DNA of 64,000 nt from Cliona cf. orientalis. Lineage: Eukaryota; Porifera; Demospongiae; Clionaida; Clionaidae. The notes under the pieces are model-generated. The model had not been told where the DNA came from, did not search any database, and saw only the letters and a program-made list of their open reading frames with translations. The stretch's first letter is position 1. Each line of letters begins with the position of its first letter. The stretch spans positions 10,707,029 to 10,771,028 of the forward strand of contig OZ005692.1 of assembly GCA_963930775.1 (NCBI GenBank), written 5' to 3'. This document shows, in pieces, positions 1-64,000 of the stretch. A program made the translations under genes and the position numbers.

Positions 1-46
1 ATTTGGAAGGATTTGGCAATTTCTCATTTTTGTGAGAGAGACTCAC

Positions 47-3000
47 CGAGTGTTCATCAGGCATCATTCCTGCAATCTCATAAGCTCTGTATTCGTGGTC
101 TGACTTACAGGCAAGCTGGAGAGAAAAATGACGAAATTGTGTAAAAATTGTACAACAGCAGAAACATTATAATTATTCTCTTACAGCGAAGAGTTTCATG
201 AGGTGCTGTACTTGAGCAGATCCAGAGTCCACTCCCGGTCTACCAGATAACAACCAAGTCTGGATATACTGACTCTATACAAACAAAAACATCCATGGAT
301 AAACACAATATATATATAGGCAATAATATGGACAAAATTAAAATCATTGGGGTGCACCGCTCAATTATAGCAACAAATTTGGAGAGATTTTTAATAAATT
401 TAATTTGGTGATTAATTCTGGTAAATTTGGTAAAAATCGCCAAAATTGAAAAATCACCAGCTTTGCTTAATGCATGGACACCCATGGAGGTAAAAGAATT
501 CAGATCACCAAATTTAAGTTTTTCCAACACTAAGTGGGAGTCGTTTCGCAAAATTTATTCGGCATCAAATTAATATTGTACTGACCTCTAGTGAAGATTT
601 ATCAGTGGTAGCATCGCACAGTGGCAGGTGAAGCTGCAGTGTGTTCATCACTGGCTTAGGCTGAACTGGAGGATAGTCAAGGCCTTTGCATAGGATCGCC
701 CTAAAGTTAGTATACTTACTCAGTATACTCTCTGGATATCTCAGTAAATTTCTTGTATACTATTACAATATACCTGAGTTCGTCAGGGTTGTGGGTCATA
801 CCGACGATGAAATAGTGATCGCTCTTGTTGCCGAGCTGTTTGGTCGTGTCCAAGACTGGTATCCATGACAACCCTCCATAGCAACCACTAGCGAGCACCC
901 TCACCATGCCTTTCGTATCATAACTAAATAGAACCCCTTCTTCAGAAAATCTGGAAAAAATCAAAATTAATAGCAATACCTTGAACATTGAGCTGGGAAT
1001 GAAGCTCAGGGTAACACAACATTCATGATGGTGGTTGTCATGACAGCGAAGATTTATAGTGCAATATTAGAGACATAATAGTATCATAATAGTATTATTA
1101 TAATATTGGGTAGATAAATTGCTAGGGGCTTACCCGATCCACTCCAGTTTAGCCTTCTGAGACAGAGGTAGTAAGTGGGGTGGATGGAGCTGTCTCCGCC
1201 TCTTAACGTCCAGTACCCAAACACTCAAACTGAATACATTCTCAGTACCTGGAGATATTATACATAGTCTAGTCTATTATTAATTTCATCAACTACAATG
1301 CAAGATTCAAGTGGAAATTTTTGCTGGATAAAAATTTCACCACAGCTACCTTTGTATTGCAGAAACTTTGGTGAATAATTTTTCACCAATGTGCTAAAGG
1401 TCACCATATCCTTTATGCATCATTAAAAAAAAAATTAGCATGATAAAATTTTCATCAACCAAGGGCAAGTGGCAAAAATATGTTCTCATGATGAAAATTT
1501 CGCAGGCACATGTATACAGCATTGCATGAAAAACTGTGGTAGCTGCTAATAATATTAAATCTTCAGCTTACAAGGTCCAGCCTGGTAGACAATAGCTAGC
1601 CGTCCTCCCCAGCCGGACAAGGTGACTGGATGACCCGGGACACTGATGACCTCTCGCTGAACCCCACCAACAGAAAAGAGGCGGAGCATCTGCTTATTGG
1701 TTGCTATGGCAATCCACCCATCGCCAACGGCAATGGCACGTATGGACTCCTTGGCTGTTAGGGATACACTCCAATCTCTGTTGCTGTCCCAAGAGCCAAA
1801 ATGGACACAGTGAAGCTGACTGGGGGGAGGGGGGGGAAGAGGGGGAATAAAAAATTTTTTCAGTAATGTTATTGGCCCCGGGTGCATGCCCACCACTGAC
1901 TGTCCAGGTGCCCTGCCTTGGAAATAAGTGGTTGATAGGTCAATAAAGCTATTATTGTTGTATAGCCACATTTCATTTCATGACAATTACACAATAATAT
2001 GCTGGCAGACGAATACAAATAGCACCAGAAACCAGGGATATAAGCCTGGCACAGCACAGAACATACTCCCAGTTTGATCAGTTATAGGTTTTATCAAGCT
2101 AAAGTTGAAGTGGTCGTCAACTTGAAGACCAACTAACCTTGACTGTTCATCCTGCTTCTCTGTGGCTAGTACCAGAGCCTGTTCGCTGAGGGCAGCCATG
2201 GAGTAGCCGCTCGGATTGGGCAGGGAGAACGAGTGATGAGTGCTCGTGTTGTGAAACTCCACCTCCACCATCAATGCCTCGTCATCGCTATGGGAACGGA
2301 CCACACCCACTAGATTGTACACCTACAGAATATTCAGATAACATATTATCATGAGTGGAAAACTTTCACAGATCAGTAAGAAGAGCATTTATGGAGAGCT
2401 TTTTCACAGAATGCTAAATCAGTCATATGTATAGCCTCGTCCCCAGGCTCCCCGATCTTTTTCAATGCACGATCTTTCTTCTTGCGTGCATTGAAAAAGA
2501 TCGGGGAGCCTGCGGACGAGGCTATCATATGTATAGGTAGGTGTGGTATGCCTAAAATTATACTTTCGCTGATGGCTCTCAAAACGTGAAATTTGTGAAA
2601 AATTTCTCTCTCCTCACCAAGAATCTATGCTGAAGATGCTCTGGAGTGGACGATGACTGAAAAGGAGCATGGCATTTTTCAATCATCTTCTCACTAAAAA
2701 CGGGACCCGGCTTCTTGAAGTAAGTTGGCGGAGCAATTTCATTGGTCAGTTGGTCATCCGCCAGAGGAGTGGACAGCCTAGCATCTGATTGGTTGCTATG
2801 CTCATTGCCAATAATCAAGTCTGAAACACCAGGGTCTTCCCCTTCGCTATCAAACCTTCGTCTCTTTCGTGATTGGACGATATCGTCGTCGTCATTGTCA
2901 TCCACCTCTGCTGCCTCATCATCCATGAAGTTACCATGGCGACCGTCATCCATTACATCATCATCAAAATTATCAAATATATCATCAGCTGGGATACCCT

Positions 3001-5240
3001 GGTATATGTATAAAATTAAATTTGATAATTGGCTCTAATTACAGGGATTTACTCACCTCCATTAAGAGGCTGTCGTCAACCAAAGGATCGTCAGTAGTGA
3101 CAGGAGAGGAGGAGCCAACAGTTTCGTCTGCGATCTGATTGGTCGATTCAGTCTCGGGAGGGTAGACGTTATCAAATGCTCCAATGTAACCCTCAAGGTC
3201 GGCAAAAATCAGCTGTTCCCCAATCTCGCTGCCACACCCCCTTGGGTCCCATTCCAGTGACGTGATTCCCATTCCACTCTCATTGGTGCACCTCTTGTAG
3301 GCGTTTCTGCTCCCAGTGATGCTCCACAGGACTACTGTGCCGTCCACTGCACCACTGGCGAGGTATTTCCCACAGGGTGACCAGCTCACAACATTAATGG
3401 CCTGAAAAGAGATATCAACGTACATGTCGTTAGCAGTAAATTAGTTGTGATCATATGGTCTCAAAATATTATGCCTAGTACTATGGTATACGTACATGTA
3501 CATGTACATGTACATGTATATGTATACACGTTCCAGATTCTCCTATCCAAAAGGAAGGAAAGTTTGGAGAATTATACAATGTACATGCATGTACTCTTGA
3601 AGCTACAATAGTACTATAGGCATACATGTACACTGTAAAAAATAAGTTGTTACAGTAACAACCCACGATCATAATCAATTTCTTAAGTTGTTTCCATAAC
3701 AATGCACTAAGTGATATGTTGTTACAGCAACAATTGTGGTTGTATGAAGCATTGAGGATAGTATTCACTATCCCATTTTTCTGCCATTATATAGTCCAGC
3801 AAATTCTTCCAGTTTGGCTTTGTACATTTAAGCCAGGTTCATGACAAAATTTGTTCTGTCAATGTTTCAAACAATTGAACATGTTTTGGTAACAACCCTG
3901 GGTTGTAAGAGTGTGCGGTATGGTGATGTCACATGACACGTGCATTTTCAAATCAGTACTGGCAGCTGCTTTGAAAGAACTCCTAGCTGTGTCTATATGT
4001 CTCTCTCTTATCTTGGTGCACAACATCAAAGAGAGCTTCTAAAGTGTGTCTTTTGGTAAGATTTTATATCTTAGACTATATATAGCTAGCAATTATGAGC
4101 ATTTTGTTCCAGTTTTGATATTGTATTAGCCTATAGGCTAGCCTGCATGGGCTGGTACTATGGATAAGCATGTTGTGAACTGTAGCTTGGGGTTACTTCT
4201 GCTACTTTTTTGTTATCTTTCAGCTGGCTACATGAAAAGTTAGCAAAGGAAGGGATTCCAAACTGAACTCAGTGAAAAATAGCTCACTTCAAGGGACTGT
4301 GTGACAGTTTATAAGCTCCATAAGCTAGGGTCTGAGTTAATTGGGTTGTACTGTGCAGCTACCCTTCAACTATTTAAGTCAACTCTTTCTAAATGGTAAG
4401 TGGACATTATTCTTGAAATTATTGTGCGCTATCTTACTTAATATATGTGCATGGTTCTTTCAGGTGCTAAACATGACATAGCTCACTCGCTGTGGTGCTT
4501 ATGGTCAGTCTTATGAATTATTGTCACTGTGAGCGAGACACGTGCTGCAAAATGAACACTTTACTGAGTCAAGTTTATTGAGTGGTTAGCTGATATTATT
4601 ATTTGTTATACCTGTAAAGTTTATACCTAGCTAAATAGTGTGCATTGTGTATATTTTGTAATTTGCACTTTGTTTATCTTTTTGTGACACTTTTCATGTT
4701 AGCAATACAAGATGAATTGTTACCAGAACAACCTTGTTAAACAATGTATTCATGCTTGGCAAACAATTTAAATTGTGAAGTAAACAACTTTAACTGTAAT
4801 GTGAACGACCATTGAGGCTGCCAGAAGTGTAGTACTAACGACCTTCTATAACAACCTGAGTTGTACTGGGAACAACCTTCTGTAACAACCCCCACGAAAT
4901 AAGGGTTGTTATATTTAAACTATTGTACAAACAACCCAAAAGTTGTTACTGTAACAACTATTTTTTTACAGTGTAATACTATACCTCCTTGTGGTGTTCG
5001 TCGCTAAGTGAGAATAGACACTTCCAGGATGTTCGCTCGTAAACTTTGACCTCTGATCCCACAGGTACGGCTAATATCTAAAAATAAAATTAAATTTTGA
5101 TGATATTGTCTTTGATGTCTCATAAAAAGCTACTGTTAGCTTACCTTTCCAGTGCTAGGCTGCCAAGCCAGGTGACAGAGAGACGGGGCCAGAGTGACAT
5201 CATTATATTTAGGAAGGAGAGGAAGAGTCTGGATACATTC
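47..5240 (-). CDS. WDHD1: WDHD1 (AND-1/Ctf4) exons 5-15, gene continues past the left edge
   Basis: WDHD1 is a replisome scaffold linking the CMG helicase to DNA polymerase alpha in the nucleus. Exons I place on the minus strand: 5 (5145-5240), 6 (4985-5077), 7 (3057-3401), 8 (2618-2998), 9 (2138-2322), 10 (1572-1819), 11 (1134-1248), 12 (774-950), 13 (586-700), 14 (185-274) and 15 (47-115). All are bounded by AG/GT and all join in frame. Recognisable stretches are the WD motif INVVSWSPCGKYLASG in exon 7, an acidic Asp-rich linker with RKRRR in exon 8, and the second (SepB-type) propeller in exons 9-13 (VEFHNTSTHHSF, LRLFSVGGVQREV, GNKSDHYFIVGM). These match my knowledge of animal WDHD1. The HMG box would lie beyond the window. 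Exon 14 was chosen by phase and is the least certain. Confidence 0.93.
2432..2524. mobile_element. 93-bp foldback element with 9-bp target duplication, in WDHD1 intron 8
   Basis: Two arms of about 40 bp (2432-2471 and 2485-2524) are reverse complements with one mismatch, around a 13-nt loop. The flanks repeat tcatatgta (2423-2431 and 2525-2533). A 9-bp duplication is usual for Mutator-like elements. There is no coding capacity. Confidence 0.7.
3631..4973. mobile_element. Non-autonomous CACTA-like element, 1.34 kb, in WDHD1 intron 6
   Basis: The ends are CACTGTAAAAAA and TTTTTTTACAGTG, and the inverted similarity extends over roughly 35-40 bp. Both flanks are TA (3629-3630 and 4974-4975). The subterminal regions repeat gttgtta/taacaac motifs in both orientations, as in CACTA (EnSpm) elements. 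I see no transposase. It ends 11 bp from exon 6, just beyond the splice donor. CACTA is inferred from the CACTG terminus and short duplication; another TA-targeting family is possible. Confidence 0.6.
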
Positions 5241-5285
5241 CTATGATGGTAGTGCATACATGTATACATAATAGCTACCATAATA

Positions 5286-5498
5286 CCGTATAGTGGGAAA
5301 CTTTCGAGGGAAAAATCTTCATGAATTTCTTGATTTTTATAGCCTGTTCTCATTGGCAAAAATTTATTCTGCAAATTTTGTGCTGTGCAATTGCATAGAA
5401 GCAATCAGTTTAACATTCCATGAAAGTTTTCTCTGTGAAATGCTCACTTCCTATTCATCCGTGAAAGTTTTCTCCCTTGAAGGTCTTCCGCTATACAG
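5286..5498. mobile_element. MITE with CCGTATAG-type ends
   Basis: Inverted ends (ccgtatagtgggaaactttc and its imperfect complement ending ctatacag) are flanked by TA on both sides. The same family recurs at 22168-22371. It lies between WDHD1 exon 5 and the K1 leader repeats. Confidence 0.6.
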
Positions 5499-5500
5499 TA

Positions 5501-6866
5501 GCCAAGAATTTCACTGGGCAAATTTTCACCAAGCCTATCTATATCAGATTCTGCCTTTACTTACAGAAACATTCAGATTTTAATGTGATACATGGGAATG
5601 GCATGCCTAAAATTTCGTGGAGAATACTTTTGTGGGTGGTAGCCAAAATGGCAAAAAATTTCTCTTGATGCCGGTAAATATATTGGCTATAGTATATATA
5701 TCACAATGGGAACCATGATTATGAATAATTTAAGCAAACTACATGTATGGACTTCATGAGCAGGGGAGTTTTGGAAGCTAGGTAGTCACATGGTCTATGA
5801 AATTTTTTTTATTTATGCCCCTTTATTATATTCTGTGAAATGCGCTTGCTTGCTACTGATATGTTTAAATATCATGGGCTAGAGTGACATTATTACACTT
5901 AGGAAGGAGAGGGAGAGTCTGGATACACTCCAGGACCTATGGTGGTAGTGCATACATGTATGTATACTTAATAGCTACCATATTATTATAGCCAAGAATT
6001 TTTCACCGGACAGATTTTCACCAAGCCTAGCTAGCTATGTCTGCATTAATTTATAGAAACATTCAGTGGAATAAATTTTAATGTGGTAAAGTTGCCATCT
6101 CTTCTATGCAACCGTTAACGAAGAGCAGAATAAATTTTTGCCAATGTGAACAGGTATAGCCAAAATATTGGCAAAAGTTTTCTCTTGATGTAAATATTGG
6201 CTATATATAATATATCATAATGGGAGCCACGATTATGAATAACTTTACATGCATGTATGGATTTCATGAGCAGGGAGTAGGGGGAGTTTTGGTAGCTAGG
6301 TATAGTCACATGGTCTATGAAAATCGTTTTTATTTACGCCCCTTTTTATATTCTATGAAATGCACTTGCTTCAGCCTTGCTACTGGTATGTTTAAGTGTC
6401 ATGGGATACCATAATAATTATTATAGCCAAGAATTTCACCAGACAGATTTTCACCAAGCTTAGCTATGTCTGCATTAATCTACAGAAATTAACATTCAAT
6501 GAAATAATTGTGGTAAAGTTGCCACGTCTTCTATGCAATCGTCAACACGGGACAAAATTTGTAGAATAAATTTTTGCCAGTCAGAACAGGTAGCCAAATT
6601 TTTTTTATCTTGGTGTAAATATTGGCTATGGTATATTAAATATTATACATATACTTAAGGAACGTATTTATCGGTAGATCTATAGTAATGGGAACCATGA
6701 TGATGAATAACTTAAGCAAACTATATGTGTGGACTTCATGAGCAGGGAGTAGGGGGAGTTTTGGTAGCTATAGGTAGTCACATGGTCTATGAAAATTGTT
6801 CTCTATTTACGCCCCTTTATAAATTCTGTGAAATGCACTTACTTGCTACTGGTATGTTCAAGTGTC
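5501..6866 (+). repeat. Triplicated K1 leader/promoter block with a second partial copy of WDHD1 exon 5
   Basis: Three imperfect tandem copies with a period of roughly 430-490 bp start near 5501, 5990 and 6424. Each ends with the kinase leader (gagcaggg...agtcacatggtctatga...cgcccctt) and a ...gtgtcATGg-like start (near 5873, 6402 and 6867). Only the last copy is joined to kinase code. Just after the first copy, 5878-5944 resembles the 5' half of WDHD1 exon 5 on the minus strand without a full reading frame. No other gene is seen here. Confidence 0.65.
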
Positions 6867-9800
6867 ATGGCTGTGAAACCAGCAACATTCACTGGGTTTG
6901 ATCCCTACAAGCTGACTGGAGTTACAGTGACAGATCGAAAGCTGGGACATGGCTCCTATGCTACTGTGCTAGAACTGGAGTACATGGGACTGAAATGTGC
7001 TGGCAAGAAGATCCATGAACTGCTGCTAGAGCAGGGAGATGCCAGCTACACTGTTTGCAGATTCGAGAAAGAATGTCGTCTACTTAGTGAAGTACGCCAC
7101 CCCAACATTGTCCAATTTCTGGGAGTCTATTTCCAGCAAGGAGTGCGAGCACCCATCCTAGTCATGGAGTTTCTCCCCACCAACCTCACCTCCTGCATTG
7201 AGCAATATGGCATTCTCTCAAAGGAGATCAGCTACTCCATCCTTCGTGATGTGGCCCTGGGCTTACGCTACCTCCACAGCCAAACTCCTCCCATCATTCA
7301 CCGAGATCTCTCTTCCAACAATGTCCTTCTCACCCCCAACATGACAGCCAAGATCTCTGATCTGGGTGTGGCAAGTATATTCAAAAAGTTGACCCCTCTA
7401 CAGGTCAGTCGCATGACCCAGACTCCTGGCACCCCTGCCTTCATGCCACCAGAGGTGATGGTAGCCAACCCCAACTATGGCACAAGTGTTGACATGTTCT
7501 CCTACGGCATTATGATGATCCACATGCTCAGTGGTCAGTGGCCAGAGCCACAGGTTGGTCCGAGTCGAACTGAAGGAGGCGAACTAATTTCAATCACAGA
7601 AGCTGAACGACGTGAGGAGTATTTTGAAGCGATTAACGATGGTCATCCTCTGAAGGAGTTTGCTCAAAGATGCATCAATAATGATCCCCAGCTGAGACCA
7701 CATGCTGGTGATATTATTGGGCGAGTTAGTCGAGTACGAACACCGTTTCCTGCCAACCAACTGGAAATGCTGAGACAAATTGAGCAACTAAAATTAAAGT
7801 ATTCCAGTGAAATTGAACAGCTTCAACTTAAATTGAGGGATATGAATACTCAGAGACAATTGACAAATGATGAAACCAAAGCAGAAAAAACAGAACTCGA
7901 ATCGAACATTAGAACTTTAGAAAACCAAGTACAAACGCTACTTCAAGAACCTACAAGACAAATGACAGAGGCACAAGAACAATATAGAATACAATTGGAA
8001 AGGGAAAGGGAAACATATGAAGTACAGCTTACTAGTGAGAGAGAAGCAAACAGCATATTGAAATTTGAAATAACTAATGTTAATTCAAAGCTACAATCTG
8101 AAAAAATAGGGAAGGATTCTACCATTCAAGAAATGGATGCCTCTATCCAACGAAAGGATTCTGAACTTGAAGCCAAAAGCAGAGCTTTAAAAGAGAAAGA
8201 TGAAACTATCTCAGAATTGAATAAACAAATCACCAAAGCAAGAGAGTACCTGGCTACTAGTAAACTACAGGTGAGTGCTTACACTACTTCTGATTATCTG
8301 CATGTATACATGTAGATATGCATGAACACCTGCAGCTAATGCAGGAGGCCATGTCTAGACAGCTTCCATGATTTTTTAAGCATAGATATGCATGAACACC
8401 TGTAGCTATAGTGCAGGAGGCCATGTTTAGACAGCTTCCATGATTTTTTTAGCATAGATATGCATGAACACCTGCAGCTAATGCAGGAGGCCATGTCTAG
8501 ACAGCTTCCATGATTTTTTTAAGCATAGATATGCATGAACACCTGTAGCTATAGTGCAGGAGGCCATGTTTAGACAGCTTACATGATTTTTTTAGCATAT
8601 AGATATGCATGAATACCTGCAGCTTATGCAGGAGGCCATGTCTAGCATAGATATGCATGAACACCTGTGGCTCATGCACCAGGCCATGTTTAAACAGCTT
8701 CCATGATTTTTTTAGCATAGATATGCATGAACACCTGCAGCTAATGCAGGAGGCCATGTCTAGACAGCTTCCATGATTTTTTTAAGCATAGATATGCATG
8801 AACACCTGTAGCTATAGTGCAGGAGGCCATGTTTAGACAGCTTACATGATTTTTTAGCATAGATATGCATGAATACCTGCAGCTTATGCAGGAGGCCATG
8901 TCTGGCATAGATATGCATGAACACCTGTGGCTCATGCACCAGGCCATGTCTAGACAGCTTCCATGATTTTTTTAGCATAGATATATGCATGAACACCTGC
9001 AGCTAATGCAGGAGGCCATGCATGTCTAGACAGCTTCCATGATTTTTTTAAGCATATCCAGGTCAAAGCAAAGGACCTATATTAATATTATTATATATAG
9101 ACATGAATCTTATCAACTGTTTCAGATGTGAATTACAACATAATCTTTTTACTATACTGTATTGGTCTGTCCAGGACTCCCCCCATGTAATAATGTGAAT
9201 TTAATATCAGGATTAATATTAATAGCTCTCCAGATCATATACTCTGAATGATATTGTATATCAAGCATAAAATCTGAGACTCAGATAGCTTGACAATCCT
9301 TACCTATTATTGTGTGGACGACAGCAGTGCATTGTGCATTATAGAAAAGTAGACTCTGGGATCATAAATTTTTAAGGAGCAATGCCCCCTCCCTCAACAG
9401 TTTCAGCGAACAACCTTATGATGCAGTCAATAATATTCACTAATAATTATTATAATGACCACAGGCACTTCAGGTTAGTATCACTTGGAAACCATGTGCT
9501 AACCTACCAGTCAAATTAAACGGAGGACTTACAACAGTCATCAATGGCAAGGTCTACTGTGGGGGAGGAAAGACTTGTAATACTGAGGATGCGTACATTG
9601 TCTACTGTTATGACCCATCACAAGACAATTGGACCACTCTACCACCACTTCCTGTCAATTGCTTCGGTCTGGGTCAAGTCAATGGTAAGCCAGTAGCGGT
9701 TGGGGGATGTAAAAACAGAGCAACAAACGATGTATACATGTATGATGAGCAATCTCAAATATGGGAGCAGACCATTCCTCCCATGCCAACAGCTAGATGG

Positions 9801-10415
9801 TCCCCAGATGTCTTGAGCCTCCAGTCAGCACTTGTAGTGGCAGGTGGATGCATATCATTGATATCATCAACATTTACAGCAGCAGTTGAAATCTTCAAAC
9901 CAGGCACATCACAATGGTACAAAGCTGACGCACTACCAACAGCGTGTAGTCACATATCACTTGGTCTAGTTGCTATCAACAACACATGCTATGCACTAGG
10001 AGGATACTGCAGCGGATCAAACCTCACTCAAGCGCTCCATGCCTCAGTTGATGATCTCCTTGGCAATGCTGTACCAGCCAACCAGACAACCAATAGTGGT
10101 AGCAGTGACACTCACGATCAGTCAGCTTGGAAGACTCTACCCAACACTCCAACCTATCAACCAGCTGCAGCTGTGCTAGCTGGCCACCTTCTTGCTATAG
10201 GAGGGAAAGAAATCTCTGGAGGAGATGCTGCCAAGAAGGAAGTCTACATGTACTCTCCCTCCGCCAACTCCTGGGTCTACATCAATGATCTACCTGCTCC
10301 ACGATCTGCCACTGCAGCTGCTGATTTATCATCAACAGAGGTCCTAGTGATTGGAGGCTGGGATGATGATGGTATAATGGATACTGTGTACAAGGGTACA
10401 CTTACATTACAGTAA
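6867..10415 (+). CDS. K1: kelch kinase, subfamily B, intact
   Basis: Exon 1 is 6867-8270 (468 codons), exon 2 is 9465-10415 (316 codons plus stop); predicted protein 784 residues. The start at 6867 was chosen because all paralogs share agtgtcATGgct there, although the frame is open 26 codons further up. The kinase domain has the glycine loop GHGSYATV, the CAGKK lysine, HRDLSSNN, DLG in place of DFG, and a PPE motif. A short charged coiled coil follows, then six kelch blades. The donor CAG/gtgagt and acceptor accacag/GCA keep phase 0. The coiled coil is shorter than in the paralogs. The gene lies wholly within WDHD1 intron 4 on the opposite strand. Function is inferred as a cytosolic serine/threonine or tyrosine kinase of TKL type; there is no signal peptide or membrane segment in the predicted protein. 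Confidence 0.9.
8311..9057. repeat. Minisatellite of ~70-bp units in the K1 intron
   Basis: About ten copies of a unit with gatatgcatgaacacctg, gcaggaggccatgt and agacagcttccatgattttt. Two variants alternate (ctgcagctaatgcagg and ctgtagctatagtgcagg), giving a ~140-bp higher-order period. Open frames across it are products of the repeat. Confidence 0.85.
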
Positions 10416-11001
10416 CTATGACGATGCACATGAACACGACATTCTACTTTTGACTTAATACAAGAGCAGTCTGTTCAAGTGATATAACTTACAGCCGTAT
10501 ACACAACCATGTTTATCGTATGCTATAATATGTATAATTTTTATATAATTATGGACAGTATGTTATATATTGTGCATGCAGAGATATTATATTAACCAAT
10601 TAATTATTATGAACAGTATTATAATATTGTGTTTTGCAGATAATATTATATCTTAACCAATTATGACTATATATGGATAGTATGTTGTGTTGTGCAGAGA
10701 TTATAATTGTAGATCTATGCAGCTATGTATAGTTAAATTTTTATATCTTAACCAATTACAAAATTATGATAGTATGTTATAATGTTATGATTATAGATAT
10801 CTTATATCGCATGGTTAACGTACTATAATATCGTATGGTTGGTATTCATGTACTACAGGATATCTAGCATGGGACTGCAATTGCAAAGGTCACCCCTCAG
10901 AATCAATAAACTTATATTAATTCATTGCCCCCACCAGGCTCAAACTCTGCAAGACTCCCCCAACCACCCCATCATTGAATTTAATTACTGCTTGGCTGCA
11001 C
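10416..11001. other. AT-rich spacer between the K1 stop codon and WDHD1 exon 4
   Basis: Contains repeated short AT-rich segments (attatggacagtatgttat variants near 10550, 10610, 10670 and 10770). It probably holds the K1 3' UTR. No gene seen. Confidence 0.5.
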
Positions 11002-12249
11002 CTTATTTAGAAGAGACCATATTTTCACCGATCCATCACAGCAGGAAGAGCCCTGCAGTGGATTTATTAGTGCACTATAAAATTATGTAGGCATTGATAA
11101 AAGTAAGATTCAAGTATTGGTATAGAGAGACTCTATAAGTACAGAAAAGTGAACTTGGCTTTAAATTTCATACTGCATGCTTCCACCTGCTAACTTCACT
11201 CGCCTCATACCATCACATAAATATTATTATGTAACCATCTGAACACAATAATTTTTAGATATTAGCTCACCAATAATTCCCCCCGGGGGTCAAATTTCAC
11301 CCAGAGCAGGGGGGCCTCGTGTCCGTGTAGGGTGTACGTCTTTGATGAGTCAGCAATCTCCACAACCTTGATGGTGAACTCTGCTGACCCGGCAGCTAGG
11401 TGGGTGTGGCCAACACTGACATCCAGGCATGTGACTGGAGCTGTGAATCTCATTAAGATACCTTCACATGATCCCTAAGAGAGAAATTCACATGTACACA
11501 AAATTGAACGTTTAAAAAGATATATAGTGAACAAAATTGACATATTTTGGGCCAAGAGCAGGATATTAGTTGCCATAAAGCGACATTAGTCACATTATGC
11601 ATGAAAAAATTATGCAATTCGTCAAGACACTCTTACTTTATTAATATGTTATCTTCATGCATGTGTATGGCATTATTCGGTATAGAACAAAGATTACTAC
11701 TGGCTTACATTAGTAGTGAATGCCTGTACAGTGTTATCATCCATTGCCACGGCAACAACATCAGCCCCGCCCCCCTCCTCCTCCTCCTCCCGCTCGGCAG
11801 GTGCTGTGTAGCAGACCAGGGCAGTGAGTTTGGAGGAGGAAACAGAGAACTCAGAAACATCATCATCTTCGAGATCAACAAACGTACGCACATCACAGTC
11901 ACTGCCACACGTCGCTATGTGCCTGGGGGAAGACAACAAGCAACATGGGTACAATTTATGGGTGAGGTAAAGGTCGTCACTGTTGACCATCACTCCAAGG
12001 TTCTAGCAGCTTTCGAGAGCTCGTAGTTCAGACTGTGTAGTCAATAGATCATTACGTTAGTCTATTCACTACTTTATATAATAGAATAACAGTCGTAGGA
12101 CCTCATATTATCTCTGTGCTAGCCATGATTTAATTTGATAGGTCCTGTATTCATCGAGACAAAAAGTGGACGGACCTTTTAGAGTTGAAGGTGAGATGAG
12201 TGGGGCCCTCAGAGTGAGCGTAGCGTCGGGAAGCAGGCTCACAACTCAT
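11002..12249 (-). CDS. WDHD1: WDHD1 exons 1-4, cassette 1 (the intact copy)
   Basis: Exon 1 is 12176-12249 and starts ATG AGC TGT (MSCEPASRRYAHSEG). Exon 2 is 11709-11922, exon 3 is 11271-11474 and exon 4 is 11002-11052. All have consensus AG/GT borders and the phases agree; exon 4 then joins exon 5 at 5240 in phase 0. The product is the N-terminal WD40 propeller: CGSDCDVRTF, an acidic EREEEEE stretch coded by a GAG run, HTHLAAGSAEFTIKVV and SCCDGSVKIW. These match the start of animal WDHD1. It is the only one of six cassettes in which all four exons are open and correctly phased, so it most likely supplies the real 5' end. The intron 4 it implies (5241-11001) contains K1. Confidence 0.92.
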
Positions 12250-13076
12250 TTTCACAGACTGATCCTTCGATCGGATGTGATAGCTGAACTCCAAATGCCT
12301 TGCCTCCAAACTCCCGCCAAAAGTGTTAGTACCAACCCAGGTCCAATTCCCGATCTCTAATACTCGATTCCGTACGGCAAGGCTCACGCGCATGCGCATA
12401 CGCGCAATGAAGTGCATTTTAATATCGAAATAGGGATTAATATCTTTGAGATTTAAACACCTCCTTGTGATATTCATTAAATATTACTGACAATACATGT
12501 CTCTAGACAATTCTAGGACACTTTCCCAAAAACTTTGATTTCGGAAAGTCTCCATACACCTGTGCAAAGGAACATTGGACATGGACAATGTCATAATAAA
12601 TCCTGTACAATATCGCCTTATTCCTTACTTTGTTAGTGTGAGGCAGCCAAGCCAGGCAATGACCGTAGGCCAAATTAAAGTCAGAGTGGCATGTCATATT
12701 CAGTCAGTCAGTCATGGTACCGGTCCTAAGAGTAGAATGAGAGTCTGCATACACTCCTAGATCCTGTGGGGGGCAGTGATGCAACATTAATTTTCTAATA
12801 TCCCATGTACTCAAAACTCAGCAGCTGCTGTGCTGACCAATTGCATCCTGGATGAATAATGAATACTATTTCATGCATGACAATTAAGATAAATACAGGC
12901 TGTCACATGATCTATGGTCACTGTGTTTTGGGCCCTTCAGTCTGTCTACGCCCCCTTTTACTTTCACAATGCATAAAATCAGGTACTTCTTAATAAGGAA
13001 TACTGTGGCCATCACATGATCCCTGGATTTCATGTACACCCCTAAAGCATTTTACTTCGTTAGAGCTACAAGTGTC
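12250..13076. other. Divergent intergenic region between WDHD1 exon 1 and K2, with an exon 5 relic
   Basis: The WDHD1 start (minus) and the K2 start (plus) face away from each other, 828 bp apart, so this stretch should hold both promoters. At 12622-12757 the minus strand resembles WDHD1 exon 5 (gagtgtatgcagactct at its 5' side, cttggctgcctcacac at its 3' side), but the frame is broken. A (cagt)n run lies inside the relic. The kinase leader block ends it. Confidence 0.6.
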
Positions 13077-14775
13077 ATGGCTGGCAGAGCAGCATTCACT
13101 GGATTTGATCCCTACAAGCTGACTGGAGTTAGAGTGACAGATCGAGAGCTGCATGGGACATGGCTCCTATGCTACTGTGCTAGAACTGGAGTACATGGGA
13201 CTGAAATGTGCTGGCAAGAAGATCCATGAAGTGCTACTGAAGCAAGGAGACACTAGCTACTATGCTCACAGATTTGAGGAAGAATGTCGTCTACTCAGTC
13301 AAGTACACCACCCCAACATTGTCCAGTTTCTGGGAGTCTATTTCCAGCAAAGAGTGCGAGCACCCATCCTAGTCATGGAGTTTCTCCCCACCAACCTCAC
13401 CTCCTGCATTGAGCAATATTATGGCATTCTTCCAAAGGAGATCAGCTACTCCATCCTTCATGACGTGGCTCTGGGCTTGTGCTACCTCCACAGCCAAACT
13501 CCTCCCATCATTCACAGAGATCTCTCTTCCAACAATGTCCTCCTCACCCCCAACATGACGGCCAAGATCTCTGATCTGGGTGTGGCCAGGATCCTCAACC
13601 TGACCCCTCTACAGGTCAGTCACATGACCCAGACTCCTGGCACCCCTGCCTACATGCCACCAGAGGTGATGGTAGCCAACCCCAAATACGACACAAGCGT
13701 TGATGAGTTCTCCTACGGCATTATGATGATCCACATGTTCAGTGGTCAGTGGCCAGAGCCACAGATTGGACCAATTCATGCAGAACCTGATGGTAGAATG
13801 ACTCCAGTAGCTGAAGCTGAGCGACGTGAGGTTTTCCTTCGAGCCATTGGAAATGATCATCCTCTGATGGACCTCATCCTTAAATGCATCCATAACTACC
13901 CCAAGTCAAGGGCTCATACCAGTGAGATTGTGGGGCGACTAGCAGAGATGGTGTTGCAGTTTCCTGCCTCCTTTGCCAATCGACTGGAAATGCTGAGACA
14001 AATTGAAGCAGATGGAAGGGAGAAAAGATCCTTGACCGAAGAGGGGGTGAGAAAGGACGAGGCTGTTCAGCAAAAAGAAAGCCAAATCTCATCACTCAGA
14101 GAAGAAGTTCGAATGGAGAAGGAACAAAAATCTGCAGAAATTGATCGACTAAAGCTAGCCCACTCCAGTGAAGTGGAACAGCTCCAGCTGCAACTTAAAG
14201 ATATGAAAACTCAGAATCAATGTACAAAAGCCGAGAATGAGGCTGAGATAGCAGAACTCAAATCTAAGAATCATGCTTTCAAAACTCAGGTAGAGAATAA
14301 GACCAAGATCCTTGCAGAAGTAAGAGAGCAATCTGCAAGACAGCTGAGAGAGGAACATGAAATGCAGAGAAAAGAAAAAGAACAATTAGAGATTCAGCTA
14401 GCGAAAGAAAAACAACTATCTGCTGAGGAGAGAGAAGCAAACATAAAATTAACGTCCGATGTTTCAAAGCTGCAATCAGATATCACAGACAAGGATACTG
14501 CTATTCAAATGAAAGAAGCTGTTATCAGAAGAAAGGATTCTGAACTTGAAGCCAAGAGCAGAGCACTAGGAGAGAAAGATGCAACTATCTCAGCAATGAG
14601 TGAACAAATCACCAAAACAAGAGACTACCTGGCTACTACTAAACAACAGGTGATAGTAATAATATTATATATTATTATCATAATAATAATACCTTAAGGT
14701 GACAACTATTTGCAGGTAAATTTTTCTTGCAATTAAGCATTTTGTACGTGGAAATAGTACGAGGACAAGAGATCT

Positions 14776-14874
14776 ACAGTATTTAGCATCCCGATGGCCC
14801 CAAGCTGTGACACCCGAGCATAGCGAGGGTGTTACTAAGGAGACAGAGGGATGCTGAATACTGTGGATCCCATT
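14776..14874. mobile_element. Small foldback element in the K2 intron
   Basis: The ends acagtatttagcatccc and gggatgctgaatactgt are inverted with one mismatch. A second inner hairpin (gtgacaccc/gggtgttac) lies within. About 99 bp, non-coding. Confidence 0.5.
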
Positions 14875-15086
14875 GGCCGAGGTGAGCTAAGTTATTTAGA
14901 GTTTTACAACTGTTGCTATATAGTAGTACAGCTATTTGCCTTGGAGCTCTCATAATACCATGGACCCTATTGGCCAAAATTTACAAGTAACTAAGCTACT
15001 TAGTTACTTCCTATTGACCAATCAGATTACAGGAAAGTGGCAGTAAAATTCTAAATATATGTATCTAATCAGGGTTTCATCCAGTG

Positions 15087-15112
15087 GGGGGGGGGGGTGG
15101 TTTGGGAAGCTT

Positions 15113-15141
<29 letters not shown>
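15087..15141. repeat. Poly-G then poly-C tract
   Basis: A G run is followed, after a short spacer, by about 30 C in a row. Such tracts are unreliable in assemblies. It lies in the K2 intron. Confidence 0.6.
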
Positions 15142-15143
<2 letters not shown>

Positions 15144-16625
15144 AAAAAAGGAAGAGAGACAGAAAAAAGGGAAAGGAGAGAGAGAGGTAGGGGGGAAGGG
15201 AGCGTGTTATTTTTTTGCACTGCGGTGGAAGTGATCAGTAATAATAAGAGCACTAGATGATATCATGTAATACCTCAGTGATATCCACATCTTAATGGTA
15301 ATTTATGGGGGAGGAGGGGGGGACACATTGCGTGAAACTGCCATACCCACTTCTCCCCCAAAAATTTTTTTCTGGATGAAACTCTGCTAATGTTAGCAGG
15401 TATATTTGGGGGGCAATTATACAATATCAACATATCACTCGCAAAAATAGTCACCTTAAAGTATAATAATTACATATATTATACCTCTGGTTATTTATAG
15501 ATGCTCATGATACACCAAAGCAATAATTAACACAATGTGATATACATACAAATACTATGTGATGATTTTAGACTCTTCAGGCAAGTATCACCTGGGAACA
15601 GTGTGCTAACCTACCAACCAAAGTAAGTCTAGTCAAGACTACAGTCATCAATGGCAAGGTCTACTGTGGAGGAGTGACTAATGATGATGATGATAGGTAC
15701 ATTATCTACTGCTATGATCCATCACAAGACAAGTGGACCACTCTAACACCACTTCCTGTCAAATTGTTTGGTCTGGGTCAAGTAAATGGCAAGCTAGTAA
15801 CCGTTGGGGGATGGAAGAACAGTACTGGGACTAGTTATGTATACACATATGATGAGCAATCTCACAAGTGGAAGCAGACCATTCCTCCCATGCCAACAGC
15901 TAGATGGTACCCAGGTATCTTGAGCACCCAGTCAGCACTTGTAGTGGCAGGTGGACTCACAGAATCACATTTCACTGCAGTTGAGATCTTTAAACCAGAT
16001 ACATCACAGTGGTACAGGACTGACCCACTACCAACAGCTTGTTGTAACATATCACTGGTTGCTATTGGCAACACATGCTATGCACTAGGAGGATACGGCA
16101 GTGGCTCACATCTCAACCAAGCACTCTATGCCTCAGTTGATGATCTCCTTGGCAACGCTGTACCAGCCAACAAGATCACCCACAGTGGTAGCAGTGACAC
16201 TCAGTCAGCTTGGAAGACACTACCCAACACTCCAACCTATCGACCAGCTGCAGCCGTGCTAGCTGGCAACCTTCTTGCTATAGGAGGGGATGAAACATCT
16301 AGAGGAGGAGCTGCCAAGAAGGAAGTGTACATGTACTCTCCCTCCACCAACTCCTGGATCTACATCAGTGATCTACCTGCTCCACGATCAATGACTGCAG
16401 CTGCTGTTTTATCATCAACAGAGGTCCTAGTGATTGGAGGCCATGATGGTCACAGAGTGAATACTGTGTACAATGGTACACTTACATTACTGTAGCTGTG
16501 ATAATGTACATGACAAGATACAACCTACAACCACACACAACCATGTTTATTAAACTTAATCTTTGCCCCTCCAAATTATACAATACTTTCCCATTCCACT
16601 CACTGAATTTACTACTTGGCTGCAC

Positions 16626-18522
16626 CTTATATTATTTTGAAGAGACCATATCTTCACTGATCCATCACAACAGGAAGAGGCCTGCAGTCAAGAGTAGGCA
16701 TTGGTAAATTACATACATATAATATTATTATAACTTCTACCATTTCCTATATAAGGAAGTATAGAGAGAAATTCGGGATACAGAAAGTGGGCATGGCTTC
16801 AAATTTACATGGGATGCAAAATTAGCACACCCTCTTCCACCCACTCACCTAATACCATATACAGTCCAACCTCGATTATCCGAACCTCGATTATCCGAAC
16901 TCTCGATTATCCGAATTCGAGATGCAAAGAAAATTCAGGGTTAAAGTACACATTGTGACCACGTGACTGGATTGCGCATGTGCAGTAAACCTACGTCGCG
17001 TCGTTGCCAGCTGCTGCACTGCTATCAAATCTAGTTTTAACGCTCAAAGAAGTAAAAGAAACGCATGGTAAACGTTCTATCAATCGAGGATGGGATTAAA
17101 ATCGTCAAAAAGCTCGATAAATCTGTCAATGATACATTTTTGCATGCATGATCGATCCAGTGGGTGTGGTCAACATTATCCGAACTTTTTGCTTATCCGA
17201 ACGGTTCCAAATTTCCCCTTGGCCAAAGGGGTTCGGATAATCGAGGTTGGACTGTAGCTGGAAAATTTGGCGGTTTAGCGGTCTATGTTACAACTGCCAA
17301 ATTAAAATCCGCCAAAATTTCCTATATACTCGCACACATACGTATGGCGATCCCGTACTGAACCACCAAATTTAAATATTCTTGCAATAATGATTTTGGG
17401 CAATATTTCCGGCTCTATGGTAATATGTGACCACCTAAATACTAGAATTTTTGTTCACTAACTCACCAATAATTCCTCCCGGGGGTCAAATTTCACCCAG
17501 AGCAGGGGGGCCTCATGTCCGTGTAGGGTGTATGTCTTTGATGAGTCAGCAATCTCTGCAACTTTGATGGTGAACTCCGCTGATCCAGCAGCTAGGTAGG
17601 TGTGGCCAACACTGACGTCCAGGCATGTGACTGGAGCCACGAATCTCATTAAGATACCTTCACATGATCCCTGTATACAAAATTGAAGTTAGTTTAAGAT
17701 GTACAATAAATAAATTGGGAAAAGAGCCGGATATTTAGTTGCCCTAAAGCGACATTTGTCACATGATGAATGTGAAAAAAAATCATGCAATTCATCAAAC
17801 AGGTCCCTTACTTTATACTTATCATAGAGTCGGTAGACTCTATAAGTAGGGATGGCACGGATACTCCATTTATAAAAATCCAATCTTTTATGCGCTCCTA
17901 GCATTATCTTCATGCATGACGTTGTGTACGGCATTATTCGGTATAGAGCAAAGATTACTACTGGCTTACATTAGTAGTGAATGCCTGTACAGTATTATCG
18001 TCCATTGCCACAGCAACGACATCAGCCCCGCCCCCTTCTCCTCCTCCTCCTCTCGCTCGGCAGGTGCTGTGTAGCAGACGAGGGCAGTGAGTTTGGAGGA
18101 GGAGACTGAGAACTCAGAAACATCATCATCTTCAAGACCAACAAATGTGCACACATCACAGTCACTGCCACACGTCACTATGTGCCTGGGGGGAAGATAG
18201 CAAACAACATGGACACAATTTATGGGTGAGGTAAAGGGTCGTCACTTGCTGACCACCGCTCCAAGATTTTAGCCGCTTTTGATGCAGACTGTGTAGTCGA
18301 TAGATCATTACGTTTAATAGTCTATTCACTACTTTATATAATAGAATAACAGTCGTAAGATTTTATATCCCTATGAAAAGTAGCTGGTTATGGTGTATCG
18401 GCGTTTGGGCAGATGTTCATGAAATATTATTTAGACGTATAGATCTACCTTTTAGAGTTGAAGGTGAGGTGAGTGGTGCCCTCAGAGTGAGCGTAGCGTC
18501 GGGAAGCAGGCTCACAACTCAT
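16626..18522 (-). pseudogene. WDHD1 exons 1-4, cassette 2 (decayed)
   Basis: Exon 1 is 18449-18522 (start codon and donor intact), exon 2 is 17970-18185, exon 3 is 17467-17670 (204 bp, open) and exon 4 is 16626-16681. Exon 2 is 2 bp longer than in cassette 1 and goes out of frame just after the GAG run. Exon 4 has 5 extra bases before its donor. Splice borders remain. It lies 3' of K2 on the opposite strand and is interrupted by a pogo-like MITE between exons 4 and 3. Confidence 0.8.
16862..17254. mobile_element. pogo/Tigger-like MITE, 393 bp
   Basis: The ends are perfect inverted repeats beginning CAGTCCAACCTCGATTATCC. Both flanks are TA (16860-16861 and 17255-17256). Extra copies of ctcgattatccgaa follow the left end. 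No transposase. The end sequence and TA target are typical of pogo-type Tc1/mariner elements. Confidence 0.8.
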
Positions 18523-19306
18523 TTTATTGTCTGGTCGTTCAATCGGATGTGATAGCTGAACTCCAAAGGCTTGCCTCCAAACTCCCGCCAAAAGTGTAGT
18601 ACCAACCCAAATCCAATTCCCGATCTCTAATACTCTATTCCAGGGGAAGGGCTCAAGCGCGTGCGCACAATGCCACAATGCATTACAATGTAAAATCATA
18701 AAAAAATTAAGACTTGATATATAAACACTTCCATGTAACGTTCATTACTAATAATGAGAATGGAATGTCGTAACTATAGACTGTAGAGACTTCCAAGACA
18801 CTTGTCAGAATCTTCAATTTTGGCAAATTACACTGTGAGACAACAATATTAAAATTAATTATTATGTAAACCAGTACACAATAATAATATTATTATAATA
18901 CCTGTCAGTGTGAGGGAGCCAAGCCAGATGATGACTGTAGGCCGAAGTCAGAGTGACATCATCACAATATCATTCAGTTAGGGTCCTGAGAGAAGAATGA
19001 GAGTCTGGATACACTCCTGTGGCGGCAGTGATGGCATAGGATTAACATTTTAATGTCCTGTATACTCATAATACAGCAGATGCTGTGATTTGTATTGCAT
19101 GACTTATAGATAGCTTAGTAATGAATGTTAGCTATGAATAAAATTATTATAGCTGTTCTATCTATAGTATACGCCCCCACATTAACAAAATTCACGACAT
19201 CATGAATAATTCTAATAAGGAATGCTGTGGTCACCAGATGATCTATTTTTCATGTACGCCCCTTTTTACTTTATTGGTATTAGCTGTAGCTAGCTATACA
19301 AGTGTC
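18523..19306 (+). promoter_or_regulatory. Divergent promoter region; conserved kinase leader ahead of K3
   Basis: The block at about 19218-19306 is shared by the kinase genes and reads aaggaatgctgtggtcac, then ttcatgtacgcccctttt, tagctagctatacaagtgtc and ATGG. Equivalent blocks end at the starts of K1 (6867), K2 (13077), K4 (32737), K5 (38443), K6 (42843), K7 (45580), K8 (52147) and K9 (56350). It is either 5' UTR or core promoter; no clear TATA box is placed. At 18901-19017 lies a WDHD1 exon 5 relic on the minus strand, with acceptor-side and donor-side similarity but a stop in the middle. Confidence 0.55.
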
Positions 19307-21967
19307 ATGGCTGAGAGAGCAACATTCACTGGGTTTGATCCCTACAAGCTGACTGGAGTTAGAGTAACAGATCGAGAGCTGGGACATGGCTCCTATGCTA
19401 CTGTGCTAGAACTGGAGTACATGGGACTGAAATGTGCTGGCAAGAAGATCCATGAAGTGCTGTTAAGGCAGGGAGATGCCAGCTACACTGTTCGCAGATT
19501 TGAGGAAGAATGTCGTCTACTCAGCCAAGTGCGCCACCCCAACATTGTCCAGTTTCTTGGAGTCTATTTCGAGCAAGGAGTGCAAGCACCCATCCTAGTC
19601 ATGGAGTTTCTCCCCACCAACCTCACCTCCTGCATTGAACGATACGGCATTCTCCCAAAGGAGATCAGCTACTCCATCCTTCATGACGTAGCTCTGGGCT
19701 TGTGCTACCTCCACAGCCAAACTCCTCCCATCATTCACCGAGATCTCGCTTCCAACAATGTCCTCCTCACCCCCAACATGACGGCCAAGATCTCTGATCT
19801 GGGTGTGGCCAGGATCCTCAACCTGACCCCTCTACAGGTCAGTCGCATGACCCAAACTCCTGGCACCCCTGCCTACATGCCACCAGAGGTGATGGTAGCC
19901 AACCCCAAATACGATACAAGTGTTGATGAGTTCTCCTATGGCATTATGATGATCCACATGTTCAGTGGTCAGTGGCCAGAGCCACAGGTTGGACCAAATC
20001 GCACTGAACCTGATGGAAGAATGACTCCAGTATCTGAAGCTGAGCGACGCGAGGTGTTCCTTCGAGCCGTTGGAAATGATCATCCTCTGATGGATCTCAT
20101 CTGTAAATGTATCCATAACTACCCCAAGTCGAGAGCTCATGCCAGTGAAATTGTGGGGCGACTAGCAGAGATGGTGTTGCAGTTTCCTGCCTCCTTTGCC
20201 AACCGACTGGAAATGCTGAGACAAATTGAAGTAGATGGAAGGGAGAAAAGAGCCTTGACTGAAGAGGGAGAGAGAAAGCACAGGGCTGTTCAGCAAAAAG
20301 AAAGCCAAATCTCATCACTCAGAGAAGAATTTCGAGCTAAAGAGGAACAAAAATCTGAAGAAATTGATCGACTAAAGTTAGCCCATTCCAGTGAACTGGA
20401 ACAGCTCCAGCTGCAACTTAGAGATATGAAAACTCAGAATCAATGTACAAAGGTTGAAAATGAGGCTGAGATAGTAGAACTCAAATCTAAGAATAGTGCT
20501 TTGGAAACTCAGATAGAGAATAAGACCAAGATCCTTACAGAAGTACGAGTGCAATCTGCAAGAGAGCTGAGAGAAGAACATGAAATGCAAAGACAGGAAA
20601 GAGAACAACTAGAGATTCAGCTAGCAAAAGAAAAACAACTATCTGCTAAGGAGAGAGAAGCCAACAGAAAATTAATGTCAGATGTTTCAAGGCTGCAATC
20701 AGATGTCATACATAAGGATACTGTTATTCAAACAAAAGAAGCTGTTGTCAGAAGACAGGATACTGAACTTGAAGCCAAGAGCAGAGCTCTAGGAGAGAAA
20801 GATGCAACTATCTCAGCAATGAGTGAACAAATCACCAAAACAAGAGAGTACCTGGCTACTACTAAACAACAGGTAGGTAGCTTAGCCTATAATAATAATA
20901 ATAATTAAAAGTATTATTATTAATTATTTTAATTTATTATACCTTAAGGTGATACTATAATAATTAAATTTTTGCAGGTACGCTTAATTTTGCAATATAC
21001 ATTCACATGCATGTGCTATGACTTTGTGATAATTTAGACTCTTCAGGCAAGTATCACCTGGAACCAGTGTGCTAACCTACCAACTGAATTAAGTCTTACA
21101 AACACTACAGTCATCAATGGCAAGGTCTACTGTGGAGGCGAGGCCGATGACGATGATGATGATTACAAGATCTACTGCTATGACCCATCAAAGGACAAGT
21201 GGACCACTCTACCACCACTTCCTGTCGGATACTTTGGTTTGGATCAACTCAATGGCAAGCTAGTAGCTGTTGGGGGAGTGAAGAAGGGTACTGAGAATGA
21301 AACTAACAATGTATACACATATGATGAGCGATCTCAAAAATGGAAGCAGACCATTCCTCCCATGCCAACAGCTAATTTTTCCCTCGGTGTCTTGAGCCTC
21401 CAGTCAGCACTAGTAGTGGCAGGTGGATACACATCAACATTCAGCAATGCAGTTCAGATCTTCAAACCAGATACATCACAGTGGTATAGAGCTGACCCAC
21501 CACCAAGAGTTTGTTATCACATATCACTGGTTGCTATTAGCAACACATGCTATGCACTAGGAGGATACGATGGCTCACATCTCAACCAAGCACTCTATGC
21601 CTCAGTTGATGATCTCCTTGGCAATGCTGTACCAGCCAACCAGACCACCCACAGTGGTAGCAGTGACACTCAGTCAGCTTGGAAGATACTACCCAATACT
21701 CCAACCTATCGACCAGCTGCAGCCGTGCTAGCTGGCAACCTTCTTGCTATAGGAGGGTGTCAAACATCTGAAGGAGGAGCTGACATGAAGAAAATCTACA
21801 TGTACTCTGCCTCCACCAACTCCTGGATCTACATCAGTGATCTACCTGCTCCACGATCTGCCACTGCAGCTGCTGTTTTATCATCAACAGAGGTCCTAGT
21901 GATTGGAGGCTGGGATGGTCATGGCAGAGTGAACACTGTGTACAAGGGTACACTTACATTACTATGA
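19307..21967 (+). CDS. K3: kelch kinase, subfamily A, intact (reference copy)
   Basis: Exon 1 is 19307-20872 (522 codons), exon 2 is 21038-21967 (309 codons plus stop); 831 residues. Kinase landmarks by residue: glycine loop 26-33 (GHGSYATV), lysine K46, helix C glutamate about E68, HRDL 144-147 with N151, DLG 164-166, then MPPEV. HPNIVQFLGVY and the overall style place it in the TKL group. Residues ~285-520 are Glu/Lys/Gln-rich heptad-like coiled coil. Exon 2 encodes six kelch blades, each with a GG pair and a trailing W (for example NGKLVAVGG, SALVVAGG, NLLAIGG, EVLVIGG). The HRD and lysine are present, so activity is plausible. The start follows the family-wide agtgtcATGgct; the frame is open 35 codons upstream. 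The substrate is unknown; the propeller probably binds partners and the coiled coil dimerises. Confidence 0.92.
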
Positions 21968-22167
21968 CGATGTACGTGACATTATACACACAAGAGCAGT
22001 TTGAATACAACTTATAGCCATGCACAATCATATTAACTGTATGCTACATGTAAATAATATGTACCGTAGGTTAATTGTGCAAAGATATAATATTAGTGTT
22101 AATCTCGTGACATGATACCATCACTACGATGTCTAGTATGGGCCCTTGGGTAGGCCTGGGCCAAATG

Positions 22168-22371
22168 CCGTATAGCGGGAAATTTTCGAGGGAGAAAACT
22201 TTCGCGGATCGGTAGGAAAGGAGCATTTCGCGGAGAAAACTTTCGCGGAGTGTTAAAACTGGTCACATAATGGGTGTGGCATGCCTAGAATTTCGTGAAG
22301 ACTTTCGCCGATGGCTGAAAAATCGCGAAATTCGTGAAAGTTTTCTCCCTCGAAAGTTTCCCGCTATACAG
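22168..22371. mobile_element. MITE, CCGTATAGCGGG family
   Basis: The termini ccgtatagcgggaaa and tttcccgctatacag are inverted, and the similarity runs about 38 bp inward. Same family as 5286-5498. Confidence 0.65.
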
Positions 22372-22553
22372 TATTCCTTTAAATTTGACCATTATTCAAA
22401 ATTCTGAGGCTAAAGGAACTTTTAGCACTCCCAAAAATGATCGACGACTAGTTATCTGAGCTGTTTGCTCAAGTGCTTCCTCCATTTGATCACAGACTCA
22501 TGTCACTTGACACAAAGTTTTCTATTTTAAGCACACATTGTGTATGCACACTA

Positions 22554-22739
22554 CCGTAAATCGCGAATATTTCGTGTCTAAAATATTTCATGTGATAAAT
22601 TTTCACGTTAAATAATTTTCAAACAAACGACCCTGTACCGCATTATCGTTAATATTGCGCATGTATTTTCGTGCGTTTAATTTCGCACAAGCCAGGCTGT
22701 CCAAAAATATTTTAACAACGAAATATTCGCGATTTACGG
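22554..22739. mobile_element. MITE, CCGTAAATCGCG family
   Basis: The inverted ends are ccgtaaatcgcgaatatttc, flanked by TA on each side. A second copy in opposite orientation is at 40043-40219, with matching internal sequence (gaccctgtaccgcatt and its complement). Confidence 0.75.
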
Positions 22740-25618
22740 TACTTCCTTGAGCAGTTGAAAAGCCCATTATTCAACTTCTTCAAGAAGCTGCCTATTATTC
22801 AAAAAATTATTCATGAATGTTTGGCCCAAGCCTACCCAGCCCCCCCGTATCTATCCACTGTCCCTCTAAATTCTGTAACACTTCCCCCTCCCCCACTCAT
22901 TGAGTATTTGGCTGCACCTTATTTTGAAGTGACCATATCTTCACCAATCCATCACAGCATGAAGAGGCCTGCAGTGGATTTATTAGTGCTGTAGGCATTA
23001 GTAAAATTTTGTAAGATTCAAGCATTTCCAAGGATGGTATAATAGACAGACTCAGGGCACAGAAATAGGCATGGCTTCAAATTTACACGGCATGCAAAAT
23101 TAGCACACCCTCTTCCACCCAGTAACTTCACTCGCCTAGTACTATCGTACATGTGTGGCCAGCACTATAATCTTTGGTTAACTCACCAATAATTCCCCCC
23201 GGGGGTCAAATTTCACCCAGAGCAGGGGGGCCTCGTGTCCGTGTAGGGTGTATGTCTTTGATGAGTCAGCAATCTCCACAACTTTGATGGTGAACTCCGC
23301 TGACCCAGCAGCTAGGTGGGTGTGGCCAACACTGACATCCAGGCATGTGACTGGAGCCGTGAATCTCATTAAGATATCTTCACATGATCCCTTAGAGAGA
23401 TTCACATGACATTGGACACAAAATTGAAGCTAGTTTAAGCATAGATTATATATTCCCCTCCCCGGGATTGGAAACGGGGCTCGTTAGCACCGTTTCACGC
23501 GGGCAGTCCGCGTAAGACGGAAGTCCAGGATAATTGATGGGCGGAGCGTTAAAGTAAGCCTGAAGCGCGGTGTGCGTTTATTAGATATCTTGATAGCAGT
23601 GAAGATGACAAGGAAACTATGGCTATTGGAGACGAAGCAAGACTGTAAGATGATCATCTGCCAATGGGTGAAGCAAGGAGCTTTTCATATGCCAGTACTT
23701 GGCTGAAAAGTACAGAAACAGACCACAGAGAAGTCTGAGTCTGCAATTCAAGCATCCGAGCCTTCGATTCAACTTGAAACTTGACCATAGATTATACTAT
23801 ATTCCCCTCCCCTTGACTTAACTAAGAGAAGTTGACTTCTATTACAAACAATAATCATTAAGATTCAAGTAGCCTCTGTTTTAGATGTTATGTTGGCTGT
23901 AAGTTAACAATAATATAAATAATATCATTAATTTTTATACTGATAATACAAAAAAAACCTACTGTACAGTTAAAATGTGTAGCTATCATTCACTAAAAAT
24001 AGTCCTAAGTAGCTTGATGTACTGCTTTTGCACTCAGTAATGATTAGGCATTCACTACTGGATCATCACTGTAGCTACCACAACAGTTTCCTTGAGTTGG
24101 TCCCTTACATGCATGCATGAGCAGTGCTGGTGTATTGTTCGTGAACTTTTGACACTGATGAATTATCGTACACCTCAAGGCAGCTGACGATTGTTGGAGG
24201 GGGTTGATATCTACAATAATGCTATGATTATCACAAACTTAAGATACTGTATCTTTACCATACCTGTGATTAATGTAGCCTGAGAAGCAGAGACAGAGAC
24301 CTTGTCCCGTGATTCTGGTCATGCTGCTGAACGGTAGGTACAATTTCTGGATAGCAAACACCTTGATTTTCATCCTAGGCTGTCAGCTGGAGCTGGCAGG
24401 CCCAGTATCACTGGTGGTTTGAATCATTGATAGAGAGGTAGATCATCTATAAACCTGCATACACATTAATAACACATGATGGTATTTACATGTAGCTACA
24501 GCAACTGGAGTATATACAGCATGATTTACCCAAAGAACCACGTTTTGTGATCTGATCTATGTTCAGAGGATAGATTTAGCCATATAGTACTTTCTGGGGG
24601 TCATTTGGCATGTGCATGCAACAAAACACCTCCAAATGGACTAAAAGACACACAGAATGTCCATGATAGTGTTACTGGTAAGGTACAACTGTCCCACAAA
24701 GCTCACCTACATTCAGCTCACTATTTTGACACCTCCATCAAGATTACCACAAAAAAACTTAATATATACTAAAAAGGAGCATACCATGCAACATATCTCA
24801 ACAAAGACACTACATCTGCACCCTTTTAGTTCATCTCCATTGCCTACAGGTAGAGATTTTGTCCCACAAAGATTTTATCTGATGCCCTATGATGCCAAGA
24901 CCTGACTTTAGGTATGAAAGCTGTGTACCCGCAGCTTGACCGCGGAATATAGGCTTGGAGAGTCACTTACAGATACAAATAAACTAAAATAATGTTGTAT
25001 CTTACCTTAGGAGAGCTTCCAACGACCTCAAGAGCTCGTCTGCCTCACCAGCTTCTCTAGTTCCACGTGTGAAAAACAATAACACGCACTGTAAAAAACG
25101 ATGAGTATACGCAGCCTTATTACTGGCTTAAAACTGTATTATATCATTAGATTAAGACTGGTTTCCGCTGGGCTTATACCTCTGTAGGTCGGTTGCTTAT
25201 ATGTGCGTATTCGGGCTTAAGGATATCGTTTAAGCCTTGGCCGTATAAGCGCGCTTATCCATGTGATATACATTCAACTTATTCGGTCTTATACTAGGGC
25301 GAATAACGCTCTATACCAGATGTATACCAAAGCTTATACGCGTCGATTGCGCGCGCGCGCATAAATGCAATTACGTAATGCATCTTATGCGGCCGGCCTA
25401 TGCGCGTGCGGTTAGCGAGCTAGCCATGAGGAATGTATATTAACCGCACTAGCGAGCTGTACTGCCAGCGCTATATATGGAATGGCGTCACTATGATATA
25501 ATAATGATGTATATATATATAGCATATAGCCATAAATGGTTAAACAGCCAAAATACACCAAATCAAATAACAATAGACTGTCCAGATGGGATTTGCTCAT
25601 CAGATCTGCAGAATGACA

Positions 25619-25790
25619 TAGGAGAGAGAGAGAGGGAATGGTGAAATAAGCGAGAGTGAAACGAGGGAGATAGAGGGAAAGAGAGAGAGAGGAGAGGGAG
25701 GGAGAGAGGATGGTGAAATAAGTGAGAGTGAAACGAGAAAGAGAGAGGATGGTGGGGTAAGAGAGTGTATGAATGGAAGGTCTGTATGCA
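25619..25790. repeat. GA-rich low-complexity tract
   Basis: Purine-rich (gaga)n stretches with imperfect copies of ggtgaaataagcgagagtgaaacgag. Non-coding. Confidence 0.7.
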
Positions 25791-25943
25791 ATATGTTACT
25801 AGTTGCAATATCTACCTGTAGTGACCGACACATCAAGATTGGTGTTGGATGCAGTGCCTTGATCCAAGGTTTATACTTCAAGCCTGATTAAGAAAAGATA
25901 GTCATTTATGAGACACATGATTATTACATGAAATTTTATATAC

Positions 25944-26325
25944 CGTAGAATCCCGCGATCACGCCCCCCCTCGCGCATAAGCCCCCCCTGCATTTTTAGC
26001 TCAAGTTCCTGCATAGGTACTTTTGTCTCGCGTATAAGCCCCCCCCCCTCCCTGACTGTAAAATGGAGCCCATAAATCAACAAAAACGGCAGCTACAGCT
26101 AGCAAACTAGCTATTTGTGTCATATTATGCCTTACTTTGTCGTTTGTCTCGAGTTTTGCCCACCAAACAGCCAGAGAAAGTACAGAGATCGCGCGCCCAC
26201 GTGGCATTCGACGGTCGGTAATGGTCGTCACACGGAAATGTACGGATCCCGCGTATAAGCCCCCTCCCCACTTTTGCCCAATCCTAGCATGCACAAAGGG
26301 GGGGCGTAATCGCGGGATTCTACGG
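25944..26325. mobile_element. MITE, CCGTAGAATCCCGCG family
   Basis: Inverted ends ccgtagaatcccgcgatcac and its near complement, TA on both sides, with C/G-rich subterminal runs. 382 bp, no coding sequence. Confidence 0.75.
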
Positions 26326-26599
26326 TATATACCTGAGTCAATCCAGAGGGTTTGAATAACATAATTGCTACAAAGTCCTCGCCAGCTACAGTACATGTAG
26401 AGATTGGTAAAATTATGATGCTATATAGTAACAATCATAATACTTGTTTAAAATATACCTGAGTTTTTTTCCAGATTTCTTTTATACACTGAAACCAATT
26501 CAGATTGCCACAATGTCATACCTATATTTACATGATCACAGCAGGTGTTATATACCCTGGCCAAATTGACCTACCTTCAAGTTACATCATAATACAGGT

Positions 26600-27370
26600 G
26601 AAACCCTCGAACCAGGCTTGCACTGGCACACGGTGTTTAAATGTCTACGATCCAACATGAGATACGCACCAGGAATCCAATCTGTTGAAAATAAAACTGT
26701 ACGCTACGTATATGTAGATACCTGAGCAAGAAATAAACAAGTGATAGTCTGGTATTCACGTTATCAGCCACTTACAGGGTTAGCCTGGCACACGGTGTTT
26801 AAATCTCTACGATCCAACATGAGATACGCACCGGGAATCCAATCTGTTGAAAATAAAACTGTACGCTACGTATGTGTAGATACCTGAGCAAGAAATAAAC
26901 AAGTGACAGTCTGGTATTCACGTTTTCAGCCACTTACAGGGTTAGCCTGGCACACGGTGTTTAAACCTCTACGATCCGACATGAGATACGCACCGGGAAT
27001 CCAATCTGTTGAAAATAAAACTGTACGCTACGTATGTGTAGATACCTGAGCAAGAAATAAACAAGTGACAGTCTGGTATTCACGTTATCAGCCACTTACA
27101 GGGTTAGCCTGGCACACGGTGTTTAAACCTCTACGATCCGACATGAGATACGCACCGGGAATCCAATCTGTTGAAAATAAAACTGTACGCTACGTATGTG
27201 TAGATACCTGAGCAAGAAATAAACAAGTGACAGTCTGGTATTCACGTTATCAGCCACTTACAGGGTTTAATAGCCTGGCACACGGTGTTCAACCTCTACG
27301 ATCCGACATGAGATACGCACCAGGAATCCAATCTGTTGAAAATAAAACTGTGCGCTACGTATACAGTAGT
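26600..27370. repeat. Minisatellite, five ~162-bp units
   Basis: The unit contains ctggcacacggtgtttaaa, gagatacgcaccgggaatcc and gtacgctacgtatgtgtag. Units start near 26623, 26785, 26947, 27109 and 27275, and copies differ by only a few bases. Confidence 0.85.
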
Positions 27371-28670
27371 TTCCTCGCTAAACACCGGCCGGAGAGATAC
27401 CAGTCATGGTCGATCACAGCGATTCTGGGTCAGAATTAGCCACCGAGCTGGTCAGATCAGAAGGATTTGAATCCGGATAGTTTGGTTCACATCTCACAAC
27501 TGAAGTCTCCGTGAAAGTGGTATTTAGCCAGCAGCTAGCTAGCTATTTTCTTCAAAGATGATGACGTCATCTGGTGCAGGCTAATTTTGTCATCTTACAA
27601 GGTTAGTACGACTGATAAAACTTTTCTCTACTAGCTAAATAGAAAGCTAAACTTGATTGTTAGGCTAGATATTCTCTCTGGTTGGACTTCAATACTTGTA
27701 TTTCAGCACTAGCTTGTGTATCAACCACGTGCAGCACTAGCGAAAATGGGCGTGATCACTATCGCCACGCCCATTTTTCATTAAAAAATAAAATAAAAAG
27801 CCGCCTCCCGCATGGGTTTTGAAATTTGAAAGCCTGAGAAACTAGTAATTAAGTTTGTTTGGCCTAATATCTATGACCCGACAATGCTCATGATGCTCGA
27901 GGACAGATGATATGGGTGCCTCTAAAGGAGTCCGGCGAGAAGAGAGCGCGAAATAGTATCAAGCAGAGACTACTAAAGACAGCAGAACGAAGTTGAGCAA
28001 GTTTCACAATAAAAATTATTATGAGTAGTTCGGGAGCTTCAAGTGTGTAGCTGTACAGTGGCTGTATGATCATGTGTGTAGCATGCTTGTTGTATACCAA
28101 TGTTAATTATGCCCCACCCACCTACACAGGAAACTTGCAAGTGTACCAAACCAAGTATGCTTCATGAAAGTTCTCTGCTAGCATGAAGTATATTGTCAGA
28201 GTTATGTATTATTCCTTGGCTACATGCATTTATTAACTAGTAGTGATGATAGCGGCAAAATTATGCTAGTTATGACAAAATGTTGTGCTGAACATACATT
28301 CACAATGCATTGTGTAAGGGTAGAGAGAACAAAGTTAGCATGTTCAGTTGACAACAGCAGACTCTATTGGTTGTCCGTGGAACAGCAAAATGCTACACCA
28401 AATATATATTACCCCCAAATAGCACCCGAGGTCGACGTCAGGAGGGGGGTGTGCAATCATCCGCCAGTGACATCTATGCATAGGCTATCCTGTCGAGTCC
28501 TGCAAAACGAACATCATCATCCTTACTTAGTATTTTAAGTGGAGGCCTAGGGTTGTACTTCTTTTTTTTATACTGACTCGCACATAACTAGACACCAAAT
28601 TATGTGCAACACAGATCCTAGGGTGTGCTTTATTTTAAATTTATTTACGGAATGCTATTACATAATATGA
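27371..28670. other. Unassigned interior of the nested element
   Basis: I see no domain-bearing gene. A short inverted pair (aaaatgggcgtg / cacgcccatttt) lies at about 27743-27778. Confidence 0.4.
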
Positions 28671-29315
28671 ATGTGCTTAGTATTACTAGCACTGTGGTTG
28701 GCTGAAACGGGTTTGGACAATAATCTTTGAACCTGTGTACGGCTGATTACATGCTGGTAATCATAATATTTCCTAGTACAGTATGGGCAGCGTAGGGTTG
28801 ATTCATATAAAGTGAGGTGTGTGAGGGATGTGAATTATAGGTAATAAACTAGCAGTATAATTGGCTGAAACGGGTTTGGACATTATGATAGTCTTTGAAC
28901 CTGTGTACGGCTGATTACATGCTGCTATACACCTGTAATTTCCTGGTACTGTGTGTGTGTTTGATTATTATAGAGGGTGATTGAACCATAGGTACGTCGT
29001 GGCTAGTTAATTAAATCTAATAATAAGCTTTTATGTTTAGTACTAGTACTGTGGTTGGCTGAAACGGGTTTGGACAATAGTCTTTGAACCTGTGTACGGC
29101 TGATTACATGCTGGTATATGCCTGTAATTTCCTGGTACTGTGTGTGCGTTTGATTTCATACTGATATTAATAGAGGGTGATTGAACCATAGGTATGTCTG
29201 GCTAGTTAATTAAATCTAATAATAAGCTTTTATGTTTAGTACTAGCACTGTGGTTGGCTGAAACGGGTTTGGACAATAGTCTTGAACCTGTGTACGGCTG
29301 ATTACATGCTGGTAC
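28670..29315. repeat. Minisatellite, four ~170-200-bp units
   Basis: The repeated core is ttggctgaaacgggtttgga, then cctgtgtacggctgatt, at about 28697, 28861, 29056 and 29255, with variable spacers. Confidence 0.8.
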
Positions 29316-30850
29316 TTGAAGCCTTTTAGAGTGGCTCAAACCAGGATGAATGAATGAATGAGGGCCCCCCTCCCATTAAATGATAATAATATGCTGTATA
29401 TGTTTCAAGATGCATAAATTATTAGTGTTTGTGTTTTCAGACTGCCATTCGTACTTCTCTATAGGCACTGAATATGTGACACTCATCTGGGAGAAATGTT
29501 GCCTCTCATTATTAAAATCTGGTTAGCACTGGAGGGTGATAGTGGGGGGACTCGGTTAACAAGTCACATAAATTTATCCAATAATCGGGATCTGTATGAT
29601 CTCAGACAGTGATTATTAAAAAAGTACGCTGGCTTGTCATTACCCGGTAGTACTATTGGCTCATCTGAGTGCACTACAATAATACTGGTATATACTATAT
29701 AATTCTACATACCATGGAGACTGGAGTCTCAGATGATCTGTTCGACAATATCCAGGGAGAGAATAATCATCTTGCAAAGCAGGGACAGGTACTCCGAGGG
29801 TATTTCTATTAAAAGCACACCTATTCATAATAAGATGGCATACTAAAACACTTAATGTAATCAGCCGGCTTTCCGGCGAAGCAGGCTGGATCGTACCGTC
29901 ATTGACGCCTGCATGGATATCATGACAATGGTTGGTAGACGTAGCTCAAAACATGGCCCGGGCGACTCGGGGTATGTACTCGGGCCGGGGGGGGGGGGGG
30001 GGGGGGGTGGGTCGAGCCTGACTCGGCAGAACAGCCGCGTGATTAGCTGAGCCTCACTGGCGGTGATCAGATATCTTCTCTGTGACAGTCTGACTGACAT
30101 CGACAGTACTCGTAGCGTCAAATTATGCACAGATCTTCGTGAAGGTAATGCATGTCGAGTTTTAATGATGTCATAGCTCCACGATGATAACCTAGCCCCA
30201 CCCCCTCTTAGCTGGAGAGAGAGGGAGGGGCTAGGACCAGCAGGGAATGGGAGGGGCAGGTACTGATGGGTTTGATATAAGCATATATTTATAGCAAGCA
30301 TATACCATATGAGATTGAAATAAGAGTGTTATTGACTCCAGCTTATACCCTCTAACAATATAAGAGTGTTATTGGCTCCAGCTTATATCCTTCTAACCAT
30401 ATAAGCTAGCTTAAAACAAGCTTATGTCACTATCACATATAAGCGGACTTATAACAGCTGAATAACAAACATATACTACCATACATATACTAGCTTATAC
30501 TGCCAGTTTTTTACAGTGACGGACTGCCCGCGAGAAGAAGTACTGTACATATGGCGCTCACGTGACCGTTTCCAATCCCGGGGAGGGGAATATATAATCT
30601 ATGGTTTAAGATGCACAATGAACAAAATAGGAAAAGAGCCCGATATTTAATTGCCCTAAAGTGACATTTAGTCACATGATGCATATGAAAAAAATTATGC
30701 ATTCATCAAAACGGGTTTCTTAATAATATATTTTACGTGTTCCTAGCATTATCTTCATGCATGTGTATGATATTACTCAATATAGAGCAAAGATTACTAT
30801 TGGCTTACATTAGTAGTGAATGCCTGTACAGTGTTATCGTCCATTGCCAC

Positions 30851-31496
30851 TAGGGGTGAGGCTAATATGCTCAAAAATTCACCCATTATTCTATTCCGCA
30901 CTGCTCTTAGTACACTCCAATTATTCCCACCAAGTACCCAATTATTCTCACCACAGTATCCAATTATTCCTGTTATTATCAAGATATTAATTGGCATATT
31001 TGATCATATTGTACTAGTCTGTCAAGCCACACACACATATACACAGTTGCATGGACACAATGGACAATAAACAGTTATCTCTTGTTAAATTGGAGCATAA
31101 GTGACGCTTCTATATAGTCTTGTAGACAAGCCTCTTGCTGCACGGGGAGGATCGTTCGTCTTCGTCTTCCTTGGTCTCGCTATGTCGGCTTACGTTGGCG
31201 ACTTCAGACGATCCAGCAGCGATACCACCGTCCTTTTTTCTTGCTCAAGTTCGCTCTCCTCGGTGGGGCTATCATCCAAATCCGAATCAAAACCAGTATT
31301 GTCTGAAACGTCGACACTGACACTACAGCTACTGCTAGTGCTAGCTGCCATCATTGAGCAACGTGGCAGTTTCCGTACACGCCCGGAATACTTCCGTTTA
31401 TTCCCGTGATAGTAGCTCATTATTCCCAGATTATGCTTAGTGCTCGGATACCCCTATTATTCCGGATATTATGCCCGCATATTCGCCGCACCCCTA
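30851..31496. mobile_element. hAT-like element, 646 bp, inserted in a WDHD1 exon 2 copy
   Basis: The ends TAGGGGTG and CACCCCTA are perfect inverses, with further inverted similarity inward (aatatgc). The flanks duplicate attgccac (30843-30850 and 31497-31504), an 8-bp duplication diagnostic of hAT. A minus-strand open frame at 31190-31420 (76 codons, acidic and serine-rich) may be a transposase N-terminal remnant or chance. Confidence 0.88.
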
Positions 31497-31977
31497 ATTG
31501 CCACGGCAACGACATCAGCCCCACCCCCCTCCTCCTCCTCCTCCCGCTCGGCAGGTGCTGTGTAGCAGACCAGGCCAGTGAGTTTGGAGGAGGAGACTGA
31601 GAACTCATGCAGAAACATCATCATCTTCAAGACCAACAAACGTACGCACATCACAGTCACTGCCACACGTCACTACGTGCCTGGGACGAATATGGTGAGG
31701 TAAAGGGTCGTCACTTGTTGCCCACTACTCCAAGATTCTAGCAGCTTTCGAGAGCTCGTAGTGTAGACTGTGTAGTCAATAGATCATTACGTTAGTCTAT
31801 TCACTACTTTATATAATAGAATAACAGTCGTAGGACCTCATATCTCTGTGCTAGCCGTGATTTTGATAGGTCCTGCTCATGAGACAAACTGAAGTGAACA
31901 TACCTTTTAGAGTTGAAGATAAGATGAGTGGCGCCCTCAGAGTGAGCATAGCGTCGGGAAGCAGGCTCACAACTCAT

Positions 31978-32736
31978 TTTACCGTCTGATCTTTCAATTG
32001 GATGTGATTAGCTGAACTCCAGAGGCTTGCAATTGCCTCCAAAAAGTAAAGCACCAACCCAAGTCCAATTCTAATACATATTAATATGGCAAGGCTCACG
32101 CGCATGCGCACATACTTGTATACTGAAATGCATTTTTAATATCCAAATTGGGATTAATATCTTTGATATATACATAAGCACCTCCTTGTGATATTCATTA
32201 AATATTATAATATACTAAAAACAAATGATTGTAGACAATTCCAGGACGCTTTCTAGAAAACTTTGATTTTGGAAAATCTCCATACACCTATGCAAAGGAA
32301 CATTGGACGTGGACAATGTCATAATAAATCCTGTACAAAATCCCCTTGGTCCTTACTTTGTCAGTGTGAATATAGATGGTATGAGGCAGCCAAGACAGGC
32401 AATCATCATAGGCCAAATTAAAGTCAGAGTGGCATTATCATATTCAGTCAGTCAGTCAGTCAGTCAGTCAGGGTACCAGTCCTGAGAGAAGAATGAGAGT
32501 CTGCATACACTCCTGTGGGGGCAGTCATGTGATGCAACATTAATTTTTTAATATCCCATGTACTCAAAACACGGCAGCTGCTGTGCTGACCAATTTGTAT
32601 ATTGGATGAATAACGAATACTATTAAATTTCATGCATGACACTTAAGATAAAATATTTGTGGTTGTCACATTATCTATGGTCACATAATCTCTGGATTTC
32701 AAGCCTACACCTCTAAAGCTTTTTACTACAAGTGTC
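31978..32736. promoter_or_regulatory. Divergent region between cassette 3 exon 1 and K4, with an exon 5 relic
   Basis: The divergent ATGs are about 760 bp apart. A relic of WDHD1 exon 5 on the minus strand spans roughly 32355-32513 and contains a (cagt)n run. The kinase leader precedes 32737. Confidence 0.5.
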
Positions 32737-34320
32737 ATGGCTGAGAGAGCAACGTTCACTGGGTTTGATCCCTACAAGCTGACTGGAGTTAGAGTGACAG
32801 ATCGAGAGCTAGGACATGGCTCCTATGCTACTGTGCTAGAACTGGAGTACATGGGACTGAAATGTGCTGGCAAGAAGATCCATGAAGTGCTTCTGAAGCA
32901 AGGTGACACTAGTTACTATGCTCGCAGATTTGAAGAAGAATGTCATCTACTTAGTCAAGTACGCCACCCCAACATTGTCCAGTTTCTGGGAGTCTATTTC
33001 CAGCAAGGAGTGCGAGCACCCATCCTAGTCATGGAGTTTCTCCCCACCAATCTCACCTCCTGCATTGAGCGATACAGCATTCTCCCAAAGGAGATCAGCT
33101 ATTCCATCCTTCATGATGTGGCTCTGGGCTTGTGCTACCTCCACAGCCAAACTCCTCCCATCATTCACCGAGATCTCTCTTCCAACAATGTCCTCCTCAC
33201 CCCCAACATGACAGCCAAGATTTCTGATCTGGGTGTGGCCAGGATCCTCAACCTGACCCCTCTACAGGTCAGTCACATGACCCAGACTCCTGGCACCCCT
33301 GCCTACATGCCGCCAGAGGTGATGGTAGCCAACCCCAAATACGACACAAGTGTTGATGAGTTCTCCTACGGCATTATGATGATCCACATGTTCAGTGGTC
33401 AGTGGCCAGAGCCACAGGTTGGTCCAATTCGTGCTGAACCTGATGGAAGAATGACTCCAGTATCTGAAGCTGAGCGACGTGAGGTGTTCCTTCGAGCCAT
33501 TGGAAATGATCATCCTCTGATGGACCTCATCCTCAAGTGCATCCATAACTACCCCAAGTCGAGGGCTCATGCCAGTGAGATTGTGGGGCGACTAGCAGAG
33601 ATGGTGTTGCAGTTTCCTGCCTCCTTTGCCAACCGACTGGAAATGCTGAGACAAATTGAAGCCGATGGGGAGGAGAAAAGGGGCTTGACTGAAGAGGGAG
33701 AGAGAAAGGACAGGGCTTTTCAGCAAAAGGAAAGCCAAATCTCATCTCTCAGAGAAGAAGTTCAAGCTAAAGAGGAACAAAAATTTGCAGAAATTGATCG
33801 ATTAAAGCTAGCCCACTCCACTGAAGTGGAACAGCTCCAGCTGCAACTTAAAGATATGAAAACTAAGAATCAATGTACAAAAGCTGAAAACAAGGCTGAG
33901 ATAGTAGAACTCAAATCTAAGTATTCTGCTTTGGAGACTCAGATAGAGAATAAGACCAAGATCTTACTTGAAGAAAGAGAGCAATATGCAAGACAACTAA
34001 GAAAGGAGAGAGATCAACACGAGATACAGAGAAAGGAAAGAGAACAACTAGAAATTCAGCTAGCAAAAGAAAAGGAGAAAAATGAACTTCTGCTTCAAGG
34101 AACTGTTTCAAGTCTGCAATCAGATATCACAGACAAGGATACTGCTATTCAAATGAAAGACGCCATTATCAGAAGGAAGGATTCTGAACTTGAAGCCAAG
34201 AGCAGAGCTCTAGGAGAGAAAGATGCAACTATCTCAGGAATGAGCGAACAAATCACCAAAACAAGAAACTACCTGGCTACTACTAAACAACAGGTGAGTA
34301 CCTATATGTACATGTATCGT

Positions 34321-34690
34321 AAAGGCACTGTGTCATGATATATGGGCCGCGAGTTACTATTTTTAAAAACATTTGAAATCAAATGCAAAACATGACGTGA
34401 TTCAACATCACACGCGTGACTGCATGCCGTGTACCACACCCATAGCTATCGATCGAGCAAGCCCAGTGCACCTTATGATGGCAGCTAATCCTAAACATCG
34501 CTTCGTTTAGTATCTATCGCTAAGTCGATTTTGCCAAAGGACGCGGCCGATCGCTTAGACCAGCGCCCTGGGCAAGTGGCATGATCGCAACGTCACAACA
34601 CCGCATCACACACGTTCTTGATTAAACATTGGGGATCCTCATCAGGCTTCCGTTACTAAAAATACGCTTATACCGTGACACAGTTCCTTT
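34321..34690. mobile_element. MITE in the K4 intron, AAAGGCACTGTGTCA-type ends
   Basis: The end aaaggcactgtgtca and the complement of cgtgacacagttccttt match with one mismatch. About 370 bp. Target duplication not clear. Confidence 0.5.
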
Positions 34691-34846
34691 AAGGTGACAA
34701 TTATTTGCCAGGCACATTTTCCCTACAATTAAAAGCATTAATTTATTTGTATGTGGAAATGGTACAGGGTGGACAAAATCTAATGTTCTATAGTGCATTT
34801 TATATACATAATGTTAGTATGTACATTTGGGGGGCAGTACATAATA

Positions 34847-35202
34847 TGTGACCCACTATGAAAAAAGGGACCATTGGGGATAAAATTTCATTTTCCAATA
34901 ATCGCTGAAACGTGGAAAGAAATGAAGATCTCTTAATTTTCTGTTTCTTAGCCCATTTGAAAATGTATATTTTTTTATACTATGTTTATAGCAAGTGAAC
35001 TGTAGTCACGGGAACAATAATTTGCTTGGAAAATGTGCATTTTCCGAAAAACGAATGTATGTACCCAAGTATACATAAAAAATGATCATAACTCCACTTG
35101 TAATCAATGTATCTATAATATTATTATGAAACTTGCACCATTGGATTCAGCACACAATCCATGCCAAAAACTTAATGGTCCCCTTTCTCATAGTGGGTCA
35201 CA
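34847..35202. mobile_element. MITE in the K4 intron, TGTGACCCACTATGA-type ends
   Basis: Inverted ends of about 30 bp with few mismatches (tgtgacccactatgaaaaaa) and TA on both flanks. 356 bp, probably Tc1/mariner-type. Confidence 0.7.
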
Positions 35203-36533
35203 TACCGTTCAAAAATAGTCACCTTAAATATATACCTCTGGTATGTTCATGATACACCAAAGCTTAAGAAGCAATTAACACAATGTGATATACATACCTA
35301 CATGCACTATGTGATGATTTTAGACTCTTCAGGCAAGTATCACCTGGGAAGAGTGTGCTAACCTACCAACCAAAGTAAATCTTATGAAGAATACAATCAT
35401 CAATGGCAAGGTCTTCTGTGGAGGAGGAATAACTATTAGTTTTGATGATTACAATGTCTACAGCTATGACCCATCACAAGACAAGTGGACCACTCTACCA
35501 CCACTTCCTGTCAGCTACTTCGGTCTGGGCCAAGTCAATGGCAAGCTAGTAGCTGTTGGGGGAAGGAAGAAGAGTATTATAAATAAAATTAATGAGGTAT
35601 ATACGTATGATGAGCGATCTCGAAAGTGGAAGCAGACCATTCCTCCCATGCCAACAGCTAGACAAAGTCCAGGTGTCTTGAGCCTCCAGTCAGCACTTGT
35701 AGTGGCAGGTGGATTCACGTCAACATTCAGCGATGCAGTTGAGATCTTCAAACCAGATACATCACAGTGGTACAGGACTGACCCACTACCAACAGCTTGT
35801 CTAAATACAACACTAATTGCTATTGGCAACACATGCTATTCTCTATATAGGAGGATGGAATGGCTCACACCTCAACCAAGCACTCTATGCCTCAGTTGAT
35901 GATCTCCTTGGCAATGCTGTACCAGCCAACCAGACCACCCACAGTGGTAGCAGTGACACTCAGTCAACTTGGAAGACACTACCCAACACTCCAACCTATC
36001 AGCCAGCTGCAGCCGTGCTAGCTGGCAACCTTCTTGCAATGGGAGGGAAAGAAACATCTAAAGGAGGAGCTGCCAAAAAGACAGTCTACATGTACTCTCC
36101 CTCCACCAACTCCTGGATCTACATCAGTGATCTACCTGCTCCACGATCACGCACTGCAGCTGCTGTTTTATCATCAACAGAGGTCCTAGTGATTGGAGGC
36201 AGGGATGGTGGCAGTGTGAACACTGTGTACAAGGGTACACTTACGCTATGATAATTTGTACTTGTACCATGCAAGAGCAGTCTGTTAAAGAGTAATACAA
36301 CCTATAGCTACATACAACCATATTTGCTATGCATATGTATCGTCAGTTAATTGTCAGAGATATAATTACATGGTACCATCACTAGGATGTCTAGGATGGG
36401 GGCTGCATAGACCCCCCCCCCCCCCCCCCAAATCATTAGCTGAACTCAGTCCATTGCCCTCCAAATTGTGCAATACTCCCCCCAATCCCCTTCCCTCCAC
36501 CACTCATTGAATTTGATTAGTATTTGGCTGCAC

Positions 36534-37862
36534 CTTATTTGAAGAGACCATAGCTTCACTGATCCATCACAGCAGGAAGAGGCCTGCAGTGGATTTAATA
36601 GTAAATAAATTATTAATACTAATTTTGTAAGATTTAAGCATCTGTATAGATAGAGAGACTCAAGGATACAGAAAAGTAAGCACGGCTTAAATTTCACACA
36701 GCATGCAAAATTAACACTCCCTCTTCCACCCACAAGGTTAACTCACCAATAATTCCTCCTGGGGGGTCAAATTTCACCCAGAGCAAAGGGCCTCGTGTCC
36801 ATGTAGGGTGTATGTCTTTGATGAGTCAGCAATCTCCACAACTTTGATGGTGAACTCCACTGACCCGGCAGCTAGGTGGGTGTGGCCAATACTGACATCC
36901 AGGCATGTGACTGGAGCCGTGAATCTCATTAAGATACCTTCACATGATCCCTAGCAAAGAAATTCACATGACATTGTACACAAGTTTAAGATGTACAATG
37001 AACAAAATTAGGAAAAGAGCCGGATATTTAATTGCCCTAAAGTGACATTAGTCACAAGATGCATTGAAAAAAAATTATGCATTCATCAAAACAGGTCTCT
37101 TACTTCATAATTATCCTTGCATTATCTTCATGCATGTGTATGGTATACGTATATATATCACTGCAAAAACCGGTGGATCATATCAACCTAACGTGGGTTA
37201 TCTGAGTTGCACTTGCTTATAGCACATGCGAGTCAACAAAATGCTGACAAGAAATCATCAGATCCTTTCCTTCACTTGCCATTGTTACGTGATAGCAATT
37301 GTTTTCATAGTATTGATCAGCAATCATAATACTGCAGTCTATAAATTAAATTTCAGTTCTGAAAAACATGTGAATTATTTTAAGGTAAGTCATATTCTTA
37401 GAGTAGATGATGCCAAGTAGCTATAGAAAGCAGTATTATGCTTATCGATCAATGCTACGGACACAATCATTATCATGTAACAATGGTACTAGGTGTACAA
37501 ATTAAAGAATATGGTGATTTCTCATCATGCAGCATTTTCATGTGACTAGAAGTGAGTGCAACTGAGATAATCCATGTTAGGTTAATGTGATCCAATTTTT
37601 TACCGTGAGTATTACTCAGTATAGAGCAAAGATTACTACTGGCTTACATTAGTAGTGAATGCCTGTACAGTGTTGTCATCCATTGCCACAGCAACGATAT
37701 CAGCCCCGCCCCCCTCCTCCTTCTCCTCCCGCTTGGTAGGTGCTGTGTAGCAGACCAGGCCAGTGAGTTTGGAGGAGGAGACTGAGAACTCAGAAACATC
37801 AAGACCAACAAATGTACGCACATCACAGTCACTGCCACACATCACTACCGGTAGCTATGTGC
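36534..37862 (-). pseudogene. WDHD1 cassette 4: exons 4, 3 and 2 only
   Basis: Exon 4 is 36534-36583 (one base lost), exon 3 is 36747-36950 (frame lost where the C/G runs changed length) and exon 2 is 37648-37862 (open after the acceptor, lacking the EDD codons, with extra bases near its 5' border). Exon 1 is deleted: sequence similarity stops about 60 bp beyond exon 2 (near 37925). A TIR element lies in the intron between exons 3 and 2. Confidence 0.8.
37159..37608. mobile_element. TIR element of ~450 bp with ~55-bp ends
   Basis: The left end cactgcaaaaaccggtggat and the right end (complement of gatccaattttttaccgtga) are inverted, and similarity continues through caacctaacgtgggttatct. The interior is non-coding. 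The CACTG-like terminus may relate it to 3631-4973. Confidence 0.65.
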
Positions 37863-38442
37863 CTGGGAGAAGATACATACATGTAACAAAAATTTACGAT
37901 TATGGGGGTAAAGGGTCGTCACTTGTTCAGACTTTGGCAAATTAATATCGACACACTGTGAGGACAATAATTATTATAATATTATTGTAGAGTACAATTT
38001 GCCAATAGTCCCTACCTGTCAGTGTGAGACAACCAAGCCAAGCAATAACTGTAGATCATACTCAGAGTGACATCATCAGTTAAGGTCTTAAGAGAAGAAT
38101 GAGAGTCTGGATACACTCCTGTGGTGGCAGTGATGCATAAGCGGTTAACACTAAATTTTTAGTATTCTGTGCACTCATAATACAGCAGATGCTGTGACTT
38201 GTATTGCATATACAGTTAGCTAAGATAGCTTAGTAATGAATGCTAGTTATTTCATGTATGAATAAAATTATTGTTGTCTTAGACTATAGTATATGCCCCC
38301 TTTTATCTACATTCACAAAATTCACAAGATCATAAATAATTGAATACTGCATGTGGTCACCACATGATCTATGAAATCCATTTTAAATGTACACCCCTTT
38401 TTTACTTCATTGGTATTAGCTATAGCTAGCTGAACAAGTGTC
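37863..38442. other. Region upstream of K5 with an exon 5 relic
   Basis: A diverged WDHD1 exon 5 relic (minus) lies at about 38015-38124. The kinase leader runs from about 38359. No other gene. Confidence 0.5.
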
Positions 38443-41217
38443 ATGGCTGAGAGAGCAACATTCACTGGGTTTGATCCCTACAAGCTGACTGGAGTTAGAG
38501 TGACAGATCGAGAGCTGGGACATGGCTCCTATGCTACTGTGCTAGAACTGGAGTACATGGGACTGAAATGTGCTGGCAAGAAGATCCATGAAGTGCTACT
38601 GAAGCAAGGAGATACTAGTTACTATGCTCGTAGATTTGAGGAAGAATGTCGTCTACTCAGTCAAGTACGCCACCCCAACATTGTCCAGTTTCTGGGAGTC
38701 TATTTTCAGCAAGGAGTGCAAGCACCCATCCTAGTCATGGAGTTTCTCCCCACCAACCTCACCTCCTGCATTGAGCAATACGGCATTCTCCCAAAGGAGA
38801 TCAGCTACTCCATCCTTCATGACGTGGCTCTGGGCTTGTGCTACCTCCACAGCCAAACTCCTCCCATCATTCACCGAGATCTCTCTTCCAACAATGTCCT
38901 CCTCACCCACAACATGACGGCCAAGATCTCTGATCTGGGTGTGGCCAGAATATTCAATAAGTTGACCCCTCTACAGGTCAGTCGCATGACCCAGACTCCT
39001 GGCACCCCTGCCTACATGCCACCAGAGGTGATGGTAGCCAACCCCAAATATGACACAAGTGTTGATGAGTTCTCCTACGGCATTATGATGATCCACATGT
39101 TCAGTGGTCAGTGGCCAGAGCCACAGGTTGGACCAAATCGTACTGAACCTGATGGAAGAATGACTCCAGTATCTGAAGCTGAGCGACGTAAGGTGTTCCT
39201 TCGAGCCATTGGAAACGATCATCCTCTGATGGACCTCATTCTTAAATGCATCCACAATTACCCCAAGTCGAGGGCTCATGCCAGTGAGATTGTGAGGCGA
39301 CTAGCAGAGATGGTGTTGCAGTTTCCTGCCTCCTTTGCCAACCGACTGGAAATGCTGAGACAAATTGAAGCAGATGGAGAGGAGAGAAGAGCCTTGACTG
39401 AAGAGGGAGAGAGAAAGGACAGGGCTTTTCAGCAAAAAGAAAGCCAAATCTCATCACTCAGAGAAGAAGTTCGAGCTGAGAAGGAACAAAAATCTGAAGA
39501 AATTGGTCGACTAAAGCTAGCCCACTCCACTGAAGTCGAACAGCACCGTCTTCAAGTTAGAAATTTGAACACACAAAATCAACTGTATACAACAAAAATG
39601 AAAGCTGAAGTAGTAGAATTGAAATCAAATGCCACAGTATACAAATCTCAAATTGAAGCTCATTCAAGGACCCAGTTTCAGGAACGAGAACAGTTCAAAC
39701 AAATGATAGCAGAGCAGAGAGAGCAATCAGAACTACAACTAGCTAAGGAGAGAGAAGCAAATAAGAAGTTAATGGCTGATAATCAAAATTTACAGTTAGA
39801 AAAGACAAACCTTCAGTGCACAATCTCAGAATTACAAGCTGACACTGCAGAAAAGGATGGCGTCATAAAAATGAAAGAAGCTTTTGTCAGAAGACAGAAT
39901 ACTGAACTTGAAGCCAAGAGCAGAGCTCTAGGAGAGAAAGATGCAACTATCTCAGCAATGAGTGAACAAATCACCGAAGCAAGAGACTACCTGGCTACTA
40001 CTAAACTGCAGGTAATTATACCTTAATTATTGGAAGTTAGTACTGTAAATCGCGAATATTTCGATGTTAAAATATTTTCGGACAGCATGGCTTGTGCGAA
40101 AATTAAACGCACGAAATACATACGCAATATTAACGACAATGCGGTACAGGGTCGTTTGTCCGAAAATTATTTAACGCGAAAAATTATCGCATGAAATATG
40201 AAATATTCGCGATTTACGGTATTAGAATAAACACAGTATGCATAATTATTCTAATAGTTTAATAATAATATTATTATTATTATGATAATTTAGACACTTC
40301 AGGCAAGTATCATTTGGAAACAATGTGCTAATCTACCAACTAAAGTATGTCAGACTAAAAGTACAGTCATCAATGGCAAGGTCTACTGTGGAGGAGGACA
40401 GACTGATGATGATGAGTTCATCGTCTGCTGCTATGACCCATTACAAGACAAGTGGACCACTCTACCACCACTTCCTGTCAGATACTTTAGTCTGGGTCAA
40501 GTCAATGACAAGCTAGTAGCTGTTGGGGGACGAAAGAGTACTGGGAATGCAACTAATAATGTATACACATATGATGAGCAATATCGAAACTGGAAGCAGA
40601 CCATTCCTCCCATGCCAACAGCTAGATACTCCCCAGGTGTCTTGAGCCTCCAGTCAGCACTTGTAGTGGCAGGTGGAGTCATAAGCAGCCGCACATCTGT
40701 AGTTGAGATCTTCAAGTTAGACACATCACAGTGGTACAGAACTGACCCACTACCAACAGCTTGTTCCAACTTATCACCAGTTGCTATTGGCAACACATGC
40801 TATGGACTAGGAGGATGGAATGGCTCACACCTCAACCAAGCACTCTATGCCTCAGTTTATGATCTCCTTGGCAATGCTGTACCAGCCAAACAGACCACCC
40901 ACAGTGGTAGCAGTGACACTCAGTCAACTTGGAAGACACTACTCAACACTCCAACCTATCGACCAGCTGCAGCCGTGCTAGCTGGCAACCTTCTTGCTAT
41001 AGGAGGGAAAGAAACACCTGAAGGAGATGGAGCTGACATGAAAGAGGTCTACATGTACTCTCCCTCCACCAACTCCTGGATCTACATCAGTGATCTATCT
41101 GCTCCACGATCACGCACTGCAGCAGCTATTTTATCATCAACAGAGGTCCTAGTGATTGGAGGCCAGGATGGTGGCAAAGTGAACACTGTGTACAAGGGTA
41201 CACTTACGTTACTATGA
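38443..41217 (+). CDS. K5: kelch kinase, subfamily A, intact
   Basis: Exon 1 is 38443-40011 (523 codons), exon 2 is 40294-41217 (307 codons plus stop); 830 residues. All kinase motifs match K3 except the longer RIFNKLTP activation segment, also seen in K1, K6, K8 and K9. The last half of the coiled coil (QLYTTKMKAEVVELKSNATV onward) differs from other A members, suggesting a recombinant or independently evolved segment. The donor is CTGCAG/gtaatt. A CCGTAAATCG-family MITE sits in the intron. It is followed by a broken phospholipase gene rather than a WDHD1 cassette. Confidence 0.91.
40043..40219. mobile_element. MITE in the K5 intron, same family as 22554-22739
   Basis: The ends are ctgtaaatcgcgaatatttc and its complement, with TA on each flank. 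The internal sequence matches 22554-22739 in reverse orientation. Confidence 0.75.
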
Positions 41218-41766
41218 TAATGTACAGCACTCTCTTAAACTGATAGCCTTACACAACCATGGTTATGTTGGAAAGTGTGACTCTTGTAGCTACTGTTAAT
41301 TGTAATTAGTAGAGATAGCTATTGTTGTAGGTAGTAATTATTTTCTAGAACCTTCTGTCTGATTTGTGCAATGCTAATTAGGGTATTATGGTGATGCTGT
41401 TTGTGTGTGAATATTCTTATGTGTGATGGTGTTTGTCTGTGAACAGTTTATGTGAGATGTTAGGTCATTGTAGAATGTTGTAGAACTCTGGTAGGTTTTC
41501 TATATAAGTTCTATTCTGTCTATGTTGAGTTGACTATTCTATTTCTATGCTGAATGCTGATTGAAATAACAGTTTATTGTATGCTATGTGTTTTTATTGT
41601 GTACTATAGCTAATTACCAAATTCAACTTTTAAGTTAAACTGAAGTTATCTTTGAATAGTTAATAATTCTGATATAAACAGCTGCAACTATTAACACTGA
41701 CCATTATTATTTGGCACCTGACACTGACAGTAATAATAATTATTTTGATGCGATGGCAACTAGTGA
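41218..41766. other. AT-rich spacer between K5 and the phospholipase copy
   Basis: No gene or clear repeat seen. It probably holds the 3' ends of both convergent genes. Confidence 0.45.
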
Positions 41767-42217
41767 TCACAACATGCTTCTGTCACGTTCACAGATGCAT
41801 CCTTGATTCTGAGCATATAAGTAGAATGAGCACCCTAGTGTCACAACTCCAGTAGTGTAGAGTGCTGCAATTCCTTGACACTTCTGATACAGATCTGTAG
41901 ACTGTTTTCGCTGTGTCTCACAATGCTCATTCATCTCTCGCGAAAAATCTCTATCGCATTGCTCCTTATATAGATGCTCCGCATCTTCCGTAACAGCGAT
42001 CGTGTTCGTTGCAGATCTCCGTGAACGCAGGGGTCAAGTCTGGACCGACGTTCACACTCGTCCCCTGCACGCCACAGCCGTTGACTTCAGATTTACGGCC
42101 ACTAGGTATTTTACAATGATCCCGTGGACAGATGAACTCGCAGACTCCATGTAGACTCTTGACGATGGCAAGAAATATTATGAGTAAAGATGCGAGGAAC
42201 ATAGTTCTTTTGAGCAT
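41767..42217 (-). pseudogene. Secreted phospholipase A2 (group XII-like), frameshifted
   Basis: Secreted PLA2 enzymes cleave the sn-2 ester of phospholipids outside the cell. Starting at 42217 there is a signal peptide (MLKRTMFLASLLIIFLAIV), then a Cys-rich region and the active-site motif CNEHDRCYGRCG with the His-Asp pair. After GAS a 4-nt TATA insertion (near 41967-41972) breaks the frame; the remainder, with the cysteine-rich C-terminus ending at a TGA (41767-41769), continues in another frame. The copy at 55 kb lacks the insertion. The Cys spacing resembles PLA2G12, by memory only. It sits convergent to K5 and upstream of K6. Confidence 0.8.
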
Positions 42218-42842
42218 CCTGATATTGATCTGTCCATCTGTTCGGAAAGGATCGTCACCCTTCCTAGCGAAATTAAAAACGATGACATGTCATGCCTGTG
42301 GCGCGTTCCCTACTGCGCATGCGCAGTTGTGCAGTGGACCATGGAACAGAAATCAGATTTATTGGAATGTGATAGCAATATAATATCATTAGCAGCTGCT
42401 GCGGTGACCAACGTGTCTACACTGGAAGGCTACTGTTACTTCATGGCCTACATTAAGATACCGGTAAAATACCGTAGGTCGGGTTTTAATTGCGAGTATC
42501 TATTAAAATTAATGCGAATTGCGAGTTTTTCTACGTTTCGCGATTAATAGACATAATATACTACACTACGGTACGGGGTTGTCCATCGTAATTATTGGAT
42601 TCGCAATTTGACCTGACTTGACTAGAACGAAATTATTAAACTACGCAATTAAAACCCATCCTACGGTAGCTGTGGTTGTCACATGTGGTCATGATCTATG
42701 ACTAACAATTCACTATTGTTATTGATAACGTTATGAAAATAAGGAATGCTGTCATCATCACATGACCTAGTACTGTGTTTCATGTACACCTCTTTTACCT
42801 CACTAGTATACTGACTATTATACCTATAGCTATACAAGTGTC
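42218..42842. other. Upstream region of K6, shared with K7 and K9
   Basis: A block around 42320-42460 (ggaccatggaacagaaatc...) recurs before K7 (45297-45395) and K9 (55835-55955). It aligns loosely with the K2 leader (gcagctgctgtgctgaccaa), so I read it as leader rather than gene. A MITE (42472-42666) and the kinase leader follow. Confidence 0.5.
42472..42666. mobile_element. MITE, CCGTAGGTCGGG family
   Basis: The ends ccgtaggtcgggttttaatt and the complement of aattaaaacccatcctacgg, with TA flanks. The same insertion is found upstream of K9 (55971-56173), so it predates that duplication. It is absent from the K7 upstream block. Confidence 0.8.
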
Positions 42843-44134
42843 ATGGCTGCCAGAGCAGCTACAGCAACATTCACAGGGTTTGATCCTTACAAGCTGACTG
42901 GAGTTAGAGTGACAGATCGAAAGCTGGGACATGGCTCCTATGCTACTGTGCTAGAACTGGAGTATATGGGACTGAAATGTGCTGGCAAGAAGATCCATGA
43001 ACTGCTGCTAGAGCAGGGAGATGCCCAAAGGAGATCAGCTACTCCATCCTTCATGACGTGGCTCTGGGCTTGTGCTACCTCCACAGCCAAACTCCTCCCA
43101 TCATTCACCGAGATCTCTCTTCCAACAATGTCCTCCTCACCCCCAACATGACGGCCAAGATCTCTGATCTGGGTGTTGCCAGGATATTCAATAAGTTGAC
43201 CCCTCTACAGGTCAGTCGCATGACCCAGACTCCTGGCACCCCTGCCTATATGCCACCAGAGGTGATGGTAGCCAACCCCAAATACAACACTAGTGTTGAT
43301 GAGTTCTCCTACGGCATTATGATGATCCACATGTTCAGTGGTCAGTGGCCAGAGCCACAGATTGGTCCAAATCAAATTGAAGGAGGCCAACTGATTCCAA
43401 TCACAGAAGCTGAATGGCGCGAGAAGTTTCTTAAAGCGATTGAAGATGATTATCCTCTGATGGACCTCATTCACATGTGCATCAACAATGACCCCCAGCT
43501 GAGACCACATGCTGGTGAGATTATTAGGCGAGTTAGTCGAGTAGCAGCACAGTTTCCTGCCTTCTTTGCCAACCGACTGGAAATGCTGAGACAAATTGAA
43601 AGGGGTAGAAGAGAGAAAACTTCATTGATGGAGGAGGGAGAGAGAAAGGAATGCATTATTCTAGAAAAGAGTGATGAAATTTTAACACATAAAAAAGAAA
43701 TTCAAGCCTTGAGTGAAGAGGGACAGAAAAAACAAAGCCTAATTTTATCACTGAGAACTCAGAATGTTGAAAACGAGGCTGAGATAGTAAAACTCAAATC
43801 CAATTGTTCTGCTTTGGAAACTCAGCTGAGAGAGACCAAGAGGCAATTGAGAAAGGAAAAAAAACAATTAGAAATTCAGCTAGCAAAAGAAAAACAACTA
43901 TCTGCTGAGGAGAGAGAAGCCAACAGAAAATTAATGTCAGATGTTTCAAAGCTGCAATCAGATATCACAGCCAAGAATACTGTTATTGAAATAAAAGAAG
44001 GTGTTGTCAGAAGGAAAGATTCTGAACTTGAAGCCAAGAGCAGAGCTCTAGGAGAGAAAGATGCCACTATCTCAGCAATGAGTGAACAAATCACCGAAGC
44101 AAGTCTTAGAGAGTACCTGGCTACTAAACAACAG
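42843..44134 (+). pseudogene. K6: kinase fragment, subfamily B, 175-bp deletion and no kelch exon
   Basis: The start and first ~60 codons are as in K9. The code then jumps from GDA straight to KEISYS, losing helix C through the hinge. The junction has 2-base microhomology (cc). The missing 175 bp is not a multiple of three, so the frame is lost; restoring it gives 489 codons. The catalytic loop, DLG and coiled coil persist downstream in another frame to a CAG/gtgagt donor at 44134. No kelch exon follows before K7. Confidence 0.88.
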
Positions 44135-45579
44135 GTGAGTACATATAGCTACTTACTATTTTCAGGTAATTTATTTCTGCAACTTTGGTTTACAATAGTA
44201 TGTGCTAAATAATTTTTATGCTTTGTACACATTATCTACCTAACGTTAGTGGGTACAAACTTTTGTGTTTGGGGGACAATTAGCCACTATAATATAGCAC
44301 CTGAAAATAGTAGCTACTCATCTTAAAAAGTACACTATCTCTGCATGGTTATCTATAGATGTCATGATTAATACCTGTGATCATAGATATTATAGACTAC
44401 GTAAATGGGATTGGAAACTGCTCACGTGAGCTATAGAACGCGTACGCGCACTCCGGATCCGTGTTATGGTTTGCATTCTTGGATAGACCCGTTGCTATGA
44501 CAATTTGAGCAAAAAATGGCCAAAAATGGCGACCACAGTGCACTTATCGACTAATAGTAGAGAAATGACAGTAGTTTTGAACTTCAACAAAGCTTATCCC
44601 AGTGAAGGAGTCCCTACTCTAAACGTGGCCAGCAAAGATTAACTCACTCTTTGCTGCCCCTCTAATTTAACTATGGGCAGGAAAGAGTGTACCCCTGCAC
44701 TCTTTGTTGCCTGAGTATAGTACAGTGGCGTCCCCAGAATTTGAGGGAGGGGGGTGCTTAGACATTGGTGCGCGAAGCGCGTGTGCAAAATTTTAGCTAC
44801 GCCCCTAAAATCTTGACCACACCCCTGTTTGCCCCAAGTCCAGCGATGCCTAGAAAGAAAAACTTTTTAGCTCGGGTCGAATCGCTTCCGGTAGCCTCCC
44901 GCTCATACAGATGCACGCACGCACGGACAACTATAATGATAACAATGATAATGAATATTAGAATTTATTGACCCTGTAGCTATCATTTCCATGTACAAAA
45001 ACTGACAAATTTTAGTAAAGCTGTGTTACAACGCCAATGCGGTCTAATGCAAATGCGAACTACTAAAACCTAGAAAAAATTCAATGGGGAAATAAAAATC
45101 AAAGTGTACAGCAAGATTTGAACCTGCTCCATTCCAAGCACTCGGCCACCACCGTTGTTGCTGAGCACTGGCAGTCGATCGTTATTTCAACTATTTTATA
45201 GACAAAACCTACACAATCCAGCCCCTCCCACACTAACCCTGGTAATCATTCACAACCCAGCCCCAGACCTACCAGCCCCATGCGCAGTTATATGGTGACC
45301 ATGGAACAGAAATCAGATTTATTGGAATGTGATAGCAATATAATATCATTAGCAGCTGCTGTGGTGACCAATGTGTACACTGGATGGCTACTGTAAGATA
45401 AAAAAATAGCCGTGGTTGTCACATGTGGTCATGATCTATGACTAACAATTCACTATTGTTATTGATAAAACGTTATGAAAATAAGCTGTCATCATCACAT
45501 GACCTAGTACTGTGTTTCATGTAGTACACCTCTTTTACCTCACTAGTATACTGATTATACCTATAGCTATACAAGTGTC
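44135..45579. other. Transposon-derived sequence replacing the K6 kelch exon; K7 upstream block
   Basis: At 44382-44436 the sequence (catagata..., gggattggaaac..., tcacgtgagc) resembles the end of the 7.16-kb element. At 44723-44860 a tract starting acagtggcgtccccag, with repeated acgcccct/acacccct, looks like another transposon end. The shared upstream block starts near 45281 and the kinase leader precedes 45580. No gene seen. Confidence 0.5.
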
Positions 45580-47838
45580 ATGGCTGCCAGAGCAACACGA
45601 GGAGCAACTACAGCAATATTCACTGGGTTTGATCCCTAAAAGCTGACTGGAGTTTGTGTGACAGATCGAGAGCTGGGACATGGCTCCTACGCTACTGTGC
45701 TAGAACTGGAGTACATGGGACTGAAATGTGCTGGCAAGAAGATCCATAAACTGCTGCTAGAGCAGGGAGATGCCAGCTACACTGTTTGCAGATTTGAGGA
45801 AGAATGTCGTCTACTCAGTCAAGTACGCCACCCCAACATTGTCCAGTTTCTTGGAGTCTATTTCCAGCAAGGAGTGCGAGCACCCATCCTAGTCATGGAG
45901 TTTCTCCCCACCAACCTCACGTCCTGCATTGAGCAATACGGCATTCTCCCAAAGGAGATCAGCTACTCCATCCTTCATGACATGGCTCTGGGCTTGTGCT
46001 ACCTCCACAGCCAAACTCCTCCCATCATTCACCGAGATCTCTCTTCCAACAATGTCCTCCTCACCCCCAACATGACGGCCAAGATCTCTGATCTGGGTAT
46101 GGCCAGAATCCTCAACCTGACCCCTCTACAGGTCAGTCGCACGACCCAGACTCCTGGCACCCCTACCTACATGCCACCAGAGGTGATGGTAGCCAACCCC
46201 AAATACGACACTAGTGTTGATGAGTTCTCCTACGGCATTATGATGATTCACATGTTTAGCGGTCAGTGGCCAGAGCCACAGGTTGGTCCGAGTCGAATTA
46301 AAGGAAGCAAACTTATTCCAGTCACAGAAGCTGAACGACGTGAAAAATTTTTTAAACTAATTAAAGACGGTCATCCTCTGATGGACCTAATTCACAGATG
46401 CATCAACAATGACCCCCAGCTGAGACCACATGCTGGTGAGATTATTAGGCAAGTTAGTCGAGTAGCATCACAGTTTCCTGCCTCCTTTGCCAACCGACTG
46501 GAAATGCTGAGACAAATTGAAAGAGAAAGAAGTGAGAAAAGTGCTTTGACTAAGGAAGGAGAGAGAAAGGATAAGGTCATTCAAGAAAAGAATGATGAAA
46601 TTTTGATACAGAGAAAAGAAATTCTAACCTTGACTAAGGAGAGAGAGATAAACGAAAATGTTATTCAGGAAAAGAACAATGAAATTTCAATACACAGAGA
46701 AAAAAATCTAGCCTTGACTGAGCAGGGACAGAGAAAGTATGAGATTATTCTGCAAAAGGAAAATCAAATTTCATCACTCAGAAGAGCAGCACAGATTGAT
46801 AAGGAGCAAAAAACTATAGAAATAGAGAGCTTAAAGTTATCTCATTCCGTTGAAGTGGAATAGCTCCAGCTGCAATTTAGAGATATGAAAACTAAGAATC
46901 AATATACAAAGGCTAATAACGAGGCTGAGATAGTGGAACTCAAATCAAAGTATTCTGCTTTGGAAACTCAGATAGAGAATAAGACCAAGATCCTACTTGA
47001 AGAAAGAGAGCAATCTGCAAGACAGCTGAGAGAGGAGCAAGAACAACACGAGATACAGTCAAGAAAGGAAAGGGAACAACTAGAGATTCAGCTAGCAAAA
47101 GAAAAAGAACTATTTGCAGAGGAGAGAGAAGCAAATAGAAAATTAATGTCAGATTTACGATCAGATCTATCAAGATTAAAATCAGAAATTACCACTCTTC
47201 AAAGTACTGTTTCAAGGCTGCAATCAGATATCACAGACAAGGATACTATTATTCAAATGAAAGAAGCTGTTACCAAAAGAAAAGATTCTGAACTTGAAGC
47301 CAAGAGCAGAGCTCTAGGAGAGAAAGATACAATTATCTCAGCAATGGGTGAACAAATCACCAAAACAAGAGAGTACCTGGTCACTATTAAACAACAGGTG
47401 AGTACCTATGTGAAAATATATTATTTTCTGGTACATTTTCTGCAAGTTTGGTATGATTTGAATGTGAAAATGGTACAGGGTGAACATAATTTAAATGATA
47501 ATTAGATGTTAGTTTTGCATATGGTGAAGCCGCGAGTAGAATTATAAAACCGATATCAAATTTATATCTAGGTAGCAGTCACTACTGACCCATTAACTTA
47601 CTAATAACCCTCTATCACCTCTAACTATCCTACAATTTGGGGTTAAACGTTATGTTGCTATGGTAACTGCTACCAATGTTCTAATATAGTGAACAACAAT
47701 ATGAAGAATCTCTGCATGGGCTATAGTGCAGTTTGGCTGCTATATCAACATGGATATGCATGAATGAATGTAAAGGCTTTTATTAATACTGAACTATCAT
47801 AGATGTATCTAACATTAACAGGTACAAGGTTGCATTTG

Positions 47839-47875
<37 letters not shown>

Positions 47876-49248
47876 ATATGCCAAATATGCATCAGTACCT
47901 GCAAGGTACACTACCTCTGGTTACCTATCGATGCTCATGATACTTTAAGGAAGCAATTAACACATGTGACATACTATGCAATTATTTTAGACTCTTCACG
48001 TAAGTATCACCTGGAAACAGTGTGCTAACCTACCAGCTGAAGTTAATAGTACAAAGACTACAGTCATTAACAGCAATGTCTACTGTGGAGGGACAACTGA
48101 TCAATCAAATCATGATGGAGACTACATCATCTACTGCTATGACTCATTACAAGACAAGTGGACCACTCTACCACCACTTCCTGTTAGATACTTTGGTCTG
48201 GGTCAAGTCAATGGCAAGCTAGTAGCTGTTGGGGGAATGAAGAGGAGTACTGGGAATGAGAGTAATGATGTATACACATATGATGAGAGATCTCAAAAGT
48301 GGAAACGAACCATTCCTCCCATGTCAATAGCTAAACGGTCCCCAGGTGTCCTGAGCCTCCAGTCAGCACTTGTAGTGGCAGGTGGAGCCACGACGTCTTC
48401 ATACTGCGATCTGGTTGAGATCTTCAAATCAGACACATCACAGTGGTACAGGACTGACCCACTACCAACAGCTTGTTGTATCATATCACTGGTTGCTACT
48501 GACAACACATGTTATGTACTAGGAGGATTCGATGCCTCACATCTCAGTTGTTGGGGGAGAGAAGAAGGATACTTGGAAAGAAACTAATGATGTATACACG
48601 TATGATGAGCGATCTCAAAAGTGGGAGCAGACCATTCCTCCCATGCCAACAGCTAGACGATCCCCAGGTGTCTTGAGCCTCCAGTCAGCACTTGTAGTAG
48701 CAGGTGGAAACATATCAACATACAGTGATGCAGTTGAGATCTTCAAACCAGACACATCACAGTGGTACAGGACTGACCCACTACCAACAGCTTGTCAAAA
48801 TATGTCACTAGTTGCTATTGGCAACACAAGTTATGCACTAGGAGGATTCAATGGCTCAGACCTCAACCAAGCACTCTATGCCTCAGTTGATGATCTCCTT
48901 GGCAACGCTGTACCAGCCAACCAGACCACCCACAGTGGTAGCAGTGACACTCAGTCAGTTTGGAAGGCACTACCTAACACTCCAACCTATCGACCAGCTG
49001 CAGCCGTGCTAGCTGGCAACCTTCTTGCTATAGGAGGGGAAGAAACGTCTAAAGGAGGAGCTGCCAAGAAGGAAGTCTATATGTACTCTCCCTCCACCAA
49101 CTCCTGGATCTACATCGGTGATCTACCTGCTCCACGATCTAGCACTGCAGCTGCTGTTTTATCATCAACTGAGGTCCTACTGATTGGAGGCTATGATGGT
49201 GGCCGCAGAGTGAACACTGTGTACAAGGGTACACTTACACTACTATGA
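45580..49248 (+). pseudogene. K7: kelch kinase, subfamily B, two nonsense codons and a chimeric kelch exon
   Basis: Exon 1 is 45580-47397 (606 codons long, the longest coiled coil in the array). Codon 20 is TAA (45637-45639) where paralogs have TAC, and 46861-46863 is TAG where paralogs have CAG. Otherwise the frame is open with GHGSYATV, HRDLSSNN and DLG. Exon 2 is 47991-49248, about 330 bp longer than usual: near 48545 it passes from the end of blade 4 back to the end of blade 2, so blades 3 and 4 are present twice, and the junction is out of frame. This fits unequal recombination between two kelch exons. The intron contains a ~34-base G run. Confidence 0.88.
47840..47873. repeat. Long poly-G run in the K7 intron
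   Basis: About 34 consecutive G. Its length is probably not reliable. Confidence 0.7.
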
Positions 49249-49506
49249 CAATGTACATGAACACGACATTGTACTAAATGCAATAGCAGTCTGTTATACA
49301 TACACAACCATATTATTGTATCTGAATATATCATGCATGCAGTATAGTAAATAATTATCATGTGGTATCATATTATACACTAAGATGTCTATATAGCATG
49401 GGTGCTGCAAAGCCCCTCCCCCAGAAATCATTTAATTACCCCTCCAAATTCTGCAATACTTTCCCTAATCCCCTTCCCTCTCCCACTCATTGAATTTCAG
49501 CTGCAC

Positions 49507-50807
49507 CTTATTTTGAAGTGACCATATCTTCACCGATCCATCACAGCAGGAAGAGGCCTACAGTGGATTAAGTCGTACAGTATAGGAATTGATAAAAATT
49601 ACAGTATTTCTTCTAAAAATTCGGCCCTTCTAATTATTCGTCACCCTTTACCTAATGATTGAAAATAGTCTCTAATCTTCGGCAAAGGTCGTCACGCGTA
49701 TATGCTATAAACGGTAATAGAATGCGCAAGCAACCTCTAAAAATTCGGCGAAGCTAAACCAATATTATTATTTTGATGCCAAATTTTTAGAAGAAATACG
49801 GTATTAATAATTTTGTAAAATTCAAGCATTTCCAAGTATGGTAAAGAGAGACTCCGGATACAGCATATCTTTGGCATCCAAAAATAGCACTTCTTCCACC
49901 TACTAATACCATCACATACTGTACACAGAGAAATTTTCGCCAGGAAAACAATTTTTTTTCCTGCTCTCATTGGCAAAAATTTTATCATGCTAATTTTTTT
50001 GTCCTGGCGAAATTTTTCCCACCAAAATTTTATTTCTTTGCAATATAAAGGGCTTGGTGAAATTTATGAAACTTTCACAATGACATAATATTATATGGTC
50101 ACATAACATAAATGCTATAATTTTTGGCCATTAGCTCACCAATAGTTTCCCCCCAGGGTCAAATTTCACCCAAAGCAGGGGGGCCTCGTGTCCGTGTAGG
50201 GTGTACGTTTTTGATGAGTCAGCAATCACCACAACTTTGATGGTGAACTCCGCTGATCCAGCAGCCAGGTGGGTGTGGCCAACACTGACATCCAGGCATG
50301 TGACTAGAGCCATGAATCTCATTAAGATATGATCCCTAGGAGAGAAATTTACATGATATTGTACACAAAATTTTGAAGCTAGTTTAAGATGTACAATGAA
50401 TAAAAGTAGGAAAAGTATTTAATAGCCCTAAAGCAACATTAGTCACATGATGATCATGAAAAAAAAAAGATTATGCATTCATCAAAACGGGTCTCTTACT
50501 TCATAATTATCTTTTATGTGTTCCTAGCATTATCTTCATCCATATGTATGGCATATTATTCAGTATAGAGCAAAGATTACTACTGGCTTACACATTAGCA
50601 GTGAATGCCTGTAGCTACAGTGTTGTCATCCATTGCCACGGCAACGACATCAGCCCCGCCCCCTCCTCCTCCTCCTCCTGCTCGGCAGGTGCTGTGTAGC
50701 AGACCAGGCCAGTGAGTTTGGAGGAGACAGAGAACTCAGAAACATCATCATCTTCAGGACCAACAAACGTACGCACATCACAGTCACTGCCACATGTCAC
50801 TATGTGC
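49507..50807 (-). pseudogene. WDHD1 cassette 5: exons 4, 3 and 2, no exon 1
   Basis: Exon 4 is 49507-49557 (open), exon 3 is 50140-50335 (8 bp deleted near its 5' border) and exon 2 is 50592-50807. Exon 2 carries a 4-nt insertion (gtagctac for gtac near 50611), altered donor bases and a frame change in the GAG run. Exon 1 is deleted; the flank jumps directly to sequence normally upstream of it (near 50870). Confidence 0.8.
49602..49801. mobile_element. MITE, CAGTATTTCTTCTAAAAATTCGG family
   Basis: The left end cagtatttcttctaaaaatt and the right end (complement ccgtatttcttctaaaaatt) are inverted with TA flanks. 200 bp, in the cassette 5 intron between exons 4 and 3. Confidence 0.75.
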
Positions 50808-51540
50808 CTGGGGGAAGAATTATAGGTGAGGTAAAGGGTCGTCATCAGTTGATTACCACTAGTGCCCAAGTCCAATTCCTGATCTTTAATAGCAAGCCGT
50901 ACCTTGGTAGAGCTCTATGTACACTGTATGACTGCTAGATCTAGCGGCTCGCGCACTGCAAATTCATAATATAATAATACATTATTAATTCTTGAGTCAT
51001 AAGTACCACCTTGCGATGTTCACAAAATTAAATTAATGAGAACACTCGATCATAATTTTATTGCCAGTAGACACCGTCCAGGACACATGCTCGTAAACTC
51101 GGACCCTGGTAGCTAACATTGACACACTGTGCAGAGAATGATGTGCACATCACATTATTGCTGTACTGTAAAATTTTGTCTACTGGTATTCTCCTTAGTA
51201 GCTACTATCAGTGTGAGCAAGGCAGGTGATGACCATATGTCAAAGTAAGAGTGATGTTATCATCACACACAGTCAGTCAGGATCCTGAGAGGAGAATGAG
51301 AGTCTGCATGGATACACTCCTGTAGTGGCTGTGATACATAGGGTTAACATTTTAATATCCCATGTAATAATATTATATAGCACTGACCAATACTACATAA
51401 TATCATTGTATAAATAAGAATTATAATACTGGATGACTACTGAATGTTACTTCATGCATGAATACACTCAATAGTTGTGCGACAACCACAATTATTTTGG
51501 GCCCTTCACTCTATCTACACCCCCTTTTACTCAATAATTC
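50808..51540. other. Region upstream of K8 with an exon 5 relic
   Basis: A diverged WDHD1 exon 5 relic (minus) lies at about 51205-51326. No other gene seen. Confidence 0.5.
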
Positions 51541-52035
51541 ACTATTGTTATTTACAAAATCAGGTACTTTTAATAAGGAATCCTGTGGTCATCATGTCAT
51601 TGTGATCTTGATAACCTCAGTTTCATGTACACCCCTTTTACTTTACTATTGTTATTTACAAAATCAGGTACTTTTAATAAGGAATCCTGTGGTCATCATG
51701 TCATTGTGATCTTGATAACCTCAGTTTCATGTACACCCCTTTTACTTTACTATTGTTATTTACAAAATCAGGTACTTTTAATAAGGAATCCTGTGGTCAT
51801 CATGTCATTGTGATCTTGATAACCTCAGTTTCATGTACACCCCTTTTACTTTACTATTGTTATTTACAAAATCAGGTACTTTTAATAAGGAATCCTGTGG
51901 TCATCATGTCATTGTGATCTTGATAACCTCAGTTTCATGTACACCCCTTTTACTTTACTATTGTTATTTACAAAATCAGGTACTTTTAATAAGGAATCCT
52001 GTGGTCATCACATCATTGTGATCTATGATAACCTT
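51541..52035 (+). repeat. 104-bp tandem repeat made of the kinase leader, upstream of K8
   Basis: Nearly five copies at an exact 104-bp period (the ATGTACACC core at 51625, 51729, 51833 and 51937). Each contains the leader elements aataaggaatcctgtggtca and ttcatgtacacccctttta found once before other kinases. Middle copies are almost identical, so the expansion is recent. The overlapping short open frames within are repeat artefacts. Confidence 0.9.
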
Positions 52036-52069
52036 TCATGTCCACCCCCTTTTACTTTATTAGTACTAG

Positions 52070-52112
52070 CAGGAGCTTATGAGCGCTGCGAAGCAGCGCT
52101 CATAAGCTCCTG
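52070..52112. mobile_element. 43-bp perfect hairpin with flanking duplication, just upstream of K8
   Basis: caggagcttatgagcgctgc and its exact complement are separated by gaa. The flanks repeat gtactag (52063-52069 and 52113-52119). No other kinase leader has it. It is either a minimal foldback element (hAT-like CAGG/CCTG ends) or a filled excision scar; in RNA it would be a very stable stem 34 nt before the start codon. Confidence 0.65.
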
Positions 52113-52146
52113 GTACTAGCTAGCTAGCTATAGCTATACAAGTGTC

Positions 52147-55047
52147 ATGGCAGAGAGAGCAACATTCACTGGGTTTGATCCCTACAAGCTGACTGGAGTT
52201 AGAGTGACAGATCAAGAACTGGGACATGGCTCCTATGCTACTGTGCTACAACTGGAGTACATGGGACTGAAATGTGCTGGCAAGAAGATCCACGAGGTGC
52301 TACTGAAACTAGGAGACAGTAGCTACTATGCTCGTAGATTTGAGGAAGAATGTCATCTACTCAGTCAAGTACGCCACCCCAACATTGTCCAGTTTCTGGG
52401 AGTCTACTTCCAGCAAGGAGTGCAAGCACCCATCCTAGTCATGGAGTTTCTCCCCACCAACCTCACCTCCTGCATTGAACGATACGGCATTCTCCCCAAG
52501 GAGATTAGCTACTCCATCTTTCATGATGTGGCTCTGGGCTTGTGCTACCTCCACAGCCAAACTCCTCCCATCATTCACCGAGATCTCTCTTCCAGCAATG
52601 TCCCCCTCACCCCCAACATGACGGCCAAGATCTCTGATCTGGGTGTGGCCAGAATATTCAATAAGTTGACCCCTCTACAGGTCAGTCGCATGACCCAGAC
52701 TCCTGGCACCCCTGCCTTCATGCCACCAGAGGTGATGGTAGCCAATCCCAAATACGACACAAGTGTTGATGAGTTCTCCTATGGCATTATGATGATCCAC
52801 ATGTTCAGTGGTCAATGGCCAGAGCCACAGGTTGGACCAAATCGTACTGCACCTGATGGTGGAATGACTCCAGTATCTGAAGCTGAGCGACGTGAGGTGT
52901 TCCTTCGAGCCATTGAAAATGATCATCCTCTGATGGACCTCATCCTTAAGTGCATCCACAACTACCCTCAGTCGAGGGCTCATGCCAGTGAGATTGTGGT
53001 ACGACTAGCAGAGATGGTGTTGCAGCTTCCTGCCTCCTTTGCCAACCAACTGGAAATGCTGAGACAAATTGAAGAAGATGGAAGGGAAATGCTGAGGCAA
53101 CTTGAAATAGTCGAGGAGGAGAAAAGAGCCTTGACTGAAGAGGGAGAGAGAAAGGACAGGGCTGTTCAGCAAAAAGAAAACCAGATCTCATCACTCAGAG
53201 AAGAAGTTAGAGCTAAGGAGGAACAAAAATCTAGAGAAATTGACCGACTAAAGCTAGCCCACTCCAGTGAACTTGAACAGCTCCAGCTGCAACTTAGAGA
53301 TATGAAAACTCAGAATCAATATACAAAAGCTGAAAATGAGGCTGAGATAGTAGAACTCAAATCTAAGTATTCTGCTTTGGAAACACAGATAGAGAATAAG
53401 ACCAAGATCTTACTTGAAGAAAGAGAGCAATCTGCAAGACAACTGAGAGAGGAACAAGAACAACACGAGATACAATTGAGAGATGAATAAGAACAACATG
53501 AGATACAGTCAAGAAAGGAAAGAGAACTTTTAGAGATTCAGCTAGCAAAAGAAAAAAAACAATTTGCTGAGGAGAGAGAAGCAAACAGAAAATTAATTTC
53601 AGATTTACAGTCGGATTTGTCAAGATCAAAATCAGAAATTACCACTCTTCAAGGTACTGTTTCAAGGCTGCAATCAGATATCACAGACAGGGATACTGTT
53701 ATTCAAATAAAAGAAGCTACTGACAAAAGAAAGGATTCTGAACTTGAAGCCAAGAGCAGAGCTCTAGGAGAGAAAGATGCAACTCTCTCAGCAATGAGTG
53801 AACAAATCACCAAAACAAGAGAATACCTGGCTACTAAGCAACAGGTGAGTAACTACCAACTATTTGCAGGCAGGTTGGTGAGTCCAAATTTTTTGTATGT
53901 GGAAATATGGTACAGGATTGATAAAATTAATTCATAGTGCATAAATTATTCCTGGTAAATATTAGCACCCCCAAAAATAGTTACCATAATGTGCACTACC
54001 TCTGGTTATCTTATTATACATGTATGCTTATGACACTTCATTTAAATAACATGTTGTGCATACATATGCATGTACTATAATATTATTATTATGATAATTT
54101 AGAGTCAGCAGGCAAGTATCATCTGGAAACAGCGTGCTAAGCTACCAATTGGATTATATAATGGAAATACTACAGTCATCAATGGCAAGGTATACTTAGG
54201 AGGAGGAAGTAATGAAAGCTATAATGATGATGGTGACTACATTGTCTACTGCTATGACCCATCACAAGACAAGTGGACCACTCTACCACCACTTCCTGTC
54301 AAACACTTTGGTCTGGGTCAAGTCAATGGCAAGCTAGTAACTGTTGGGGGAGAGAAGGATACTATGAATAAAACTAATGACGTATACATGTATGATGAAC
54401 GATCACAAAAGTGGAAGCAGACCATTCCTCCCATGCCAACAGCTAGACGGTACCCAGGTGTCTTGAGCCTCCAGTCAGCACTTGTAGTGGCAGGTGGACT
54501 TGCACTCAGTTACGTAGATGCAATCGAGATCTTCAAACCAGACACATCACAATGGTACAAAGCTGACCCACTACCAACAGCATGTTGTAATATATCACTA
54601 GTTGCTATTGGCAACATATGCTATGCACTTGGAGGAGACGATGGCTCACAGCTCAACCAAGCACTCTATGCCTCAGTTGATGATCTCCTTGACAATGCTG
54701 TACCAGCCAACCAGACCACCCACAGTGGTAGCAGTGACACTCAGTCAGCTTTGAAGACACTACCCAACACTCCAACTTATCGACCAGCTCCAGCCATGCT
54801 AGCTGGCAACCTCCTTGCTATAGGAGGGAATGAAACATCTAAAGAGGGATCAGCTGCTAAGAAGGAAGTCTACATGTACTCTCCCTCCACCAACTCCTGG
54901 ATCTACATCAGTGATCTACCTGCTCCACGATCTGCCACTGCAACTGCTGTTTTATTATCAGCAGTGGTCCTAGTGATTGGAGGCTGGGGTGGTGGATATG
55001 TGCGCAGAGTGAACACTGTGTACGAGGGTACACTTACGTTACTATGA
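52147..55047 (+). pseudogene. K8: kelch kinase, subfamily A, nonsense codon in the coiled coil
   Basis: Exon 1 is 52147-53844 (566 codons) and exon 2 is 54103-55047 (314 codons plus stop). A TAA at 53488-53490 replaces CAA in a duplicated EEQEQHEIQ heptad, so the product would be a 447-residue kinase plus partial coiled coil with no kelch domain. The frame is open again to the donor and through the whole kelch exon. The kinase motifs are intact except SSSN for SSNN in the catalytic loop, which keeps N151. The acceptor side of exon 2 differs (AGTCAGCAG for ACTCTTCAG). A truncated but functional kinase cannot be excluded. Confidence 0.86.
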
Positions 55048-55203
55048 CAATGTAATGTCACTGAACATGCAAGAGCACTCTCTTAAACTAATAGCCTTAC
55101 ACAACCATGTTTATCGTATGCTATATGTTAAATTTTAGTGTGCACTAGTTTCAAAATTTAATTCTAATGTGAATAGGTAAACAATTGCAATTATTAATTT
55201 TAA

Positions 55204-55712
55204 CGGGATCATCGGAAAATACCTAGTGGCCGTAAATCTGAAGTCAACGGCTGCGGCGTGCAGGGGATGAGTGTGAATATCGGTCCAGACTTGACCCCCG
55301 CGTTCACGGAGATCTGCAACGAACACGATCGCTGTTACGGAAGATGTGGAGCATCTAAGGAGCAATGCGATAGGGAATTTTCGCGAGAGATGAAGGAGTA
55401 TTGTGAGACACAGCGGAAACAGTCTACGGATCTGTATGAGAAGTGTCAAGGAATTGCTGCACTCTACACTACTGGAGTTGTGACGCTAGGGTGCTCATTC
55501 TACTTAGATGCTCAAAAGCAAGGATGCATCTGTGAACGTGACAGAAGCATGTTATGATCACAATACTGGTAGTTGCCACCTCATCGATTACTGTCAGTGT
55601 CCAGCGTAGAATAATAATGATCAGTGTGGACAGGTGAACTCGCAGGCTCCATGTAGACTCGTGACGGTGGCGAGAAATATGAGTAAAGATGCGAGGAACA
55701 TAGTTCTTTTGA
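55204..55712. pseudogene. Secreted phospholipase A2 copy broken by an internal inversion
   Basis: The mature domain lies on the plus strand (about 55207-55557, ending at a TGA) with CNEHDRCYGRCG, further Cys residues and DRSML at its end; it lacks the 4-nt insertion of the 41-kb copy. The signal-peptide segment (MLKRTMFLASLL...) lies on the minus strand at about 55626-55712. In the 41-kb copy both are on the minus strand and contiguous. The breakpoint falls between ctgtccac and gggatcat of that copy. One cysteine codon at the border (TGT) is changed to CGG. As arranged it cannot encode a secreted enzyme. Confidence 0.8.
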
Positions 55713-56349
55713 GCATCCAGATATTGATCTATCCATCTATTCGGAAAGGATCGTCATCCTTCCTAGCGAAATTAAAAACGATGACGTGTCATGCCCGCGT
55801 ACCGTTCCCTATCGCGCATGCGCAGTTATATGGGGACCATGGAACAGAAATCAGATTTATTGGAATGTGATAGCAATATAATATCATTAGCAGCTGCTGC
55901 GGTGACCAACGTGTCTACACTGGATGGCTACTGTTACTTCATGGCCTACATTAAGATACCGGTAAAATACCGTAGGTCGGGTTTTAATTGCGAGTATCTA
56001 TTAAAATTAATGCGAATTGCGAGTTTTTCTACGTTTCGCGATTAATAGACATAAACATTCACATATACTACAGTACAGTACGGGGTCGTCCATCGCAATT
56101 ATTGGATTCGCAATTTGACCTGACTTGACTAGAACGCAATTATTAAACTACGCAATTAAAATCCATCCTACGGTAGCTGTGGTTGTCATATGTGGTCATG
56201 ATCTATGACTAACAATTCACTATTGTTATTGATAACGTTATGAAAATAAGGAATGCTGTCATCATCACATGACCTAGTACTGTGTTTCATGTACACCTCT
56301 TTTACCTCACTAGTATACTGACTATTATACCTATAGCTATACAAGTGTC
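55713..56349. other. Upstream region of K9
   Basis: Closely similar to the K6 upstream region, including the same MITE. The kinase leader occupies roughly 56263-56349. No additional gene. Confidence 0.5.
55971..56173. mobile_element. MITE, CCGTAGGTCGGG family (K9 copy)
   Basis: Same family and same position relative to the kinase as 42472-42666, with TA flanks. Confidence 0.8.
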
Positions 56350-59141
56350 ATGGCTGCCAAAGCAGCTACAGCAACATTCACTGGGTTTGATCCCTACAAG
56401 CTGACTGGAGTTTGTGTGACAAATCGAGAGCTGGGACATGGCTCCTATGCTACTGTGCTAGAACTGGAGTATATGGGACTGAAATGTGCTGGCAAGAAGA
56501 TCCATGAACTGCTGCTAGAGCAGGGAGATGCCAGCTACACTGTTCGCAGATCTGAGGAAGAATGTCGTCTACTCAGTCAAGTACGCCACCCCAACATTGT
56601 CCAGTTTCTGGGAGTCTACTTCCAGCAAGGAGTGCGAGCACCCATCCTAGTGATGGAGTTTCTCCCCACCAACCTCACCTCCTGCATTGAGCAATATGGC
56701 ATTCTCCCAAAGGAGATCAGCTACTCCATCCTTCATGACGTGGCTCTGGGCTTGTGCTACCTCCACAGCCAAACTCCTCCCATCATTCACCGAGATCTCT
56801 CTTCCAACAATGTCCTCCTCACCCACAACATGACGGCCAAGATCTCTGATCTGGGTGTTGCCAGGATATTCAATAAGTTGACCCCTCTACAGGTCAGTCA
56901 CATGACCCAGACTCCTGGCACCCCTGCCTACATGCCACCAGAGGTGATGCTAGCCAACCCCAAATATGATGCAAGTGTTGATGAGTTCTCCTACGGTATT
57001 ATGATGATCCATACGTTCAGTGGTCAGTGGCCAGAGCCACAGGTTGGTCCGAGTCGAATTGAAGGAGGCAAACTGATTCCAGTAACAGAAGCTGAACGAC
57101 GTGAGAAATTTTTTGAAGCAATTGAAGATGGTCACCCTCTGATGGATCTCATTCACAGATGCAGCAATAATGACCCCCAGCTGAGACCACATGCTGGTGA
57201 GATTATTAGGCGAGTTAGTCGAGTAGCTACACAGTTTCCTGCCTCCTTTGCCAATCGACTAGAAATGTTGAGACAAATTGAAAAAGAGAGAAGGGAGAAG
57301 AGTGCTTTGACTGCGGAGGGAGAGAGAAAGGAATGCATTATTCAAGAAAAGAGTGATGAAATTTTGACACATAAAACAAAAATTCAAGCCATGAGTGAGG
57401 AGGGACACAGAAAAGATGGGATTATTCAACAAAAAGAAAGCCAAATTTTATTACTAAGAAAAGAAGCGCAGATTGAGAAGGATAAAAAAACTAGAGAAAT
57501 GGAGAGACTAAAGTTTTCTCACTCCACTGAAGTGGAACAGCTCCAGCTGCAATTTAGAGATATGAAGACTCAGAATCAATGTACAAAAGCTGAAAATGAG
57601 GCTGAGATAGTAGAACTCAAATCTAAGTATTCTGCTTTGGAAACTCAGATAGAGAATAAGACCAAGATCTTACTTGAAGAAAGAGAGCAATCTGCAAGAC
57701 AGCTGAGAAAGGAGCAAGAACAACATGAGATACAGCTGAGAAAGGAAAGAGAACGACTAGAGATTCAGCTAGCAAATGAAAAAGATGCTAATAAAAAATT
57801 AATGTCAGATGTTCAAGATTTACGATTGGATTTATCAAGGTCAAAATCAGGAAATACCACGCTTCAAGGTGCTGTTTCAAGGCTGCAATCAGATATTACA
57901 GATAAGGACACTGTTATTCAAATGAAAGAAGCTATCATTAAAAAAAAGATTCTGAACTTGAATTTAAGAGCAGAGCTCTAGGAGAGAAAGATGCAACTAT
58001 CTCAGCAATGAGTGAACAAATCACCAAAACAAGAGAGTACCTGGCTACTAAACAACAGGTGAATAGCTACTGAGATAATTAGTTGCAGGTATATTTTTTG
58101 TGATTAAAGTGGTGTAGCTTATAATATACAGTTGATGAACTTCAAAATTGCTGTAGTACTGTAACCTAATAGTTAATACATGCAATATACATAATAACAT
58201 TGTACTATGTGTTATTTTAGATTCTTCAGGCAAGAATCACCTGGAAACAGTGTGCTAACCTACCAGCCGGATTAAGTCATATGAAGACTACCGTCATCAA
58301 TGGCAAGGTCTACTATGGAGGAGGAGGAAGAGTAACTGATGATGCTAGGTACATTGTCTACTGCTATGACCCATCACAAGACAAGTGGACCACTCTACCA
58401 CCACTTCCTGTCAGTTGGTTTGGTCTGGGTCAAGTCAATGGCAAGCTAGTAGCTGTTGGGGGAATGAAGAAGAGTACTGGGAAAGAAACTAATGATATAT
58501 ACACAAATGATGAGCGATCTCGAAAGTGGAAGCAGACCATTCCTCCCATGCCAACAGCTAGATACTCCCTAGGTGTCTTGAGCCTCCAGTCAGCACTTGT
58601 AGTGGCAGGTGGAAACACACCATCACATGCAACTACAGTCGAGATCTTCAAACCAGACATATCACGGTGGTACAAAGCTGACCCACTACCAATAACTTGT
58701 TGCAACCTATCACTAGTTGGTATTGATAACACATGCTATGCACTAGGAGGATACAATGGCTCAGACCTCAACCAAGCACTCTATGCCTCAGTTGATGATC
58801 TCCTTGGCAATGCTGTACCAGCAAACCAGACAACCCATAGCAGTGACACTCAGTCAGCTTGGAAGACACTACCCAACACTCCAACCTATCGACCAGCTGC
58901 AGCCGTGCTAGCTGGCAACCTTCTTGCTATAGGAGGGAAAGAAACATCTAAAGGAGGAGCTGACATGAAGGAAGTCTACATGTACTCTCCCTCCTCCAAC
59001 TCCTGGGTCTATATCAGTGATCTACCTGCTCCACGATCTCACACTGCAGCTGCTGTTTTATCATCAACAGAGGTCCTAGTGATTGGAGGCTGGGATGATG
59101 GCAGAGTGAACACTGTGTACAAGGGTACACTTATACTATAA
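56350..59141 (+). pseudogene. K9: kelch kinase, subfamily B, 1-nt deletion at the end of the coiled coil
   Basis: Exon 1 is 56350-58058 and exon 2 is 58221-59141 (306 codons plus stop, open). The kinase domain is complete (GHGSYATV, CAGKK, HRDLSSNN, DLG, PPE). An A run at 57939-57948 has one base fewer than paralogs, shifting the frame and stopping at 57979-57981, about 25 codons before the donor. The lesion is in a homopolymer and could be a sequencing error; if so, the gene would encode about 876 residues. The C-terminal kinase lobe is of B type (PQLRPHAGEIIRRVSRVATQ). Confidence 0.85.
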
Positions 59142-59417
59142 CAATTTGTACTTGTACCATGCAAGAGCTGTCGGTTAAAGTGATACAACCTATATAGCTA
59201 CACACACCATATTTGCTATGTATAATTATGTATCGTCAGTTAATAATAATTGTCAGAGATACAAACATGCTACCATCACTAAGATGTATAGCATTGGGGC
59301 TGCATAGCCCTCCCCCCTCCCAAAAATCATCAGTCCATTGCCCTCCAAATTGTGCAACATTTCCCCCAATCCCCTTCTTTTCACCACTCATTGAATTTGA
59401 TTAGTATTTGGCTGCAC
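59142..59417. other. K9 3' spacer
   Basis: Same 3' flank as K4 (tttgtacttgtaccatgcaagag). No gene seen. Confidence 0.45.
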
Positions 59418-60588
59418 CTTATTTTGAAGAGACCATATCTTCACTGATCCATCACAGCAGGAAGAGGCCTGCAGTGGTAAATATTTATTATTATTTGAGC
59501 ATCTGTATAGAGAGACTCAAGGATACAGAAAAGTGTGCACGCCTTAAATTTCACACAGCATGCAAAATTAGCACTTCCTTTTCCACCCACAAGGTTAACT
59601 CACCAATAATTCCCCCCAGGGGGTCAAATTTCACCCAGAGCAGGGGGGCCTCGTGTCCGTGTAGGGTGTATGTCTTTGATGAGTCAGCAATCTCCACAAC
59701 TTTGATGGTGACCTCTGCTGACCCGGCAGCTAGGTGGGTGTGGCCAACACTGACATCCAGGCATGTGACTGGAGCCGTGAATCTCATTAAGATACCTTCA
59801 CATGATCCCTGAGAGAAATTCACATGTACACAAATTGAAGCTAGTTTAAGATGTACAATGAACAAAATTAGGAAAAGAGCCGGATATTTAGTTGCCCTAA
59901 AGTGACATTAGTCACATGATGCATGTGAAAAAAAATCATGCAATTCATCAAAACAGGTCTCTTACTACATAATTGTCATTTACGCGTTCCTAGCATTATC
60001 TTCATGCATGTGTATGGCATTATTCAGTATAGAGCAAAGATTACTACTGGCTTACATTAGTAGTGAATGCCTGTACAGTGTTGTCGTCCATTGCCACGGC
60101 AACGACATCAGCCCCGCCCCCTCCTCCTCCTCCTCTCGCTCGGCAGGTGCTGTGTAGCAGACGAGGCCAGTGAGTTTGGAGGAGACTGAGAACTCAGAAA
60201 CATCATCATCTTCAAGACCAACAAACGTACGCACATCACAGTCACTGCCACACGTCACTATGTGCCTGGGGGAAGATAACAAACAACATGGGCACAATTT
60301 TTGGGTGAGGTAAAGGGTCGTCACTTGTTGCCACCACTCCCAAGATTCTAGCAGCTTTCGAGAGCTCGTAGCGCAGACTGTGTAGTCAATAGATCATTAC
60401 GTTAGTCTATTCACTACTTTATATATTTAATAGAATAACAGTCGTAGAACCTCATATCTCTGTGATAGCCATGATTTTGATAGATCCTGTTCATGAGATA
60501 AAATGTGGACGTACCTTTTAGAGTTGAAGGTGAGATGAGTGGCGCCCTCCGAGTGAGCGTAGCGTCGGGAAGCAGGCTCACAACTCAT
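59418..60588 (-). pseudogene. WDHD1 exons 1-4, cassette 6 (decayed)
   Basis: Exon 1 is 60515-60588 (start and donor intact), exon 2 is 60056-60265 (4 bp shorter than cassette 1), exon 3 is 59604-59808 (one extra base near its 3' end) and exon 4 is 59418-59468 (open). Exon 2 leaves frame at the GAG run. All splice borders remain, so it could still be transcribed. Confidence 0.82.
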
Positions 60589-60869
60589 TTTAACCGTCTG
60601 ATCGTTCAGTCGGATGTGATAGCTGAACTCCAAACCCTTGCCTCCACATTCCCGCCAAAAATATAACAACCCTAGTCCAATTCCCGATCTCTAATACTCC
60701 ATTCCAGGGGAGGGCTTGTGCATAGCTTGCGCAATTGCCAATATCATGATTTAAGGTTGAAATCATAAAATTCAGACTTGAGATATATATTAAAAACACT
60801 TCGGAATCCATGTGACGTTTGTAGTGTACTTTCTAGTCTAGTAGTCTATAGCTAGCTAGATACTGTCAC
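60589..60869. other. Spacer between cassette 6 and the LTR
   Basis: It begins as the usual upstream flank of WDHD1 exon 1 and is cut by the retrotransposon. No gene seen. Confidence 0.45.
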
Positions 60870-61186
60870 TGTATTGTGCCGTGCACGCGGCAATGCAAGC
60901 GCAATGAAATAGAACTTTTATTAGTAACTCAACTGCACTCATACAACCATAGATACAACCAATTGACACAAAACAGCAGCTTAAATAGAAAACAGAGAAG
61001 TACAGAACATTCTAGAAGATACAACACTTACACGATTCACATACACTTAGAACTGTTACCAGACAGCTCACACACAGTACAACTTGACAAAGTTACACAA
61101 TACCTAAGAGATTAAACATGCAATTACAATTACATAAGTGTTACTTTAGCTAATTACAAATAATAATATTAATAACAAATACTACA
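60870..61186 (-). repeat. 3' LTR of a Ty3/Gypsy retrotransposon
   Basis: Read on the minus strand, a purine tract (complement of 61187-61199, aaggagggaggac) is followed directly by TGTAGTATTTG, and the LTR ends GCACAATACA at 60870. Length 317 bp. The expected target repeat would be the bases just left of 60870. The 5' LTR is outside the window. Confidence 0.75.
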
Positions 61187-61253
61187 GTCCTCCCTCCTTA
61201 GTTTACAACTTAACATAACAGAAATAATAATGACAAAACTTAATCAATAAACA

Positions 61254-64000
61254 TCAAACAGTCTGACCAGGTTCAAACCTCACTGGGGGATGCCTAATTC
61301 GACCAGAGCGTCTGGGTAAAGTATTCTCTGGTTCGGCTGATTCTGGAACAGTTTCACTTTCAGATTGTTCATTCGGGATGTTGTTATTATTCTGCTCTTC
61401 AGCACTTTCATTCTCTGGAGGACGGTTATTATCGTGGCTGGCTGAATTATCACCAGAATCAACATCTGTGGTGGCTTCCTGAACTGTAGCATTTCCACTC
61501 ACAGGAAAATCGAAATCATCATCCCCATCTCCAGTGTTAGTGTTAAAAGTACGATTCACCCGGCTTCGCAGTTGATCAACATGTTTTCGAACAATTCTGC
61601 CATCATCAAGTTGTACTTCAAACAACATTGATCCGTGAACTGCTGTGATCTTGCCTGGACTCCAGGCAGCCCCAGGTCCATAATTCTTGGCGTTTACTAA
61701 ATCGTTGACCTGGAACTCACGAATACGTGCTCGTCTATCGTGTCCTTGTTTTTGACGTTCCTGATTCAGTCGAGTCGTTCGGTCGATCTCGGGGCGTACA
61801 TGATCCAGATGCGAACGTAATCGCCGTCCGAACATCAGTTCTGACGGTGACACTCCAGTAGTACTTTGTGGTGTCAGGCGGTACTTAAAGAGAAAACGTG
61901 ATAATTTTGTCTCCAACGATCCATCCTTCAACTTCCTCATCCCTTCCTTAAAGGTTTGCACCGCTCTTTCCGCCAGACCATTAGAAGAGGGATGGTACGG
62001 TGGTGTCTTCACATGTTTGATGCCATTCTTCCTCAGAAACTGCTCAAACTCTTCACTCGTGAAATTCGCTGCATTATCCGAAACAATTACTTCTGGTAAA
62101 CCAAGGCTAGCGAATGACCTTCTCAGTAGCGAGATAGTAGCAGCTGAGGTAGATGATGAGGTCATGTGAATCTCCAACCATTTGGAATGTGCATCAATAA
62201 GAAGCAAAAACATTTTTCCGAAAAAGGGACCTGCGTAATCAATGTGGACTCTGGACCATGGTTTACTCGGCCAACTCCATGGGTGTAAAGGTGCTACTGG
62301 AGGTGATTTCTGATTAATCTGACACTGTTGACAGGATTTTACGTAATTCTCCAACTCCTGGTCAATTCCAGGCCACCAAACATACCCTCGGGCAAGGCTC
62401 TTCATGCGTGCTATTCCAGGGTGGGCTTCATGCAACATTTGCAGAATTTGGTTTCTTCCCTTGTTAGGTACTACCACTCTGTTACCCCATAGCACACATC
62501 CTTCCTCCACACTCAATTCATACTTACGTCTTGCAAATGGACGCAGCTCCTCCTCCATGCCAGTAGTGTCTGCAGGCCATCCGGAGAGAGTCATCCCCTT
62601 GACCTTGGAGAGGATTGGATCGCGTTCCGTCCATGCTCTGATTTGTGCACTCGATACTGGTGATGTGTCCAGATACTCCATTAGATGGATCATTTCTGCT
62701 GGTTTGGGTGGCTCCTTTGTAGGGCCTGCTAGGGGCAGCCTGCTCAGTGCATCAGCATTGGAGTTCTCGTCTCCTTTCCGATACTGAATTGTGTAGCTGT
62801 ATGCACCAAGTGTTAGTGCCCATCTCTGAATTCTTCCAGATGCCATTGTCGGTGTGGCTTTTGACTCGCTGAAAATGTGCGTAAGCGGTTTGTGATCGGT
62901 CTTCAATTCGAATCGTCTTCCATACAAGTATTGGTGATGTTTCTTAACACCAAACACAATCGCCAGTGCTTCTTTGTCGAGCTGAGAATATTTGCGTTCA
63001 GCTGCAGTTAGAGTGCGAGAAGCAAAACAAATGGGTCTCTCATCACCATTGGCCATCCTGTGCGATAGGACTGCTCCCACTCCATAGGGTGAGGCATCAC
63101 ATGAGAGAATTATGGGTAGCTTGTCATCAAAATGCACTAGTACTCGAGAAGACTTCAACAGATGCTTTACCGTTTCGAATGCTTTTTCTTGACTGTTGCC
63201 CCAAGTCCACTTCTTCTGTTTCTGCAACAGTTGGTATAATGGAGCTAGCGTAGTGGCAAGATCGGGTAGAAATTTTCCATAATAATTCACCAGACCAAGG
63301 AACGATCGCAACTCTGTAACATTCTGAGGGGCAGGTGCATTCACGATTGCACTAACTTTGGCTTCAGACGTGCATAGTCCTTCAGCTACGATAACATGCC
63401 CCAGGTACTCTACAGAAGGCAAGAGAAACAAACATTTAGCTCTCTTTAGTCTCATACCTGCATCTTGGAGTCTCTGCAAGACTTGTGCCAAGTGATCCAT
63501 GTGTTCAGCATCAGTGCTACCGGTTACCAGAATATCGTCTATGTACACACAGACACCGGGAATACCCTGTAGAAGGTTTTCCATCACTCTTTGGAAGATG
63601 GATGGTGCTGACGCAACACCAAATGGTAATCTGTTGTACGTAAATAACCCCTTGTGGGTGTTGATGGTAACATACTGACGCGATTCATTGTCGAGCTTCA
63701 ACTGCTGATAGGCGTGCGAGAGATCGAGTTTCGAAAATCGTTTGCCTCCTGATAATGACGCAAATAAATCATCAATGCGGGGAATCGGATACTTGTCTGT
63801 TTTGGCTGATTGATTAATTGTGACCTTGTAATCACCACAGATACGAATCTTTCCATCGCGTTTGACAACAGGTACAATGGGTGCCGCCCAGTCAGAGAAC
63901 TGCACAGGCTCAATGATGCCCTGCTTTTGCAGTCGTTCCAGCTCTTCCTCAACTCCAGCTTGTAGAGCAAAGGGAACTGATCTCGCTTTGTAGAACTTCG
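61254..64000 (-). CDS. pol: Ty3/Gypsy pol polyprotein, 5' part beyond the window
   Basis: The frame is open from the right edge to a stop at 61254-61256, with no frameshift. Counting from the codon at 63905: reverse transcriptase with KLDLSHAY (D61) and YIDD (121-124); RNase H with D270, E312 and D337; integrase zinc-binding residues H492, H495, C525 and C528; catalytic D556, D610 and E646 (VHIDYAG, IVSDNAANF, NGLAERAVQ). The order RT-RNase H-integrase is that of Ty3/Gypsy. The C-terminal region is acidic and Asn-rich. Gag and protease are not seen. The intact frame suggests a recent insertion. Confidence 0.95.
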   Translation of the reverse strand, partial: KFYKARSVPFALQAGVEEELERLQKQGIIEPVQFSDWAAPIVPVVKRDGKIRICGDYKVTINQSAKTDKYPIPRIDDLFASLSGGKRFSKLDLSHAYQQLKLDNESRQYVTINTHKGLFTYNRLPFGVASAPSIFQRVMENLLQGIPGVCVYIDDILVTGSTDAEHMDHLAQVLQRLQDAGMRLKRAKCLFLLPSVEYLGHVIVAEGLCTSEAKVSAIVNAPAPQNVTELRSFLGLVNYYGKFLPDLATTLAPLYQLLQKQKKWTWGNSQEKAFETVKHLLKSSRVLVHFDDKLPIILSCDASPYGVGAVLSHRMANGDERPICFASRTLTAAERKYSQLDKEALAIVFGVKKHHQYLYGRRFELKTDHKPLTHIFSESKATPTMASGRIQRWALTLGAYSYTIQYRKGDENSNADALSRLPLAGPTKEPPKPAEMIHLMEYLDTSPVSSAQIRAWTERDPILSKVKGMTLSGWPADTTGMEEELRPFARRKYELSVEEGCVLWGNRVVVPNKGRNQILQMLHEAHPGIARMKSLARGYVWWPGIDQELENYVKSCQQCQINQKSPPVAPLHPWSWPSKPWSRVHIDYAGPFFGKMFLLLIDAHSKWLEIHMTSSSTSAATISLLRRSFASLGLPEVIVSDNAANFTSEEFEQFLRKNGIKHVKTPPYHPSSNGLAERAVQTFKEGMRKLKDGSLETKLSRFLFKYRLTPQSTTGVSPSELMFGRRLRSHLDHVRPEIDRTTRLNQERQKQGHDRRARIREFQVNDLVNAKNYGPGAAWSPGKITAVHGSMLFEVQLDDGRIVRKHVDQLRSRVNRTFNTNTGDGDDDFDFPVSGNATVQEATTDVDSGDNSASHDNNRPPENESAEEQNNNNIPNEQSESETVPESAEPENTLPRRSGRIRHPPVRFEPGQTV

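What the first reader, a model, noticed from the sequence alone, without database searches (positions are those of the whole stretch)
5241..60588. A nested gene and its host's 5' exons amplified together
A kelch kinase gene sits antisense inside WDHD1 intron 4, and the unit (kinase, kelch, WDHD1 exons 4-1) was then tandemly duplicated to at least six partial or full units. Usually tandem arrays copy whole genes. Here the head of an essential replication gene is carried along as a passenger, leaving one intact head next to the body and five orphan heads.
Basis: partly seen in the sequence, partly recalled or inferred. Interest (0 to 1): 0.88.

Follow-up and report, generated by a model that had tools for sequence, protein, structure and literature searches.

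The report
Replication-gene head carried by kinase-kelch amplification
A gene for a sensor-like protein sits backwards inside an intron of the replication gene WDHD1 and has been copied many times, often dragging along the first part of WDHD1, so that one working start and many broken ones now lie in the genome.

Summary
WDHD1 runs on the minus strand with one open frame through exons 1-7. A two-exon kinase-kelch gene lies antisense in its 5.8-kb intron 4; six exon 1-4 "heads" lie among nine kinase copies in the window. The body was found once; all five orphan heads in the window are broken.

Three corrections. (1) The unit also holds decayed exons 5-6 on the other side of the kinase (11 of 15 duplicated kinases in 164 kb), so the kinase was nested in intron 4 before amplification. 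(2) The array runs about 43 kb past the window; head exons also lie on four other contigs (C2, C5, C12, C13) and an exon 5 relic on C6. Introns are kept, so copying was DNA-mediated. (3) Truncated passengers at module edges are known (human RCCX).

New: array heads differ mostly at synonymous sites although 9 of 10 exon 5 relics are 30-36% diverged, and kinase and kelch trees disagree. This suggests unequal exchange that recycled heads through the working position. The kelch domain varies mainly at Keap1-type binding positions, so recognition diversity is the likely driver and WDHD1 the passenger. RNA, reads and relatives were not available.

The parts
3057..5240 (-). WDHD1 exons 7 (3057-3401), 6 (4985-5077) and 5 (5145-5240): first exons of the body, which was found once in the genome
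   Evidence: GT-AG, open frame; PF24817 pieces; PF12341 only here
5241..11001 (-). WDHD1 intron 4, host of the nested gene
6867..10412 (+). Nested kinase-kelch gene K1: exon 1 6867-8270 (kinase + presumed coiled coil), exon 2 9465-10412 (kelch)
   Evidence: PF00069 E 1.6e-41; Kelch_1 E 2.1e-25
11002..12249 (-). Intact WDHD1 head A: E4 11002-11052, E3 11271-11474, E2 11709-11922, E1 12176-12249
12250..12330 (-). WDHD1 5' flank kept in units; E2F-like TTTGGCGGGA about 72 bp above the ATG (motif name recalled)
   Evidence: exact motif in 4 of 7 array heads that have E1 (A, B, F, G); not in C, H, J
12462..12778 (-). Decayed exon 6-5 relic of unit 2, between head A and kinase 2
13077..16492 (+). 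Unit 2 kinase (frameshift near N-terminus) and kelch
16631..18522 (-). Orphan head B: +2 in E2, E4 donor lost
18888..19031 (-). Exon 5 relic of unit 3
19307..21964 (+). Unit 3 kinase and kelch, open frames
22918..31977 (-). Orphan head C: E4 and E3 with open frame; about 7.4 kb in intron 2 (23391-30809); E2 in two pieces, 30810-30850 and 31497-31679, about 650 bp apart; E1 31904-31977
32225..32525 (-). Exon 6-5 relic of unit 4
32737..36248 (+). Unit 4 kinase (open); kelch frameshifted
36534..37852 (-). Orphan head D: E1 not found, E4 -1, two 1-bp shifts in E3, 10-bp insert and 9-bp loss in E2
38011..38132 (-). Exon 5 relic of unit 5
38443..41214 (+). Unit 5 kinase and kelch, open frames; no head found after it
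42876..44152 (+). Kinase copy with internal deletion; no kelch or head found after it
45580..49245 (+). Kinase (in-frame stop after the kinase domain) and kelch with internal duplication
49507..50807 (-). Orphan head E: E1 not found, -8 in E3, shifts in E2
51062..51333 (-). Exon 6-5 relic upstream of the kinase at 52.1 kb
52147..55044 (+). Kinase (in-frame stop after the kinase domain) and kelch; no head found after it
56383..59138 (+). Kinase (frameshift near its end) and kelch
59418..60588 (-). Orphan head F: net -4 in E2, +1 in E3; E1, E4 and splice sites kept

Best explanation
A kinase-kelch gene came to lie antisense in WDHD1 intron 4. A DNA-level tandem duplication then took one block from intron 6 to about 60-150 bp above the WDHD1 start codon: exons 6-5, the nested gene, exons 4-1 and the promoter. 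Further unequal exchange between the long kinase-kelch repeats multiplied and shuffled the block, and DNA-mediated copies went to other chromosomes. Likely driver (inferred): selection for many kinase-kelch genes whose kelch domains differ at the ligand-binding face. The WDHD1 head is a passenger. Only the head nearest the body can make WDHD1 in this assembly; the others decay. SHOWN: anatomy, body found once, broken orphans, exon 5-6 relics in register, dispersed copies with introns, discordant kinase and kelch trees, kelch variability pattern. INFERRED: order of events, unequal exchange as the engine, selection on recognition, lack of function of the orphans. The confidence is for anatomy and order of events; for the driver alone it is about 0.6.
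For: Exon 5-6 relics, all minus strand, lie 212-1122 bp upstream of 11 of 15 duplicated kinases in the 164-kb stretch; this is predicted if the kinase sat between E5 and E4 before duplication. Two dispersed copies on C2 keep the order E5-kinase-kelch-E4-E3-E2. Introns are retained between head exons in dispersed copies. Body found once. Only head A of 10 array heads and remnants is intact. One unit (95.4-95.7 kb, window numbering) holds E6-E5 at 76% plus a piece of intron 6. Kinase and kelch trees disagree with strong support (the kelch exons of u13.1 and u96.8 pair at 100; their kinases fall on opposite sides of a split with support 100). Kelch: 52 of 63 exons open over 280 aa; variability peaks one residue after GG and fifteen before it; pN/pS 1.22 at these positions against 0.69 elsewhere (12 array copies); kinase domain 0.38 (14 copies).
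Against: No transcript or protein data. 4 of 15 duplicated kinases (42.9, 45.6, 56.4, 91.1 kb) have no detected exon 5-6 relic. Most kinase-kelch copies elsewhere were not read around, so their link to WDHD1 is untested; 5 headless relatives that were read showed no E4 within 1.5 kb. Support for head-linked copies grouping together is weak (57-69). At least 5 of 9 kinases in the window have a frameshift, stop or deletion, so many units may be dead and copy-number drift could suffice. The kelch positions were chosen after seeing the variable sites; pS is also raised there (0.295 against 0.140), so conversion or local mutation may add to the variation, and the bootstrap interval 0.92-1.73 includes 1. 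The 63 kelch exons are mostly best-scoring matches, a choice that favours open ones.
Confidence: 0.8

Rival explanations
1. Divergent-pair origin: the kinase first stood upstream of WDHD1 exon 1; duplication of exons 4-1 plus kinase, with loss of the body-proximal head, left a kinase in intron 4 secondarily.
For: Heads and following kinases stand head to head across the array. In the self-comparison (pieces of 250 bases or more, E up to 1e-10) K1 matches the other kinases only from about its start codon on. One dispersed copy (C12) has exon 1 upstream of the kinase and no E4 was found beyond its kelch.
Against: It does not place exon 5-6 relics between exon 1 and the kinase; these are there for 11 of 15 duplicated kinases and an exon 5 relic stands before the kinase in two dispersed C2 copies.
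Confidence: 0.08
2. Alternative-head cluster: several heads serve the same body as alternative 5' ends, as in UGT1A or clustered protocadherins (recalled).
For: E4 donors are kept in 4 of 5 orphan heads in the window and joins would be in phase; head differences are mostly synonymous (array orphan-orphan pN/pS 0.26, bootstrap 0.17-0.38, neutral simulation 0.54-1.08).
Against: All 5 orphan heads in the window, and all 4 heads or remnants beyond it on C4, have frameshifts, missing exons or lost sites; the lesions are largely private.
Confidence: 0.06
3. Neutral segmental duplication (a rival to the driver only, not to the anatomy): the array is a product of unequal crossing-over with no benefit; kinase-kelch copies are mostly dead.
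For: At least 5 of 9 kinases in the window are broken; the whole-kelch pN/pS of 0.73-0.82 lies in the 0.54-1.08 range simulated for neutral heads.
Against: 52 of 63 kelch exons read are open; the kinase domain is constrained (0.38); variability sits on particular positions of the blades while GG hardly varies.
Confidence: 0.25
4. Assembly artefact: haplotypes or repeats mis-joined.
For: Tandem repeats of this size are hard to assemble (general knowledge).
Against: No N in 164 kb and nearest copies differ by 3-14%; lesions and insertions mark units as distinct; similar units sit on other contigs.
Confidence: 0.03

Closest known systems
Human RCCX module (STK19-C4-CYP21-TNX; TNXA and STK19B truncated passengers), PMC8362596 (abstract and passages seen)
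   Same: Tandem module whose edges cut neighbouring genes; truncated copies (TNXA, STK19B) ride along; non-allelic recombination changes copy number and can make chimeric TNXA/TNXB genes
   Different: There the cut genes stand at the ends of the module; here the amplified gene lies inside an intron of the cut gene, the 5' part of a replication gene is carried, and units have spread to other contigs
F8A / int22h in human F8 intron 22, PMC3211038 (passages seen)
   Same: Antisense gene nested in an intron of a host gene, with extra copies of the nested gene and adjacent DNA elsewhere; recombination between copies disrupts the host gene
   Different: Three int22h copies and, in the passages seen, no host exons in the copied block; here host exons 6-1 are copied and there are many copies
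Variable-first-exon clusters (UGT1A, clustered protocadherins; recalled)
   Same: Several 5' modules in line upstream of one constant body, in-phase donors
   Different: Orphan heads are broken; no evidence of use
Keap1-type six-bladed kelch domains (PDB)
   Same: Fold (first Keap1 chain in the list: TM 0.70 on the query, prob 1.00). Hypervariable positions fall where, by recalled Keap1 numbering, several of the contacts named in PMC6891428 lie (passages seen)
   Different: Encoded with a protein kinase, not BTB-BACK (recalled for Keap1); many paralogs with a variable face; other Keap1 contacts (such as Arg483, Gly530, Ala556) do not map to these two classes

Membership tests
Nested gene (antisense, intronic) | Complete gene within one intron of another gene, opposite strand | tested here: met
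   K1 6867-8270 + 9465-10412 (+) inside intron 4 5241-11001 (-); transcription not tested
RCCX-type module with truncated passengers | Tandem unit whose edges cut a gene and leave truncated copies | tested here: met
   Unit edges in intron 6 and above exon 1; broken head copies
RCCX-type module with truncated passengers | Non-allelic exchange among units | tested here: inconclusive
   Discordant kinase and kelch trees fit exchange; events themselves not seen, one haplotype only
Variable-first-exon cluster (UGT1A, protocadherin type) | Several intact alternative 5' modules | tested here: not met
   0 of 9 further heads or remnants on C4 intact
Variable-first-exon cluster (UGT1A, protocadherin type) | Transcripts joining each module to the body | not testable with these tools
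   No RNA data
Retrocopies | Loss of introns in copies | tested here: not met
   Gaps between E2, E3 and E4 kept in dispersed copies L019-L023
WDHD1/Ctf4/And-1 | N-terminal WD40 domain and Mcl1_mid domain | tested here: met
   first domain recognised exon by exon, the spliced protein was not scanned as a whole
WDHD1/Ctf4/And-1 | C-terminal Ctf4_C and HMG box | tested here: inconclusive
   Ctf4_C match 27.7 bits (cut-off 26.4) over profile positions 50-80 only; HMG not searched
Keap1-like kelch domain | Six kelch blades, propeller fold | tested here: met
   Kelch_1, 6 stretches; pLDDT 81.1

The most novel reading that the evidence does not exclude
A 'host-head carousel': because the repeated kinase-kelch genes flank the WDHD1 heads, unequal exchange between them repeatedly swaps which copy of exons 1-4 stands next to the single WDHD1 body. 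An essential replication gene would thus have its first four exons replaced over and over by a neighbouring, fast-evolving recognition-gene array, and orphan heads would be retired working heads. Predicts that individuals or sister species use different heads with the same body.
Probability: 0.35. Interest if true: 0.75.

Novelty: new variant of a known kind. Interest (0 to 1): 0.55.

Why it matters
It shows how an amplifying nested gene can drag the 5' part of a replication gene through a genome while one intact copy survives. Decayed exons inside the unit give a readable order of events. If the carousel reading holds, it would be a natural system in which to watch the first exons of an essential gene (essentiality is known from other organisms, recalled) being replaced by non-allelic exchange. 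The kelch pattern points to a large family of kinase-linked recognition proteins with a diversified binding face; two paper searches listed no report of it.

Tried and rejected
Divergent-pair origin: not the leading model because of the exon 5-6 relics. Alternative working heads: not favoured for this assembly because all orphan heads are broken. Retrocopying: rejected, introns kept. 'Dead on arrival' for all array heads: not favoured, since array orphan-orphan pN/pS is 0.26 after masking and 0.31 without. Private changes of array orphans are 31 N: 22 S against all other heads, 58% N where neutral change would give 69-76%; binomial p 0.005 against 0.76, 0.07 against 0.70, 0.32 against 0.65. 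Private changes of dispersed heads are 47 N: 9 S, as expected of dead sequence, although their pairwise pN/pS is 0.42 (0.26-0.69), also below the simulated neutral mean of 0.76. One search dropped 16-base stretches under 70% identity to head A before counting; the second piece of head C's E2 (30810-30850) was left out. Headless relatives: 5 of 7 in the same tree group had 1.5 kb downstream of the kelch searched, 0 of 5 with E4; exon 5 relics were found near two of the seven by genome search (C4:5316556; C6:7021777). One further relic lies at C4:10333265 in the neighbouring kinase-kelch cluster. Related species: none held for this genome. Of 60 planned kelch neighbourhoods outside the array, none could be fetched at full length; 40 kelch exons alone were fetched. 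Papers: searches gave no report of this locus in the listings seen (open-licence library only). The first exon model was wrong for E2/E3 because anchors matched another unit; corrected. The iterated exon 5-6 profile (second part) drifted into exon 1 of some units, so only its first, single-sequence round is used for counts.
Full report
WHAT IS THERE. WDHD1 is read on the minus strand: exons 1-7 at 12176-12249, 11709-11922, 11271-11474, 11002-11052, 5145-5240, 4985-5077 and 3057-3401, the six introns GT-AG, one open frame. Pfam's WDHD1 first WD40 domain matches these exons in pieces; Mcl1_mid matches the body and no other place at E up to 1. Intron 4 (5241-11001) contains a kinase-kelch gene on the other strand, exons 6867-8270 and 9465-10412, joined in phase. 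The finding's coordinates 5241, 11002 and 60588 are exact edges.

COUNTS. Within the window there are 6 heads (E1-E4 pieces), 9 kinase copies and 8 kelch copies. In the 164 kb read (window plus 20 kb left and 80 kb right) there are 16 kinases; head remnants continue to 103.6 kb in window numbering and the last kelch ends at 106.8 kb. Kinases outnumber heads, so some units have no head left. Of the 9 kinases in the window at least 5 carry a frameshift, stop or deletion; those at 6.9, 19.3, 32.7 and 38.4 kb are open.

THE HEADS. Only head A, next to the body, is intact. B has +2 bases in E2 and a lost E4 donor. C has about 7.4 kb in intron 2 and E2 in two pieces about 650 bp apart; the pieces overlap by 8 profile positions (173-180), as a target-site duplication would make (not tested further). 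D lacks a detectable E1 and has indels in E2, E3 and E4. E lacks a detectable E1 and has -8 in E3. F has net -4 in E2 and +1 in E3. Heads G, H and J and an E4 remnant (I) beyond the window are also broken. The lesions of the array heads are largely private; no frameshift is shared by all.

THE ORDER OF EVENTS. A single-sequence search with exons 5-6 and intron 5 finds, besides the true copy and a partial local duplicate at 5876-5958, 11 relics in 164 kb, all on the minus strand and each upstream of a kinase, 212-1122 bp away; 11 of the 15 duplicated kinases have one, those at 42.9, 45.6, 56.4 and 91.1 kb do not. Five shuffled copies of the stretch gave no hit. The order along the chromosome is therefore E1 | E6-E5 - kinase - kelch - E4-E3-E2-E1 | E6-E5 - kinase ... 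This is what a tandem duplication makes if the kinase already sat between E5 and E4. One unit (95.4-95.7 kb) keeps E6, intron 5 and E5 at 76% over 279 columns and a piece of intron 6, without the 1.3-kb terminal-inverted-repeat element that now fills intron 6 of the true gene. The right edge of the unit lies about 60-150 bp above the start codon, judged from where flank homology between units stops.

SPREAD. DNA searches find further WDHD1 head pieces at 8 places on four other contigs: C2 (about 4.617-4.620, 4.640, 5.152 and 5.269 Mb), C5 (5.109, 5.172 Mb), C12 (6.705 Mb) and C13 (6.405 Mb). Exon 5 relics outside the array lie at C2 (4.640, 5.160, 5.274 Mb), C4:5.317, C4:10.333 and C6:7.022 Mb. 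Seven of the 8 head places were read; in all 7 a kinase and a kelch lie beside the head in antisense. In 6 of 7 the head follows the kelch as in the array; in C12 its exon 1 stands upstream of the kinase. Two C2 copies keep exon 5, kinase, kelch, E4, E3, E2 in the original order. Gaps between head exons are kept, so copying was at DNA level. The kinase-kelch family itself is larger: 131 kelch matches at E up to 1e-10, distant kelch proteins included, and 85 kinase matches at E up to 1e-60, both lower bounds because only 128 of 737 and 81 of 1684 candidates were scored; a second cluster lies at C4:10.32-10.49 Mb. A kelch tree puts array and dispersed head-linked copies together with seven copies without a detected head, apart from that cluster, but with weak support of 57-69.

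HOW IT PROBABLY EVOLVED. Exon 5 relics differ from true exon 5 by 0.30-0.36 in 9 of 10 cases (the tenth, in the 95-kb unit, by 0.08), and from each other by a median of 0.185 (the eleventh relic, at 73.4 kb, was not in that alignment). Introns 1 and 2 of heads A, B, F and G differ by 6-15%. So most relics began to decay before the present heads separated. Head differences are mostly synonymous: pN/pS is 0.26 among array orphans (bootstrap 0.17-0.38) and 0.22 between A and them, against 0.54-1.08 and 0.54-1.05 in 60 neutral star simulations (0.31 and 0.24 before masking). Variants shared by two or more array heads are 9 N: 20 S, private ones of orphans 38 N: 27 S (Fisher p 0.025). Dispersed heads' private changes are 47 N: 9 S, as expected of dead sequence, while their pairwise pN/pS is 0.42 (0.26-0.69). 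Kinase and kelch trees of the same units disagree strongly; K1 is the most divergent copy in both. I infer that heads were copied outward from, and possibly back into, the working position by unequal exchange between kinase-kelch repeats, and decayed after leaving it. A plain series of outward copies from a constrained source head explains part of this; coexistence of several constrained heads, or swapping of the working head, would explain the rest. The data do not separate these.

WHY THE UNIT WAS AMPLIFIED. The kinase domain is constrained (pN/pS 0.38, 14 copies) and the kelch exon is near the neutral range overall (0.82 in 11 array copies; 0.73 in 23 copies and 0.82 in 9 of the neighbouring cluster's group). 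Yet 52 of the 63 kelch stretches put in are open over more than 280 residues; two of the 63 are partial pieces of one exon and 40 were taken from the best-scoring matches, which favours open ones. The variation is periodic: over the six blades mean variability is 0.58 one residue after GG and 0.52 fifteen residues before it (high in 5 of 6 blades), against 0.01 at GG itself (23 copies). The 30 positions chosen had mean 0.451; none of 308 circular shifts reached this. They were chosen after seeing which sites vary. At them pN/pS is 1.22 (bootstrap 0.92-1.73) and pS is raised too, elsewhere pN/pS is 0.69 (12 array copies). The kelch model (pLDDT 81.1) matches designed kelch propellers, NS1-BP, Keap1 and KLHL20. 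By recalled Keap1 numbering, Tyr525 and Tyr572 sit one after GG, and Ser363, Ser508 and Ser555 fifteen before it; these are named among ligand contacts in PMC6891428 (passages seen). Other contacts named there do not fall in these two classes. I therefore think the family are kinase-linked recognition proteins under diversifying selection; this is inference.

WHAT IS KNOWN. The RCCX module has truncated passenger genes at its edges and reshuffles by non-allelic recombination (PMC8362596, abstract and passages seen). F8A is an antisense gene nested in F8 intron 22 with extra copies elsewhere (PMC3211038, passages seen). The present case joins the two: the amplifying gene is nested inside the passenger. 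Five searches gave no report of it in the listings seen.

VERDICT. The surprise is moderate: passenger truncation is known and nested genes are known; their combination with spread over several contigs, a unit whose history can be read, and a diversifying nested gene is new to me. New variant of a known kind.

Noticed in passing
window 9465-59138 (kelch exons); C4:10.32-10.49 Mb cluster: Kelch exons vary mainly at positions one after and fifteen before the GG of each blade, Keap1-type binding positions (recalled numbering); suggests a large diversified recognition family of kinase-kelch proteins.
   Followed up: partly
window about 60880-64000, minus strand: LTR retroelement pol-like coding sequence (reverse transcriptase, RNase H, integrase-like by eye; recalled, not searched) upstream of head F; runs off the window.
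   Followed up: no
window 3618-4986: About 1.3-kb element with 45-base terminal inverted repeats (84%) in WDHD1 intron 6, absent from the copy at 95.4 kb (L014): an empty-site pair.
   Followed up: partly
window 30851-31496: About 650 bp inside exon 2 of orphan head C, flanked by an 8-position overlap of the exon match: looks like an insertion with target-site duplication.
   Followed up: no
window 5499-6870: Three tandem copies, about 72-73% alike, of a 400-450-base segment between exon 5 and the nested kinase; a partial exon 5 duplicate lies at 5876-5958.
   Followed up: partly
window 41763-41971 and 55353-55561: 93% complementary inverted pair 13.4 kb apart, each after a kinase-kelch copy without a head; may mark a local rearrangement.
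   Followed up: no
window 26623-27362, 51513-52062, 8309-9057: Internal tandem repeats, the last within the K1 intron.
   Followed up: no
orphan heads, several exons: Many disabling inserts are 4-5 bases (TGCA, TAGC, CTGCG, CCTA, CCGG); perhaps repair or transposon footprints.
   Followed up: no
C5:5.109 and 5.172 Mb; C13:6.406 and C4:5.313 Mb: Pairs of dispersed kelch copies differ by only about 0.06-0.08 in summed tree branch length, pointing to recent secondary duplications.
   Followed up: no
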